DNA of 64,000 bases, from positions 23,865,195 to 23,929,194 of the forward strand of contig NC_088312.1 of NCBI RefSeq assembly GCF_910592395.1. Reading direction: 5' to 3'. Every line of letters starts with the position of its first letter. Position 1 is the first letter of the stretch. Below, one piece after another: positions 1 through 64,000 of the stretch. Below the pieces are notes generated by a model. The model searched no databases. It was not told the DNA's origin and saw only the letters and a program-made list of their open reading frames with translations. This stretch comes from Lineus longissimus. Taxonomy: Eukaryota > Nemertea > Pilidiophora > Heteronemertea > Lineidae. Both the position numbers and the translations under genes were made by a program.

Positions 1-231
1 TCATTCATTCATCAGACAAGAGATGAGAGAGCCATCCCTACATACATTATTAGGCCTACGGTTCTGACACACAGTACATTTACATGTTAATGTACACTGC
101 TGATGTAGGCCTACATTTCTGCGCCTTAGAATTGGCACTGTTTTACCATGTTTACAGCATGAAAAACAAATTAAAATCGTGCAGGATGGCTTCACTATCA
201 ACTCAAGAATGTTTTGCACCCATATTCGTCC

Positions 232-801
232 TCATTTTGTACATACCGCGAGAGTATCCCACAGGTTTGCCATTTGAATAATTTTTGATAGCCGCGCAGC
301 CGTTCCCGGAAAAGCCACTCGAGATATATCGCCTGATTCACGGCATCCGGTTTCGGGATCGCAATCTGATACCCAAATACTGATGACGTCATTCACATTT
401 TTGGCCCGTTCTCGGAGATTTGGATCTCGGACGGCGTGGCGAAAGTTCCCTATTGTATCCACGATGTGGCGAGGATTGTGGATCGGTCGGGTCCCGAGGA
501 CTTCATCCAAAATTTCAAGTTCTTCGTCCCCAAAGCCGTTCCGTCCTGAGGTACCTGATCGACCCAAGTTGTTACGGGCCTTGACCCAATCTCCCTTCAT
601 TGATTTTAGTTTGTTACGACACTGGTCAGTCGTACGATCGTAGCCTTCTAGTTTCAGAAGCTCAGCGATCCGGCTGTATACATGGGAATTGCGGTGATTC
701 CCCTGCAATTGGCCCTCAATATCTTCATCTCTCCATATCCTTAACAAGGCCAGTCGCTCATCGCGTGACCAAGCAGGACTTCTTTGTAGATTGGCAGCCA
801 T
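232..801 (-). CDS. Myb/SANT-like (trihelix) DNA-binding protein, probably transposon-derived
   Basis: An intact 189-codon frame. I start it at the ATG that opens MAANLQRSPAW, because the frame upstream of it is low-quality and unlike the family. Residues about 8-90 look like a Myb/SANT-like (Myb_DNA-bind_4) three-helix domain: conserved Trp at 11, 23 and 72, and the typical third-helix stretch RTTDQCRNKLKSMKGDW at 56-72. Proteins of this type bind DNA. They occur as host factors and as the second protein of PIF/Harbinger transposons. The sequence just upstream (about 940-1,145) has repeated AATGCGGAATAA/AGTGCGGAATAA motifs and a GTGTGAACACGG end, as expected near a Harbinger terminus. No transposase is seen; it could lie left of the window. 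A domesticated host gene is possible. The DNA-binding domain is fairly sure, the transposon origin less so. Confidence 0.6.
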   Translation of the reverse strand: MAANLQRSPAWSRDERLALLRIWRDEDIEGQLQGNHRNSHVYSRIAELLKLEGYDRTTDQCRNKLKSMKGDWVKARNNLGRSGTSGRNGFGDEELEILDEVLGTRPIHNPRHIVDTIGNFRHAVRDPNLRERAKNVNDVISIWVSDCDPETGCRESGDISRVAFPGTAARLSKIIQMANLWDTLAVCTK

Positions 802-939
802 TTCGTACAATAAAACAACAATGAAAATCACTTGGAAAAATGCAGGAATGACAGCGTGATAAACACATGTGCATGACAGAATAAAACGGAAGGAAGTAGG
901 CCAATAACCACTGCGCATGGGTGAACAGGTAGCGACTGC

Positions 940-1145
940 GCTGATCCGAATTAAACTGTTCACACTGCCAATGTTAATGCGGAATAAGCTGGTGCGCACT
1001 AGCTAGCACGGATTAAGAACCGTACTTGTTAATTCGCATTCAATCCGGACTAACTGGCTTCTAGGGTGACCTCTTATTCCGAATTAAGGCTTTAGTACGC
1101 CTTTAGTGCGGAATAAAACGCTAGTGTGAACACGGCATTAGGGAC
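940..1145. mobile_element. Possible PIF/Harbinger terminal region
   Basis: A GC-rich block with short direct and inverted motifs: GTTCACAC near 957 against GTGTGAAC near 1,122, and GCGGAATAA at about 977 and 1,107. It ends in GTGTGAACACGGCATTA. This resembles subterminal and terminal repeats of PIF/Harbinger elements (established features: short TIRs, TWA target duplication). The matching end was not found in the window, so the element is only inferred. From here to 1,734 I see nothing else. Confidence 0.3.
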
Positions 1146-1734
1146 TTGTTTTTGATGATATTCTTATGGTACTTACTCCAAGCAATGATACATCACATGT
1201 CATACCGACTTTGGTTTGACCTATATACTATACATGTACAATGTTTCTTAATCTGAATGAATTCCAAAGCACCAAATATCTATACGGTGAGCACAATGGC
1301 CCCTGGCCGTTTCATTAATTAGGTACTGCAGTATATATGACTGTACTGTAGCTTGAAAAAAAGTTACAGATGTATGTATATGCAAAGACAAAAATTCTTC
1401 TGCAACTCTTCGTACAAAAACTTGTAAAAAATTAAATATGACAAGAACCAAAATTGATTTCGTTATCTGATTCATTTGACATTGGCACTGCCTGCCCCTG
1501 GTATTTGATCCTTCCGTCAGATAAGTATGTGCTCTCACTCAGTTGAGGTTGAATCCCAAGTGATTCACAGAGGGTGCTGACAAGACTCCCATATTAAATT
1601 GACAGTTAAGGGCTTAATGCCAGGGAACCTGGGTTAAGCTCTACCTGATGAGATTTCCAAGTCTGGTGATATCCCAGCAGACCCAGACAAGACACCTGGA
1701 CTTGTGAACGGGCCAGGAGCACACCACCAGACAT

Positions 1735-3385
1735 GTGACTATCTCTTGGTCTTCAACACCCATATTCCCCATATGAACGTGAGGAGACGCCACCAGACGT
1801 GATCGTCTCTTGCTGGTCTTCATTCCCCATATAAACGTGAGGAGACGCCACCAGACATGTGACTGTCTCTTGCTGGTCTTCATTGCCCATATAAACGTGA
1901 GGAGACGCCACCAGACATGTGACTGTCTCTTGTTGGTCTTCATTGCCCATATTCCCCATATAAACATGAGGAGACGCCACCAGACATGTGACTGTCTCTT
2001 GTTGGTCTTCATTGCCCATATTCCCCATATAAACATGAGGAGACGCCACCAGACGTGATCGTCTCTTGCTGGTCTTCATTCCCCATATAAACGTGAGGAG
2101 ACGCCACCAGACATGTGACTGTCTCTTGCTGGTCTTCATTGCCCATATAAACGTGAGGAGACGCCACCAGACATGTGACTGTCTCTTGTTGGTCTTCATT
2201 GCCCATATTCCCCATATAAACGTGAGGAGACGCCACCAGACATGTGACTGTCTCTTGTTGGTCTTCATTGCCCATATTCCCCATATAAACATGAGGAGAC
2301 ACCACCAGACATCTGACTGTCTCTTGTTGGTCTTCATTGCCCATATTCCCCATATAAACATGAGGAGACACCACCAGACATCTGACTGTCTCTTGTTGGT
2401 CTTCATTGCCCATATTCCCCATATAAACGTGAGGAGACACCACCAGACATCTGACTGTCTCTTGTTGGTCTTCATTGCCCATATTCCCCATATAAACATG
2501 AGGAGACGCCACCAGACATGTGACTGTCTCTTGTTGGTCTTCATTGCCCATATTCCCCATATAAACGTGAGGAGACACCACCAGACATCTGACTGTCTCT
2601 TGTTGGTCTTCATTGCCCATATTCCCCATATAAACATGAGGAGACGCCACCAGACATGTGACTGTCTCTTGTTGGTCTTCATTGCCCATATTCCCCATAT
2701 AAACGTGAGGAGACGCCACCAGACATGTGACTGTCTCTTGTTGGTCTTCATTGCCCATATTCCCCATATAAACGTGAGGAGACACCACCAGATATCTGAC
2801 TGTCTCTTGCTGGTCTTCATTGCCCATATTCCCCATATAAACGTGAGGAGACACCACCAGACATCTGACTGTCTCTTGTTGGTCTTCATTGCCCATATTC
2901 CCCATATAAACATGAGGAGACGCCACCAGACATGTGACTGTCTCTTGTTGGTCTTCATTGCCCATATTCCCCATATAAACATGAGGAGACACCACCAGAC
3001 ATCTGACTGTCTCTTGTTGGTCTTCATTGCCCATATTCCCCATATAAACATGAGAAGACACCACCAGACATCTGACTGTCTCTTGTTGGTCTTCATTGCC
3101 CATATTCCCCAAATAAACGTGAGGAGACGCCACCAGACATGTGACTGTCTCTTGCTGGTCTTCATTGCCCATATTCCCCATATAAACGTGAGGAGACGCC
3201 ACCAGACATCTGACTGTCTCTTGTTGGTCTTCATTGCCCATATTCCCCATATAAACGTGAGGAGACACCACCAGATATCTGACTGTCTCTTGTTGGTCTT
3301 CATTGCCCATATTCCCCATATAAACGTGAGAAGACACCACCAGATATGTGACTGTCTCTTGTTGGTCTTCATTGCCCATATTCCC
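1735..3385. repeat. Minisatellite, 69-bp unit (about 24 copies)
   Basis: Tandem copies of a 69-bp unit containing GAGGAGACGCCACCAGACAT and TGGTCTTCATTGCCCATATT. Some copies lack a 9-bp duplicated CCCATATTC and are 60 bp long. Both lengths are multiples of three and the unit has few stops, so several frames on both strands stay open for hundreds of codons. These are repeat artefacts, not genes. The array lies beyond the 3' end of NUDT18. Confidence 0.95.
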
Positions 3386-3480
3386 TGACCATGAAGTCTG
3401 TGATGATGTGAACAGAATCTTACTTCCTTGAGGCATCTTGGTCAGATGAGACATCAAGTCTGGTTCGATAATGATAACAT

Positions 3481-3486
3481 TTTATT
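3481..3486 (-). promoter_or_regulatory. Candidate poly(A) signal of NUDT18
   Basis: AATAAA on the minus strand, about 200 nt after the NUDT18 stop codon and just before the 69-bp minisatellite. This is the first such hexamer I found downstream of the gene. Confidence 0.45.
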
Positions 3487-3689
3487 AAAACATCATTCAT
3501 AATAAACGATTTCCACACAAAAACTGGACTTTCGCCCTTACAGAAAGGTTCGTTAACGTACACTTTTTTATTTTTGACAATTACATTTGAGTTAGAAACT
3601 TCATCTACTGATCACAGTTGCATCCAAATGATCCTGAGCATCCCCGATTCTATATGAGATGATTTGTGTTTGCAACGATTTGTCAAGGT

Positions 3690-6600
3690 TTAGAGTATTG
3701 CAGGTACACACATGCCTGGGATAAGTCTTTTCATGAGGTTGTTCTTCAGTTCAGATTCTGCGAGTTTATGCCACGAGTATGTCTCCTCTGCTTTATGACA
3801 AATCTTTGGCAAGATGCCATTGTCCGGGAATGATAACAGGAACGTTATGCCGAAACCATCGTTGACTGCCTGTGGTTTCCCATGATGCTCTATTGATAAG
3901 AGACCCACAACATCTAGATTGTCACTGTCCGTCGGTGTCCCAAAGGGTTGCTTAAATAAGAGGGAAAGATTGATAACAAAACTTGCAACATATTACTGTC
4001 AACTGTGAAATTTGTGACTCTTGAGGGTGGGTGGTGGAATCCATTGTGTTTCTCACATCAGCGAGGCTTCAGTTGTTTGTACTGGCAAAGCACAACATAC
4101 AGGAGATCACAGGCATATAACAATCGAAGTGAACTGTCTGGTTCAAACATCATGGGCATGAACCCTGTCACTGACAAATCGCTTGTGACCAGTGTACTAT
4201 ACCCCCAGTTATATGGCAGGACCAGACAGTTCACTTCGATTGGGCCTAAGTCTGACTCGTTAGCTTCAGACTCTAACATGTACTGAACTATAGGGATGGC
4301 TACATGTACCTTTAAAACTTCGATGAAACAGTCCTTCATACTCCTGTGAATAAATGGATTGAGCACCATAGAGGGGAAGTGAGGCACATCTCGAGTATTC
4401 ATCAACACGAACGCGTCATCACTGAAAATACATTTCAGATACTATAGTCACTTGTGTCATGTATATGTTATATACATTTGAGATACTACATGTATATAGT
4501 CACTTGTGGTATGTATATGTTATATACATTTGAGATACTACATGTATATAGTCACTTGTGTGGTATATTGTTATATATCATATGTACATTTGAGATACTA
4601 CATGTACATTATAGTCACTTGTGTTATATTGTTACATGTATATACATTTCAGATACTACATACATTTTTCGATTAAACCGTACAACGTTGATTTGTTGTG
4701 TTGCTCCAGCCTTGTTTTGTGCTCTAGCAGTACGAGGGCTCTGCTCCAGCCTTGTTTTGTGCTCTAGCAGTATGGGGGCTCTGCTCCAGCCTTGTTTTGT
4801 GCTCTAGCAGTACGAGGGCTCTGCTCCAGCCTTGTTTTGTGCTCTAGCAGTACGAGGGCTCTGCTCCAGCCTTGTTTTGTGCTCTAGCAGTATGAGGGCT
4901 CTGCTCCAGCCTTGTTTTGTGCTCTAGCAGTACGAGGGCTCTGCTCCAGCCTTGTTTTGTGCTCTAGCAGTATGAGGGCTCTGCTCCAGCCTTGTTTTGT
5001 GCTCTAGCAGTATGGGGGCTCTGCTCCAGCCTGGTTTTGTGCTCTAGCAGTATGGGGGCTCTGCTCCAGCCTGGTTTTGTGCTCTAGCAGTATGGGGGCT
5101 CTGCTCCAGCATCGTTTTGTGCTCTAGCAGTACGAGGGCTCTGCTCCAGCATCGTCTTGTGCTCTAGCAGTACGAGGGCTCTGCTCCAGCCTTGTTTTGT
5201 GCTCTAGCAGTATGGGGGCTCTGCTCCAGCCTTGTTTTGTGCTCTAGCAGTATGGGGGCTCTGCTCCAGCCTTGTTTTGTGCTCTAGCAGTACGAGGGCT
5301 CTGCTCCAGCATCGTTTTGTGCTCTAGCAGTACGAGGGCTCTGCTCCAGCCTTGTTTTGTGCTCTAGCAGTATGAGGGCTCTGCTCCAGCCTTGTTTTGT
5401 GCTCTAGCAGTATGGGGGCTCTGCTCCAGCCTTGTTTTGTGCTCTAGCAGTATGGGGGCTCTGCTCCAGCCTTATTTTGTGCTCTAGCAGTATGGGGGCT
5501 CTGCTTCAGCATCGTTTTGTGCTGTAGCAGTATGGGCTCTGCTCCAGCCTTATTTTGTGCTCTAGCAGTATGGGGGCTCTGCTCCAGCATCGTTTTTGTG
5601 CTCTAGCAGTATGGGGGCTCTGCTCCAGCCTTATTTTGTGCTCTAGCAGTATGGGGGCTCTGCTCCAGCCTTGTTTTGTGCTCTAGCAGTATGGGGGCTC
5701 TGCTTCAGCCTTGTTTTGTGCTCTAGCAGTATGAGGGCTCTGCTCCAGCCTTGTTTTGTGCTCTAGCAGTATGGGGGCTCTGCTCCAGCCTTGTTTTGTG
5801 CTCTAGCAGTATGGGGGCTCTGCTCCAGCCTGGTTTTGTGCTCTAGCAGTATGGGGGCTCTGCTCCAGCCTTGTTTTGTGCTCTAGCAGTATGAGGGCTC
5901 TGCTCCAGCCTTGTTTTGTGCTCTAGCAGTATGAGGGCTCTGCTCCAGCCTTGTTTTGTGCTCTAGCAGTATGGGGGCTCTGCTCCAGCCTTGTTTTGTG
6001 CTCTAGCAGTATGGGGGCTCTGCTCCAGCCTTGTTTTGTGCTCTAGCAGTATGGGGGCTCTGCTCCAGCCTTGTTTTGTGCTCTAGCAGTATGGGGGCTC
6101 TGCTCCAGCCTTGTTTTGTGCTCTAGCAGTATGGTAGTTCACTTTGTCCACATGGTGGACCTTTATTACATAACATTTTTCTAATTTGAGCCATTGAAAT
6201 CTTCAGAGAGTTGCCATGTGTTGCATCATTATGAAGTTTAACATTCGACTGATATCTCAGTTATCGAAATAACACCAGACAGATGTGCCGAGTTTTAAAT
6301 CTCCTCCACACAGGCAGAATGTGTAAACAAGGGTTGGACGTCACAATCATGATCGCATGTCATGATGATAAACATCTCAAGTTTGTGACGATCAGATCCT
6401 TGGTCACATTTACCAGCTTACCCTGATTTGTTTGTAATAACAAGTCGCATCAGCAGCTGTTGATGTCCGTTGATCACTGGCAGTAATGGCGGATGCCGAA
6501 CATTGGCATGTCTCGAGCGATAATTCTGAGCAAGCATAACCAGTCTCATCACATCGGGTGCCCTAGGATGGGAATAAACATGATGAATAATAGATCATCA

Positions 6601-9600
6601 AGCAAGTGGCTTGAAACTTGGTAAGTCTGGGGGATGTGAAGTTTTGGATTGCAATGAAGCAACCCAGATTCTGTGTTGGAATTTTTCTCTCAAAAATTCG
6701 AAAATATAAGATTTCAAAAATATTTCTTCTGAATCTCTTGAGTTGGTCCTGAAAACTTGAGATACGAATTTTTTACCCCCCCCCCAAATTTTCTAAAGAA
6801 TATTAAAAAAAAATTATTTTCTCAATCTCTTGACTTTGTCATGAAAATTTGAGATAAGATTTTTTTCCCCGAAATAAAAAAAAATTCTGAAAAAATTAAG
6901 AAATAATTTTTTTTTGTTCAAAATGCATATCTATCAGTTTTTTATCAATTTTTGAAAAAAAGTTATTTTTTACATGAATTTTCGAATATGAAAGTTATGT
7001 TGGAGCTAGCCGACATAAGATCTATGTTGAGCACAATTGCCTGTGTAGTTTTCCTTTAACCTTACCGGAGAGGATATGCTTTTGAATTGCTCAAATCCAC
7101 CTTTGACATCCATCTTGCCTGCAAAGATTCCCCATCACTATCGGCTAATGTTTTCAACCTTCCACCTGTGAATGAGAAACACTCATCTTTACATTTGTTA
7201 TAGCCGTCACCAATTCACATGATGCTTCCTTTGGCACTCTCAGCAGATGCTTGGCAGTGTTACCACTGGGCTCCAGTCTTACCTGTCACAACATGTGAAT
7301 CTGAACCATGTCCAGGTACCAATCTCCACACAGAGTCATGTCTTACCTGTCACATGTCCTATAAATGTGAACCTGAACCATGTACAGGTACCAATCTCCA
7401 CACAGAGTAATGTATCGGGTTCAAATTCTAGTCCAGTTTCCTCGAGAACTTCCCTCTTTGCACCTTCCTGCAAGCAGAAAGAACACCAGGTGCTATCATA
7501 TGTCATTGTGGGCCTCGAACTAAAAGGTCCTTAATATGAAAGCACAGTGCAAAAGACTTTCTACTATCAGATCAAGACTCATGAAATTTTCACCATCGGC
7601 TTAACAATTCATTGGCTTAAGCCTCTGCATTGGCCAACTACATGGAAACTAGATGTCTATGCATCTGGGTAACCCTGTCTGGCTTCATGCCTCTGCTTCA
7701 GAGACATTCAAGCTTATACTGGAACTCAAGTTGAAGACAGCCATGTGGCCAGCCGTAATGAGTCTGGTGAAACTTTTCTTTGAGAAAGCTTACTATGTCC
7801 ACATCTGGACACATCTGATAGAGACCACTATTACCGTACATTTAGTCACAAGCGTTGTCTGTGTTTAGTAACATTATAAAATCATCTCATATGATATAAT
7901 ATAATAACCGATTAAGTGACACAATCACCAACACATTGTTTAAACAAAAGTTCAACTTCATAACAAAGTTTTAAATTGGCCTTAAAATTCAGTTCGTCCA
8001 CTTGACCTTGCTGTAGTCACTTCAGGTAAGAACTAATCAAATTCATTTGGGTTGAAATTTGGAGCAAAGAATGAAGGGTCACCACAAAGGACATGAGAAT
8101 GTTGAATAAGTTGTTATCTTAAACCAAAGCTTAGTTAGGATATTTGATTATGTGCTTACAGTGACATTATGTCACAAGTATGAACTCAGTTGTTGACCTG
8201 GTATCAGCTGGTTGTGTGACACCATAGGTCACCAGGTCAGCCTTGACAAGGGATGGCATGTTAAACTGATCCACTGGCAATCATTCATTGCACTGATCTG
8301 GGCATCTGGTGGACAAACTCTGTCTTCAAAGGAACATGGATGCGTTTGAAGAACTTGAAAGAGCTGTCAGGAGCAATGATATAGGCAAGGTAGGGCTTGG
8401 GCTCACAAGAGCTGTCCATCTGACAGATCACACAGGTCAAATGCTGTACTACTACAAAACTGAAGTGAAAATGTTTGATTTTACAGTTCTAATACCAGTG
8501 CATTTTGTGTTCAGACACAATCAGTCATTACTAGACTTGACAAACATAAATTCTGTAAGGGATGACTCTGCCAATTTTAAAACCCAATAAAAAGCCGGTT
8601 TACAGTTGGGGAACTTGCAAACAAAAGACTTTCACTTTCGCAAACAAATGAAGTACATGTACTCCACACATTCATTCACACTGTTCATTCAGCACTAAAC
8701 AGCAATACATGTAACTGAATGTCAACAACAACCAATGCAACCATTTTCTCTCTTGCAGGTGTCTGAGGTAATGACCAACTGCCCTGATCTGCGAGACCCC
8801 GGCTTCTCATGGATCATCAACGATGCCATCAGACTTGGTCTAACAGAGATCACACGTGTTCTGCTCGAGAATGGTGTCCTAGCAAACAGCACGAGCAAGA
8901 ACTTATGTAAACCATCCCCCCTCATGAATGCTTGTAAACTGGGCAATAAGAACATTGTGAGATTATTGTTGGAGCATGGTGCTGCTGTGGATGGCGAAGA
9001 CAACTTTGGCGTCCCACCTCTTGTGCTTGCAGCTCGGAGCGGCAACATGGAAATCTTTGATTTACTCCTTACCTGGAAGGCAAACGTTGACCAAAGAATT
9101 GATTACGAGTTTGTCAAATGGCCTTTTAACAGTCAGAGGATGAACCAGGCACAATTAGAATGCATGAGTGCCCCCTATGAACAAAACACAGTACTTATTG
9201 AAGCATGCCGAGCACAACATTTTGAAATTGTTCAAAAGTTATTGTTGCATGGCGCCAACTTGCATGCGGCCAACCAAGCTAAAGAAACACCCTTGCATAT
9301 CACGGCGTGTCCACGACCCTGGTTGTCTTATCAGCACTACAACAAACGCATCCTACCAACGGCACCAGAAATTCTTCATTGTTTACTTCAACATGGAGCA
9401 GACGTCAATGCTCACAACATGTTTGGGCAGACGCCATTGGATCGTACACTAGCTGAAATTGAACATATCCTAAACTGTAAAATTCTCAGCGAAAATGTGA
9501 CAGAAACATTGCAAAAACACTTCAGGAATTTCTACAACATGGTCCAGGCTGGCAGCAACTTGAAAATCTACGCCAATCCTGCTAATGGAGAGGAGGATCT

Positions 9601-11287
9601 GTACGGGTTTCTACTGGATGCTTATCTACAACATCAAGATTCTGATTCACCCAATAAAGCATGTCTGCAGGAATTCAAAAAGGTCTTGAAAGCCATTGAC
9701 TTAGCCCTGGGGAAGCCACGAGAAGTGTTTGTAAGGAGATTCATCATGGAGATAAGAGAATCGATCGAGAAACGCGTCATCGTCGCTTGGTTAAAGTCCA
9801 GACAGCGAAACTGTCGTAGCCTGAAGGAATTGTGTGGAACTAGAGTCCGGCAGGTCCTACACCCACCGCTGATGCTGAATGTCTTCACAGAAGAACTGGA
9901 ATTGCCACTGAACCTGCGTGAATATCTTATCAAGTCATAATGATAAGAACAAACCTTGGTTCAAACGGACAAGACAGTGCTGTTGCTACCAGAGCAGAGG
10001 CATAATCAGGCTTTATACAGGCACTATGGGTCCACCTTACAGAAGGTGTCACATGAATCGCACGAAAGTCCTGAGGAACATTCCTGGCTTAGCATGTTTC
10101 ATGTTGATTTTGTTCTTTGAGTGTGACAGGCTGCTGCTGGTCCCGGAAGACAGATTTCATTAGTCATTGTATATCAACTGAAATAAGCCAGAATGGATCC
10201 TGGAAGCATGATTATTCCTGCAAACTGGTGCTTGTGTACAGTTAGGAAGTTAATATATATGGTGCTGCCCAAAGACAGAACAATAAAGTAATGAGAAGAC
10301 TGTCACTGCAAAAACTGACATACGGTTAAAATCATCAATAAGTGTAGACAACATTTTGTAGAATGTTTGAGGACATTTCTTGATGGATCCCTTCATTGTC
10401 AGGACTTGTCGTTGAAGAAGACCCATTTTGAAAAATACAGTCACCTCTGAATTTTAATTTTTTCAGGAATAAAATGTCTCTTTATTTGTTCAATATCTAA
10501 TCTGAGTGCTTCATTCCAATCACTCCAGGGTCTGCTTGCTTCCTTGAGATTTTGACGAGTACACTTGAAGATGAAGTGGGCCAGTTCCCGTGTAGTGGAT
10601 TACTTATTGGATGCCTCAGTAAAGGTGCATCTGAACACTCTTCCAAATAAGTACATAGAGTTTTAAATGTTATTTGTTGTGCCCACCATATAGTAACACT
10701 GCGCGTATGTCATGCTACTAACTTCACTAAATTCCCACTTACGATAATAGTTTCATCGGGTTCCATCCTGCCGGCAGGTAGGTACCACTTCCCCCGACAC
10801 GATTCCTTGGCCTCCTGCATGAAGAGGACATCCCCAGCATCATTGATGACGATCCCTGCCACGATGTAACACACAGAATGCTTGGTGATAGGATGGAACT
10901 CATCTTCTAGAAAAATGGGAATTGGACAATGGGAATTGGACATTGTACACAAGCATATTTTACACTCACAATCCGAAGAAGGGGTACCGTATCCATATCC
11001 GTATCTGTATCCATGGACATGGCCGAGCCAAATACAAATGCTTCGGGTCCACAGAGCATACTCATCTCCCCAAATCAAAAGTAGTTATCTTGTTAAGTCA
11101 GAGCTAGTAATAGTATACAGAGAATTGATGTTCTATTCGACTTACGACTTTGAGATGTGACATCCACCAGACAATGAGCTGTTTTCAGTGGAATTCTTCC
11201 AGCCAGGAGAGAGCCAAGATCAGCCTCAACGGCAGTAAAATCTCCCACAGTGTCTGATGAGTGTTCTGAGAGGGTATTTGATGCCAT
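3690..11287 (-). CDS. NUDT18: NUDT18-like Nudix hydrolase (7 coding exons)
   Basis: Coding exons (minus strand order): 11287-11146, 10906-10743, 7467-7347, 7165-7066, 6562-6422, 4421-4310, 3950-3690. All introns are GT-AG and all phases join, giving 346 residues; the human protein is of similar length. The Nudix box G-x5-E-x7-REV-L-EE-T-GL is complete across exons 2/3 (about G93 to L115, with catalytic E108, E111 and E112). It is preceded by CRGKWYLPAGRMEP and followed by ESLQARW, both typical of NUDT18. Known role of the family: hydrolysis of oxidised purine diphosphates such as 8-oxo-dGDP, sanitising the nucleotide pool. The C-terminal half (about 190-346) has no catalytic motif but follows the NUDT18 family pattern. 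Intron 2 holds a whole ankyrin/SOCS-box gene on the other strand. Intron 5 holds two tandem arrays. The exon 3 donor region is duplicated once. The start is an MASN ATG; the first two exons join in phase 1. Confidence 0.9.
4121..4242. repeat. Inverted repeat with 22-bp perfect arms
   Basis: Arms 4121-4142 and 4221-4242 (CAATCGAAGTGAACTGTCTG... and its exact complement) flank a 78-bp loop. It lies in the last intron of NUDT18, downstream of the exon 6 donor. It may be a small fold-back element. Confidence 0.75.
4440..4665. repeat. AT-rich tandem repeat next to the NUDT18 exon 6 acceptor
   Basis: Four to five imperfect copies of a 49-60-bp unit containing TAGTCACTTGTG and GATACTACATGTATA. On the gene's strand the last copy runs into the splice acceptor at 4422-4423, so the array is made of the intron's 3' end, without exon sequence. 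Confidence 0.85.
4702..6134. repeat. Minisatellite, 40-bp unit (about 36 copies)
   Basis: Highly regular 40-bp units containing CTGCTCCAGCCTTGTTTTGT and GCTCTAGCAGTATGGGGGCT, in NUDT18 intron 5. Variants cluster (TACGAGGGCT, CATCG for CTTGT), showing local homogenisation. The plus strand of each unit has an acceptor-like pyrimidine tract plus CTCTAGCAG, but no plus-strand gene is seen here. Confidence 0.95.
7277..7412 (-). repeat. Two-copy duplication of the NUDT18 exon 3 donor
   Basis: A 64-72-bp unit is present twice. Each copy has the last ~53 bp of exon 3 (CTCTGTGTGGAGATTGG...), then GTGACAG, then the donor GTAAGA. Copy 7341-7412 is the true exon end. Copy 7277-7340 lies in the intron, has lost 8 bp and has drifted slightly. 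Confidence 0.85.
8336..9940 (+). CDS. Ankyrin-repeat, SOCS-box protein (nested gene 1)
   Basis: Two coding exons, 8336-8389 and 8759-9940, joined in phase 0 (AAG|GTAGGG ... CTTGCAG|GTG), giving 411 residues. Ankyrin repeats are visible at about 69-101, 102-134, 160-190 and 193-240, with motifs such as SPLMNACKLGNKNIVRLLLEHGA and TPLHITA...HCLLQHGADVNAHN. The C-terminal ~45 residues (SLKELCGTRVRQVL ... LPLNLREYL) match a SOCS box. Proteins of this architecture (ASB family) are established substrate receptors of Cullin5-Elongin B/C ubiquitin ligases: the ankyrin part binds the target and the SOCS box binds Elongin C. I cannot name the orthologue or the target. The whole gene lies within NUDT18 intron 2 on the opposite strand. 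Upstream 5' UTR exons are possible. Confidence 0.85.
10282..10287 (+). promoter_or_regulatory. Candidate poly(A) signal of nested ankyrin/SOCS gene
   Basis: AATAAA about 340 nt after the stop codon, still inside NUDT18 intron 2. A second AATAAA lies near 10,468. Confidence 0.45.
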
Positions 11288-11682
11288 GGTCACGTTCTAT
11301 TTCATGACATCCTTTGTTGTTCGAGTCAATTTTCTGATTGGTTCAATCAAATTTTCATCTCAGAATGCCACGAGTTCATCAGATGCCCTTTTAAAATGTT
11401 TTCTGAAAAAACAGATCAGATTAGTATGGTTGGTATCGCTGTCAATGAGGTGCAACTGTTGAGATGTACCATGCATGCTCCACCAAGCCACCAAGGGGGC
11501 CGGCAAGATGACACATCATGCATGTCATGTGATCAACTCATGTGATCCTGACTGGCAGAACTATGGAAGTTATAATGATCAGATCAATCACGCAGAGCAG
11601 CTGAGCTAAAAATGGACTTATTTATGAACTTTGCCGCTGCATGCTGATCTCATGCTCAGGTTAGCGAGGGGCAGATTTCAGT

Positions 11683-11705
11683 GGGGGGGGGGGGGGGGGG
11701 GGGGG
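11683..11705. repeat. Homopolymer G23 followed by a C9 run
   Basis: Twenty-three consecutive G, then 15 nt, then nine C. It is a potential G-quadruplex or hairpin site, and is also error-prone in sequencing, so its length should be treated with caution. The rest of 11,288-12,473 (5' side of NUDT18) shows no gene. Confidence 0.8.
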
Positions 11706-12473
11706 CAACCTGACCCTGGCCCCCCCCCTTCTGCCGACTTGAAAAAAAGGTTTTTCTAGTGAGAGAGTTGCTGAAAAAACGGTGCTCTAAGGACGGTGTT
11801 CATGCTCTGCCCCAACTCAGTAACCCCCTCCCCTGGCCCCCTTTCTATCTAATAACCCTGGATCCACCCCCGTTTTATACATCAGTGCAGTGTATCTGCC
11901 TCAGAAAAACCATTCATGCATCTACATCCTACCATAGTATGAGTGCCATTCAATCAAAAGTTACAAGAAAGTGACAACGTGCATACTTCATCAAACTGCA
12001 TAGTTGAATGCGATCAAACTACGTCATTTCCGATCGGGGATTGTAAATTTTAGCCGAATTGGCTCGTATTTCTGAGCCTAATTCATGTTATGGGGCACAA
12101 TGAACATTTAAAAATATAGAAAAGTATCAACGATATGTCTACGGTTGTTTACACTGTTTGTTACATGAAAATAGTATTGTCTTCTATTGCAGAATTCGAT
12201 TATTTCAACGAAAATTCGTTATCAAATTCTCATGAGATGCTACTTGCAGAAGTACCACGATTTGACAACAAACCATTATCTCTTGTGACCTTCCGTCTAA
12301 AAAGTGCTTTTTTGAGATGTTTTGGTAATTTTCTTGAATACCTTTAAAGTTCTCCATAAATATTTGTCATATAGAATATGCAGATCATCTGATTGGTTCA
12401 GTATCTTAATTCAAAGATGGTTCTTAGAGCTGTTAAAAAATGGCCATGTCACTCACTGACTCAACATTACAAT

Positions 12474-13307
12474 GGGTGATTTCAAAGTCAGTTTTTAGAT
12501 TTAGTTTTAAAACTAAATGGAACACTAAAACCCTTGATTAAACCAGCATTGAAATGAAGTGGGTTTTAGTTTCATCCTTTTTCAAAGTCGGTGTTTGTTG
12601 GTTTTAGCATTATGTCCGGTTTAAGCTTAAAACTAAGGGATGGTTTTAGTGTCAAAAACTAACACCGGGACTAAAACTAAAACTCTCCACAACACCAGAA
12701 ATGAAATCAGTTCTGGTGTTAGTTTTGACACTCAGTTTTAGCATTATCCTATTTCAAATTAGGTTTTAGTTTCACACTGAAACCAATTGGAACACCAAGG
12801 TCTGATCGTAATCCCAGCTCGGTGTTATATTTGGAAGATTTGTAGTGCATTTTGTATTACCAATAAAACTAACACCTTGGGCATTAACACCGAGTGGATT
12901 TCAAAGTTGGTGTTGGTGTTCAGAAAAAAAAATCATGTTGTTCGTACCATTTCAAGAAGTAGTTGCTGGTATTTTGAACGCTGATAGGAATGATGATGGA
13001 CGTGAAAGAAGAAGACCAAATTTATATAGATCGGAATCGGTTTCAATAGGGAAACACCCGAAACACATGCGTGTTTGGTTTTTCCAAGGTTTTATCTCTG
13101 TCCATCTTGGTGTTAGTTTTACCTGCAGAATAAAACCTCTTCTTAGTTTCAGCCCAGGTTTTAGGTGTTTAGATAAAACCAGGTGTTGGTGTTAAACTAA
13201 AACCTCGAATTGATCTTATCCAGACATAGGTTTTTAGGGGTAGAAATTAAGAATAAAACTGACACCAACACCCAACTCTAAAACCAAAACCAACTTTGAA
13301 ATCACCC
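12474..13307. mobile_element. Non-autonomous TIR DNA transposon (834 bp)
   Basis: The ends are perfect inverted repeats GGGTGATTTCAAAG / CTTTGAAATCACCC and continue imperfectly for about 25 bp. Both are flanked by AAT, a possible 3-bp target duplication. The interior is many diverged direct and inverted copies of a GTTTTAG/CTAAAAC plus ACACCAAC motif. There is no coding capacity. Superfamily not recognised. Confidence 0.75.
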
Positions 13308-13855
13308 AATGTCGATGTCAACATGCTCAACTCATACTGACAACGGAGTCAAAAACCGTGTACAAATGCACCTTGTACTGTAAGTGTTAGTAGGCCTTAT
13401 GTATGTAACTTTATGATCGGATGGCATAGGGCCATAATAGCTACAAGGGTGTCCTGGGTATCGTATCCCTTTATTAAGGAGGTTGTGGCGAGAGAGGTGA
13501 GACATTTGCCATGCCACGGCCCATGCCGTTAATAAATGAAATCATAATTTTTTATGACTGAGCCGGACGGCTGAGGCCTGGACCCTGGATGCAGCCTGGT
13601 ACTTGACTTGGGCCTTGGCAGAAAGCCAGATTTGTCATTTGACTCGTTGTCTATGACAGTTGGAGATAGCATGTTTACATTAAATAATGTAATTGACTTT
13701 GGATGAAATGGATTTTAGTTACCCGTTATTGGAGAAGTCATTTTGTAACAATTTGTTCCTCATTTCAGATTGAATCGATTGAGAGGGTTCGGATAGGTCT
13801 TCACAGATGTCACATGATGATGCCATTAACGTAATCACCGATTTCAAGCTATGGT

Positions 13856-14899
13856 ATGAGTTTCCCTCTACAAGAATCTCTGAGCGGCATGGATAATTTC
13901 CTTGCTGACGATTTGTACCAGGCTGTAAAGAAACCAGATATACCCAAACTGGAGGGCTTCTTCAAGGCAGGACTGAGCCCCAATCATGTCTTTACAAGTG
14001 AGAAGAATGCTGATGCACTTGGTAAAACGCTCCTCCAGGTCGCCACATCTGAGAAGAATGCAGATGTGGTGAAGTTGCTCATCAAGCATGGATGTGACGT
14101 GAACTATGGCGTCAAGAAGATCATTACCCCAAACTCGACATCATATCGACTTGATAAATGTGTGGAGGATTTGACACAGACTTGTTTGTTTTATTCTATT
14201 TGTACAGAGAGTGTTGAGATCGTTGAGATTCTGACCGAGGCAGGTGCAAATGTGAACTTGGAGTGCAGAGATAAGATGTGTGCTCTATCTCACGCGATCG
14301 ACACTGAAAACATTGAGATTATCACCAGTATTGCACGCATGAAAAAATGTGATATTAATGCACAGGACTTGTATGGGTTGTCTCCACTGCATATAGCTGT
14401 AATCCATGCAAAGCCAGATATTGTGACTCTTCTTTTGAGAAAGAAGGCCGTTGTTGATCTGGAGCAGTGCCAGGGAGGCAGTCCTCTGTTTTTTGCCAGT
14501 GATTACATGACACTCAAGTCACTCATAAGTTATGGTGCCGACCCAAATCATCGAGCTTATAATGATCATGGCTCAGTTACACCCATCTATACGACACTGA
14601 AACGTGCCAGAGATCCCAAGATCATTGAAGCTCTAGTTGAAGCAGGTGCTCAAGTGACGAATGCAGTTCTAGCAGACGGACCCAGTACCCCAAGGATTCT
14701 CCAGGAATACCCAGATCTCCATGCATGGCTAAAGACTTGTCATAAAACACCTCAAAGTCTCAAGTTACAGACTTGTTTGAAAATTCGAGACGTGTTAAGA
14801 GTTGCATCGAATGGTGTTGGACTTGGTGTGAGATGTAGAACAAATCAGCTGCCCCTTCCAAATGTGTTGAAGCATTATGTCCATTTAGATCATATTTGA
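13856..14899 (+). CDS. Ankyrin-repeat, SOCS-box protein 2
   Basis: An intronless 347-codon frame. A strong acceptor (CTCATTTCAG) about 85 nt upstream suggests a spliced 5' UTR. I take the first in-frame ATG (MSFPLQESL); a second Met at residue 12 (MDNFLADDLY) could also serve and aligns better with the start of nested gene 1. About six ankyrin repeats are visible between residues 50 and 285 (TLLQVATSEKNADVVKLLIK, GLSPLHIAVIHAKPDIVTLL, SPLFFASDYMTLKSLISYGAD). The last ~48 residues (QSLKLQTCLKIRDVL ... LPLPNVLKHYV) fit a SOCS box. Expected role, by family: substrate adaptor of a Cullin5 E3 ligase. It shares architecture with the gene at 8.3 kb but only low sequence identity, so an old rather than recent duplication is likely. 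Confidence 0.85.
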   Translation: MSFPLQESLSGMDNFLADDLYQAVKKPDIPKLEGFFKAGLSPNHVFTSEKNADALGKTLLQVATSEKNADVVKLLIKHGCDVNYGVKKIITPNSTSYRLDKCVEDLTQTCLFYSICTESVEIVEILTEAGANVNLECRDKMCALSHAIDTENIEIITSIARMKKCDINAQDLYGLSPLHIAVIHAKPDIVTLLLRKKAVVDLEQCQGGSPLFFASDYMTLKSLISYGADPNHRAYNDHGSVTPIYTTLKRARDPKIIEALVEAGAQVTNAVLADGPSTPRILQEYPDLHAWLKTCHKTPQSLKLQTCLKIRDVLRVASNGVGLGVRCRTNQLPLPNVLKHYVHLDHI

Positions 14900-15581
14900 A
14901 AAGAGGGATTTTGAAAAAGTTGTGAAGTTTGTCTGCGTGTGTTCATTGCTGGACCTACAATTTATACACACTTTAAAAATGAGTGTCAGTCAGTGTAAAG
15001 CTAATTCATTAGGACTGAAGACTGTCAGTATAAGTGCTAGGGTGCCATTAAAACTATTCCTATCAGTACATGTAGGACATGATTCCATGGTCTGATGAAG
15101 TCCTGTGTTTTGTTCTCAATGTGATTGCTCAAACAAGGATATACCATATAACAATGCATTTGCTGTGCCAGTTGAGTGGCACCTGTACAAAAGGCCTATG
15201 TGTAACAGACACACCTCAACCTAACACATTGACAATGTATTTACATAGTGATGTGCATGCACATGTACATCAATCCCAAGTTACTATCCCTGTTGCGAGA
15301 GATTATTGGCATCTTTATGTGATGTTGTGTGATCTCATTGCATCCCCTGGTAACTACTGAATGGTCCACCACTGAATGGCTAACCTCTGCAGTATGGCCT
15401 AAGTTGAAGTGTGCATATTGCAGAATGCAATACTCGACCTCTGTTTTAGGTTCATCATCGTGCACTCCACATTCACCATCGTTTACCCAGGAATCTGTAG
15501 CTTTGTTGTCAAATGTGCTCTTCCAAAATGTACTGCGTGTTTTGACAATCTAACCATTTGAGATGTCTTGTAACCATGGAA

Positions 15582-15608
15582 CTGATAGGCAGGTGACCTG
15601 CCTATCAG
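15582..15608. repeat. 27-bp perfect palindrome
   Basis: Two 13-bp arms, CTGATAGGCAGGT and its exact complement, around a single central G. It lies 0.7 kb after ankyrin/SOCS gene 2, in its probable 3' UTR. Apart from this and a poly(A) signal, 14,900-16,958 shows nothing convincing. Confidence 0.9.
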
Positions 15609-15833
15609 CAGGTGGAGCCAGGAAAGGGCAGTCGTCCATTTCTGCATCAAGGCTCTCTAAATGTGATGTTTCTTGTCCCCGTGTTGAGAATGGTAGAGGT
15701 GACCACTGCACTTGGTCCAACCTACATACGTACTTAGGCATTTCTGTGATACAACACTATTAGCTCAGCGTGAGGCCTGCTTTTAGTGGTCTTGTGTGTA
15801 TTTGTACCTTGTGTTATGGTAATTGCAAAGAAA

Positions 15834-15839
15834 AATAAA
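15834..15839 (+). promoter_or_regulatory. Candidate poly(A) signal of ankyrin/SOCS gene 2
   Basis: AATAAA about 935 nt after the stop codon; the first clear hexamer downstream. Confidence 0.35.
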
Positions 15840-16517
15840 CAAACTGCTCACTGACCTAAAATATTTTAGTCTGTTTTGTTGGCTTCAGGGTGGGATTGAG
15901 TTGATGCCTGGTGACTCGGTGTTTTGTAGCTCTCAATTCATTTGATGAGGGTTCGGGTTAGCTCTGCTCTCTCACCAAGTCACCAGTGCTTTTGAATGAT
16001 AAGATTGTTGAATAATCATCTGCCTGACAAGTTCTTGAACATTCCGAAGACAAGCAATGGTGTACTACAACCAAAGAACAACATACAAGACATGCACATG
16101 TTCATGTAAACCAAATCCCTCTGAAGAGAATCGGAACAGGTTGTGGGATGTCATGTCGCATCACAACTACTGGCTGAAATGGACATCATCAGCATCATGG
16201 CAGGACAGTGCAATTCGGTTGTGCCATACCAGGTTTCTGCGTGGGGCTCAAACTTTTTAAAGTTCTAGGTGGCCTTTTGAGGATGTTTTGGTGTTCTGAG
16301 AACATCTGTGGAAATTGGGAACGAGCGTCATAGTTCAGATCAGACTTCTAGCTCTGATCCTCTGGCTGTGAAAGACCTCACTTCTGAGACCAATGTGTCC
16401 GACCTTCGACATACATGTAGCAAAATCCTCTTGAAGTAAGTTTACTCGGTTGGTATTACATGTATATGAACATTTCTTTTCTAAGAGATGGAGAAACAAG
16501 CAATTTGCAAGCAGGTT

Positions 16518-16523
16518 TTTATT
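16518..16523 (-). promoter_or_regulatory. Candidate poly(A) signal of HLCS
   Basis: AATAAA on the minus strand about 435 nt after the HLCS stop codon. Confidence 0.4.
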
Positions 16524-16958
16524 TAGGTGATCCACTCACCATATAAAGAAATAAACAATATACATGTACAACCAATACATGTAGCAAATAAACAAACTCG
16601 GACTTGGTGTGAAAATTGTTATTTATACTCTTAGTACAACCACAACACAGTTCAAATAGATGCAAGTACAACTGACCATCTGAGGACTTCGGGCTGAAGA
16701 CTCTATGGGCTGAAGACTCTATGGGCCGCAAGAGGCCAAACAGTGGTTCCGTCTCCTTCAAGAAAAGTTTGGTCAGACCCCTACCTCATGCCGCACTATT
16801 AGCGCAGGCTTTGCACTTAGTCACACCAACAGAGAGTCAGTTTACTACAAGTCAAGTTCAAGTCTCAGTCAGACTACTTCCTCATGTGATAGAGCATGAA
16901 CGCACTCAAACAGTGCCCTTCTGGCACCTCGGTTTCTCTCTTACACTGCAGTACGGGT

Positions 16959-19900
16959 TTACCTCGTCTTCATACAGATCAAGTTCTTCATCATATCGAA
17001 GCTGTTGCCATCGGGTTGTACACTCAGCATGCACCCGCTCGGCGTCTTGACTTGGAGGAATCCATTCTCATCGAGGCCTTGCACTGTAACACCCTCACTC
17101 TCACTCTCAAGGCATACTTTGGCATCCCTGCAAGGAAACAAAATGGAGTCACAAATTTCCACTTGTGTAAATCAGCTGCAACCTTCTGCTGGGGGAAATG
17201 TTTCAGTTCAATTCCTCAGTTGAAATAAAATATGGAAGTATTTCCTATAAATTGATTTCTTTGACAGACTGCAAATATCTCGGATATGACTTAAGGATAT
17301 TCCTTCACAGATTGATTAAGGACTAAATCAATGTTAATGGTTCAGGAGCTTTTTGCTTGTAGGTATTGCTTACCCATGAAGCCAATGTTGATACTGAGAT
17401 ATTGCTTACCCATGAAGTCAATGCTGTTACTGAGATATTGCTTACCCATGAAGCCAATGCTGATAATGAGATATTGCTTACCCATGAAGCCAAATGCTGA
17501 TACTGAGGTATTGCTTACCCATGAAGCCAATGCTGATACAGAAATATTGCTTACCCATGAAGCCAATGCTGATAATGAGATATTGCTTACCCATGAAGCC
17601 AGTGCTGATAATGAGAGATTGCTTACCCATGAAGCCAATGCTGATAATATAACTTGAGGAATATGTCGGGTCCATGAGACTGAAACTCATCGATCAGCGA
17701 TTCAATCTGTGTCACAGTTCGTCCAATCAGCTGCTCGATGGAAAATGGCATCAATGCTGCTCCGTGTTCATGGTTGTATTGGTCAATGATGTCGTTGACA
17801 CAGATTGTGGGATCCTTGTTGTTGACGTTGAATCCACAGCCTGCAATATGAGAACATTGATAAGCAGAATAGATTAGATGCACTAGAGGGGCTGTGATCA
17901 ACTTCTGTTGGCCAGTCATCACTGGAAAGAAATAGAATACTTATCTCCTGAAGTGCTGATCAAGACTACAGTTGACAATATACAGGCATGCAGACCTTTC
18001 TTTTCAATTGGTGAATTCTGTTCCATTTGATTTCTTCTTCTTCCTCTGCCTTTGGAATAGACAGGCTGGATTTGAATATCTTTTAACTGAGTGAGGTAAA
18101 GAATAGAGGGTTGTACCTATGATTGCATGAACCTGGTCCTTCATTATCGACGAGCTGACAAGGACACCACCCATCTTCACTGTGCGACCGTAATAGATAT
18201 CATTTGGCCACTTCAACCGGACGGCTAGCTCTTCATATCCTGGCAGCGAGCGGACAGCTAGGACGACGGCCAAGGACGCAATGTGTTGGAGAAATGGGAG
18301 CCTGTGGCCCAGGTTCGAGTTGAGAGAGAACTGGACATTGAGAGAGAATAAGGCACATCCTTCAGGGCTCAGCCAGGCATTTCCCCCTCGGCCTATAGGA
18401 AGAGAAGACAATGAGAGAGAATAAGGCACATCCTTCAGGGCTCAGCCAGACATTTCCCCCTCGGCCTATAGGAAGAGAAGACATTGAGAGAGAATAAGGC
18501 ACATCCTTCAGGGCTCAGCCAGACATTTCCCCCTCGGCCTATAGGAAGAGAAGACAATGAGAGAGAATAAGGCACATCCTTCACGGCTCAGCCAGGCATT
18601 TCCCCCCGGCCTATAGGAAGAGAAGACATTGAGAGAGAATAAGGCACATCCTTCAGGGCTCAGCCAGGCATTTCCCCCCCGGCCTATAGGAAGAGAAGAC
18701 ATTGAGAGAGAATAAGGCACATCCTTCAGGGCTCAGCCAGGCATTTCCCCCCCGGCCTATAGGAAGAGAAGACAATGAGAGAGAATAAGGCACATCCTTC
18801 AGGGCTCAGCCAGGCATTCCCCCCCGGCCTATAGGAAGAGAAGACAATGAGAGAGAATAAGGCACATCCTTCAGGGCTCAGCCAGGCATTTCCCCCCCGG
18901 CCTATAGGAAGAGAAGACAATGAGAGAGAATAAGGCACATCCTTCAGGGCTCAGCCAGGCATTCCCCCCCGGCCTATAGGAAGAGAAGACAATGAGAGAG
19001 AATAAGGCACATCCTTCAGGGCTCAGCCAGGCATTCCCCCCCGGCCTATAGGAAGAGAAGACAATGAGAGAGAATAAGGCACATCCTTCACGGCTCAGCC
19101 AGGCATTTCCCCCTTGGCCTATAGGAAGAGAAGACAATGAGAGAGAATAAGGCACATCCTTCAGGGCTCAGCCAGGCATTTCCCCCCCGGCCTATAGGAA
19201 GAGAAGACAATGAGAGAGAATAAGGCACATCCTTCAGGGCTCAGCCAGGCATTCCCCCCCGGCCTATAGGAAGAGAAGACAATGAGAGAGAATAAGGCAC
19301 ATCCTTCAGGGCTCAGCCAGGCATTTCCCCCCGGCCTATAGGAAGAGAAGACAATGAGAGAGAATAAGGCACATCCTTCACGGCTCAGCCAGGCATTTCC
19401 CCCCGGCCTATAGGAAGAGAAGACATTGAGAGAGAATAAGGCACATCCTTCACGGCTATTCATCCTGTACATAGAAATCAAAAATTCAGATCTCACTGTT
19501 TAGAACACCTCACCTTTGCCAGCTGTCTGCCTACAAGCAATAGCAATGACACCAGCTTCCTTGGGAATGTTCAGCATAAACCTGTAAAAAAGACCCATTA
19601 AGTTCATAGTTTGCATTGTTTTATGTTTATTGCTTAGCTGATGGCTCTTGTGGGCAACACTGTTGGCTAATTTTCATACTGTTTGAAACAGAGCATGAAT
19701 ATGTCAGGTGTACAAAGGCTCACTATAGCAACAATCAACAAAGGAGCCTCGAGATCTGGTTGCTCTGAAAAATCACCTGAAGCGTAACGTCATTGAGATA
19801 TTGCACGTACCCATCTAAAACGTCCTGCGTACTCTTCATAACGTCTGCATAGAACACGACACGTCCAAGGGTTGAAGTCCCAAGATTCTCTTCATATTTC

Positions 19901-22900
19901 CTCAGGTCTATCTTGAGGATTTCGAGGTTTTCCCCGTGTAACACCGGGGTATCTGACGGCGAGACCGTCTCTGGAAGATCATGTGGGTCATTCAGGAATG
20001 TCAGGCTGCCGTTGCGGGTTGTCAGTTTGTTGTTTTGAAGTCTTGGCTCGATTGATGACCAGAATTGAGACAACATTTCCTAAAAAGAGGCATTTATAGA
20101 AGCAGTCAGGGGTTTTGTTATCTTTCTTGGGTAACTCACGTTGTCTGAACTGTGAAGGAATATCGGAGTGACACCAGGCACCTCTTCCTTGGGTAACTCA
20201 CCTTGTCTGAACTGTGAAGGAATATCGGAGTGACACCAGGCACCTCTTCCTTGGGTAACTCACCTTGTCTGAACTGTGAAGGAATATCGGAGTGACACCA
20301 GGCACCTCTTCCCTGGGTAACTCACCTCGTCTGAACTGTGAAGGAATATCGGAGTGACACCAGGCACCTCTTCCTTGGGTAACTCACCTTGTCTGAACTG
20401 TGAAGGAATATCGGAGTGACACCAGGCACCTCTTCCCTGGGTAACTCACCTTGTCTGAACTGTGAAGGAATATCGGAGTGACACCAGGCACCTCTTCCTT
20501 GACCGAATTGATGCCAAGATCGGCAAAGAGGTCACGGAGGATTTCAAACTTGTTCTCATTTGATTGTTTGAGGAGGGAAAATATCTCGGTGCTGATCGCC
20601 ATCTGACTTGGGTTCTTCTCAAGATATACCTGAAACATCAAAGTGAAAGCGGTTTATAAACATAGCACAGCACACCAGCATAGCAAACTAGCATAGCACA
20701 CTAGCATAGTCACAACACTGGCAATTGTGTCCAATTGGGAATGCGGCCTTTAATTCATTGGAAAAAATACTAGCATTCAGCTGAAAATCTTCTTTTTAAT
20801 TGAATGGGTCATGATTAAAACATAAGGCATGAAATATGCTGCCACTTTCAGGTGAAAAGTACTATCTCAGTCCCTAGCCAATTTTCTCACAGGCTTGGGG
20901 AGATGAAATGTCCATTGTGTGCAAACACCTGAACCTCATTACGAAGTGTTCATCCTAACAAGGTTCCACTGTAATTGTCATGTAGCCTGTCTTACCCTAC
21001 CTGAGTGAGCAACATTGCACCGTCACTCGCTTCATCTTTCACCGACATGATCACAGGTTTATTTGCCACGGAATCCAACGCCAGCACTCGCACATTCTCC
21101 GCTAAGTCCTCGCCGGAGTAAACATATCTGCTCGAGATAACATGAACCTTTCTCCAAGATTTATAAGACAGAGACACAATACCTAAACTTTGAGTCTGTC
21201 CTTTTTCACGCTGAGCGAAATGCTGGTCCAAACAGCTACAGAAGCTAACAACCTTTCCACCATTTTTGAAATAGGATATAAAAGTTTGGTCCACATGATC
21301 ATACAGATTTTCCACACAGATGATAAGAAGGGCCGTATTGTCGCTCCAGGGTGTGGTGTTCACTTGGTCATGCTTGAGATGGTAGAGAGTATAACTGTTG
21401 GCATTAATGCACTTGCCTACCACACACTTGATATCCTCAAAAATTCTCACCGAATCTTTCTTCCCCGAATAGATGAGTACGTTTGGTGGTTTACAAGACA
21501 TTTCTCCACCTCTCGATTCAGGTTGGTAAAAACCTGAAGATCTGTTCAAATTACTATCCAAGTTCTCCTTGTCAGGGCTTGGAGAGGAGATGTCAGATTC
21601 AGATAAGAATCCAGTGTCATGGCTGTCTGGTGTGATTTTATACATGGCAGACGGTGCATCCAATCCTGACAATTCTGTATTTTCTTTCAAATCGTCAGCA
21701 ATGCCGTCCATTCTTTTCAGCAGGGTGTGGTTCACGTCTGTAAACTCTGCGATCCTTTCCTGACCACCCGATCCAAAATGATCGATATCAGGTTGAATGT
21801 TGTCACAAATATCTCCGGCATCAGATGTTGATGCCGTAGACTCATTCGAATCTACGATATCCAACTCTAGGTGTTCCATTGGAATCGACAGCCTTGGTAC
21901 ATGAAAATCAGGCATCTGTATTTCACTGATGTTCTCTAATGACGAACACTTTGATGTCATCGGTGACATGAAAACTGGTACCGCCTCGCACTGACTGTCT
22001 GTCCTTAGCAGGCCAATAGGTTTCCCGACAACATCCACCGCTGAAAATAGCAATATCAATTTTCAAGATGCAAGACATGGGTGAGAATGTTAAGTCACCT
22101 ATGGAACTTTTTAAAGAGACAGAAGCCACTCTCTCTATAAAAGATAGGTGGGAGCGACTGGTGGGCCATCCTCCTGCATACACGAACAACAAAATGACTC
22201 CATCCGACACACAAGTCTGTATTAGGTGAAATGGCCTGATACGTCAATACACTGATGGGCCAGCCATGTTCTATAATTCACAGTTCTTGCATAAACAGCA
22301 CTTCAGATTGACACTTGAACGCACTCGCCACAGTTGGCCAACTGCATACATTTATTGACACAATGTAGGCCTACTGCAGAAGCTCTATATTTAGGATATC
22401 TTTGGGACCGATTAATGCGGGGCATGTCCATAACAGGGAGGTGTCCTGACTAGAGGTCAAACTGAACAAATGAAATGGCCAGGGCCATTGTGCTCACCTC
22501 ATGTGGAGGAAAGATGGATAAAGAGCATGGTATTGTGTCATGTAGTGTTAGGTTTGATGTAGGTCCAAGCAATAACAATTTCCCCAAAATGGCCAATTTA
22601 CAGTACATTCGACCTCTGTGACCTTGAAAAGTAGGTCAAATCAAAGAAGACCCGGGTGACACATTGAATGGTTGTTAGAATTAGATGTACCTATGATATA
22701 AAATTGGTGCCAATCGGGCAAGTCATTACTAGGAATAATGGCATTTTGAAGAATTTAGGATTTGGCCCTCTCCCTGGAGGCCAAACGGCAAATCAGATCG
22801 CACCAAACTTGGGTACCTAAGATCACCTGACCAAGGGGTACATGTGTACTTAATTTGTGATCAATAGTCATTGCAGTTAAGAAATGTGCCATAGTTACGG

Positions 22901-23518
22901 CCTGACGGCGAATTTACGCCATTTGACCTCTGTGACCTTGACAAGAAGGTCAAATTAAAAACCTGTGTGACATATACTGTATGGTGGTTAGACGTACCCA
23001 TGATATCAAATTGGTGGCAATCGGGCAAGAAGTTAAGGAATAATCACATTTTTAAGGTTTTTGGATTTTGCCCCCTGGTGGTCAAGTGGTGAATCATATT
23101 GGACCAAACTTCGGTCCCTAAGATCACCTGACTAAGGGGTAAATGTGTACCAAATTTGGTATCAATAGTCATTGCAGTTTAGAAACGTGCCATCGTTACA
23201 TCCTAACGGCCAATTTACACCATTTGACCTCTGTGACCTTGAAAAGGAGGTCAAATCAAAAACCCGGAGGATATATGATGCACCTTTGCCAGAAGTACCT
23301 ACCATATTTTTTTCAAAATTTCCCGACTACTATTAAGGGAGATATTGCATATTTTCACTTTTAACGTTTGGCCCCCTGGTGGCCAAACCATGAAACGAAT
23401 CGGACCGAAACTTGGTCTCCCAGGTGTCATTACATAAGGGTACATGTGTACCAAGTTTCAACTCAATAGCTCTAACAGTTACGAAACGTGCCCTGCTAAC
23501 GGACGACGGACGACGACG

Positions 23519-23559
<41 letters not shown>

Positions 23560-26500
23560 ACGACGGACGCCACGGTATGGGATAAGCTCACCTCTGCTAA
23601 GAGGTGAGCTAAAAAGCCAATGACCCAGACTTGCTGTCCTTCATGAGAGGGCATCTTTCTAGCAGACAACTGTTAGTGTGGCTCTTCATCCACATGAAAA
23701 CAAGGATATTTACAAATGATGGCATGGACTTCTTGGGTGAGAAGTCAAATACTTACAAACGAGCTGTTTTATCTCAAGAACTTCATCAGTTACTAGATAT
23801 CCGTTCATGAAAGCTGTACCAAGGGCCATGTAGTTCTCAGCTGAACACTCCATCAGGATACTAAATGGATCACCAGACTTCCAAGCCAGGGGAGTAGACA
23901 AGCTCGAAACCTACAAATAAAGGTAATGTTAACCTTGATATCGGGCCTGAAGAGTATGATTAGTGGATTGAAGGCCATCGTTTACATTGTTTGACATCAG
24001 AAGATAGTCTGTTACTTCATGCCTGCTGCACTGGGGTCAACCCAGTGCCCAGTCTGATTTAACATCGTATGACATTCTCTTCACCAACATTTTTTGGCAA
24101 CAGGACATCTGTCCCTTGAAGGAGTTATACAAATGCCAGAGTGTGTCTAAAACGTAAACTGTATTTCAGAAGATTCTAAACACAACCTCAGTTTGATATT
24201 AAGTCTATGTTTGGCATGCCATACAAGGAACCCAGGATATGAAAGTGACTTGTCTAAGGTCACAAGCATAAGTGTTGGCTATCAAAGCTACCGTGCCTCA
24301 TTCATGAGTATGCACTGTAACAACTAGCGCTCCAATAGAACTATGAACCATCAAGGCTTACCTGGATTCTTTTATTCATCGGCACAGAAAAGGACCAGGC
24401 CAGATAGTCGTTGGTGTCGGTCGGTAACTTGGCCTCGAGGAGTACACAGACATAGTCTTCATCAGTCATGTAGTGTGGAGTGTGGTACTGGCTGTCCAGG
24501 CAGCAAGCCCACCCAGCCATTTCGATTGAGAGCTGAAAGGAATGATATGGTACTGGCTGTCCAGGCAGCAAGTCCACACAGCCATTTCGATTGAGAGCTG
24601 ATAGTAATGATAAGGTACTGGCTGTCCAGGCAGCAAGTCCACACAGCCATTTCGATTGAGAGCTGAAAGGAATGATATGGTATTGGCTGTCCAGGCAGCA
24701 AGTCCACACAGCCATTTCGATTGAGAGCTGAAAGGAATGATATGGTACTGGCTGTCCAGGCAGCAAGTCCACACAGCCATTTCGATTGAGAGCTGAAAGG
24801 AATGATATGGTATTGGCTGTCCAGGCAGCAAGCCCACCCAGCCATTTCGATTGAGAGCTGAAAGGAATGATATGGTACTGGCTGTCCAGGCAGCAAGCCC
24901 ACCCAGCCATTTCGATTGAGAGCTGAAAGGAATGATATGGTATTGGCTGTCCAGGCAGCAAGCCCACACAGCCATTTCGATTGAGAGCTGAAAGGAATGA
25001 TATGGTACTGGCTGTCCAGGCAGCAAGCCCACCCAGCCATTTCGATTGAGAGCTGATAGTAATGATAAGGTACTGGCTGTCCAGGCAGCAAGCCCACCCA
25101 GCCATTTCGATTGAGAGCTGAAAGGAATGATATGGTATTGGCTGTCCAGGCAGCAAGCCCACCCAGCCATTTCGATTGAGAGCTGAAAGGAATGATATGG
25201 TACTGGCTGTCCAGGCAGCAAGCCCACCCAGCCATTTCGATTGAGAGCTGAAAGGAATGATATGGTACTGGCTGTCCAGGCAGCAAGTCCACACAGCCAT
25301 TTCGATTGAGAGCTGAAAGGAATGATATGGTATTGGCTGTCCAGGCAGCAAGCCCACACAGCCATTTCGATTGAGAGCTGAAAGGAATGATATGGTACTG
25401 GCTGTCCAGGCAGCAAGTCCACCCAGCCATTTCGATTGAGAGCTGAAAGGAATGATATGGTACTGGCTGTCCAGGCAGCAAGCCCACCCAGCCATTTCGA
25501 TTGAGAGCTGAAAGGAATGATATGGTATTGGCTGTCCAGGCAGCAAGCCCACCCAGCCATTTCGATTGAGAGCTGAAAGGAATGATATGGTATTGGCTGT
25601 CCAGGCAGCAAGCCCACCCAGCCATTTCGATTGAGAGCTGAAAGGAATGATATGGTACTGGCTGTCCAGGCAGCAAGTCCACACAGCCATTTCGATTGAG
25701 AGCTGAAAGGAATGATATGGTATTGGCTGTCCAGGCAGCAAGCCCACACAGCCATTTCGATTGAGAGCTGAAAGGAATGATATGGTACTGGCTGTCCAGG
25801 CAGCAAGTCCACACAGCCATTTCGATTGAGAGCTGAAAGGAATGATATGGTACTGGCTGTCCAGGCAGCAAGTCCACACAGCCATTTCGATTGAGAGCTG
25901 AAAGGAATGATATGGTACTGGCTGTCCAGGCAGCAAGCCCACCCAGCCATTTCGATTGAGAGCTGAAAGGAATGATATGGTATTGGCTGTCCAGGCAGCA
26001 AGTCCACACAGCCATTTCGATTGAGAGCTGAAAGGAATGATATGGTACTGGCTGTCCAGGCAGCAAGCCCACCCAGCCATTTCGATTGAGAGCTGATAGT
26101 AGTGATAAGGTACTGGCTGTCCAGGCAGCAAGTCCACACAGCCATTTCGATTGAGAGCTGAAAGGAATGATATGGTACTTGGATATTAGACTCTTAGACG
26201 ATATAAAACATAACAGTTCTTCCGCTTTATTCAGGAATTCTTTGCTACAAAATTCGATCTCCGTCCTTCTCCTTCAGCGCGCCATTCGACCCCCGCGGAC
26301 CAAGTCCGCACCAGCCGGATGTGAGCCGAAGACAGTCACATCCAACTGGGAAACTATTAACTCCTATCCATCCTCCTTTCCCCGTTAAAACCTTAACGGT
26401 AATCAAATCTATTAAACTTATGTACATGTGTATACTATTGATAATCAATGTCCCAACTGATAGAACCCCAAATTTAACCTATTGAGTACTGGACTCACAG

Positions 26501-29500
26501 TTGTTCAAAAACTATGCTTAAAAGGCTTATGCCGAGTTTAAAGTGAAATGACGTTTTGTTAACAAATACCAGCTGAACCCGGAATATTCATAAAATGACA
26601 GTCCATAATAATTTCCGGTAACGTATCCTGACTGACTTTACAGTAGGTTCAGCTTGACTAATGCAGATCAACTGTCTATAGAATATATCCAATAGTGAAT
26701 CACTATTCCATCTATACTCTTTGAACATGCCAATTTTTGTCCGTCTGTCCATCTGTTATGGAACACAGAATTCTCAACTTCCACAATTATGCACAAAGAA
26801 TGAAACGGTTGAAACTCTGAATACTGTCATCCACAAAAAACTGTAACGTGTTGGTTGATATGGTTTAATGAAAAACAAGTAACCCCAAGCAATTTTTGCT
26901 CCCAATTCTAATTATCAACCCATTTTGATTAAGTCTAAACAAACTGATTGTTAGCATTCAGAATTTCTGTTGTTTCATTAAGTTCACCATTGTCCGGATA
27001 GTGACTGATAAGCACTATTTCAAAAAGGTCCCTACACGTATCCAAGTGTCCATTTCACAAAAAGGATATCCATAATGATAAGTCTATTAAATGTCACTGT
27101 CCTCGAGCAAGGCACTTCTCGATGATGGTTAACATGGCTTGGGCACCATGCACCACGAACGATCTGCGACCAGCATGGCTTGGGCACCACGCACCAATAA
27201 CGACAGCAAGCATGGACTGGGCACCATGCACCAATAAGCGACAGCAAGCGTGGCCTGGGCACCACGCACCAATAAACAACAGCAAGCGTGGCCTGGGCAC
27301 CACGCACCAATAAACAACAGCAAGCGTGGCCTGGGCACCACGCACCAATAAACAACAGCAAGCGTGGCCTGGGCACCACGCACCAATAAACAACAGCAAG
27401 CGTGGCCTGGGCACCACGCACCAATAAAATGACAGCAAGCAAACATGTCAGCACTGCAGGGGGCACAACCTGACGATTGGCCTTATCATAGTCTTCTCGC
27501 CAACCTGGACTTTGACAACTCGACGATGACCATCTCTGCCGGTAAACACTTCTGTTACTCGTCCCATTGGCCAATCTCCTCTCACTGATCCAGGATCTGC
27601 CACCAGTACAACGTCTCCTACTTCTAAATCCTTCTTGACATCTCTCCACTTGTGGCGCTGACGCAACAGAGGGAGCCACTCCTTTAACCACCGGGACCAA
27701 AATTCCTTCAGTAGCTCCTGAACTCTCCTCCATCGTCGTCTTGGGTTGAAATCTGAGCTATCTATCTCTTCTGGGGCAAACTGTCCGCCGCACTGACCAA
27801 ATAGAAAGTGGTTAGGTGTTATAGGGGGAGCATCCTTGGAATCTGCTGACTGGTAAGACAACGGCCTGGAATTGAGCAGGGCTTCAGCTCCAGTGAATGC
27901 AGTGCTCAGCTCTTCATCTGTGATGTCTGCTTTCTGAAGTACAGCATATATCGCCTTCTTTGCACTCTTCACCAGACTTTCATGAATTCCACCAAAGTGA
28001 GGTCCATGTGGCGGATTAAACCTCCATTTTATTCCTCGCGCTGCTCCATCTCTAGTTACTCTCACTTGGTCCAGCTGGGTGACCAATTCCATCAATTCTC
28101 GGTTAGCCCCAACGAAGTTCGTGCCATTATCTGAAGTAACTTCTACTGGGACGCCTCTACGGTGAGTAAATCTGTTGAAGGCATTCAGGAACGAGTTGGT
28201 ATCTAAAGCATATGCCATCTCCAAGTGTACCGCCCTCGAGGCATGGCAAGTAAATAGGCACAGGTATCTCTTAGTTTGTACTCTCCCTCGTCCTTGCTTA
28301 GTAAGAAACGGTCCAGCATAGTCGACTGAAGAAACTGAGAAGGCTCTCATTGGTGGACTCACTCTTGTTCTTGGCAGGGGGGCCATCAATTGTGACGTTA
28401 CTCTTGCCTTCTTACGTTCACAGGCTGCGCACTTAGCCTCCCAATCCCGGATCTCCTCTCGACCTCTAATAATCCAATACTTGGCTGACATCTCTGACAA
28501 GATCTTGTTTGTCCCAGCTACATGATTCTCTCTTTCATGGTAGAATCTCACCAGTAACTGGGTCACGTGGTGTTTTCTCGGTAGTATTATCGGGCACTTG
28601 GCTTCATAGGACAGATTATCAGCATAAGCTAGACGACTGTTGCTACGAAGTAAGAAGTCGGCATCTAATTTTGGCGTCAGGCCAGCTATTTGACTGGACT
28701 TGGGCAGCTCCCTTCCATGGCATAACGCGCTATACTCCTCTGCAAAGGCTTCTTTTTGGCACTGTCTAATCAAGAGTAACTCAGTCGCTTTTACTTCCTC
28801 AACTTCTAGTTCTCCTTGTTTCCTCTCAGTGGGGGCTGCCTGACAATTTCCGATAAACCGCTGCACCCATGCATGAACACGTGTCAATCTCTGCCAGCTG
28901 GAGAATCGGGAAGGGTCTAGTCTTGTATCTGCAAGGTTCATCACTTGTTTTAGACTGTTCTTTTCTTCCAAGCTGAGGTAACTGCTCTCATTTTTCATTT
29001 CATCCTGGACTTCATCTCCCTGTCCAACAACTCTCTCTGGCCACTCTGAAGAATCCCTTTGTAAAAACTCTGGGCCGTCCCACCATAGGCTGGACTCTGC
29101 TAGGTCTTTTGCTCTTACACCTCTTGAAGGCAGGTCTGCTGGGTTTTCTTTGGTTGGCACATATCTCCACTGTTGAGGGTCTGTATGTTGCTGTATCAGG
29201 CCTACTCGGTTGGCAACGAAAGATTTCAGTTTTCTGCTAGGTCGCTTTATCCACCAGAGAACGTTTTGACTATCACTCCAAAACACCACCTCCTTGACAT
29301 TGGTGGCCAATGCTGCTACAATGCTCAGACTGAGTTGAAGTCCTAGGACCGCCGCCATCATCTCTAGTCTCGGGATGCTCACTGAGGTTAACGGTGCAAC
29401 CTTGGTCTTGGACGCTACAATCCTTGTGGCTACCATTCCACTGGCATAGGTGCTTCTTGCATACACCACAGTCCCATATGCATCTTTTGAGGCATCACCA

Positions 29501-32500
29501 AAGGTGTGAAGTTGGAAACTTGTCATCTCCTCAGCAAGTTGTAGGCATCTAGGGATCCTGGCTTGGGCCAACCCTGTGATTTCAACTATCCAATCCCAAG
29601 CTTTCTTTTCAATCTCCTCTGGCAATTCTTCATCCCATTCCACGCCACACATCCATACATCCTGCATGATGATTTTTCCTTGTATAACATATGGCGACAT
29701 CAACCCAAGGGGATCAAAAATGGTTGCTATTCTTCGCAGTAGGCTCCTCTTCGTAAGCTTGAGATCAGCAGCAGGGGGTGTCAGCCGATAACAGAACGCG
29801 TCTTCTTCCGCCTTCCACAGCACTCCAAGGGCCTTTACTGATGGCAAATATCCCTCCTCCATATTAATCTCTGAAGCTCTATCTTCATCTGGTATGATGG
29901 CTAAAACTTCGGGTGAGTTGGACAACCATTTTCTGGCATGCATCCCAGCTCCTTTCCACAATGCTGATAACTCTCTGTACAGCTTTTTTCCCTGTTCATC
30001 ATCGTTCACTGAGTCAAGAGTGTCGTCCATGTAAGTTGACTTCAAAATTGCCTCTGCTGCTCTAGGGCACTGTGTCTGGTGGGCTCTTGCATGCTCTTGA
30101 GAAACCAACTGTGCCAAAAACGGTGAGCTGTTGATTCCAAAAACAAGTCGCTGGAACTCAAACGTCTCTGGATCTCTTGTCCTGTCTTCTAGGTCCCGCC
30201 ACAGAAATCGGTGATACCTTTTATCTTCTTCTTCTAAGGATATCTGCAGGTACATCTCCGCTATGTCGCAAACAATAGCAACTGGGTACCTCCTAAAGCG
30301 CAGTAATACCTCGAACAGCTCGTTTTGGATCTTCGGTCCTGTATTTATATTGTCATTCAAACTTTCAACTTTCGCCGAGGCATCGAAAACTATCCTTGTT
30401 TTTGTTGTGCTCTTGTCAGGACGGACCACAGGGAAGTGTGGTAGGTACCACTGATGACTATTTCTCTCATCATCCTTGATCTTCTTAATGTAACCCTTTT
30501 CTTGGTATTGCTGAATGACTCGGGAGTAACTTTTTCCAAGCTCTGGATTTTTCTGCAGTTTGGTCTCTGTTGATATCAGCCGTTTCTCAGCCATCTCCCG
30601 GCTATCTAGCATTGCTGGGTGGTGGTTTCCCTTCCATGGTACGGCCACTTGATATCTGTCCTCTACTATCTTGACTGACGATCTGGCATTCTGCAGCACT
30701 TTCCGATCACTCTCATTCAAGGGGGTTTGTCCTTCATTCACTTTGCTGATGCTCTCTATCTCCCAAAATGCTCTCAGGTTATCATTGATTTCATGCAGCA
30801 ATGGCGACTCCTTGGTGAAGAAGCTGTAAGCCATGTTGGTTGCCTCCCTCTTTTGGCCCGAGGGAGTCCCTACCGGACCGATACACGTCCATCCCAGTCT
30901 TGTCTCTCTCGCTGTTGGTTCACCAGGTCGACCAATGACGTCTCGAATGCTTTGATGTAGCTCACTGTAATCTGCACCTATCAGGAGATCCACTGAGGTT
31001 CTCTTACCAATCTTTGGAAACTGGATATCTTTCAAATGGCTATATTGATCCTGCTTCAAAGACCAATCTGTTGCTTTTAAATCACCCGTGACTTTATCCA
31101 CTGTCTTTGCCCAAATCTTCATATCTACTCGTCGATTCAAACTTTCTATTCCCACTTCAACTGGCATGGTGGTGAATGTCTTCAGCTTTCCATTTAGGAC
31201 GTTAACTGTGGTTTGTTCAATTTTCCCTTGCACTCCGAGTTCTGCAGCTAAGTTTGCATCTATGTAGGTCGATGTACTCGCATCATCTAGCAAGGCGTTA
31301 GTCTTTATTCTTTTTCCACCATGCTTTATTATGACTGGAACGGTTCTCAGCGCGATTTCACTCGAGTTCTTTGCAGCCAGTGTCACTGTTGCCATTGTGC
31401 TCTCATCTGAGTCTTGGTAGTTACCACTCCCTTCCATGGGTCGACGACTCTCAGCTCTCTTCGCTTTTCCATGCAGCAACCGGTGGTGTGTCTGTTTGCA
31501 GCCATCTATCTTGCATTGACGTGTCCTTGGGCACTTTTCTGCTCTGTGACCATTACCGCTAAGACATCTGTAGCAAAGTTTCTTTTCTTTGGCTGTTTTC
31601 CACCGCAGGTCCACTGACATCGCCTTGAAGCTGTCACATTCCCATGCTCCATGCTCTGAACCGCATACATTGCATGATCTGGTGTATTTTCCCATGGCTC
31701 CGGAGTGTGACTGTGATTGACGGTCTGTGCTACTTTGTGACGTGACAAAGCTCCTATCTTTTCTTGGGTCTTTCTTGGGAAAATCCCTCACACCATTGAT
31801 GGCTTCCATAGCGTTGACTTGAAACTCTGTTTCTTCATTTACAAATTCTCGAAGGGACATCACAGTTTTCTCTTTTGCTTTATCATAGGCCCATCTGTGG
31901 TAGCGTGCAAGGAGAAGCTCACTCAGTTTCCGCTGTATTGACAGAAACAAACTGCCACTGCCCAATTCAGATTCCTGGTGCGCATCCTTCAAATTAACTG
32001 TGATGACATCTAATAGTTCTGCCAATTTCTCTAAATCCTTTGCATTCCCATCACGGACTTGCTTGAACTTCTCTAACTCATCCAGTCTCAGGATAAGCTG
32101 CCTCCTCTGGCCTCCGTATTTTCTCTCCAGGCGATCCTTAGCAACTTCATATGCAGACGCTGAATACCCCAACCCATCAACAACTTTCAGAGCTTCACCA
32201 GTAAGGCATTCTCTAAGTCTCAACAGCTTGTACTCTGCAGTGATAGTGGTTTCATCGACGCAACTAGTGAAGGCAGCCTTCCATGCTGAGTAGTTTCTCT
32301 TATCACCACTAAACTTGGGGATAGTAACGCGGGTTAAATGCCTTATAGGATCAAACTCAACCGCCTGAGAACTGGAACTTCCGGATGAGACTCTACGGGA
32401 ACTGCTGGTCGTGACCGCTGCAGCAACTGGTCTTGAGCTTGGGCTGGTACTACTGCTGCTAGTAGTGGTAGTACCACGACTGGTGATAGTGTCACTGGTA

Positions 32501-34963
32501 CCACTGGCAGTGGTAACACTAGGGGGCGGCCTTCTTGGACTGCTGGTTACTACTGGCGTTTCCTCAACACGCTTTTTCTTCGTTGATACATAAAACTCCT
32601 CGAGTTTCTTGCTTATGTCGTCATACTCTTGCGCAATCTTCTCCATCTCATCAGAGATTTTGTCGAAATCTTCAAGTTTTCCATTGTCTAAATACGCGTA
32701 GGTCAGCTTCGACATGGTTCTCATCGCCCTCTCTTGAGCATCATCAACCTTCTTGGCAGCTGCTTCTATTTGATTACGGGCATCTTCACTCAAGGATGTA
32801 TCCCTATCGGTGTCTAGGCCTAACTCTTCCAACACATCGTCCAGCAACGACGCCAGTTTTCTTCTTGTCTTTGTAAAACCTGCTTTATCTACAGCTTTCT
32901 GTGCTTTCCATTCTCTCACCTCTTTCTCAGAACATTTCTCACGCTCATCATCATCATCAGCATGCAATCCATTGAGGTTATACTCATCCTGTTCACCGTC
33001 TTCTGTATGCGTGCCTTCGCTACGTACATCGTGTACATCGCCACGTGCATCGTGTACATCAACACGTGCAACTTGCATGTCTTGTTCTGATGGCGCGTCC
33101 TGCGAGCGGCCAGGGCGCGGGAGGTCGGCTCGATCTTTACTCATTTTTTCGGAACTCTATGCTTTAAAGTCTCTATACTATATTGATAACTACGCTCTGC
33201 TACCACTTGGATATTAGACTCTTAGACGATATAAAACATAACAGTTCTTCCGCTTTATTCAGGAATTCTTTGCTACAAAATTCGATCTCCGTCCTTCTCC
33301 TTCAGCGCGCCATTCGACCCCCGCGGACCAAGTCCGCACCAGCCGGATGTGAGCCGAAGACAGTCACATCCAACTGGGAAACTATTAACTCCTATCCAGT
33401 ACTGGCTGTCCAGGCAGCAAGCCCACCCAGCCATTTCGATTGAGAGCTGAAAGGAATGATATGGTACTGGCTGTCCAGGCAGCAAGCCCACACAGCCATT
33501 TCGATTGAGAGCTGAAAGGAATGATATGGTACTGGCTGTCCAGGCAGCAAGCCCACCCAGCCATTTCGATTGAGAGCTGAAAGGAATGATATGGTACTGG
33601 CTGTCCAGGCAGCAAGCCCACACAGCCATTTCGATTGAGAGCTGAAAGGAATGATATGGTACTGGCTGTCCAGGCAGCAAGTCCACACAGCCATTTCGAT
33701 TGAGAGCTGAAAGGAATGATATGGTACTGGCTGTCCAGGCAGCAAGCCCACACAGCCATTTCGATTGAGAGCTGAAAGGAATGATATGGTACTGGCTGTC
33801 CAGGCAGCAAGTCCACACAGCCATTTCGATTGAGAGCTGAAAGGAATGATATGGTACTGGCTGTCCAGGCAGCAAGCCCACACAGCCATTTCGATTGAGA
33901 GCTGAAAGGAATGATATGGTACTGGCTGTCCAGGCAGCAAGCCCACACAGCCATTTCGATTGAGAGCTGAAAGGAATGATATGGTACTGGCTGTCCAGGC
34001 AGCAAGCCCACACAGCCATTTCGATTGAGAGCTGAAAGGAATGATATGGTACTGGCTGTCCAGGCAGCAAGTCCACACAGCCATTTCGATTGAGAGCTGA
34101 AAGGAATGATATGGTACTGGCTGTCCAGGCAGCAAGCCCACACAGCCATTTCGATTGAGAGCTGAAAGGAATGATATGGTACTGGCTGTCCAGGCAGCAA
34201 GCCCACACAGCCATTTCCATTGAGAGCTGAAAGGAATGATATGGTATTCTTCACAAAAAAACCCAACATTAAGTCGACCATTTTCAAAAGGTAGATTAGA
34301 TAATGAACACAATAATGCATTTCATTGTAATAATAATGTTCATATAGACATTCCTGCATAAGCTGGACTGTACATTCTCCCACTTATCTCCCACAATCTG
34401 ATTGTCTCATGGTGCGATCATCAAAACTGGGACTTGGAGCCTGCAAAACTAACCAACGGTCCAAGAATATTACGACTTATCGTTCTATGGGGTCAACTAC
34501 CTTTGGTTTAGAGGCCAACATCTCTACATCTCTGCCCCTCGTGATCAACTCCTCTTGGGGAAGATCAGTGACATTCTCCAGCAGACCCCTTGGGTTCTTT
34601 AATCCATCTCTCCTGAAGATTATACTGCTTGTCTTTATATTGCTGGTGAGGAACCTGGAGAAAGAAATCCATTGAGCAAAAATAAAAATGGCAATTTGGA
34701 TGCGTGAGGGGGGGGGGGTTGCAAATCTATAGAGAATATTGATCTTTATGCAATGTTTGTGATTGTTTTTATCCTTTATCAGTGGGCATCTTAATTTTCA
34801 CTTCTGCCTTTTCTGTCAACACTAACAGTCCTCCAGGATTTGAGATGGGGTTTTTAAAAACTTCATCATCCAGGGTTGTTTACCTGAAGCAGCGATTCAT
34901 TCTCCACTTCTCCTTCAGCTGCAAGAAGTAGGTCAGGAAAGCATACGTCAGTGTGAGTAACAT
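16959..34963 (-). CDS. HLCS: Holocarboxylase synthetase (biotin protein ligase), 11 coding exons
   Basis: Exons (minus strand order): 34963-34884, 34654-34501, 24532-24362, 23910-23757, 22040-21001, 20629-20450, 20079-19811, 19581-19514, 18392-18117, 17840-17627, 17127-16959. All are GT-AG with matching phases, giving 924 residues. HLCS attaches biotin to a lysine of carboxylases via biotinyl-AMP. Exon 5 has the BPL N-terminal, glutamine-amidotransferase-like region (NVLIYSGKK ... TPWSDNTALLIICVE, about 370-450). Exons 7-10 form the catalytic domain: the adenylate/biotin-loop motif GKGRGGNAWLSPEGC near 704-718, KWPND near 766-770, GCGFN near 798. Exon 11 is the C-terminal cap, ending PDGNSFDMMKNL. 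Exon 1 (MLLTLTYAF...) and exons 2-3 are supported mainly by phase and splice sites. Intron 2 contains a 7.2-kb BEL element in the same orientation. Four junctions carry minisatellites built from exon edges. Confidence 0.92.
17365..17645 (-). repeat. Minisatellite on HLCS exon 10 donor, 36-bp unit, 8 copies
   Basis: Each unit is the last 17 bp of exon 10 (CAGCATTGGCTTCATGG) followed by 19 bp of intron starting GTAAGC. There are eight potential donors in a row. The exon-proximal one (17,626) gives the conserved protein; use of a distal donor would read GGG TAA and stop at once. Confidence 0.93.
18343..19456 (-). repeat. Minisatellite on HLCS exon 9 acceptor, 72-73-bp unit, about 15 copies
   Basis: Each unit carries TTCTCTTCCTATAG (a good acceptor) plus the first ~59 bp of exon 9, which encodes the biotin-ligase GRGGNAWLSPEGC motif. 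The copy at 18,392 is the real exon. The other copies lie in intron 8, and entering any of them leads to a frameshift and stop because the unit is not a multiple of three overall. Confidence 0.93.
20129..20505 (-). repeat. Minisatellite on HLCS exon 6 donor, 62-bp unit, 6 copies
   Basis: The unit is the last 49 bp of exon 6 (ending CAGTTCAGACAAG) plus 13 bp of intron (GTGAGTTACCCAA). The first donor (20,449) joins in phase 0 to exon 7. The outermost copy has a changed donor context (CAACGTGAG). Confidence 0.93.
22480..23612. mobile_element. Non-autonomous element with GCTCACCT/AGGTGAGC ends
   Basis: It lies in HLCS intron 4. The left end has GCTCACCT (22,492) and the right end a hairpin AGCTCACCTCT/AGAGGTGAGCT (23,585-23,610). 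The interior is three diverged ~305-bp direct repeats, each with GACCTCTGTGACCTTGA and a GGTCAAAT palindrome partner, then a GAC-rich microsatellite (about 23,499-23,572). I see no coding frame. Similar dispersed repeats occur in many marine invertebrates (general knowledge, not checked). Confidence 0.65.
23499..23572. repeat. GAC/CGA microsatellite
   Basis: A run of GAC/GACGG trinucleotides forming the tail of the intron-4 element. Confidence 0.85.
24485..26174 (-). repeat. Minisatellite on HLCS exon 3 acceptor, 65-bp unit, about 26 copies (proximal part)
   Basis: Each unit is 20 bp of intron end (TACCATATCATTCCTTTCAG) plus the first 45 bp of exon 3 (CTCTCAATCGAAATGGCTGG...). The copy at 24,532 continues into the unique part of exon 3 (YHTPHYMTDEDY). 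Because 65 is not a multiple of three, all three frames cycle without stops and make long false reading frames on the minus strand. The array continues beyond the BEL insertion at 33,404. Confidence 0.95.
26180..26370 (-). repeat. 3' LTR of the BEL element
   Basis: 191 bp, identical by eye to 33,208-33,398. It contains AATAAA on the minus strand at 26,226-26,231, a probable poly(A) signal of the element. Confidence 0.93.
26371..26383 (-). other. Polypurine tract of the BEL element
   Basis: GGGGAAAGGAGGA on the minus strand, directly abutting the 3' LTR. This is the expected plus-strand DNA primer site for reverse transcription. Confidence 0.8.
27125..27440 (-). repeat. Tandem repeat inside the BEL element, 38-39-bp unit, 8 copies
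   Basis: Eight copies of GCGTGGCCTGGGCACCACGC plus ACCAATAAACAACAGCAA, between the end of gag-pol and the 3' LTR. The distal three copies have drifted. From here to the polypurine tract (26,384-27,124) the element has no coding frame. Confidence 0.9.
27448..33144 (-). CDS. BEL/Pao gag-pol polyprotein
   Basis: A single uninterrupted frame of 1,898 residues. In order: acidic, coiled N-terminus; DUF1759-type gag region about 265-450; CCHC-like cysteine clusters 492-557; DUF1758/aspartic protease with LLDDAST at 619-625; reverse transcriptase about 890-1,090 with YMDD at 1038-1041; Pao-type RNase H about 1,210-1,345; integrase with an HH-CC zinc finger about 1,537-1,575 and DDE residues near D1608, D1672 and E1722; C-terminal DUF5641 about 1,810-1,890. 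The protein copies the element through RNA and inserts the cDNA. The start is the first Met, about 60 nt after the 5' LTR. Apparently no broken motif, unlike most genomic copies. Confidence 0.95.
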   Translation of the reverse strand: MSKDRADLPRPGRSQDAPSEQDMQVARVDVHDARGDVHDVRSEGTHTEDGEQDEYNLNGLHADDDDEREKCSEKEVREWKAQKAVDKAGFTKTRRKLASLLDDVLEELGLDTDRDTSLSEDARNQIEAAAKKVDDAQERAMRTMSKLTYAYLDNGKLEDFDKISDEMEKIAQEYDDISKKLEEFYVSTKKKRVEETPVVTSSPRRPPPSVTTASGTSDTITSRGTTTTSSSSTSPSSRPVAAAVTTSSSRRVSSGSSSSQAVEFDPIRHLTRVTIPKFSGDKRNYSAWKAAFTSCVDETTITAEYKLLRLRECLTGEALKVVDGLGYSASAYEVAKDRLERKYGGQRRQLILRLDELEKFKQVRDGNAKDLEKLAELLDVITVNLKDAHQESELGSGSLFLSIQRKLSELLLARYHRWAYDKAKEKTVMSLREFVNEETEFQVNAMEAINGVRDFPKKDPRKDRSFVTSQSSTDRQSQSHSGAMGKYTRSCNVCGSEHGAWECDSFKAMSVDLRWKTAKEKKLCYRCLSGNGHRAEKCPRTRQCKIDGCKQTHHRLLHGKAKRAESRRPMEGSGNYQDSDESTMATVTLAAKNSSEIALRTVPVIIKHGGKRIKTNALLDDASTSTYIDANLAAELGVQGKIEQTTVNVLNGKLKTFTTMPVEVGIESLNRRVDMKIWAKTVDKVTGDLKATDWSLKQDQYSHLKDIQFPKIGKRTSVDLLIGADYSELHQSIRDVIGRPGEPTARETRLGWTCIGPVGTPSGQKREATNMAYSFFTKESPLLHEINDNLRAFWEIESISKVNEGQTPLNESDRKVLQNARSSVKIVEDRYQVAVPWKGNHHPAMLDSREMAEKRLISTETKLQKNPELGKSYSRVIQQYQEKGYIKKIKDDERNSHQWYLPHFPVVRPDKSTTKTRIVFDASAKVESLNDNINTGPKIQNELFEVLLRFRRYPVAIVCDIAEMYLQISLEEEDKRYHRFLWRDLEDRTRDPETFEFQRLVFGINSSPFLAQLVSQEHARAHQTQCPRAAEAILKSTYMDDTLDSVNDDEQGKKLYRELSALWKGAGMHARKWLSNSPEVLAIIPDEDRASEINMEEGYLPSVKALGVLWKAEEDAFCYRLTPPAADLKLTKRSLLRRIATIFDPLGLMSPYVIQGKIIMQDVWMCGVEWDEELPEEIEKKAWDWIVEITGLAQARIPRCLQLAEEMTSFQLHTFGDASKDAYGTVVYARSTYASGMVATRIVASKTKVAPLTSVSIPRLEMMAAVLGLQLSLSIVAALATNVKEVVFWSDSQNVLWWIKRPSRKLKSFVANRVGLIQQHTDPQQWRYVPTKENPADLPSRGVRAKDLAESSLWWDGPEFLQRDSSEWPERVVGQGDEVQDEMKNESSYLSLEEKNSLKQVMNLADTRLDPSRFSSWQRLTRVHAWVQRFIGNCQAAPTERKQGELEVEEVKATELLLIRQCQKEAFAEEYSALCHGRELPKSSQIAGLTPKLDADFLLRSNSRLAYADNLSYEAKCPIILPRKHHVTQLLVRFYHERENHVAGTNKILSEMSAKYWIIRGREEIRDWEAKCAACERKKARVTSQLMAPLPRTRVSPPMRAFSVSSVDYAGPFLTKQGRGRVQTKRYLCLFTCHASRAVHLEMAYALDTNSFLNAFNRFTHRRGVPVEVTSDNGTNFVGANRELMELVTQLDQVRVTRDGAARGIKWRFNPPHGPHFGGIHESLVKSAKKAIYAVLQKADITDEELSTAFTGAEALLNSRPLSYQSADSKDAPPITPNHFLFGQCGGQFAPEEIDSSDFNPRRRWRRVQELLKEFWSRWLKEWLPLLRQRHKWRDVKKDLEVGDVVLVADPGSVRGDWPMGRVTEVFTGRDGHRRVVKVQVGEKTMIRPIVRLCPLQC
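33193..33205 (-). other. Primer-binding site of the BEL element
   Basis: TGGTAGCAGAGCG begins 2 nt after the 5' LTR. Its first 11 nt are complementary to the 3' end of animal initiator tRNA-Met (which ends CTCTGCTACCA), the inferred primer for minus-strand synthesis. Confidence 0.7.
33208..33398 (-). repeat. 5' LTR of the BEL element
   Basis: 191 bp, with AATAAA at 33,254-33,259 on the minus strand. It probably carries promoter and poly(A) functions of the element. Confidence 0.93.
33404..34245 (-). repeat. Minisatellite on HLCS exon 3 acceptor (distal part, about 13 copies)
   Basis: Continuation of the 65-bp array on the other side of the BEL insertion. Copies here are more uniform than in the proximal part: almost all read CAGTACCATATC and CCCACACAG. 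Confidence 0.95.
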
Positions 34964-35420
34964 GGTTTCAGACGATTCAACTGGAAAAGAAAAAAAGCAG
35001 GAACTTTCTTTGAATCTTTTTTTGTGGAGAACCTACTGTGTGTTCCAGTGAGACAATGGCTTGAGAGGCATGTTTTGGCGTCTTTGACTGTGAAAACCTA
35101 TTTTAAAGATGGCTTAGTGTTCTAACCGTAGGTGGTACAGGAGTAGGCCTATCTGGTAATACAAACACCATGAATACAGATTTCAGCCAACTCGTATACT
35201 ATATAGACATCGGGCACTAGCTCCTTTGGCCTAGGGCTTGGTGATGCATGCCGATTCCAATACCGTCCAACTGAATATATATCCCTACCAAAACCCACCA
35301 CATTCTGAACCATCAACGCTGGTCCATCTATACCCCCTTCCCATTGGTGTAACTAACAGAGTTCGGGTCGGCGGAGTTTTGAGGGTCAAGATGACCCCAC
35401 GACACAGCCTGTTCCATTCT

Positions 35421-35580
35421 ATAGATTCATGCACTTATGATTGGCAGGGAACAATGTTTACGAAGACGTCACGTCACGTCACGTTACAGTAATGTAAAAC
35501 CGTCGGGGTTACAATGCATCGTGACGTGACGACGGCCAACACTATGTAAACGTTGTTCCCAATCAAGTTCATGAATCTAT
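35421..35580. mobile_element. Fold-back MITE-like hairpin, 160 bp
   Basis: Imperfect inverted arms of about 65 bp (ATAGATTCATG ... GTTTAC / GTAAAC ... CATGAATCTAT) with TGACGTGACG-type repeats near the centre. It lies 0.5 kb upstream of the HLCS start. The rest of 34,964-38,177 has no gene I can support. Confidence 0.65.
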
Positions 35581-37302
35581 GTAGAGGGGCTGCATGCTGG
35601 GGACGGCGAGGTTAGGCCGTCATCATCACTCATCTCATCATGCACTTCTTTTTTGGCTCACCCTGTAGCTATATAAACTCTGGCCATTTCAATCGCGTTT
35701 CAATTTCTAACCCTGCCAGATTCATAATCGTGGTCGTATGTTCTCCCTACACTTGGCTAGGATATCTTTCGGATTCATCAATAGCCTAATTCATCCAAAG
35801 ATCGACAATCGGGAATTTTGCAGCAAAAATCATGAAAACTGCGGTTGTTTCGCTTCCTGACCTTTTCGCCCCCAGTCGTTTCGCCTCAAGTTGAAGTCGC
35901 TTCGCTCCAAATCGAAGTCGTTTCGCTCCCTGGGACTTCTTGATGGGGATACCCCGGGAAACTACAAGTGTCAAAGTAGATGTGCTTTCCAGGAAGAAGG
36001 AATCGTTTGGTCATCTGCTATGTGATCTTTGGCAGGCCACTTGTCTTTCGTTATCATTCATCGGTCATTAAGAGTATCCTTGGCGAAGTCTATCAATGAG
36101 ATATTGGGCCGGAGTTATTTTGACATCAGTCACAAGCATCCTTCTTTTGACACATCAACTGTCTGTGGGGTCGCATTTAGACTACAATGAGACCTTGTGC
36201 TAGTAACTTATCAGGTGACCCAAGTAAATTGTTCTTTCCCAATTTGGGTGTGATTTTGAGCAAGACATGTAGGCGTATGTTTATTCATTGGTCATCTTGG
36301 GTCGCTATAAAGATCATGAGAGATCACTTAATTGTTTTTTTGTCTTCGTCATCAAATGATTAATCATCTGAAGTTTGACTTTGGTCATTGCCGGTATAAG
36401 CCCCCCCCCCCCCCCATGATAGCTCCTTCCTTTTCGTCTCCCTTTATAGACATGTGGTTGAAAATAATCTTGGGAAAGTCACTTGAACAACTGGCGGGCG
36501 GGTTTCTTTGAAGTTCGGTTTTTATTGGTGTTCACTTAAAAAACCAAACCGATTCTTTCATTTAAGTAATATAACTATGGTTACGAAATAATTTTTTTCA
36601 TTGCATTTTTTAGTGCATTGAATTAGGACATTTTCCGCTCTGTACGGTTTATTTCTCTACCAATCTGGTTAAAATGTAAAGGGTACCACTTTTTGTGTAC
36701 ATCTACTCATGTGCCTATAGGCCTCATGAATGAAAAATATCCAGAAAGAAAATATGGCCTATATTCAAGGGACCCTTTTAAAAAATTCTGCGCAGAGAAT
36801 ACTGAACCCCTAAAATCCTGTTTGGTTTTGAGACAAGGATCAGTAAACCCAAGCCCTCCAGGGATCCAAACCATGCGACATAGCTGAACTGGACTATAGC
36901 AATTATCTTTGTTGTACAATATTGTTGACTCTAGAGGCGCTAATTTCGTTCCTTTCTCTGAAACTTTTATTTGACTTATTCTGTCGCCAGAGATCCAATT
37001 AGGACTGACGCAATGGACTGCCCGCCCCGGGAGTCTACCTTGCTGAGCCAGGTGAAGAGTTCTTAAGGATGTTGTCCCCATGGTTGTGACGATATAGATA
37101 TTTGTCCTGTCCCCCATGCGGGTGTCGCAATGTTCGCACAAAACCGATGACATTGTCGTTACATTGACGGCACCAACCAATGTAGCTGTCGCAGTCGCAT
37201 TGTCCTCACATAAGCAACTACAGTGTACTTGCTGTTACCAGCCCCGACATGGTTGTAACGTTCTCTTGGCTGGAGACGTTGTTGCATTAGGTGATATGGG
37301 TA

Positions 37303-37395
37303 GAGACTAGCAAATGCTTTTACCAAAATCTCCATGTTCATATTTTACGCTAGGCCTTTCTGTACAAAATTGCAGTAAAAGCATTTGCTAGACTC
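37303..37395. repeat. Short inverted repeat, 93 bp
   Basis: Arms TAGCAAATGCTTTTA (37,308-37,322) and its complement (37,376-37,390), extending imperfectly to about 20 bp each. Confidence 0.7.
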
Positions 37396-38177
37396 TATTC
37401 TTATCAGCCATTTTCCCAAACCAATTATAGACGTTGTCTCAACATGATCACCGGTATATATTGTTGCATGTCCTCAGACAATTTTACACCTATACGCCTG
37501 ACCATGAAATGAACCACTGAGTGACGTCTGAGATGAGCAGCATTAGAAAGCTTGAGCGAAAACAAGGCTTTGACAAATACGATTATTTATTCGATGAGTA
37601 GGAAAATGAAAAAAATAATACATTTATTTATACGACCACTCGGTGTTTGTAACCAGGTAAAAGTCATCTTAATACTCAAAACACAATGAAGCGCTTTAGA
37701 GTCAACACTGAAAACTTACTTCATTAATGAATAGCAAAGGTGAATTGTTTAGGAGACCTTGCAACAATGACTAAATGAGAGACAGTAGAGGAATAAATAT
37801 CACATAATTTGTACTTGAATGCTGTACAACATTCTAAACGATTGTATTGGGAAAGAGCTCTCTTCATATTGTTCGATGCAGACCATGTGTGCATATAATT
37901 ATTGGACAGTAAAAAAGCCACGTTAACTACAGTAGAACCTCTTTATCAGGGACACCCTTGGGACTGGGAGTTGCTGTTCTTTACAGAGAACTGTCCTTTA
38001 AACAGAGGTCAAATTGTGAATGAATATGTCCAATCTGCGACCAAATCAGTGTGGTCGAAGGGAGTGTGCCCTGCTTCCAGACACGGGGTTTCCGCTAAGA
38101 GAGGTTCCACTGTTTGACGAGAGAGCTGTCATTATTGCATCAGTGACTGTTCCAAAACCTCTAATTCGTGGCGCGTT

Positions 38178-39406
38178 TTACAGTCCGACGTGGTCTAGCT
38201 CTCTGGCGGTCTGGCATTCAAAACAGGCTCCGCAGAAGGCAACAGCGCACGAATCGCTGCAGATGGAACCCTGAAATAAAAAACAGAACCGAGTATATAT
38301 ATATATATGAATATAAGTGAAACAATTTGAGTGGACCGGTCCAAGCAGGACACTCATTCAATACTGCTCTCACAGGATTGTACATGATTAGAAATCACTG
38401 AATCAGTACTCGTTTGATAGAGACGGCGACTCTCTTCGACTGCGTAGGTTTCCTCTTGGCTCTCCTGTATCATCCTTCTTCACATTACAAATCGCCTAAT
38501 TGTTTACAGAGCTAATAATGTTCCATGCTCCATTTTACGAAACATTGATACTGCACGCAAAACAATGCTATTTTGGATGGTGAAGGCCGTCAGTCTTTCA
38601 CTTCGATCTTAGTCAGGCTCTGTCCGAACTTTGAAGTTTCAGATGAAATAAATGTTTCATTTTCAAAAATCAGATTTCTATTTTTTCGTGAAATTGAGTC
38701 ATGTTGTTCTGCTCTCAAATCAGTATCAAATAACTGATAACCGTGTTTCATCCCAACATGGGCTCATGGGCTCAGGAAAGGAACTTTATTGATAAAGAGG
38801 AGGGGGGATTGTTATCAAAGCCCAAAATAGACGTTTCCTGAATATTGTTGTAGCGGGAAAAGACGACCACATCTTGAAAGAACGTACCTGGATTCCGTAT
38901 TGTGTTCTCAGCTTGGTCCTTAGGGCCACTTGTCCTCCCGGACAGCAGATAGAAACGCACTGATGCTCACCCAAACGACTGGCGTTGCTGCACATCAGAC
39001 AGGGCATACAGAAATAACCATAGCAACCTGAAGGAAAAGTAAACTCTCATATAGGCCTACGGAAAAAGGTGAATTTTCATGGAGGCTTTATGGTTTGAGC
39101 GTCACTTACTGATGCTCGAGGAAGCAGTGTTCACCTGTAGAGGTTGTACAACTGGTTTAGGTCAAACATATCGACATTTCATTGTCTGTTTCTTTCCAAG
39201 TTGAAGTTTGGTCAGAAGTTGGAAGGCTGCGCATCTTCTCCAACATTACATCGAGAAAGTACGCTTTCTGCTGACATTAATGAATAAGCTGCGAGAATGG
39301 GTGATCACTTACATGACTTGATATCTCCCAAACATCCAAACAGTCCTGAGGACATTTCCCGTGTGCCCTGCTGCACATGTCCTGGTTGGCTAGTGATGAC
39401 CGACAT
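38178..39406 (-). CDS. PLAC8/cornifelin-like cysteine-rich protein 1
   Basis: Exons 39406-39313, 39027-38888, 38270-38178; phases 1 and 0 join cleanly, giving 108 residues. The product has the PLAC8 pattern: a cysteine cluster (SCCYGYFCMPCLMC), a middle QCVSICCPGG segment, KLRTQYGIQGS, then CSDSCAVAFCGACFECQTARELDH at the C-terminus. The family is found across animals and plants; roles include cell-size control, metal handling and epidermal envelope, and the function here is unknown. An acceptor (CTATTAG) directly before G-ATG implies a 5' UTR intron. The same arrangement is seen in the two relatives at 44.6-46.3 and 54.2-57.1 kb, so the three are tandem paralogues, the third inverted. This copy has no array at its exon 2 donor. 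Confidence 0.9.
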
Positions 39407-39599
39407 CCTAATAGAAAATATGATATAACCACATCATGTTGAGATTCACATATGGATTGGAGACATATCTCAAATGTTAAGTAGGCCTACAGCCTTCGTA
39501 CATGAACATTGCTTGAAAGACTGAACCTCAGTAGAGTCAAACACGGTCTTGCTTTCTGGTCAAATTTATAGGAGGGGTTTTCTTCGCTGCACACGGCAT

Positions 39600-40660
39600 C
39601 TCTGATAGGAAGGGAAGAGAGGGGTGACCTTTGCCAACTTCCTGGTTTCTTTCACTGCCCACGCCGGGCTTCTTTGATATATGAAGGGGAAGGGAGGGGT
39701 GACCAGTGCCAACTGCCCGGTTTCCTTCGCTGCCCACGTCGGGTTTCTTTGATATAGAAAGGGGAAGGGAGGGTTGGCCTGTGCCGACTTCCCGGTTTCC
39801 GTCGCTGCCCACGCCGGGCTTCTTTGATATAGGAGGGGGAAGGGAAGGTTGGCCTGTGCTGACTTCCCGGTTTCCTTCGCTGCCCACGCCGGGCATCTCT
39901 GATATAGGAGGGGGAAGGGAGGGCTGGCCTGTGCTGACTTCCCGGTTTCCTTCGCTGCCCACGCCGGGCATCTCTGATATAGGAGGGGAAGGGAGGGTTG
40001 GCCTGTGCTGACTTCCCGGTTTCCTTCGCTGCCCACGCCGGGCATCTCTGATATAGGAGGGGGAAGGGAGGGTTGGCCTGTGCCGTCTTCCCGGTTTCCT
40101 TCGCTGCCCATGCCGGGCTTCTTTGATATAGAAAGGGGAAGGGAGGGTTGGCCTGTGCCGACTTCCCGGTTTCCTTCGCTGCCCACGCCGGGCTTCTTTG
40201 AAATAGGAGGGGGAAGGGAGGGTTGGCCTGTGCCGACTTCCCGGTTTCCTTCGCTGGGGAAGGGAGGGTTGGCCTGTGCCGTCTTCCCGGTTTCCTTCTC
40301 TGCCCACGCCGGGCATCTCTGATATAGGAGGGGAAGGGAGGGTTGGCCTGTGCCGACTTCCCGGTTTCCTTCGCTGCCCACGCCGGGCATCTCTGATATA
40401 GAAAGGGGAAGGGAGAGGGCCTGTGCCGACTTCCCGGTTTCCTTCACTGCCCACGCCGGGCATCTCTGATATAGAAAGGGGAAGGGAGGGTGGGCCTGTG
40501 CCGACTTCCCAGTTTCCTTCGCTGCCCACGCCGGGCATATCTGATATAGAAAGGGGAAGGGAGGGGTGACCTGTGCCATCTGCCCGGTTTCCTTCGCTGC
40601 CCACGCCGGGCTTCTTTGATATAGAGAGGGAAAGGGAGGGTTGACCTGTGCCGACTTCCC
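39600..40660 (-). repeat. Minisatellite upstream of PLAC8-like gene 1, 72-73-bp unit, about 15 copies
   Basis: Units contain CCCGGTTTCCTTCGCTGCCC and GGGAAGGGAGGGTTGGCCTG. On the gene's strand each unit ends in a pyrimidine tract plus CTATATCAG, an acceptor-like signal, followed by AGATGCC. The array lies in the probable 5' UTR intron or promoter. No exon was confirmed. Long frames here are repeat artefacts. Confidence 0.9.
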
Positions 40661-41609
40661 GTTATTAAAAAGGCCAAATCCCGATTCCTGATACTCGGCC
40701 AATCTTGCCGCAACTTTCGGGCCCTCCCAAAATGGTCTATCGGTATGTTTTTGTTCATCCCGGAGAATGTTTCATTGTCCTTTTCATTGTTTTTGAACCT
40801 GCTGAAAGACAGCTTGACTCATTTTCCAATTTTATCTCCGCCGCTGGAAAATCAGCGTGTTTATCGACAGCGATTTATTGTATGGAAACACTGAAATATG
40901 GCAAACAAGCAACCATACACCCACCCCGAGTAAATCAGGGGTTTATTCACACACATGGCCGGAGAAACGAACTATACTAACCCTGGTTTACTCAGGACCG
41001 GGGTTAGCCGAAAGGACCACTCTCCTCATGTAAGTGTCAGATGGTCCAATGTGTGTTGTATTTGATCAAAAATGTTTTGTTGTCAATCAAAGAAAAACCT
41101 AAAAACGTTTTTAAAAAGTCCTATCTGTGAATTTCTCAATGCCACTTACTTGAGTTTTTTTGTCTCCTCAGTCTGGAAACGATTCCGCTTCTTCTCAGTA
41201 AAAACTCTGGAATGCCGCAAATATCTTATCCGGTCATTTGGTTATCAGGTAACCAATGGTAACACCTAAACATATCTGATCAATATTAGACATGGTATAA
41301 TATCAAATATGGGTGGTCAAAGTTGACTTTTACCTCATGAAACGCTGATAAAGGACCTGATAGCGGCATGGATGATATCGAAAGATTAGATCATCTCACG
41401 AAGGACAGATTATCTGTAGTCATGTCGGGGTCGTGGCGTGTACGTATGAAGTAAGTCAACCTAACTGAAACATCAATTGCATAAGGTTTGACACAATTAG
41501 CGTTTTTACGTTATGAATGCTGTTCCCGTATGTTGATTGTCAAACTGATATAAACATATGAAGCCAAAACTCTTGTCTCGATATGTGGTTTTAGAGCTGT
41601 GCACACATG

Positions 41610-42128
41610 CAGGGCCGTATTTAACTTTTTTGTCCAGGGGGGGCAGTGGGATAGATCGCCGAAGGCGATCTGCATGCGCCACAGGCGCATCCGAACGGGG
41701 GGGCTCTGGGGGCCCTCCCCCAGAAAAATTTGAAAATAAAAGGTCTGAAATGGCATTTTCCTGGCATTTGGAAGTGTGAATCAATAGTATTTTTACTCTA
41801 AAAAAGGACCACTTTTATGAAGTATTTTACGAAAATACCACATTTGGACAGAAAATGTTAATTTTCATAGTTTTTCATAGCCAGTCTTTACCTAATGTTG
41901 CATCATTGTGTATAACCATAGAAGACAAGGGTCAGGGCACTCGACTGGTCAGATTATAAGGGTTGCACCTGAGTTGATAACATCTGCTATCCATATGCTG
42001 CTATCATGCTGGTAAAGCTATGGCTAAGATTAGTTTGTCTTTTTATTACTGTCTGAAAATTTTTTTTCAACATTTATTGCACAGGGGGGCAGCTGCCCCC
42101 CCTGCCCCCCCCTCTAAATACGGCCCTG
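41610..42128. mobile_element. Non-autonomous TIR element with CAGGGCCGTATTTA ends
   Basis: 519 bp. Near-perfect 14-bp inverted ends (CAGGGCCGTATTTA / TAAATACGGCCCTG), flanked by ACATG on both sides (5-bp duplication). The G/C-homopolymer-rich subterminal sequence is on both sides. hAT elements also start CAGGG but make 8-bp duplications, so the superfamily is open. Confidence 0.75.
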
Positions 42129-42304
42129 ACATGACGAGTTTCATTTCGTCAAAGAAGGAAGCCAGTTGGGTGGAGGTCTTCGATGAGGATGCCATTATAA
42201 GATCAACTCGTTTTGTCAGCGCATAGTTGTTCAACTTCCTCTCGATTTTATGAAGCTCGACAATCAAGATGTTGCAAGACAGGAAGAAGTTGAAAATGTT
42301 CCCC

Positions 42305-42455
42305 TGGGAAAGTGTCTAGCACTATTGTTTTCTGACGGACTATAGGCCTAGAGGCCATGACCGTCAGTAGCTCAGATTAAAGTGCATAAATGAATCCTTT
42401 CTTCTCCGGACATTCTATCCCTAGGACATGTCAAACTTCTACACCGGGTCTCAGC
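42305..42455. repeat. Dispersed repeat, copy 1
   Basis: About 150 bp that recurs diverged at 44,915-45,065 (shared AAAGTGTC, GACCGTCA-TAGCTC, CGGACATT, AACTTCTACACCGGG). Confidence 0.6.
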
Positions 42456-42535
42456 TAATCATCATGGTTTTAGCAATTAACAGCACATTGGCCAGACTCT
42501 CTTCATGTTAGCTGCAAGTTTGACGATGATGATGA

Positions 42536-42872
42536 TTAAAGGGACAATTTGGGTGTGGGATCTAAGTACAATGTATGTTGCCGGGAAGATAAGGTGCCTA
42601 TAAAATCGCCGCCATGCGCCGCCACAATCATGTAGCCCCGCACTGATGCAGTTCTCTAATGATGATTTGCGTAAGTGTTACCATGGGGTTAGTAATAATA
42701 CCTACATGGTGTTACGAGCCCAGTTTTGAAAATGGCTTGCCAATTTTAGGTAGGCTTACACTTACTTGCCGTTCCAGTAAAGTGTTCATTGCAGCTTATT
42801 GATTTGAGGCTTGAGGCCAACTCTGGCTGAAAACCAGCATACATGTACATCATAATCAAGTTGTCCCTTTAA
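42536..42872. mobile_element. MITE-like element, 337 bp
   Basis: Perfect 12-bp inverted ends TTAAAGGGACAA / TTGTCCCTTTAA; no coding frame. The remaining gaps of 40,661-43,244 show nothing else. Confidence 0.6.
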
Positions 42873-43244
42873 TACCAGTCGATGATACTCGGTCAACATG
42901 TCCACGTTAAATAGGAAGGCAAATAGCGAAAGTCAACACGCGAAAGATTTTTAATGGTTCTCCGCAAAAACGTATAAACAGACGTTACATAACCAGAGAA
43001 TACTTTGACCTAGGACGTTTGATAATCTCCAATATAAAAGTTACTGTTTGCACAAGTTAGTCGAATTTACCTCGCTTGAGTTATGCATTGTAACATATAG
43101 TTATCATGTAACTGAAAGGGCGTGTGAACCAAATTCAACCCTTGAACAAACCACCGTAAACCGAAGTGACTACACGGGGACTCTCGAATTCTCGCATTAT
43201 TCCCGTGTATACTAACAGTGCATATCTTCTGATGCGTGACAGAA

Positions 43245-44635
43245 GACCTCTCCCTGACGTCACATCCTTTCATAGCCCAACCATCTAACTCACGTGACAT
43301 CTGGCACTCAAAGCAAACAGTGCAACAGCAGGCGTGACCGAAAACCTCTCCCTGACCTCACATCCTGTCATAGCCCAACCATATCTAACTCGCGTGACGT
43401 CTGGCACTCAAAGCAAACAGTACAACAGCAGGAGTTACCGAAGTCCTCTCCCTGACGTCACATCCTGTCATAGCCCAACCATATCTAACTCGCGTGACGT
43501 CTGGCACTCAAAGCAAGCAGTGCAACAGCAGGCGTGACCGAAAACCTCTCCCTGACGTCACATCTTGTCATAGCCCAACCATATCTAACTCGCGTGACGT
43601 CTGGCACTCAAAGCAAGCTGTGCAACAGCAGGCGTGACCGAAAACCTCTCCCTGACGTCACATCTTGTCATAGCCCAACCATATCTAACTCGCGTGACGT
43701 CTGGCACTCAAAGCAAGCAGTGCAACAGCAGGAGTTACCGAAGTCCTCTCCCTGACGTCACATCTTGGCATAGCCCAACCATATCTAACTCGCGTGACGT
43801 CTGGCACTCAAAGCAAGCAGTGCAACAGCAGGAGTTACCGAAGTCCTCTCCCTGACGTCACATCTTGTCATAGCCCAACCATATCTAACTCACGTGACGT
43901 CTGGCACTCAAAGCAAGCTGTGCAACAGCAGGCGTGACCGAAAACCTCTCCCTGACGTCACATCTTGTCATAGCCCAACCATATCTAACTCGCGTGACGT
44001 CTGGCACTCAAAGCAAGCAGTGCAACAGCAGGCGTGACAGAAAACCTCTCCCTGACGTCACATCTTGTCATAGCCCAACCATATCTAACTCGCGTGACGT
44101 CTGGCACTCAAAGCAAGCTGTGCAACAGCAGGCGTGACCGAAAACCTCTCCCTGACGTCACATCTTGTCATAGCCCAACCATATCTAACTCGCGTGACGT
44201 CTGGCACTCAAAGCAAGCAGTGCAACAGCAGGAGTTACCGAAGTCCTCTCCCTGACGTCACATCTTGTCATAGCCCAACCATCTAACTCGCGTGACGTCT
44301 GGCACTCAAAGCAAGCTGTGCAACAGCAGGCGTGACCGAAAACCTCTCCCTGACGTCACATCTTGTCATAGCCCAACCATATCTAACTCGCGTGACGTCT
44401 GGCACTCAAAGCAAGCAGTGCAACAGCAGGAGTTACCGAAGTCCTCTCCCTGACGTCACATCTTGTCATAGCCCAACCATCTAACTCGCGTGACGTCTGG
44501 CACTCAAAGCAAGCAGTGCAACAGCAGGCCTGACCGAAAACCTCTCCCTGACGTCACATCTTGTCATAGCCCAACCATATCTAACTCGCGTGACGTCTGG
44601 CACTCAAAGCAAGCAGTGCAACAGCAGGCGTGACA
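43245..44635 (-). repeat. Minisatellite made from the last exon of PLAC8-like gene 2, 100-bp unit, about 14 copies
   Basis: Each ~100-bp unit contains the end of the coding exon (TGCTGTTGCACTGCTTGC ... GTTGGGCTATGA, encoding CCCTACFECQTSRELDMVGL and stop) plus ~37 bp of 3' sequence. The copy joined to the gene is the highest-coordinate one. The rest form the 3' UTR or downstream DNA. Units alternate between GGCGTGAC and GGAGTTAC subtypes. Confidence 0.93.
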
Positions 44636-46265
44636 GAAGTCTTGGCACAGTGAGCCCTGAAAGGTATAGACATGAAAATAATCATCAAACCTTCCGGGTG
44701 AAACCTTTACGGGCGGAGCATGTACCTTCTCTCCGGGGGAGAGGCGGCCGGTGGTAAGGAGTGGCAATTGGTCTAACGTGCAAGCCTGTCAGAAAGGCAT
44801 GTCTTTCCCGTAAGAGGGCACTTATCCCATTGCGCTTCCGTACAAAAACGTAGTTTGTTTCCATGGAGTTTTTTCTGTGGCCCGGTGTAAAAGTAAAAAG
44901 TGTCCCCCCTGGAAAAAGTGTCCGGCCCTATTGTATTCTGCAATATGGTTCTATAGAGACCCTGACCGTCAATAGCTCTGAGATTGAAGCGCATAATAGA
45001 ATCCTTTGTTCCCGGACATTTTATCCTAGCACATTTTAAACTTCTACACCGGGACCGATTGGCCAACAGCAACTACATGCACACGTACTCTATTAGTCCT
45101 TTGTATGCCTGAGCGGTTGCATGGCGATACTGCTGAAGGGACAACAACAGGCCTGGAGCTCGAGCAACTTTGCGGGGGTGGTAGGGAGTTTTCGCAAAGC
45201 CCCCGAAATGCCAACGTGAAAGTCTATCCCATTGTTCAACATTGTTATCAGGATATCGAATAATATGTAACATAGGCGTTCACGTTGGCGGTTCGGGGGT
45301 TTTGCGAAAACTCCCTACTGAAGACTAATTCTTACCGTGATGCCGTAGGCCTACTGGGCCTGTTACTTGGCTATGAGAGCGATGCTGCTGAAGGGGCACC
45401 AACGGGCACTCAAGCGGCCGTGCAGTATGGTCATGCATTTACGTTTTATTCTTACCGTGATGCCGTACTGGGCCCGTAACTTGGCTCTGAGAGCGATACT
45501 GCTGAAGGGGCAACAACGGGCACTCAAGCGGCCGTGCAGTATGGTCATGCATTTACGTTTTATTCTTACCGTGATGCCGTAGGCCTACTGGGCCTGTTAC
45601 TTGGCTCTGAGAGCGATACTGCTGAAGGGGCAACAACGGGCACTCGAGCGGCCGTGCAGTATGGTCATGCATTTACATTTTATTCTTACCGTGATGCCGT
45701 ACTGGGCCCGTAACTTGGCTCTGAGAGCGATACTGCTAAAGGGGCAACAACAGGCACTCGGTCGCTCTCCAAGACGGCGTGCGTTGTTGGCCATTAGACA
45801 TGGGAGGCAAAAGCATGATTTGCAGCCTGAAAAAGGAAAGGGTTGTTAGCTTTGTAGACGCTGATTGAGTGTTTGTTGGCCTCGGACAGGACTTATATTA
45901 TCCCGATAGCGGAATTGAATTAGCTTGGGGTTGTTGGCATTCAGAGACAGACAGGTTTAACTCTCGTGAAGCTATCACTTACATCGACACCGATTTGGAC
46001 TAAGCTACATATCATCCCTTATGTGGCTGTTTTCTTGCTTGATAAGTATGTCTTACGAAAAACTATGTGTCCGTCGATTATCTCTGGTTTACTGAGTGAT
46101 TCCACCAGGACTTATTATTCCAAAAAGTGCGTTCATCCAAAGCTTCAGTGGTTTTATCAAATAGTCAATAGCTTACATGCTCCACAATCGTCACAGCAGT
46201 CACCGACCCCTGTCGTCATCTGCCGGGCTTGGGGTGGCGTGATAGGTTGCTGGGTGATCGTCTTG
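44564..46265 (-). CDS. PLAC8/cornifelin-like cysteine-rich protein 2 (ancestral start codon lost)
   Basis: Exons 46265-46177, 45826-45690, 44656-44564, joined in phases 1 and 0. The cysteine domain is complete: CCDDCGACCKSCFCLPCLM, SACCCPFSSIALRAKLRAQYGITGS, CQDFCHACCCTACFECQTSRELDMVGL. In the paralogues the acceptor is followed by G-ATG; here the same place reads C-AAG, so the usual start is gone. The next in-frame ATG (46,219; MTTGVGDCC) would give 90 residues and keep the whole domain, losing only the Pro/Gln-rich N-terminus. An upstream coding exon is an alternative. Arrays surround the exon 2 donor and the terminal exon. Function unknown; family roles are diverse. Confidence 0.8.
44915..45065. 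repeat. Dispersed repeat, copy 2
   Basis: Diverged copy of 42,305-42,455, inside intron 2 of PLAC8-like gene 2. Confidence 0.6.
45181..45318. mobile_element. Hairpin MITE, 138 bp
   Basis: Arms of about 40 bp (GTAGGGAGTTTTCGCAAA... / ...GCGAAAACTCCCTAC) with CCAACGTGAA/TTCACGTTGG at their inner ends. It sits in intron 2 of PLAC8-like gene 2, against the outermost repeat copy. Confidence 0.75.
45335..45760 (-). repeat. Minisatellite on exon 2 donor of PLAC8-like gene 2, about 115-bp unit, 4 copies
   Basis: Each unit has ~79 bp of exon 2 end (GCCCCTTCAGCAGTATCGCT ... GGCATCACG), the donor GTAAGA and ~30 bp of intron. The first donor is at 45,689. A degenerate fifth fragment is visible near 45,120-45,160. 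Confidence 0.9.
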
Positions 46266-46791
46266 CTGGAAAATATTGAAATAGATTTGAGTGGATTGTC
46301 TGTTCACTTTTGTGAGTATATTGCGTGAGACCACCGTCATGGGGTTATTGGATAAATGACTCCGCCTTCGAACAGATTATATACTTTATTTCACGAAAAC
46401 TGTAATGGACTGAACGCAAAATAAGTCTAAAATGTCTTGGAAAACGTTTTCAGTTTGCTTGAAATTGCTCGTTCTTTGAAATGCTTTGTCCAATTCTGGT
46501 AAAGTAAATATTTTCAGATACTTCGGACTTTGAAGTGGCAGATTGAATATAAGCTTTTGTGAAATGGACCAAGTATCATTGTTGGAAACCATCACTCGCT
46601 TGCGATTATATTAGTTTATTCTTTAATTAGAAGTTGTATGAGATGACCTTTGCCAAGGAGAGATCTCGATGGCGGACATTATCAAATGAGAAAAAGTAAT
46701 GGAATGATAATTCGATCGTATGGTGACCGGGTGACGTAGTAAAAAGGCTATATATACTACAGAATAAGTAAACAACATCCAGCTAATCCAG

Positions 46792-47733
46792 CGGCGGGCA
46801 GAAAATGCATGCTGCATACCGTCTGCAGACTGGGGGTTTTCTCATGAGTCAATAGAATCTAAGGTCTGGAATTAGGGGACCATATCAGCAGTTGCTTTCA
46901 GCCAACTTCTGTATTAAAATTAAGATCTGGAATTAGGGGACCATCTCAACAGTTGCCATGTGATTTTCACACTAAAAAATAAGAGGCCATTTCAGGTATA
47001 TGCCAAACGGTAGAACAAAGATTATCTAGGCCGTTGTGCAAACAGGCTTTGCGATACACCACGAGTTGGGGTGTAGGCCTAAATTCCTTTAACTGTGAAC
47101 CAAGTGCATCCACTGGCACGCTACATGTATGTGTGACTCGCACGCATTTAGCACGTAGGGCCTACATGATGCTAATCAGCTAGGATGTATCTTGTGACCA
47201 GGACTGTAGTAATAAACATTTGCCTGAAAACATTTTTTATTTGGCCTAACAACACCTGTTTAGAATGTCAAAGAGGCCGGTATTTTCACTTAACATCAAG
47301 AGACAGAGGAAAACTGTCAAGGTGGGTGTTTGATATACAATGGTTTTCTGTTCCCTGGGTTTCTTCATTCTGTTATCTTTAATTATATTTACCCATGTCA
47401 TTCAGCACTTTTTATCACGAAATGCTGCCTTTGAAACGAACCCAACCTTGCCGGCCAATCAACCAGGCGCACGAGGCACAACAGGCCGATACAATATACA
47501 TGTTCTGTATTAAGTACGTTATCTGTCATGCACACCCAAAAAAAATCTTCCTGCAAGATGATTCACAGGCCCGGGTTCACAGGTAATTCAAATATAAGAA
47601 AACAAACTTTGAAAAAAAGTTGGCGCAAAGCAACTACTGATATGGTCCCCTAATTCCAAACCTTAGATTCTATTGACTCATGAGAAAACCCCCAGTCTGC
47701 AGACGGTATGCAGCATGCATTTTCTGCCCGCCG
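46792..47733. mobile_element. DNA transposon remnant with ~95-bp terminal inverted repeats
   Basis: 46,792-46,886 (CGGCGGGCAGAAAATGCATG ...) is repeated in reverse at 47,639-47,733, nearly perfectly. The ~750-bp interior has no long frame. A direct repeat of GGAATTAGGGGACCAT follows the left TIR (about 46,871 and 46,932). Superfamily not recognised. Confidence 0.75.
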
Positions 47734-48384
47734 GCTATTCCAGTATGTAAACAATGATTGTTTGAATGGGTTTGAATACATATCAGAACATGAAACATGC
47801 CCGAATTGAAGTATAGTGGTCAGTGTGTCCTGACCAGAACTCGTTAGCTTGACCCTCAGCGGAACCCTTAGTTTGTTTTCTAATCACAATATCGGGCCAC
47901 CTCTTTTAGAGGGACCGAGTCACTAGGTTTAACACGCCCTGGCTGGTGTGTTATATACCGTAATAAAAAAACGAAAACAATTATTGGCTTTTGGTTTGTA
48001 GGACTATATTTTTAAACAAATTTTGTATTTAATGTATAATTTGTGAAAAATTACCATGACCAGTTACGATGAGTTTTGATTTTGTGAATTGAAAGTTACT
48101 CATACCACATCCGTGTGTCAGCAGGATATCAATGCTGACTTAATTACATGAACATCAATATGATTTAATCAAACAAAAACCCTGATACTAATTGGTGATG
48201 TCAGTTTGTCATAAAATATGCTGGCAAATAGCTTGGAGGGCTATCAGGGCGACCTGCCAATTTATAAACCGTATTGAGATGCTGTATATCACATCCTTAC
48301 GCATTATCTGGTTAAGTCAGAAATGATTATGCAACATCAGCATCATTTTGTCCAAGCTCCAACAGGGTGGATTCGGAGGCCATA

Positions 48385-48755
48385 GATTATGCATGAGTGG
48401 GTCCAAGCCAATTCTTCCAAGAGGGACCACATCGTCATACTGACCGACTCAATGGCTTAGTGAGCAAGCTGAACATGGGCCAGATCAAGAAGACTTGCTT
48501 CCCCGTCCTCCAATCTGAAGTGATCTACATCCCCGGATACAATGAAACGCAGGCTGGCTGGCTGGCTGGAAGAGTGGAAGCTTTCGGTAGCCTCACAACG
48601 GGGATTGATGATCCTCCGTGCACTCAGAGACAGGGAATTCATGGCGGAGGGCATGGAGTGGAGATGGGGTGAGGGCGCCTGTGAAAGTCGTCGCATCACC
48701 ACGCAGCTTCTCATGGGTAACATCTCGGGCCGAACCCTGAGGAGGACGAAGTAAC
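48385..48755 (+). pseudogene. Non-LTR retrotransposon RNase H remnant
   Basis: Broken frames contain DHIVILTDSMA, LNMGQIKKT, and EVIYIPGYNETQAG followed by FGSLTTG and LRALRDREFMAEGMEW. This is the layout of a retrotransposon RNase H domain (TDS with the catalytic Asp, then the IPGH-type motif, here IPGY). At least two frameshifts or stops. Old, inactive fragment; family uncertain. Confidence 0.5.
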
Positions 48756-49005
48756 CGTGGATGGGGGAAGGCCAGGGTGCCATCCAGGATCTATATTCTC
48801 CTGCGTTAAACCAAACCAAACCCTTCATTGAAATAAAAGTAAAGGGTGTCTTAAAAACAGTCAGCTTTCTTTTTATCTGGCTCGAATCAGAAGTTCATAC
48901 TACGAAATACAGTGGCATAAAAGCTTTAAAATAGGAACGTGCAGCATAAAACAATGGATGCCTTATTATAAAATGAAGTGATCAGCTTGGAAAATAAGTA
49001 TATAC

Positions 49006-49150
49006 CTGTGAAAGAGTTTGGGGTTGCCATCAGCGGTTACTTTAGTCATCTTTAAGAGTAGGCTTATCCTTTCTTCCTGGTCCAATGCTGGCCGAGTCTG
49101 TGATGATTCCTTCAACTGCTGGTTTGAATGTGTATCAAGCGAAATCTCAA
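49006..49150 (-). other. Putative orphan exon
   Basis: A 145-bp open stretch bounded by an acceptor-like GGGGGGCAG and donor TTTCACAG|GTATAT. It encodes SSQTRPALDQEERISLLLKM and KVTADGNPKLFHR in frame. I do not recognise the family and found no partner exon. Low confidence. Confidence 0.25.
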
Positions 49151-49344
49151 CTGCCCCCCGGATCCAATGACTTATACTTCTTAGTATTTGACACATGGAC
49201 CCTACCATGGGATATAGTGACGAAATAGTCAAGATCTACGCCTTGTAGGCCTTTACAAAACTACATATGTATATCAATAATCTTTTAATCTTTGATTTTC
49301 GTAGGGAGTTTTACCTATCTGTAGGCCTGCGTTATATCATAATT

Positions 49345-50465
49345 AGATTAGGTCTGCTGTGAACCCTTACCTACCGAGCGGTCGATATTGAGGTCTGCTG
49401 TGAACCCTTACCCTCCCTGCGGTCGATTCTGAGGTCTGCTGTGAACCCTTACCCGCCTAGTGGTCGATTATGAGGTCTGATGTGGACCCTTACCCGACAA
49501 GTGGTCGATTCCGAGATCTGCTGTGAACCCTTACCCTCCCTGTGGTCGATTGTGAGGTCTGCCGTGTGAACCCTTACCCTCCCAGTAGTCGATTCAGAGG
49601 TCTGATGTGAACCCTAACCCGCCCAGTGGTCGATTCAGATGTCTGATGTGAACCCCTACCCACCCAGTAGTCGATTCTGAAGTCTGCTGTGAACCCTTAC
49701 CCACCCTGTGGTCGATTCTGAGGTCTGCCGTGTGAACCCTTATCCTCCCAGCAGTCGATTCAGAGGTCTGATGTGAACCCTTACCCGCCCAGTGGTCGAT
49801 TCTGGGGTCTGATGAAAACCCCTACCAAACCAGTGGTCGATTCTGAGGTCTGCTGTGAAACCCTACCCACCCAGTGGTCGATTCTGAGGTCTGCTGTGAA
49901 CCCCTACCCACCTGGTCGATTCTGAGGTCTGCTGTGAACCCTTACCCGCCCAATGGTCGATTCTGGTGTCTGACGTGAACCCCTACCCACCCAGTGGTCG
50001 ATTCTGGGGTCTGATGTGAACCCCTACCAAACCAATGGTCGATTCTGAGGTCTGCTGTGAACCCTTACCCGCCCAATGGTCGATTCTGGTGTCTGATGTG
50101 AACCCCTACCCACCCAGTAGTCGATTCTGAAGTCTGCTGTGAACCCTTACCCACCCTGTGGTCGATTCTGAGGTCTGCCGTGTGAACCCTTATCCTCCCA
50201 GCAGTCGATTCAGAGGTCTGATGTGAACCCTTACCTGCCCAGTGGTCGATTCTGAGGTCTGATGTGAACACCTACCCACCCAGTGGTCGATTCTGAGGTC
50301 TGATGTGAACCCCTACCCACCCAGTGGTCGATTCTGGGGTCTAATGTGAACCCCTACCCGCCCAGTGGTCGATTCTGGGGTCTGATGTGAACCCCTACCC
50401 ACCCAGTGGTCGATTCTGGGGTCTGATGTGAACCCTACACGCCCAGTGGTAGATTCTGGGGTCAC
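49345..50465. repeat. Minisatellite, 40-45-bp unit, about 26 copies
   Basis: Imperfect units of GGTCTGCTGTGAACCCTTAC plus CCGCCCAGTGGTCGATTCTGA. On the minus strand most units contain GGGTAAGG, a donor-like motif. No neighbouring exon was established. Confidence 0.92.
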
Positions 50466-51689
50466 CATAAAAACTGCCGTCGTGAACTTATAAGACATAC
50501 GTGAAAATCAGCGCAATTCAAAGTCGTCATGATGATCTTGCTCGAGCCTGGGTTGAGATTTGACTGGAACAGGTTCCCCACGCATTTCATTAGCCTTTAC
50601 CTGATTGGGGACCTTTATTGTTTTCAAAGTCATGTGTGTTCATGTTATGTCCGCTTCGTTTGAGGCTCCGGACCGCAAACTTGTAGGATTTCTTTAAAGT
50701 TTTGTTTTTATTGATCTCGAAACCATACAGGATTTTAGGTGTACAGGATTGTCAGAACTGACAGAAATAAATAGGTTCTTTAGCGGAGCCTTACGGTCAT
50801 TTTGGAGGTCAACTGGATAGGCCATATACACTAACGCATGCAAAAAGCTTATTTCGTTGCCATGGCCACAAAACCTTTTATAAATCTGTTGGGTTTTGAA
50901 CCCTGGATCAATAAAAACCGAACTTCCAAGACATCTGACCACCAGTTCGCGCTCCAGCGCCGAAAATATTGTGGCCATAACATTCAGGAATTGAGTGGTG
51001 GAATTTGAGGGCCACACAATTTCATGTAAACCACGGCAAATTTATCATAAAAAGGGCATATGTGTAGCTCCCGCATGCCGTTGAGAGTCGCAAGGGTTGT
51101 AGGAGGAAAGAGGGCGAAATCTAAAGCGACAATTTCTGCGAGCAGAGTCGACTTGCGCCAAGTATGTTTTCACTATGCGTGTTTGCTTGACTGTAAAGTC
51201 AACACGGCCAAACCCTCAGGCAATTTCTATGACCTGTTCAGTGTTTCCTTTCAAACTATGTTGATGTTTGAGAAACCAACAAAATATTAAAATAAACCCT
51301 CGGCCAAGAAAACGGCACCTGCAAAGTGACCAAGTATGCAAAATTTTGTTTGTTTTTTGCATTGAAGGAAGATTTTCACCAATTGAAAATGTCGACCGCT
51401 GTGACGTCAAGGTTTTTGCCAAAAATATAAAAGGAAATTGGAGTTTGCGCAAGTCACATTTTGAGGTTGCGTTGAAGGCGTCTAGTAGGCGAAGACTGAA
51501 GTGTTACACATTAACAGGTAGGTGGAAGAAACGTTTGGCATTTTTGAGCTTTCTTTTCTCGGTATCGGTGTTACAGAAAAATAACCCTTGCAGATATTAT
51601 TCGAAGGGCTGAGTTTTAGCTGTGACTGCTGGTATATACATTCTTCAAGAGTCATCTTTTTAGAATCTACGCCCATAATTCTGATCTAC

Positions 51690-52235
51690 GATCACCTCTG
51701 TGAACCCCCTTTGTGGTAGTACTGCACTGAACATTTACAACCTGTGAACCCCCTTTGTGGTAGTATTGAACTGAACGTTTACCTGTGAATCCCCTTTGTG
51801 GTAGTATTGAACTGAACGTTTACCTGTGAACCCCCTTTGTGGTAGTATTGAACTGAACGTTTACCTGTGAACCCCCTTTGTGGTAGTATTGCACTGAACG
51901 TTTACCTGTGAACCCCCTTTGTGGTAGTATTGAACTGAACGTTTACCTGTGAACCCCCTTTGTGGTAGTATTGAACTGAACGTTTACCTGTGAACCCCCT
52001 TTGTGGTAGTATTGCACTGAACGTTTACCTGTGAACCCCCTTTGTGGTAGTATTGAACTGAACGTTTACCTGTGAACCCCCTTTGTGGTAGTATTGCACT
52101 GAACATTTACAACCTGTGAACCCCCTTTGTGGTAGTATTGCACTGAACGTTTACCTGTGAACCCCCTTTGTGGTAGTATTGAACTGAACGTTTACCTGTG
52201 AACCCCCTTTGTGGTAGTATTGAACTGAACGTTTA
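51690..52235. repeat. Minisatellite, 41-bp unit, about 13 copies
   Basis: Units of CCTGTGAACCCCCTTTGTGG plus TAGTATTGAACTGAACGTTTA. The minus strand of each unit reads GGGTTCACAG|GTAAACG, a consensus-like donor. It shares GTGAACCC with the array at 49.3 kb. The rest of 50,466-54,002 shows no supported gene. Confidence 0.93.
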
Positions 52236-54002
52236 CAACCTAAAACGTATTTAAATTCGAGAACTGAATTTCTGAGGCAGGCTTCGGAACATGGTATTAT
52301 TACCTCAGGTTCAATACGAATATTATTATTTCGATATCAGAAGACTCAACATTTTAAACTAGGCTCATATCCAAACGTCTTGCTGACGTGACGCACGGAA
52401 AACGGCAGTTTCCATCGCAGCGAAGTTCTGTGGCAAAGTTTAAAGACTAATGCATTTTTGTGGTGGCTTTCAGTTGGGGACCCTATATCTTGTGGCCTTG
52501 TTGACATGGTCATTTATAATGCATCAGCTGATGATCTAAGCTTTCATGACGTTCGGAAAATATGTGTGTAACGGCGGAACTCGCCAGTCAGGGGCAGAAT
52601 TAGACTGTGTTACAACGACCCAATGGGGAACTCGAATGTAGGTAAAAAAACATTCCGGAAAAAATCCTAACTGTAAAAATCCGAACGGGAAAAATCCCAA
52701 AAATGTTTAGGTAGGTAAAAATCCGAAAATTCATAAATTTTTCAGAATCTTTTTGTTTTTTGAAATATTTTTGCCATTTTTTATTCATTTTTGAATGTGT
52801 TCGTTCAACATTTTAAAAAAAAATTTTCTTTGGTAAAAAAATCATGAATGATTTGTAGGCCTTGTGGAGTTTTCAACAGGATGTTAATTTCTGGAGGCAG
52901 ATGACCACAAGATCTCCATCCCTTGTCAAAAAGGGAGTTAATTCTTTCTTCAAGTTTGCATAAAATCTGATTTCTGTTGTAATGTTTAAAACATTATTTT
53001 GAGTGCATGAATTAATTTAATTCAACTTCTTAACAAATATTTTTGATGAATATGTGAAGAAATTAGATGTGCATTTAGAAAGAATGGATATAAAATGTCG
53101 AGTAGGCTCCAAGCCAAGGGTTTCTTCTGTTTCTGCTCTCCTCAAAATAATGAAAAATGCTAAAATTTGGGATTTTTACCGTTGGGATTTTTTTCCGTTC
53201 GAATTTTTACCGCATACCGGGCAACTCGCCCATTACACAGGGGCAAGCCCAACAGGATTACACTCTTTATGTTACAGGGGACAGGGACGTCAAATCTGAT
53301 CAGTGACAGGGTTCTCCAAGCCTTTATGTCCATTCTGGCATTCTGTTTTTATTGAATACTTCAGTAACCTTAAATGGTGCTAAGGCATGATATACGCCAG
53401 AATTAGTTGTGAGTTGATAGTGAGTTCTTCTTTGTGAGCCTGATAAAGTCTTACAGCTACATTATTATTTTCAAATGGTTTGCTTGGTTGTGACGTCTAC
53501 AGCCAAATCACGGCTAATTTTAATTGTATTGCTAATTCATGTTGCTTGAACGCATGACATGTACAAGAAAGAGCCGACAGCTTGTAAGGTTAACGTCCTG
53601 CTAACGAGGTGTCTGTAGGACAAAATTCCAATTTGACGAAGATTGTCAGCACGGTCGCTCGGGCACGGTCGTAATAAAATGTTACACAATGACAGCCAAA
53701 TAACGGTCAGTTTACCGGCATATGTGATTTTATGTTTGTAAAAATATTGACAATTAGCTGTAAGGATCAACAACATTGATTTAACACAACTTTACAGGAA
53801 TTTTTCTCTCAGTTTATGCGAAAACGTTTGCTGAGATAACAAAATCGTTGGCAAGTCACCTTTAGCCCCCTTCACTGAAAACAAACATAATTAGAAATGG
53901 CCAAGACTTAGTTAGACATGAGATAACTAGAAATGGGCCCAGGTTAGCTAGACATGGTGGGTTATAAAGGGACTAGCGTTAAATGCGACAGAATGAAATT
54001 CG

Positions 54003-54056
54003 ATCATCATCATCATCATCATCACCACCACCACCACCACCACCACCACCATCATA
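54003..54056. repeat. ATC/ACC microsatellite
   Basis: Consecutive CAT then CAC trinucleotides, about 160 bp upstream of the first coding exon of PLAC8-like gene 3. Confidence 0.9.
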
Positions 54057-54216
54057 ATCTCATCAGAAGCATCATCCAGGCGTCTTATCAACTGTGTGAT
54101 TTTGCCAGCTCGTGCAGCCAATCTTAAGCCCATTTCTTTTATGCCCCGGATCGAATGCGCGCATGCTTGTAGCCTTGGCGAACCAATTTAGTCATTATTG
54201 CGTTTGTTTTTCCAGG

Positions 54217-57102
54217 ATGGCTGCAGTGACTCAACAACCCGGTGCGCTGACACCGCCACCAACGAAAGAAATGTCAACAGGTCTCCTAAACTGTTGTTCA
54301 GATGTCAAAGCTTGTAAGCCTTCTATCTTATCTTGCAATTGAAGCTTAATGCTGAACTTTTTTGTAATTTGTTTCGATATATACTCGTGCTCAAACATAA
54401 GGGACGGGGAAGAGAATTCCCGAGCTTAATTACAGAAAGCTTGAATAAGCAGTAATAAGCAGCTTGTACCTGATGCGTATTTGTGTGATTACAGGCTGTC
54501 TGGGCTACTTTTGTCTGCCCTGCCTCATGATGAAGAACGCCAAGCGTCTCGGGGAGCATCCGTGTGTTTGCTGCTGCGGCGCGAGCAGTGTTGCCCTCCG
54601 TCTCAAGCTGAGGACCATGTACGGTATTAGGGTAAGTATGACTCGGGGAGCATCCGTGTGTTGGCTGTTGCGGCGCGAGCAGTGTTGCCCTCCGTCTCAA
54701 GCTGAGGACCATGTACGGTATTAGGGTAAGTATGACTCGATGAGCATCCGTGTGTTTGCTGCTGCGGCGCGAGCAGTGTTGCCCTCCGTCTCAAGCTGAG
54801 GACCATGTACGGTATTAGGGTAAGTATGACTCGGGGAGCATCCGTGTGTTGGCAGTTGCGGCGCGAGCAGTGTTGCCCTCCGTCTCAAGCTGAGGACCAT
54901 GTACGGTATTAGGGTAAGTATGACTCGATGAGCATCCGTGTGTTTGCTGCTGCGGCGCGAGCAGTGTTGCCCTCCGTCTCAAGCTGAGGACCATGTACGG
55001 TATTAGGGTAAGTATGACTCGGGGAGCATCCGTGTGCTGGCTGTTGCGGCGCGAGCAGTGTTGCCCTCCGTCTCAAGCTGAGGACCATGTACGGTATTAG
55101 GGTAAGTATGACTCGGGGAGCATCCGTGTGTTGGCTGTTGCGGCGCGAGCAGTGTTGCCCTCCGTCTCAAGCTGAGGACCATGTACGGTATTAGGGTAAG
55201 TATGACTCGATGAGCATCCGTGTGTTTGCTGCTGCGGCGCGAGCAGTGTTGCCCTCCGTCTCAAGCTGAGGACCATGTACGGTATTAGGGTAAGTATGAC
55301 TCGGGGAGCATCCGTGTGTTGGCAGTTGCGGCGCGAGCAGTGTTGCCCTCCGTCTCAAGCTGAGGACCATGTACGGTATTAGGGTAAGTATGACTCGATG
55401 AGCATCCGTGTGTTTGCTGCTGCGGCGCGAGCAGTGTTGCCCTCCGTCTCAAGCTGAGGACCATGTACGGTATTAGGGTAAGTATGACTCGGGGAGCATC
55501 CGTGTGCTGGCTGTTGCGGCGCGAGCAGTGTTGCCCTCCGTCTCAAGCTGAGGACCATGTACGGTATTAGGGTAAGTATGACTCGGGGAGCATCCGTGTG
55601 TTTGCTGCTGCGGCGCGAGCAGTGTTGCCCTCCGTCTCAAGCTGAGGACCATGTACGGTATTAGGGTAAGTATGACTCGGGGAGCATCCGTGTGTTGGGT
55701 GTTGCGGCGCGAGCAGTGTTGCCCTCCGTCTCAAGCTGAGGACCATGTACGGTATTAGGGTAAGTATGACTCGGGGAGCATCCGTGTGTTGGCTGTTGCG
55801 GCGCGAGCAGTGTTGCCCTCCGTCTCAAGTTGAGGACCATGTACGGTATTAGGGTAAGTATGACTCGGGGAGCATCCGTGTGTTGGGTGTTGCGGCGCGA
55901 GCAGTGTTGCCCTCCGTCTCAAGCTGAGGACCATGTACGGTATTAGGGTAAGTATGACTCGGGGAGCATCCGTGTGTTGGCTGTTGCGGCGCGAGCAGTG
56001 TTGCCCTCCGTCTCAAGCTGAGGACCATGTACGGTATTAGGGTAAGTATGACCCGGGGAGCATCCGTGTGCTGGCTGTTGCGGCGCGAGCAGTGTTGCCC
56101 TCCGTCTCAAGCTGAGGACCATGTACGGTATTAGGGTGAGTATGACTCGGGGAGCATCCGTGTGTTGGCTGTTGCGGCGCGAGCAGTGTTGCTCTCCGTC
56201 TCAAGCTGAGGACCATGTACGGTATTAGGGTAAGTATGACTCGGGGAGCATCCGTCTGTTGGCTGTTGCGGCGCGAGCAGTGTTGCCCTTCCGTCTCAAG
56301 CTGAGGACCATGTACGGTATTAGGGTAAGTATGACTCGGGGAGCATCCGTGTGTTGGCTGTTGCGGCGCGAGCAGTGTTGCCCTCCGTCTCAAGCTGAGG
56401 ACCATGTACGGTATTAGGGTAAGTATGACTCGGGGAGCATCCGTCAGTTGGCTGCTGCGGCGCGAGCAGTGTTGCCCTTCGTCTCAAGCTGAGGACCATG
56501 TACGGTATTAGGGTAAGTATGACTCGGGGAGCATCCGTGTGTTGGCTGTTGCGGCGCGAGCAGTGTTGCCCTCCGTCTCAAGCTGAGGACCATGTACGGT
56601 ATTAGGGTAAGTATGACTCGGGGAGCATCCGTGTGTTGGCAGTTGCGGCGCGAGCAGTGTTGCCTTCGGCCTCAAGCTGAGGACCATGTACGATATTAGG
56701 GTAAGTATGACTCGGGGAGCATCCGTGTGTTGGCAGTTGCGGCGCGAGCAGTGTTGCCCTCCGTCTCAAGCTGAGGACCATGTACGGTATTAGGGTAAGT
56801 ATGACTCGGGGAGCATCCGTGTGTTGGCTGTTGCGGCGCGAGCAGTGTTGCCTTCGGCCTCAAGCTGAGGAGCATGATCACCACATAATGTTTCTGTATC
56901 TTCTCATTGATCTGCAGCAGATTAACCAAATCCTTATTGATGAGTTGGTGTATTCATTCTTCCAAAGCCACCGTTTTTTATGTTTCTTGTTTTTCACTTG
57001 CAGGGAACACTTTGCCATGATTACTGCGTGGCGATGTTCTGTGGAGCGTGCTTCGAGTGCCAGACATCGAGAGAGTTGGATCATCTTGGTGTTCCAGAGT
57101 AA
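54217..57102 (+). CDS. PLAC8/cornifelin-like cysteine-rich protein 3
   Basis: Exons 54217-54313, 54495-54631, 57004-57102 in phases 1 and 0, giving 110 residues. An N-terminal Pro-rich stretch (TQQPGALTPPPTKEM) is followed by the PLAC8 cysteine domain: NCCSDVKACCLGYFCLPCLM, CVCCCGASSVALRLKLRTMY, CHDYCVAMFCGACFECQTSR, ending ELDHLGVPE. The acceptor TTTTTCCAG directly before G-ATG implies a 5' UTR intron, as in the other two copies. Intron 2 (2.37 kb) is almost wholly a tandem array of the exon 2 end plus its donor. The family is small, cysteine-rich and often membrane- or cortex-associated; the function here is unknown. Opposite in orientation to the two relatives on its left. Confidence 0.9.
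54560..56875 (+). repeat. Minisatellite on exon 2 donor of PLAC8-like gene 3, 94-bp unit, about 24 copies
   Basis: Each unit is about 84 bp of exon 2 (CTCGGGGAGCATCCGTGTG ... ACGGTATTAGG) plus only ~10 bp of intron (GTAAGTATGA). Every copy has a strong AGG|GTAAGT donor. The first copy is the real exon. One copy has GTGAGT and a few have 1-bp indels; the last copy is truncated at 56,870. Confidence 0.95.
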
Positions 57103-57116
57103 CCACCGAGCGTGAA

Positions 57117-57252
57117 CTGGCCGATAGCAGTGACATTCCGGGATGCAAACCTAGTGTTGTGTGTCCTGGCGTATTACCATGCCACTGGCCGATTGCAGTG
57201 ACATTCGGGGATGAAAATCTGGTGTTGTGTGTCCTTGCGTGTTATTATGCCA
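57117..57252 (+). repeat. Two-copy direct repeat in the 3' flank of PLAC8-like gene 3
   Basis: About 67-bp units sharing ACTGGCCGAT, GCAGTGACATTC and GTGTTGTGTGTCCT. Confidence 0.75.
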
Positions 57253-57433
57253 CCTGTTTGCTTGTACAGCCGATATGTGAGCATTTCTTGTGTTCCGGTG
57301 TTCGTGCAGTCATTAGATGTAGAGATTTTGCCCCCTATCGCCACCCACCTTCGACTTCATCCTTGAGGCTAAACTACAGTAATCTAGTGATATGTTCAAT
57401 TAGATTTAATTGACGGACGTTTTCATCCACCTG

Positions 57434-58038
57434 TATGGGCGGTTATTACCGCAAATAAAGACAAACCAAAGCAAAGACACTTGTGTAGCATATCAAGGAC
57501 ACGTAGATTGATACTCCTGTGTGTGCCACATCAAAGACATCTAACGATGCGAAGTCAACAGACGGCGCCACCGTCTTGGGAAAAGTAAAAACGACATCGA
57601 TATAAGCGACTAGCGGGATATAAGCGACTAGCGGGAAAATGCACATGTGTTGTTATGTCACTATTGCATCTATTCGTAGTAGACTGTCGTATTTTGAGAT
57701 CCCCTTTCTTTTCAACATCATCAATCATACTAGTATATCATAACCATGGATAGAGATAAGTTAGAAAACTGTGTCAACCTCCTTCAACGTTTTACTTTTC
57801 CCAAGACGGTGGCGCCGTCTGTTGACTTCGCATCGTTATCTTTGACGTGGTGTATCATGGTCCAGAGAGGTATTGCCTTCATGTCTTATCTGTGCTGTGT
57901 ATGGCTCATGAAAACAACTGTCCATCCCAGATGTCTTTGATGTGGCACACATAGAAGTATCAATCTACGTGTCCTTGATATGCTACACAAGTGTCTTTGC
58001 TTTGGTTTGTCTTTATTTGCGGTAATAACTGCCCATAC
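57434..58038. mobile_element. Large fold-back element, about 600 bp
   Basis: The left arm (about 57,434-57,591; TGTATGGGCGGTTATTACCG ... CTTGGGAAAAGTAAAA) is matched in reverse by 57,788-58,038. The right arm carries an extra ~75 bp (about 57,853-57,932), so its copy is split. Arms are about 160 bp and over 90% alike by eye. The spacer is ~195 bp with no gene. The AATAAA at 57,455-57,460 within it could serve PLAC8-like gene 3. Confidence 0.8.
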
Positions 58039-59039
58039 ACCTGCATCTTTACAAATTGAAATTCCAAATTGGACCTCTGCACAAGACGAATATAACGAGT
58101 CGTAGGCCATCACCGCCACTTGGAAGACGACTGTTTTTCAGGCGACTGTAATTCACCCCTCAATGTTGAAGTTGGAGTAGGAGTCAATGATGCGCTACCT
58201 CTGTGTTATGCTTGAGCAGTGATAAAACTCTCCACTGCACTTTCAAATGGACAAATGATCGTGCCACGAGTGACGAATCCTTTCTCCTTCTTTACTTGGA
58301 AGGCACAACTGGCCGGGATACTTCATTGAAAGCTTTTGTCCCACTCCGTCCTATGTATATATCGCATTGACATTAAATTGTCATGGAAACATGGAAACGC
58401 GTTGTAACCAGAGCAATAGAGAGGTTTAGCATTGTAATGAGTCCGACTACGATTCTGACATCAAAGGCCGTTGCATTAGGGTCACAAAAAGAGCGTACTT
58501 GGTTTTTTTTCAGTTGTTCACCTACCGTCACATGCTTTTGAAGCAAACGGGATAAAGATAAGGTATGGCTGACCACACTTTGGTGGCGAGTTAGATCGTG
58601 CTAGGAATTCGTTGCTAAACGTCTTTAATTTAGATTTCTGGTACTCGAATTAGAGGAACTACGAATTAGGGGATTTCCTGCAGCCTTTCCTTTAGTTATA
58701 AAGGGTATTTAGAGGAAGTAGTTTTTGTGTTCAGATTTATGACAGTGCCAGATCTAAATGAAATCTATGTGATATTTCATATATGTTTATTGTAAATAAA
58801 AGACAGACAGTCAAAAACATGTGAATAAAATCAATGCTCCTTATAATGCTTAAAAAAGTCAAAGTCCGCCGCTTCCCAGTCCGCCTCTCGGTTGGCCAGA
58901 GATTCGGTGATCAGACCTTGACGTCGATGGCCGTCTTCCTCTCTTTCTGGCTAACGGGGCAGCTTCTTCATCAACTCCCTCGACCACTAAACCCTGCTTT
59001 AACTCCCGGAAAAGTTGTATTGAACTCTCCCAAGCAGTC

Positions 59040-59530
59040 GTTTCCTTCGGGATATGAGAGAAACCTCACGTTTCTACCTAAATTGCAAAGAAAGGCAGTC
59101 GTTTCTTCCTATATATGAAAGAAAGCATGTCGTTTCTTCCTCGAAAGCAAAAAAAGACAGTCGTTTCAATCGAGAATTGAGAGAAAACTTCTCGTTTCTT
59201 CCTGAAATGCAAAGAAAGGGAGTCGTTTCTTCCTATAAATGAAAGATAGCATGTCGTTTCTTCCTCGAAAGCAAAGAAAGGCAGTCGCTTCCTTCGGGAA
59301 AAGAGAGAGAAACCTCACGTTTCTTCCTAAAACACAAGGCAGTCGTTTCTGCCTATAAATGAAAGAAAGCATGTCGTTTCTTCCTCGAAAGCAAAGAAAA
59401 TCTTTCGTTGCATTCGAGAAATGAGAGAAAACCACTCGTTTCCTCCTGAAATGCAAAGAAAGGCAGTCGTTTCTTCCTATAAATGAAAGAAAGCATGTCG
59501 TTTCTTCCTCGAAAGCAAAGAAAGGCCTTG
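59040..59530. repeat. Irregular short tandem repeat
   Basis: Alternating motifs AAAGGCAGTCGTTTCTTCC, TATAAATGAAAGAAAGCATG and TCGTTTCTTCCTCGAAAGCA in variable order. Between 58,039 and 59,039 I see nothing else. Confidence 0.85.
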
Positions 59531-59589
59531 CATTCGAGAAATTCTGTAAATTGACAGTTTTCGTCTGATACTTCAAAGGCTCTTCCTAT

Positions 59590-61530
59590 AAATCTCACCT
59601 TTTGAAGAGAACAACCTATTGTCTTTGAGATCCATTGAATAGCTAGCTCCTGATCCAGTACATCTCACCCTTTGAAGAAAACAATCTATTGCCTTTGAGA
59701 CACCATGAATAGCTAGCTCCTTATCCAGTACATCTCAACCTCTGAAGAAAACAATCTATTGCCTTTGAGACACCATGAATAGCTAGCTCCTCATCCAGTA
59801 CATCTCACCCTTTGAAGAGAACAACCTACTATCTTTGAGACACCTTGAATAGCTAGCTCCTCATCCAGTACACCTCAGTCTTTCTAGAGAACAACCTATT
59901 GTCTTTAACGAGTACATCTCAGCCTTTCAAGACAACCTCCTACTGTCTTTGACACAACCTGAATAGCTAGCTCCACATCCAGTGCATGCCACCCTTTGGA
60001 GAGAACAACCTACTGTCTTTGAGACAACCTGAATAGGGAGCTCCACATCCAGAGCCTTTGAAGAGAACAAACTTCTGTCTTTGAAACACCTTAATTAGCG
60101 AGCCACTCATCCAGTGCATGTCAGCCTTTGAAGAGAACAACCCACTGCTTTGAGACACCATGAATAGCTAGCTCCTCATCCAGTACATCTTACCCTTTGA
60201 AGAGGACAACCTATTGTCATTGAGACAACCTGGATAGGGAGCTCCACATCCAGTGCATCTCACCCTTTGAAGAGAACAACCTATTGTCTTATTTGAGACA
60301 CCTTCAATAGCTAGCTCCTCATCCAGTACATCTCAGTCTTTCTAGAGAACAACCTATTGTCTTTAAGACGCCTTCAATAGCTAGCTCCTAATCGAGTACA
60401 TCTCAGCCTTTGAAGACAACATCCATTGAAACACCTTGAATAGCTAGCTCCACATCCAGTACATCTCACCCTTTGAAGAGAACAACCTACGGTCTTTGAG
60501 ACAACCTGAATAGAGAGCTCCACATCCAGTACATCTCACCCTTTGAAGAGAACAACCTACGGTCTTTGAGACACCTTGAATAGCTAGCTCCTCATCCAGT
60601 ACATCTCACCCTTTGAAGAGAACATCCTACGGTCTTTGAGTCACCTTGAATAGCAAGCTCCTGATCCAGTACATCTCACCCTTTGAAGAGAACAACCTAC
60701 TGTCTTTGCGACACCTTGAATAGCAAGCTCCTGATCCAGTACATCTCACCCTTTGAAGAGAACAACCTACGGTCTTTGAGACACCTTGAATAGCTAGCTC
60801 CTCATCCAGTACATCTCACCCTTTGAAGAGAACAACCTACTGTCTTTGTGACACCTTGAATAGCTAGCTCCTGATCCAGTACATCTCACCCTTTGAAGAG
60901 AACAACCTACTGTCTTTGTGACACCTTGAATAGCTAGCTCCTGATCCAGTACATCTCACCCTTTGAAGAGAACAACCTACTGTCTTTGTGACACCTTGAA
61001 TAGCTAGCTCCTCATCCAGTACATCTCACCCTTTGAAGAGAACAACCTACTGTCTTTGTGACACCTTGAATAGCTAGCTCCTGATCCAGTACACCTCACC
61101 CTTTGAAGAGAACAACCTACTGTCTTTGCGACACCTTGAATAGCTAGCTCCTGATCCAGTACATCTCACCCTTTGAAGAGAACAACCTACTGTCTTTGTG
61201 ACACCTTGAATAGCTAGCTCCTGATCCAGTACACCTCACCCTTTGAAGAGAACAACCTACTGTCTTTGCGACACCTTGAATAGCTAGCTCCTGATCCAGT
61301 ACATCTCACCCTTTGAAGAGAACAACCTACTGTCTTTGTGACATCTTGAATAGCTAGCTCCTGATCCAGTACACCTCACCCTTTGAAGAGAACAACCTAC
61401 TGTCTTTGAAACAACCTGAATAGCTAGCTCCTCATCCATTTAATCTCATCCTTTGAAGAGAAACACCTTCTCTCTTTGAGACAACCTGAATAGGGAGCTC
61501 CACATCCAGTTCATGTCAGCCTTTGTAGAG
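59590..61530. repeat. Minisatellite, 70-bp unit, about 27 copies
   Basis: Units of TTGAATAGCTAGCTCCTGAT plus CCAGTACATCTCACCCTTTG and AAGAGAACAACCTACTGTCT. The left third is diverged and the right part (60,460-61,400) nearly uniform. The minus strand of each unit has GTTCTCTTCAAAGGGTGAGA, which resembles both an acceptor and a donor. No exon is confirmed next to it. Confidence 0.93.
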
Positions 61531-61930
61531 AACAATATTTCCATTTTTCATCCATGAACGTTTATCAGGCGCGGATTCGAATTAGATTCAAACCCTGGCG
61601 AATCTTATATCGTTTTTTTTAAAACTTTCTTTCTACTTTCATCGATGAACGTTTTATCAGGCGCGTATCCAAGGGATGCGCCAGAGGCACGCCCCTGATT
61701 GCTATAGAATCTTTGAAATTGACCATGAAATTTTGGAACACACCTGTAGTGCAGCAATTTTGATGAGAAATGCAGTGCACGCTCCCTCTTCTTTCAGTTC
61801 CTGGATCCGCCAGCGCTCTTAAACCATCATCATTATTATCATTATCAATATCATCATGAAGAAAACCCCTTTACCCGCGAACTTTTCAAGCTGAAGTACA
61901 CACTGATTCCAGGTTGTCGAGCACTCCAGG

Positions 61931-62511
61931 GACATATATCGTCGTTGATGGAGAGAGCGGTAGCCGGTACATATTGAGCACGGTTCACTAGCAGTTCAAT
62001 GTGCTCATGACGTGACGAGAGCAAATCTCACGGGTGGGGCGGAAATTCGCCATATTGCTGACATCATCGTTGCCAACAACTGTTTCTTTTGACCCTGCCG
62101 GAGTCTTTCAAAACAATAAATGATTGTGTCTGACCCTGCTGACCTCGATTTTGAAAAACTTTTTAAAAAAGGTCATTCAAACGTTAAATCAACTGCAAAG
62201 ATAATCTTTTATATCACTGAGGTATATACATACGATATGTTGAGAAAAATCTGTACAACTATCGAAATATACGATTACTTGGAACTATTTCGGCTAATCA
62301 CTTTGCCACCTGCGCGACCTTGTCACTATTGTGGCGCGCTCGTTTGCATACCGCATATAAGAGGCGAATAAAATCTCCATTTCAACATGAAAGCCTTGAC
62401 GGTTCAGCGCTGAAGGTGTTTGACTGTGGATCGGCAGGTCACGGGTTCGACCCCCGGTGAATCTGCCGAATTGTTTTTTCTTTTTTTCTTCTTCCTTGTC
62501 TTGTTATCTAA
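61931..62511 (+). repeat. Long direct repeat, copy 1
   Basis: About 580 bp repeated almost exactly at 62,741-63,319. It includes an 83-codon frame (62,120-62,371) and ends in a tRNA-like segment followed by a pyrimidine-rich tail. Confidence 0.9.
62402..62468 (+). other. tRNA-like segment, copy 1
   Basis: A Pol III B-box sequence GGTTCGACCCC (62,444-62,454) lies within CACGGGTTCGACCCCCGGTG. An acceptor-like 3' end CTGCCG pairs with an internal CGGCAG rather than with a proper 5' stem. A T-rich run follows. I read it as a tRNA-derived SINE-type module, not a working tRNA. Confidence 0.4.
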
Positions 62512-62740
62512 TCGTCCATGTACAGATGTAAACATTTTCATTATCATCATTATCATAGCCCGCACCCAAACTTTTCAAACTCCAGCACATACTGATTCCG
62601 GGCGTTCTAGTACATGAATTAGGAGGTAGATGTATTGTTTCAATCATCGCAAATCTGCCTAAAACGGCAAGTTTTCTCAGGAACGGGTACGGCAGTGGCG
62701 TGCGTCTTTTTTATTGAAACAACCTCGCACGGCCGGCACC

Positions 62741-63319
62741 GACATATATCGTCGTTGATGATGGAGAGAGCGGTAGCCGGTACATATTGAGCACGGTTCA
62801 CTAGCAGTTCAATGTGCTCATGACGTGACGAGAGCAAATCTCACGGGTGGGGCGGAAATTCGCCATATTGCTGACATCATCGTTGCCAACAACTGTTTCT
62901 TTTGACCCTGCCGGAGTCTTTCAAAACAATAAATGATTGTGTCTGACCCTGCTGACCTCGATTTCAAAAAACTTTTAAAAAAAGGTCATTCAAACGTTAA
63001 ATCAACTGCAAAGATAATCTTTTATATCACTGAGGTATATACATACGATATGTTGAGAAAAATCTGTACAACTATCGAAATATACGATTACTTGGAACTA
63101 TTTCGGCTAATCACTTTGCCACCTGCGCGACCTTGTCACTATTGTGGCGCGCTCGTTTGCATACCGCATATAAGAGGCGAATAAAATCTCCATTTCAACA
63201 TGAAAGCCTCAGCGCTGAAGGTGTTTGACTGTGGAATCGGCAGGTCACGGGTTCGACCCCCGGTGAATCTGCCGATTTTTTTTCTTCTTTTTTTCTTCTT
63301 CCTTGTCTTGTTACCTAAT
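62741..63319 (+). repeat. Long direct repeat, copy 2
   Basis: Second copy of 61,931-62,511. It differs by a few substitutions, a 7-nt deletion before the tRNA-like part and tail-length changes. It abuts the recombinase remnant. Confidence 0.9.
63207..63275 (+). other. tRNA-like segment, copy 2
   Basis: The B-box GGTTCGACCCC (63,250-63,260) and CTGCCG/CGGCAG pairing are kept as in copy 1, followed by a T-rich tail. Confidence 0.4.
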
Positions 63320-63817
63320 TTTAGCAAACGCCACTCGGGCAGGTCCTATAATCAACTTAAAGATCAAAGATGTGGAGAATGCGAAAGATAATGTTCACAA
63401 CGGTCGTTGTGTCATTAATGTTCTCGTCCACAAAACGGAACAGAAATACGGTACGGCTCAAATTTCATTATCGGTAGACGATTATAAATTATTACGTGCC
63501 TATATTGAGACATTCGTTCACGTGTACCGGCACCGAATTTGGATAAAGAGGCTGTTTTCGCAACATGGAATGGCCGGCAAATGTCACAATCTGAAATTGC
63601 CAACGTTATTACACGAGAACTGATCATTGCCGGTGGCCGAAATATTCGTACTAGTTGTACCATGATGCGAAAGTCTATCGTGTCGCTTCTCATGCAAATG
63701 AACTTGGGTGCACGAACCGAGCAGGATTTGGCATCACTAATGAAGCACTCACAAGCGATGCAGAGAAAAACCTACGACGTTCGCGTTGCGGACAATAATA
63801 ATGGCGAAAATGAGTGA
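63318..63817 (+). pseudogene. Crypton-like tyrosine recombinase remnant
   Basis: Two overlapping frames together cover a tyrosine-recombinase catalytic domain. The first has ATRAGPIINLKIKDV (candidate catalytic Arg) and VLVHKTEQKYGTAQI (candidate Lys). The second has TMMRKSIVSLL (second Arg) and MKHSQAMQRKTYDV (His and the candidate nucleophilic Tyr). A one-base frameshift near 63,510-63,540 separates them. Such domains mobilise DNA by strand exchange and are found in Crypton and DIRS-like elements. An acceptor-like TAATTTTAG precedes it, so earlier exons may be missing. The frame ends GENE-stop; 63,818-64,000 shows nothing. Confidence 0.6.
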
Positions 63818-64000
63818 CCTTGTGTTTAAAATTATGTCGGGTAATGATTTGAACGAACAAGATTTGGTCGAGGATAATATTTGAATGGGATTGGGTTTTG
63901 AAGTTATATGAATGGGTAAAGGTTCACCAGTGCTCCGCAAATAGATACCGTGTCAGGAAATTGGTCCAAACTACTAACCCTCCCTCAATCCCGTCCCAAA

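Follow-up and report, generated by a model that had tools for sequence, protein, structure and literature searches.

Tandem arrays across coding-exon edges near a chromosome end of the nemertean Lineus longissimus

Why several tandem arrays in one short stretch of a genome should be built from the edges of coding exons, and what becomes of the extra copies, is the question raised by the locus described here. The window, that is, the whole 64-kb stretch of DNA that was analysed, is the final 64 kb of the chromosome-5 record (C5) of Lineus longissimus. This record falls 6 to 16 kb below the size published, in rounded form, for chromosome 5, and no telomere repeat was seen by eye in its last 600 bases. 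The window carries the genes HLCS (biotin--protein ligase) and NUDT18, three PLAC8-like genes, and two ankyrin-repeat genes. A search for a plasmid with a 184-base query gave no match.

HLCS lies on the minus strand (16959 to 34963), and its 11 coding exons were assembled into an open frame of 924 amino acids with canonical intron ends throughout. Among the matches listed, the top relative is the biotin--protein ligase of Lingula, with 50% identity at 99% coverage of a query composed of exons 5 to 11. NUDT18, also on the minus strand (3690 to 11287), has seven coding exons with GT/AG ends and an open frame of 346 amino acids, for which the best PDB match is NUDT18 itself (3gg6). Once spliced, the PLAC8-like genes score 52.5, 45.2, and 41.9 bits against a Pfam cut-off of 34.4, and their exon 2 frames on their own stay under it. 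The edges of exons 2 and 3 of PLAC8-like gene 1 (38178 to 39027, minus strand) bear no array, and one more PLAC8-like site in the genome, at C5:1178965, is without tandem matches. Because the reading frames of HLCS, NUDT18, and the PLAC8-like genes are intact, the exon edges are fixed independently of the arrays. The two ankyrin-repeat genes are on the plus strand, at 8336 to 9940 (within an intron of NUDT18) and at about 13856 to 14899, with SOCS-box matches slightly below the Pfam cut-off. Two further repeats lie near coding sequence, namely, a 52-bp array (4443 to 4661) that ends 22 bases from the exon 6 acceptor of NUDT18 and does not include the splice site, and a 68-bp duplication (57116 to 57253) that starts 14 bases past the stop codon of PLAC8-like gene 3.

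Arrays were called by TRF and then split into units, with exon edges taken from complete frames with GT/AG ends, and in each array the site in use was assumed to be that of the copy nearest the exon, this being the choice that keeps the frame. The seven junction arrays of the original prediction, with 39, 15, 8, 6, 24, 4, and 2 copies, are all present, and the unit of each spans a coding-exon edge that is backed by an intact reading frame. In HLCS, on the minus strand, the exon 3 acceptor array has an exon-proximal part at 24483 to 26179 (26 units of 65 bp, each with about 15 intron and 50 exon nucleotides; acceptor taken as 24532) and a distal part at 33399 to 34246 (13 units, of 65 bp as in the proximal part). 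The exon 6 donor array (20121 to 20501) comprises six units of 62 bp, with about 48 exon and 14 intron nucleotides and the donor taken as 20450, while the exon 9 acceptor array (18334 to 19457) comprises 15 units of 72 to 73 bp, with 14 intron and about 58 exon nucleotides and the acceptor taken as 18392. The exon 10 donor array (17361 to 17646) is made of eight units of 36 bp (about 18 exon and 18 intron nucleotides; donor taken as 17627). At the exon 3 donor of NUDT18 (7277 to 7408, minus strand) the junction is present in two copies, the second 8 nucleotides shorter, with the donor taken as 7347; this duplication was read directly in the sequence, as TRF made no call. The exon 2 donor array of PLAC8-like gene 2 (45328 to 45759, minus strand) has four units of about 114 to 120 bp, the first with 70 exon and 44 intron nucleotides (donor taken as 45690), and that of PLAC8-like gene 3 (54548 to 56876, plus strand) has 24 units of 94 bp with 84 exon and 10 intron nucleotides (donor taken as 54631), followed by a 25th copy that ends short of the donor. 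The observation that every copy retains its donor or acceptor was borne out: GT or AG is intact in each of the 98 copies long enough to include the site.

The two parts of the HLCS exon 3 array are a single array of 39 copies (26 plus 13) that was split by the insertion of a BEL/Pao LTR retrotransposon on the minus strand (26180 to 33398). The element contains an open frame at 27448 to 33156 (1902 amino acids) and is bounded by identical LTRs of 191 bp (26180 to 26370 and 33208 to 33398) and a 5-bp target site duplication, AGTAC. Its Pao-type peptidase and RT score above the Pfam cut-off and its integrase domains below, so that the features by which membership in BEL/Pao was judged (peptidase, RT, LTRs, and 5-bp target duplication) were all found. 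The element is young and its insertion recent, and the exon 3 array is older. A 38-bp minisatellite is internal to the element, at 27133 to 27441.

Of the seven arrays measured, five, the stop-codon array described below among them, have copies that diverge from their consensus by 1 to 3%, and divergence is higher in the arrays of HLCS exon 10 (6%) and PLAC8-like gene 2 (11%). Invariant unit columns are numerous, as in two arrays with 56 of 65 and 67 of 73 columns unvaried. Because many columns do not vary in any case, the retention of GT and AG says nothing about selection, and a constraint on the splice sites of the copies is unsupported. From the reading frames we infer that the exon-proximal sites are those in use: the arrays offer 91 alternative splice sites, and splicing at 83 of them would introduce a premature stop; of the 38 that belong to the HLCS exon 3 array, only 8 would keep the frame. 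Since so many of the alternatives would end the protein early, the exon-proximal site has to be chosen correctly.

The effect on intron length is large in several cases. HLCS intron 2 now measures 9968 bp and would measure roughly 274 bp with one copy (and with the 7.2 kb of BEL/Pao removed too); the corresponding lengths are 370 and roughly 60 bp for HLCS intron 6, 1121 and roughly 99 bp for intron 8, and 499 and roughly 247 bp for intron 10. NUDT18 intron 3 has 181 bp (roughly 115 bp with one copy), and intron 2 has 1033 bp in PLAC8-like gene 2 (roughly 685 bp) and 2372 bp in PLAC8-like gene 3 (roughly 116 bp).

An eighth array, absent from the original prediction, lies over the stop codon in the last exon of PLAC8-like gene 2 (43234 to 44638, minus strand). 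It is composed of 14 units of 98 to 100 bp, each with the last 60 coding bases of the gene, the stop, and about 37 bases of 3'UTR, and the coding end within the unit reads CCCTACFECQTSRELDMVGL before the stop and the 3'UTR. The first stop is at 44564. The protein end given by the first copy, CQTSRELDMVGL and then the stop, aligns with the ends of PLAC8-like gene 1 (CQTARELDHVGL, then the stop) and gene 3 (CQTSRELDHLGVPE, then the stop), and the 13 further copies are 3'UTR. TGA is kept in 13 of the 14 copies and is TGC in one. The unit thus keeps a coding boundary without containing any splice site of its gene, which makes the splicing-linked mechanism that had been entertained for these arrays less likely.

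Chance placement was evaluated in an effective window of 40.6 kb, left after removal of the extra copies and of BEL/Pao. The 19 TRF arrays with a score of at least 100 become 18 when the halves of the exon 3 array are joined and 17 without the array inside BEL/Pao, the two-copy NUDT18 case being outside this count. Six of the 17 straddle one of 44 splice edges, against 1.29 expected under random placement (P = 0.0009) and 1.22 under GC-matched placement (P = 0.0006), these and the following P values referring to annotatable genes only and being weakened by the fact that the window had been singled out for the straddling feature. A run with 41 edges agrees with that with 44. The addition of seven stop boundaries gives seven straddlers against about 1.5 expected (P about 0.0002); the rest of the arrays in the window cross none of the annotated coding edges. 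None of the 17 lies wholly within annotated coding sequence, where 2.03 were expected (probability of none, 0.11), and when wholly coding placements are forbidden, 1.81 straddlers are expected against the 7 observed (P = 0.0009).

These figures bear on the proposal that duplications of exon sequence are tolerated because the extra copies become intron. The proposal holds in so far as the extra copies are outside the coding sequence, most alternative sites would truncate the protein, no array is wholly coding, and the arrays supply much of the length of the affected introns. It falls short as a full account: survivorship alone predicts only 1.81 of the 7 straddling arrays, and therefore the loss of duplications inside exons is not enough to account for the excess. 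Something beyond a survivorship filter is needed, whether a preference for exon edges or the way in which the window was picked.

The original prediction had further suggested a general route by which the introns of this genome lengthen, and as worded this is unsupported. In a kinesin sample of 23 pieces (86,669 bases, with 69 of 150 exon matches inside and at most 138 exon ends), none of 10 arrays with a score of at least 100 straddles an exon edge, where simple arithmetic gives about one expected at random. Among the seven near-edge kinesin cases that were read, one array shares 13 bases with the end of a match and starts beyond the donor. The idea that exon edges are hot in general was rejected, as the intronic kinesin arrays are random relative to the edges (8 arrays, KS P = 0.71). 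In myosin, 88 exon matches contained no regular short-spaced series, which is a weak result, as pieces of about 20 amino acids fall under the E-value limit; the matches include two overlapping pairs, one at C1:1809808 and 1811021 (1.2 kb apart) and one at C1:18539747-18540519 (75 bases apart, one member with five internal stops).

An active bias, whereby duplication would start preferentially at exon edges through a link with transcription, splicing, or chromatin and survivorship would merely add to it, could supply the missing part of the excess. It would fit the persistence of the excess after GC matching and after wholly coding placements are forbidden (7 against 1.81), and the fact that the exon 2 donor bears an array in two PLAC8-like paralogues. 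We nevertheless hold it to be unlikely, given a stop-codon array that includes no splice site of its gene, kinesin arrays that neither straddle edges nor lie nearer to them than random, and a window that was chosen for the very feature to be explained.

Array density, measured with a TRF score of at least 100 and a period of at least 10, seems to vary with position on the chromosome. The window holds 19 arrays per 64 kb, which cover 28% of its bases, and ten 10-kb chromosome ends (two of these regions being half N) hold 26 arrays that cover 45%, much of it 15-bp satellite, versus 4 arrays and 1.8% of bases in five interior 10-kb regions. On C5, a region 290 kb inside the end (L054) has five arrays in 10 kb, and one that adjoins the window (L055) has three with a score of at least 100. 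In L055, the start of one array lies about 11 bases into an intron of a gene that we take to be PPIL4-like, and the exon is not included. Long arrays of the 15-bp satellite are found at six of the ten ends (L039, L041, L043, L049, L050, and L053), and TTAGGG repeats also at six (L042, L043, L049, L051, L052, and L053).

A scan of the units for strong donors returned 2 of 15 arrays at the chromosome ends versus 1.6% of control segments, 2 of 19 in the window (controls, 4.3%), none of 10 in the interior and C5 regions (controls, 5%), and none of 8 at the kinesin loci (controls, 5%, with overlaps counted twice). The scan is insensitive, because only 2 of the 19 window arrays reach the donor threshold. 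Acceptor-like motifs show no clear excess at the chromosome ends (7 of 15; controls, 37%), in the window (12 of 19; 48%), in the interior and C5 regions (4 of 10; 53%), or at the kinesin loci (4 of 8; 49%). Both donor hits at chromosome ends are in L039, the end of C1. One is an 81-bp unit present in two copies with TTCTAAAG followed by GTTAGT. The other is a 46-bp unit with two identical copies that end, after an open frame, in TTACTTCAG followed by GTAAG. The segment that carries this unit (L039:634-805, and L057) is subtelomeric: according to the search table it is matched over its full length at 15 places in the genome, of which the 12 with a measurable distance lie 9 to 149 kb from an end. 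It matches no Pfam family at the cut-off and is exon-like, its coding status being putative. Extra partial matches at 46-bp steps among its relatives indicate that the number of units varies. On C13, where 441 bases were read directly as the only such case among relatives at other ends, 10 donors stand in a row, versus two copies on C1, and the intron flank CAGTAGAACC follows the copies on both chromosomes. Copy number thus differs between subtelomeric copies, as seen in one haplotype only.

These duplications bear on a second account, in which arrays are dense, their placement is random, and the window is simply one of many in which several happened to fall on exon edges. P values of 0.0002 to 0.0009 would not be extreme if thousands of windows had been read, and the other arrays of the window do leave the annotated coding edges alone. 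Against it, ten ends that were not selected gave two donor-bearing, putatively coding duplications among 15 arrays, the unit of one duplication being repeated 10 times on C13, and we consider random placement with choice quite improbable. Although the copy numbers of long arrays can be wrong in long-read assemblies, an artefact of collapsed or expanded repeats that were joined wrongly has hardly any likelihood, considering the divergence among units, the BEL/Pao element with its target duplication inside one array, the intact flanking frames, and a published assembly made from 79-fold PacBio reads and Hi-C.

The best reading, and in our judgement a reasonably probable one, is that a subtelomeric minisatellite zone coincides with tolerance of copies that have turned non-coding. 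In minisatellite-rich zones, here near the chromosome ends, a break or slip would generate a short tandem duplication, seeded perhaps by microhomology of 1 to 4 shared bases at the junction. Such bases were noted in four cases, by eye and without a null, namely, ATTA in HLCS exon 10, CAAG in exon 6, and C and TCA in L039. The duplications would then grow by unequal exchange. Wholly coding ones would be removed by selection, and those that straddle an edge would be nearly harmless, as the spliceosome would keep to the exon-proximal site or translation would halt at the first stop. The added copies would become intron or 3'UTR, and the intron would lengthen with copies of exon sequence.

No named system had been thought to predict such arrays, but tandem repeats that span exon-intron boundaries are known as "mirages" in amphioxus (PMC3087553, PMC3902484). 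Mirages occur in Adh3, the globins BflGb6 and BflGb9, and TnC, and in imperfect form in PGBD5; they are found on donor and acceptor sides, with units of 10 to 160 bp and a splice signal in many copies, and differ in copy number between haplotypes, with no interference with regular splicing reported there (PMC3087553, PMC3902484). The globin paper proposes that mirages feed intron gain. The nemertean units likewise straddle exon-intron boundaries, seven in this window, at donors and acceptors, and the splice signal is kept in all copies that reach the site. They differ from those of amphioxus in belonging to Nemertea, in reaching up to 39 copies, in occurring several times in neighbouring genes, and in having a stop-codon version and a co-occurrence with chromosome ends. 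The Adh3 paper is reportedly that of Canestro and others from 2002. Intron gain by tandem genomic duplication, as reported for potato RdRp and Drosophila, also involves exon sequence that is duplicated internally, in tandem and with splice signals; there, new introns are created, whereas here existing introns lengthen and the exon structure is unchanged. Subtelomeric minisatellites are a general kind of repeat with high array density near chromosome ends, a density that is shared here, with the difference that the present units include coding-exon edges.

The host was also considered. In a tree of HLCS, the sequence falls outside the deuterostomes (support, 100/99) and outside the molluscs (99/94), and groups with moderate support (89/89) with the nemertean Tubulanus and two other sequences, although Lingula is slightly nearer when judged by path length. 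Over the RT region, the BEL/Pao element shares 99% identity with a protein of Lineus longissimus. Together, the tree and this match rule out amphioxus as the bearer of the arrays, and the cephalochordate host that defines mirages in the narrow sense, as a lancelet trait, is absent. Judged by their sequence anatomy, the worm arrays are mirages as a kind, not the lancelet trait in the narrow sense.

As far as can be told, four points are new: the phylum, the stop-codon version, the number of arrays that neighbouring genes carry, and the association with chromosome ends. This putative association is drawn from a single window, ten ends, five regions of the interior, two on C5, and a single gene family. 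Mirages are thereby extended from lancelets to a distant phylum, and the stop-codon version separates the edge of coding sequence from the splice site. Chromosome ends are indicated as the place to look for them. More tentatively, and as a possibility we would not call probable, a process at chromosome ends may start and enlarge tandem duplications with a preference for coding borders, donors, acceptors, and stops being treated alike, and may steadily lengthen the introns and 3'UTRs of subtelomeric genes with copies of the genes' own exon edges; on this view, mirages would be a feature of subtelomeres with independent origins in lancelets and nemerteans. In the 46-bp subtelomeric family, with its two and 10 copies, the growth of a donor-bearing array can be traced among related copies of differing number, and the growth of introns from copies of exons is therefore open to test.
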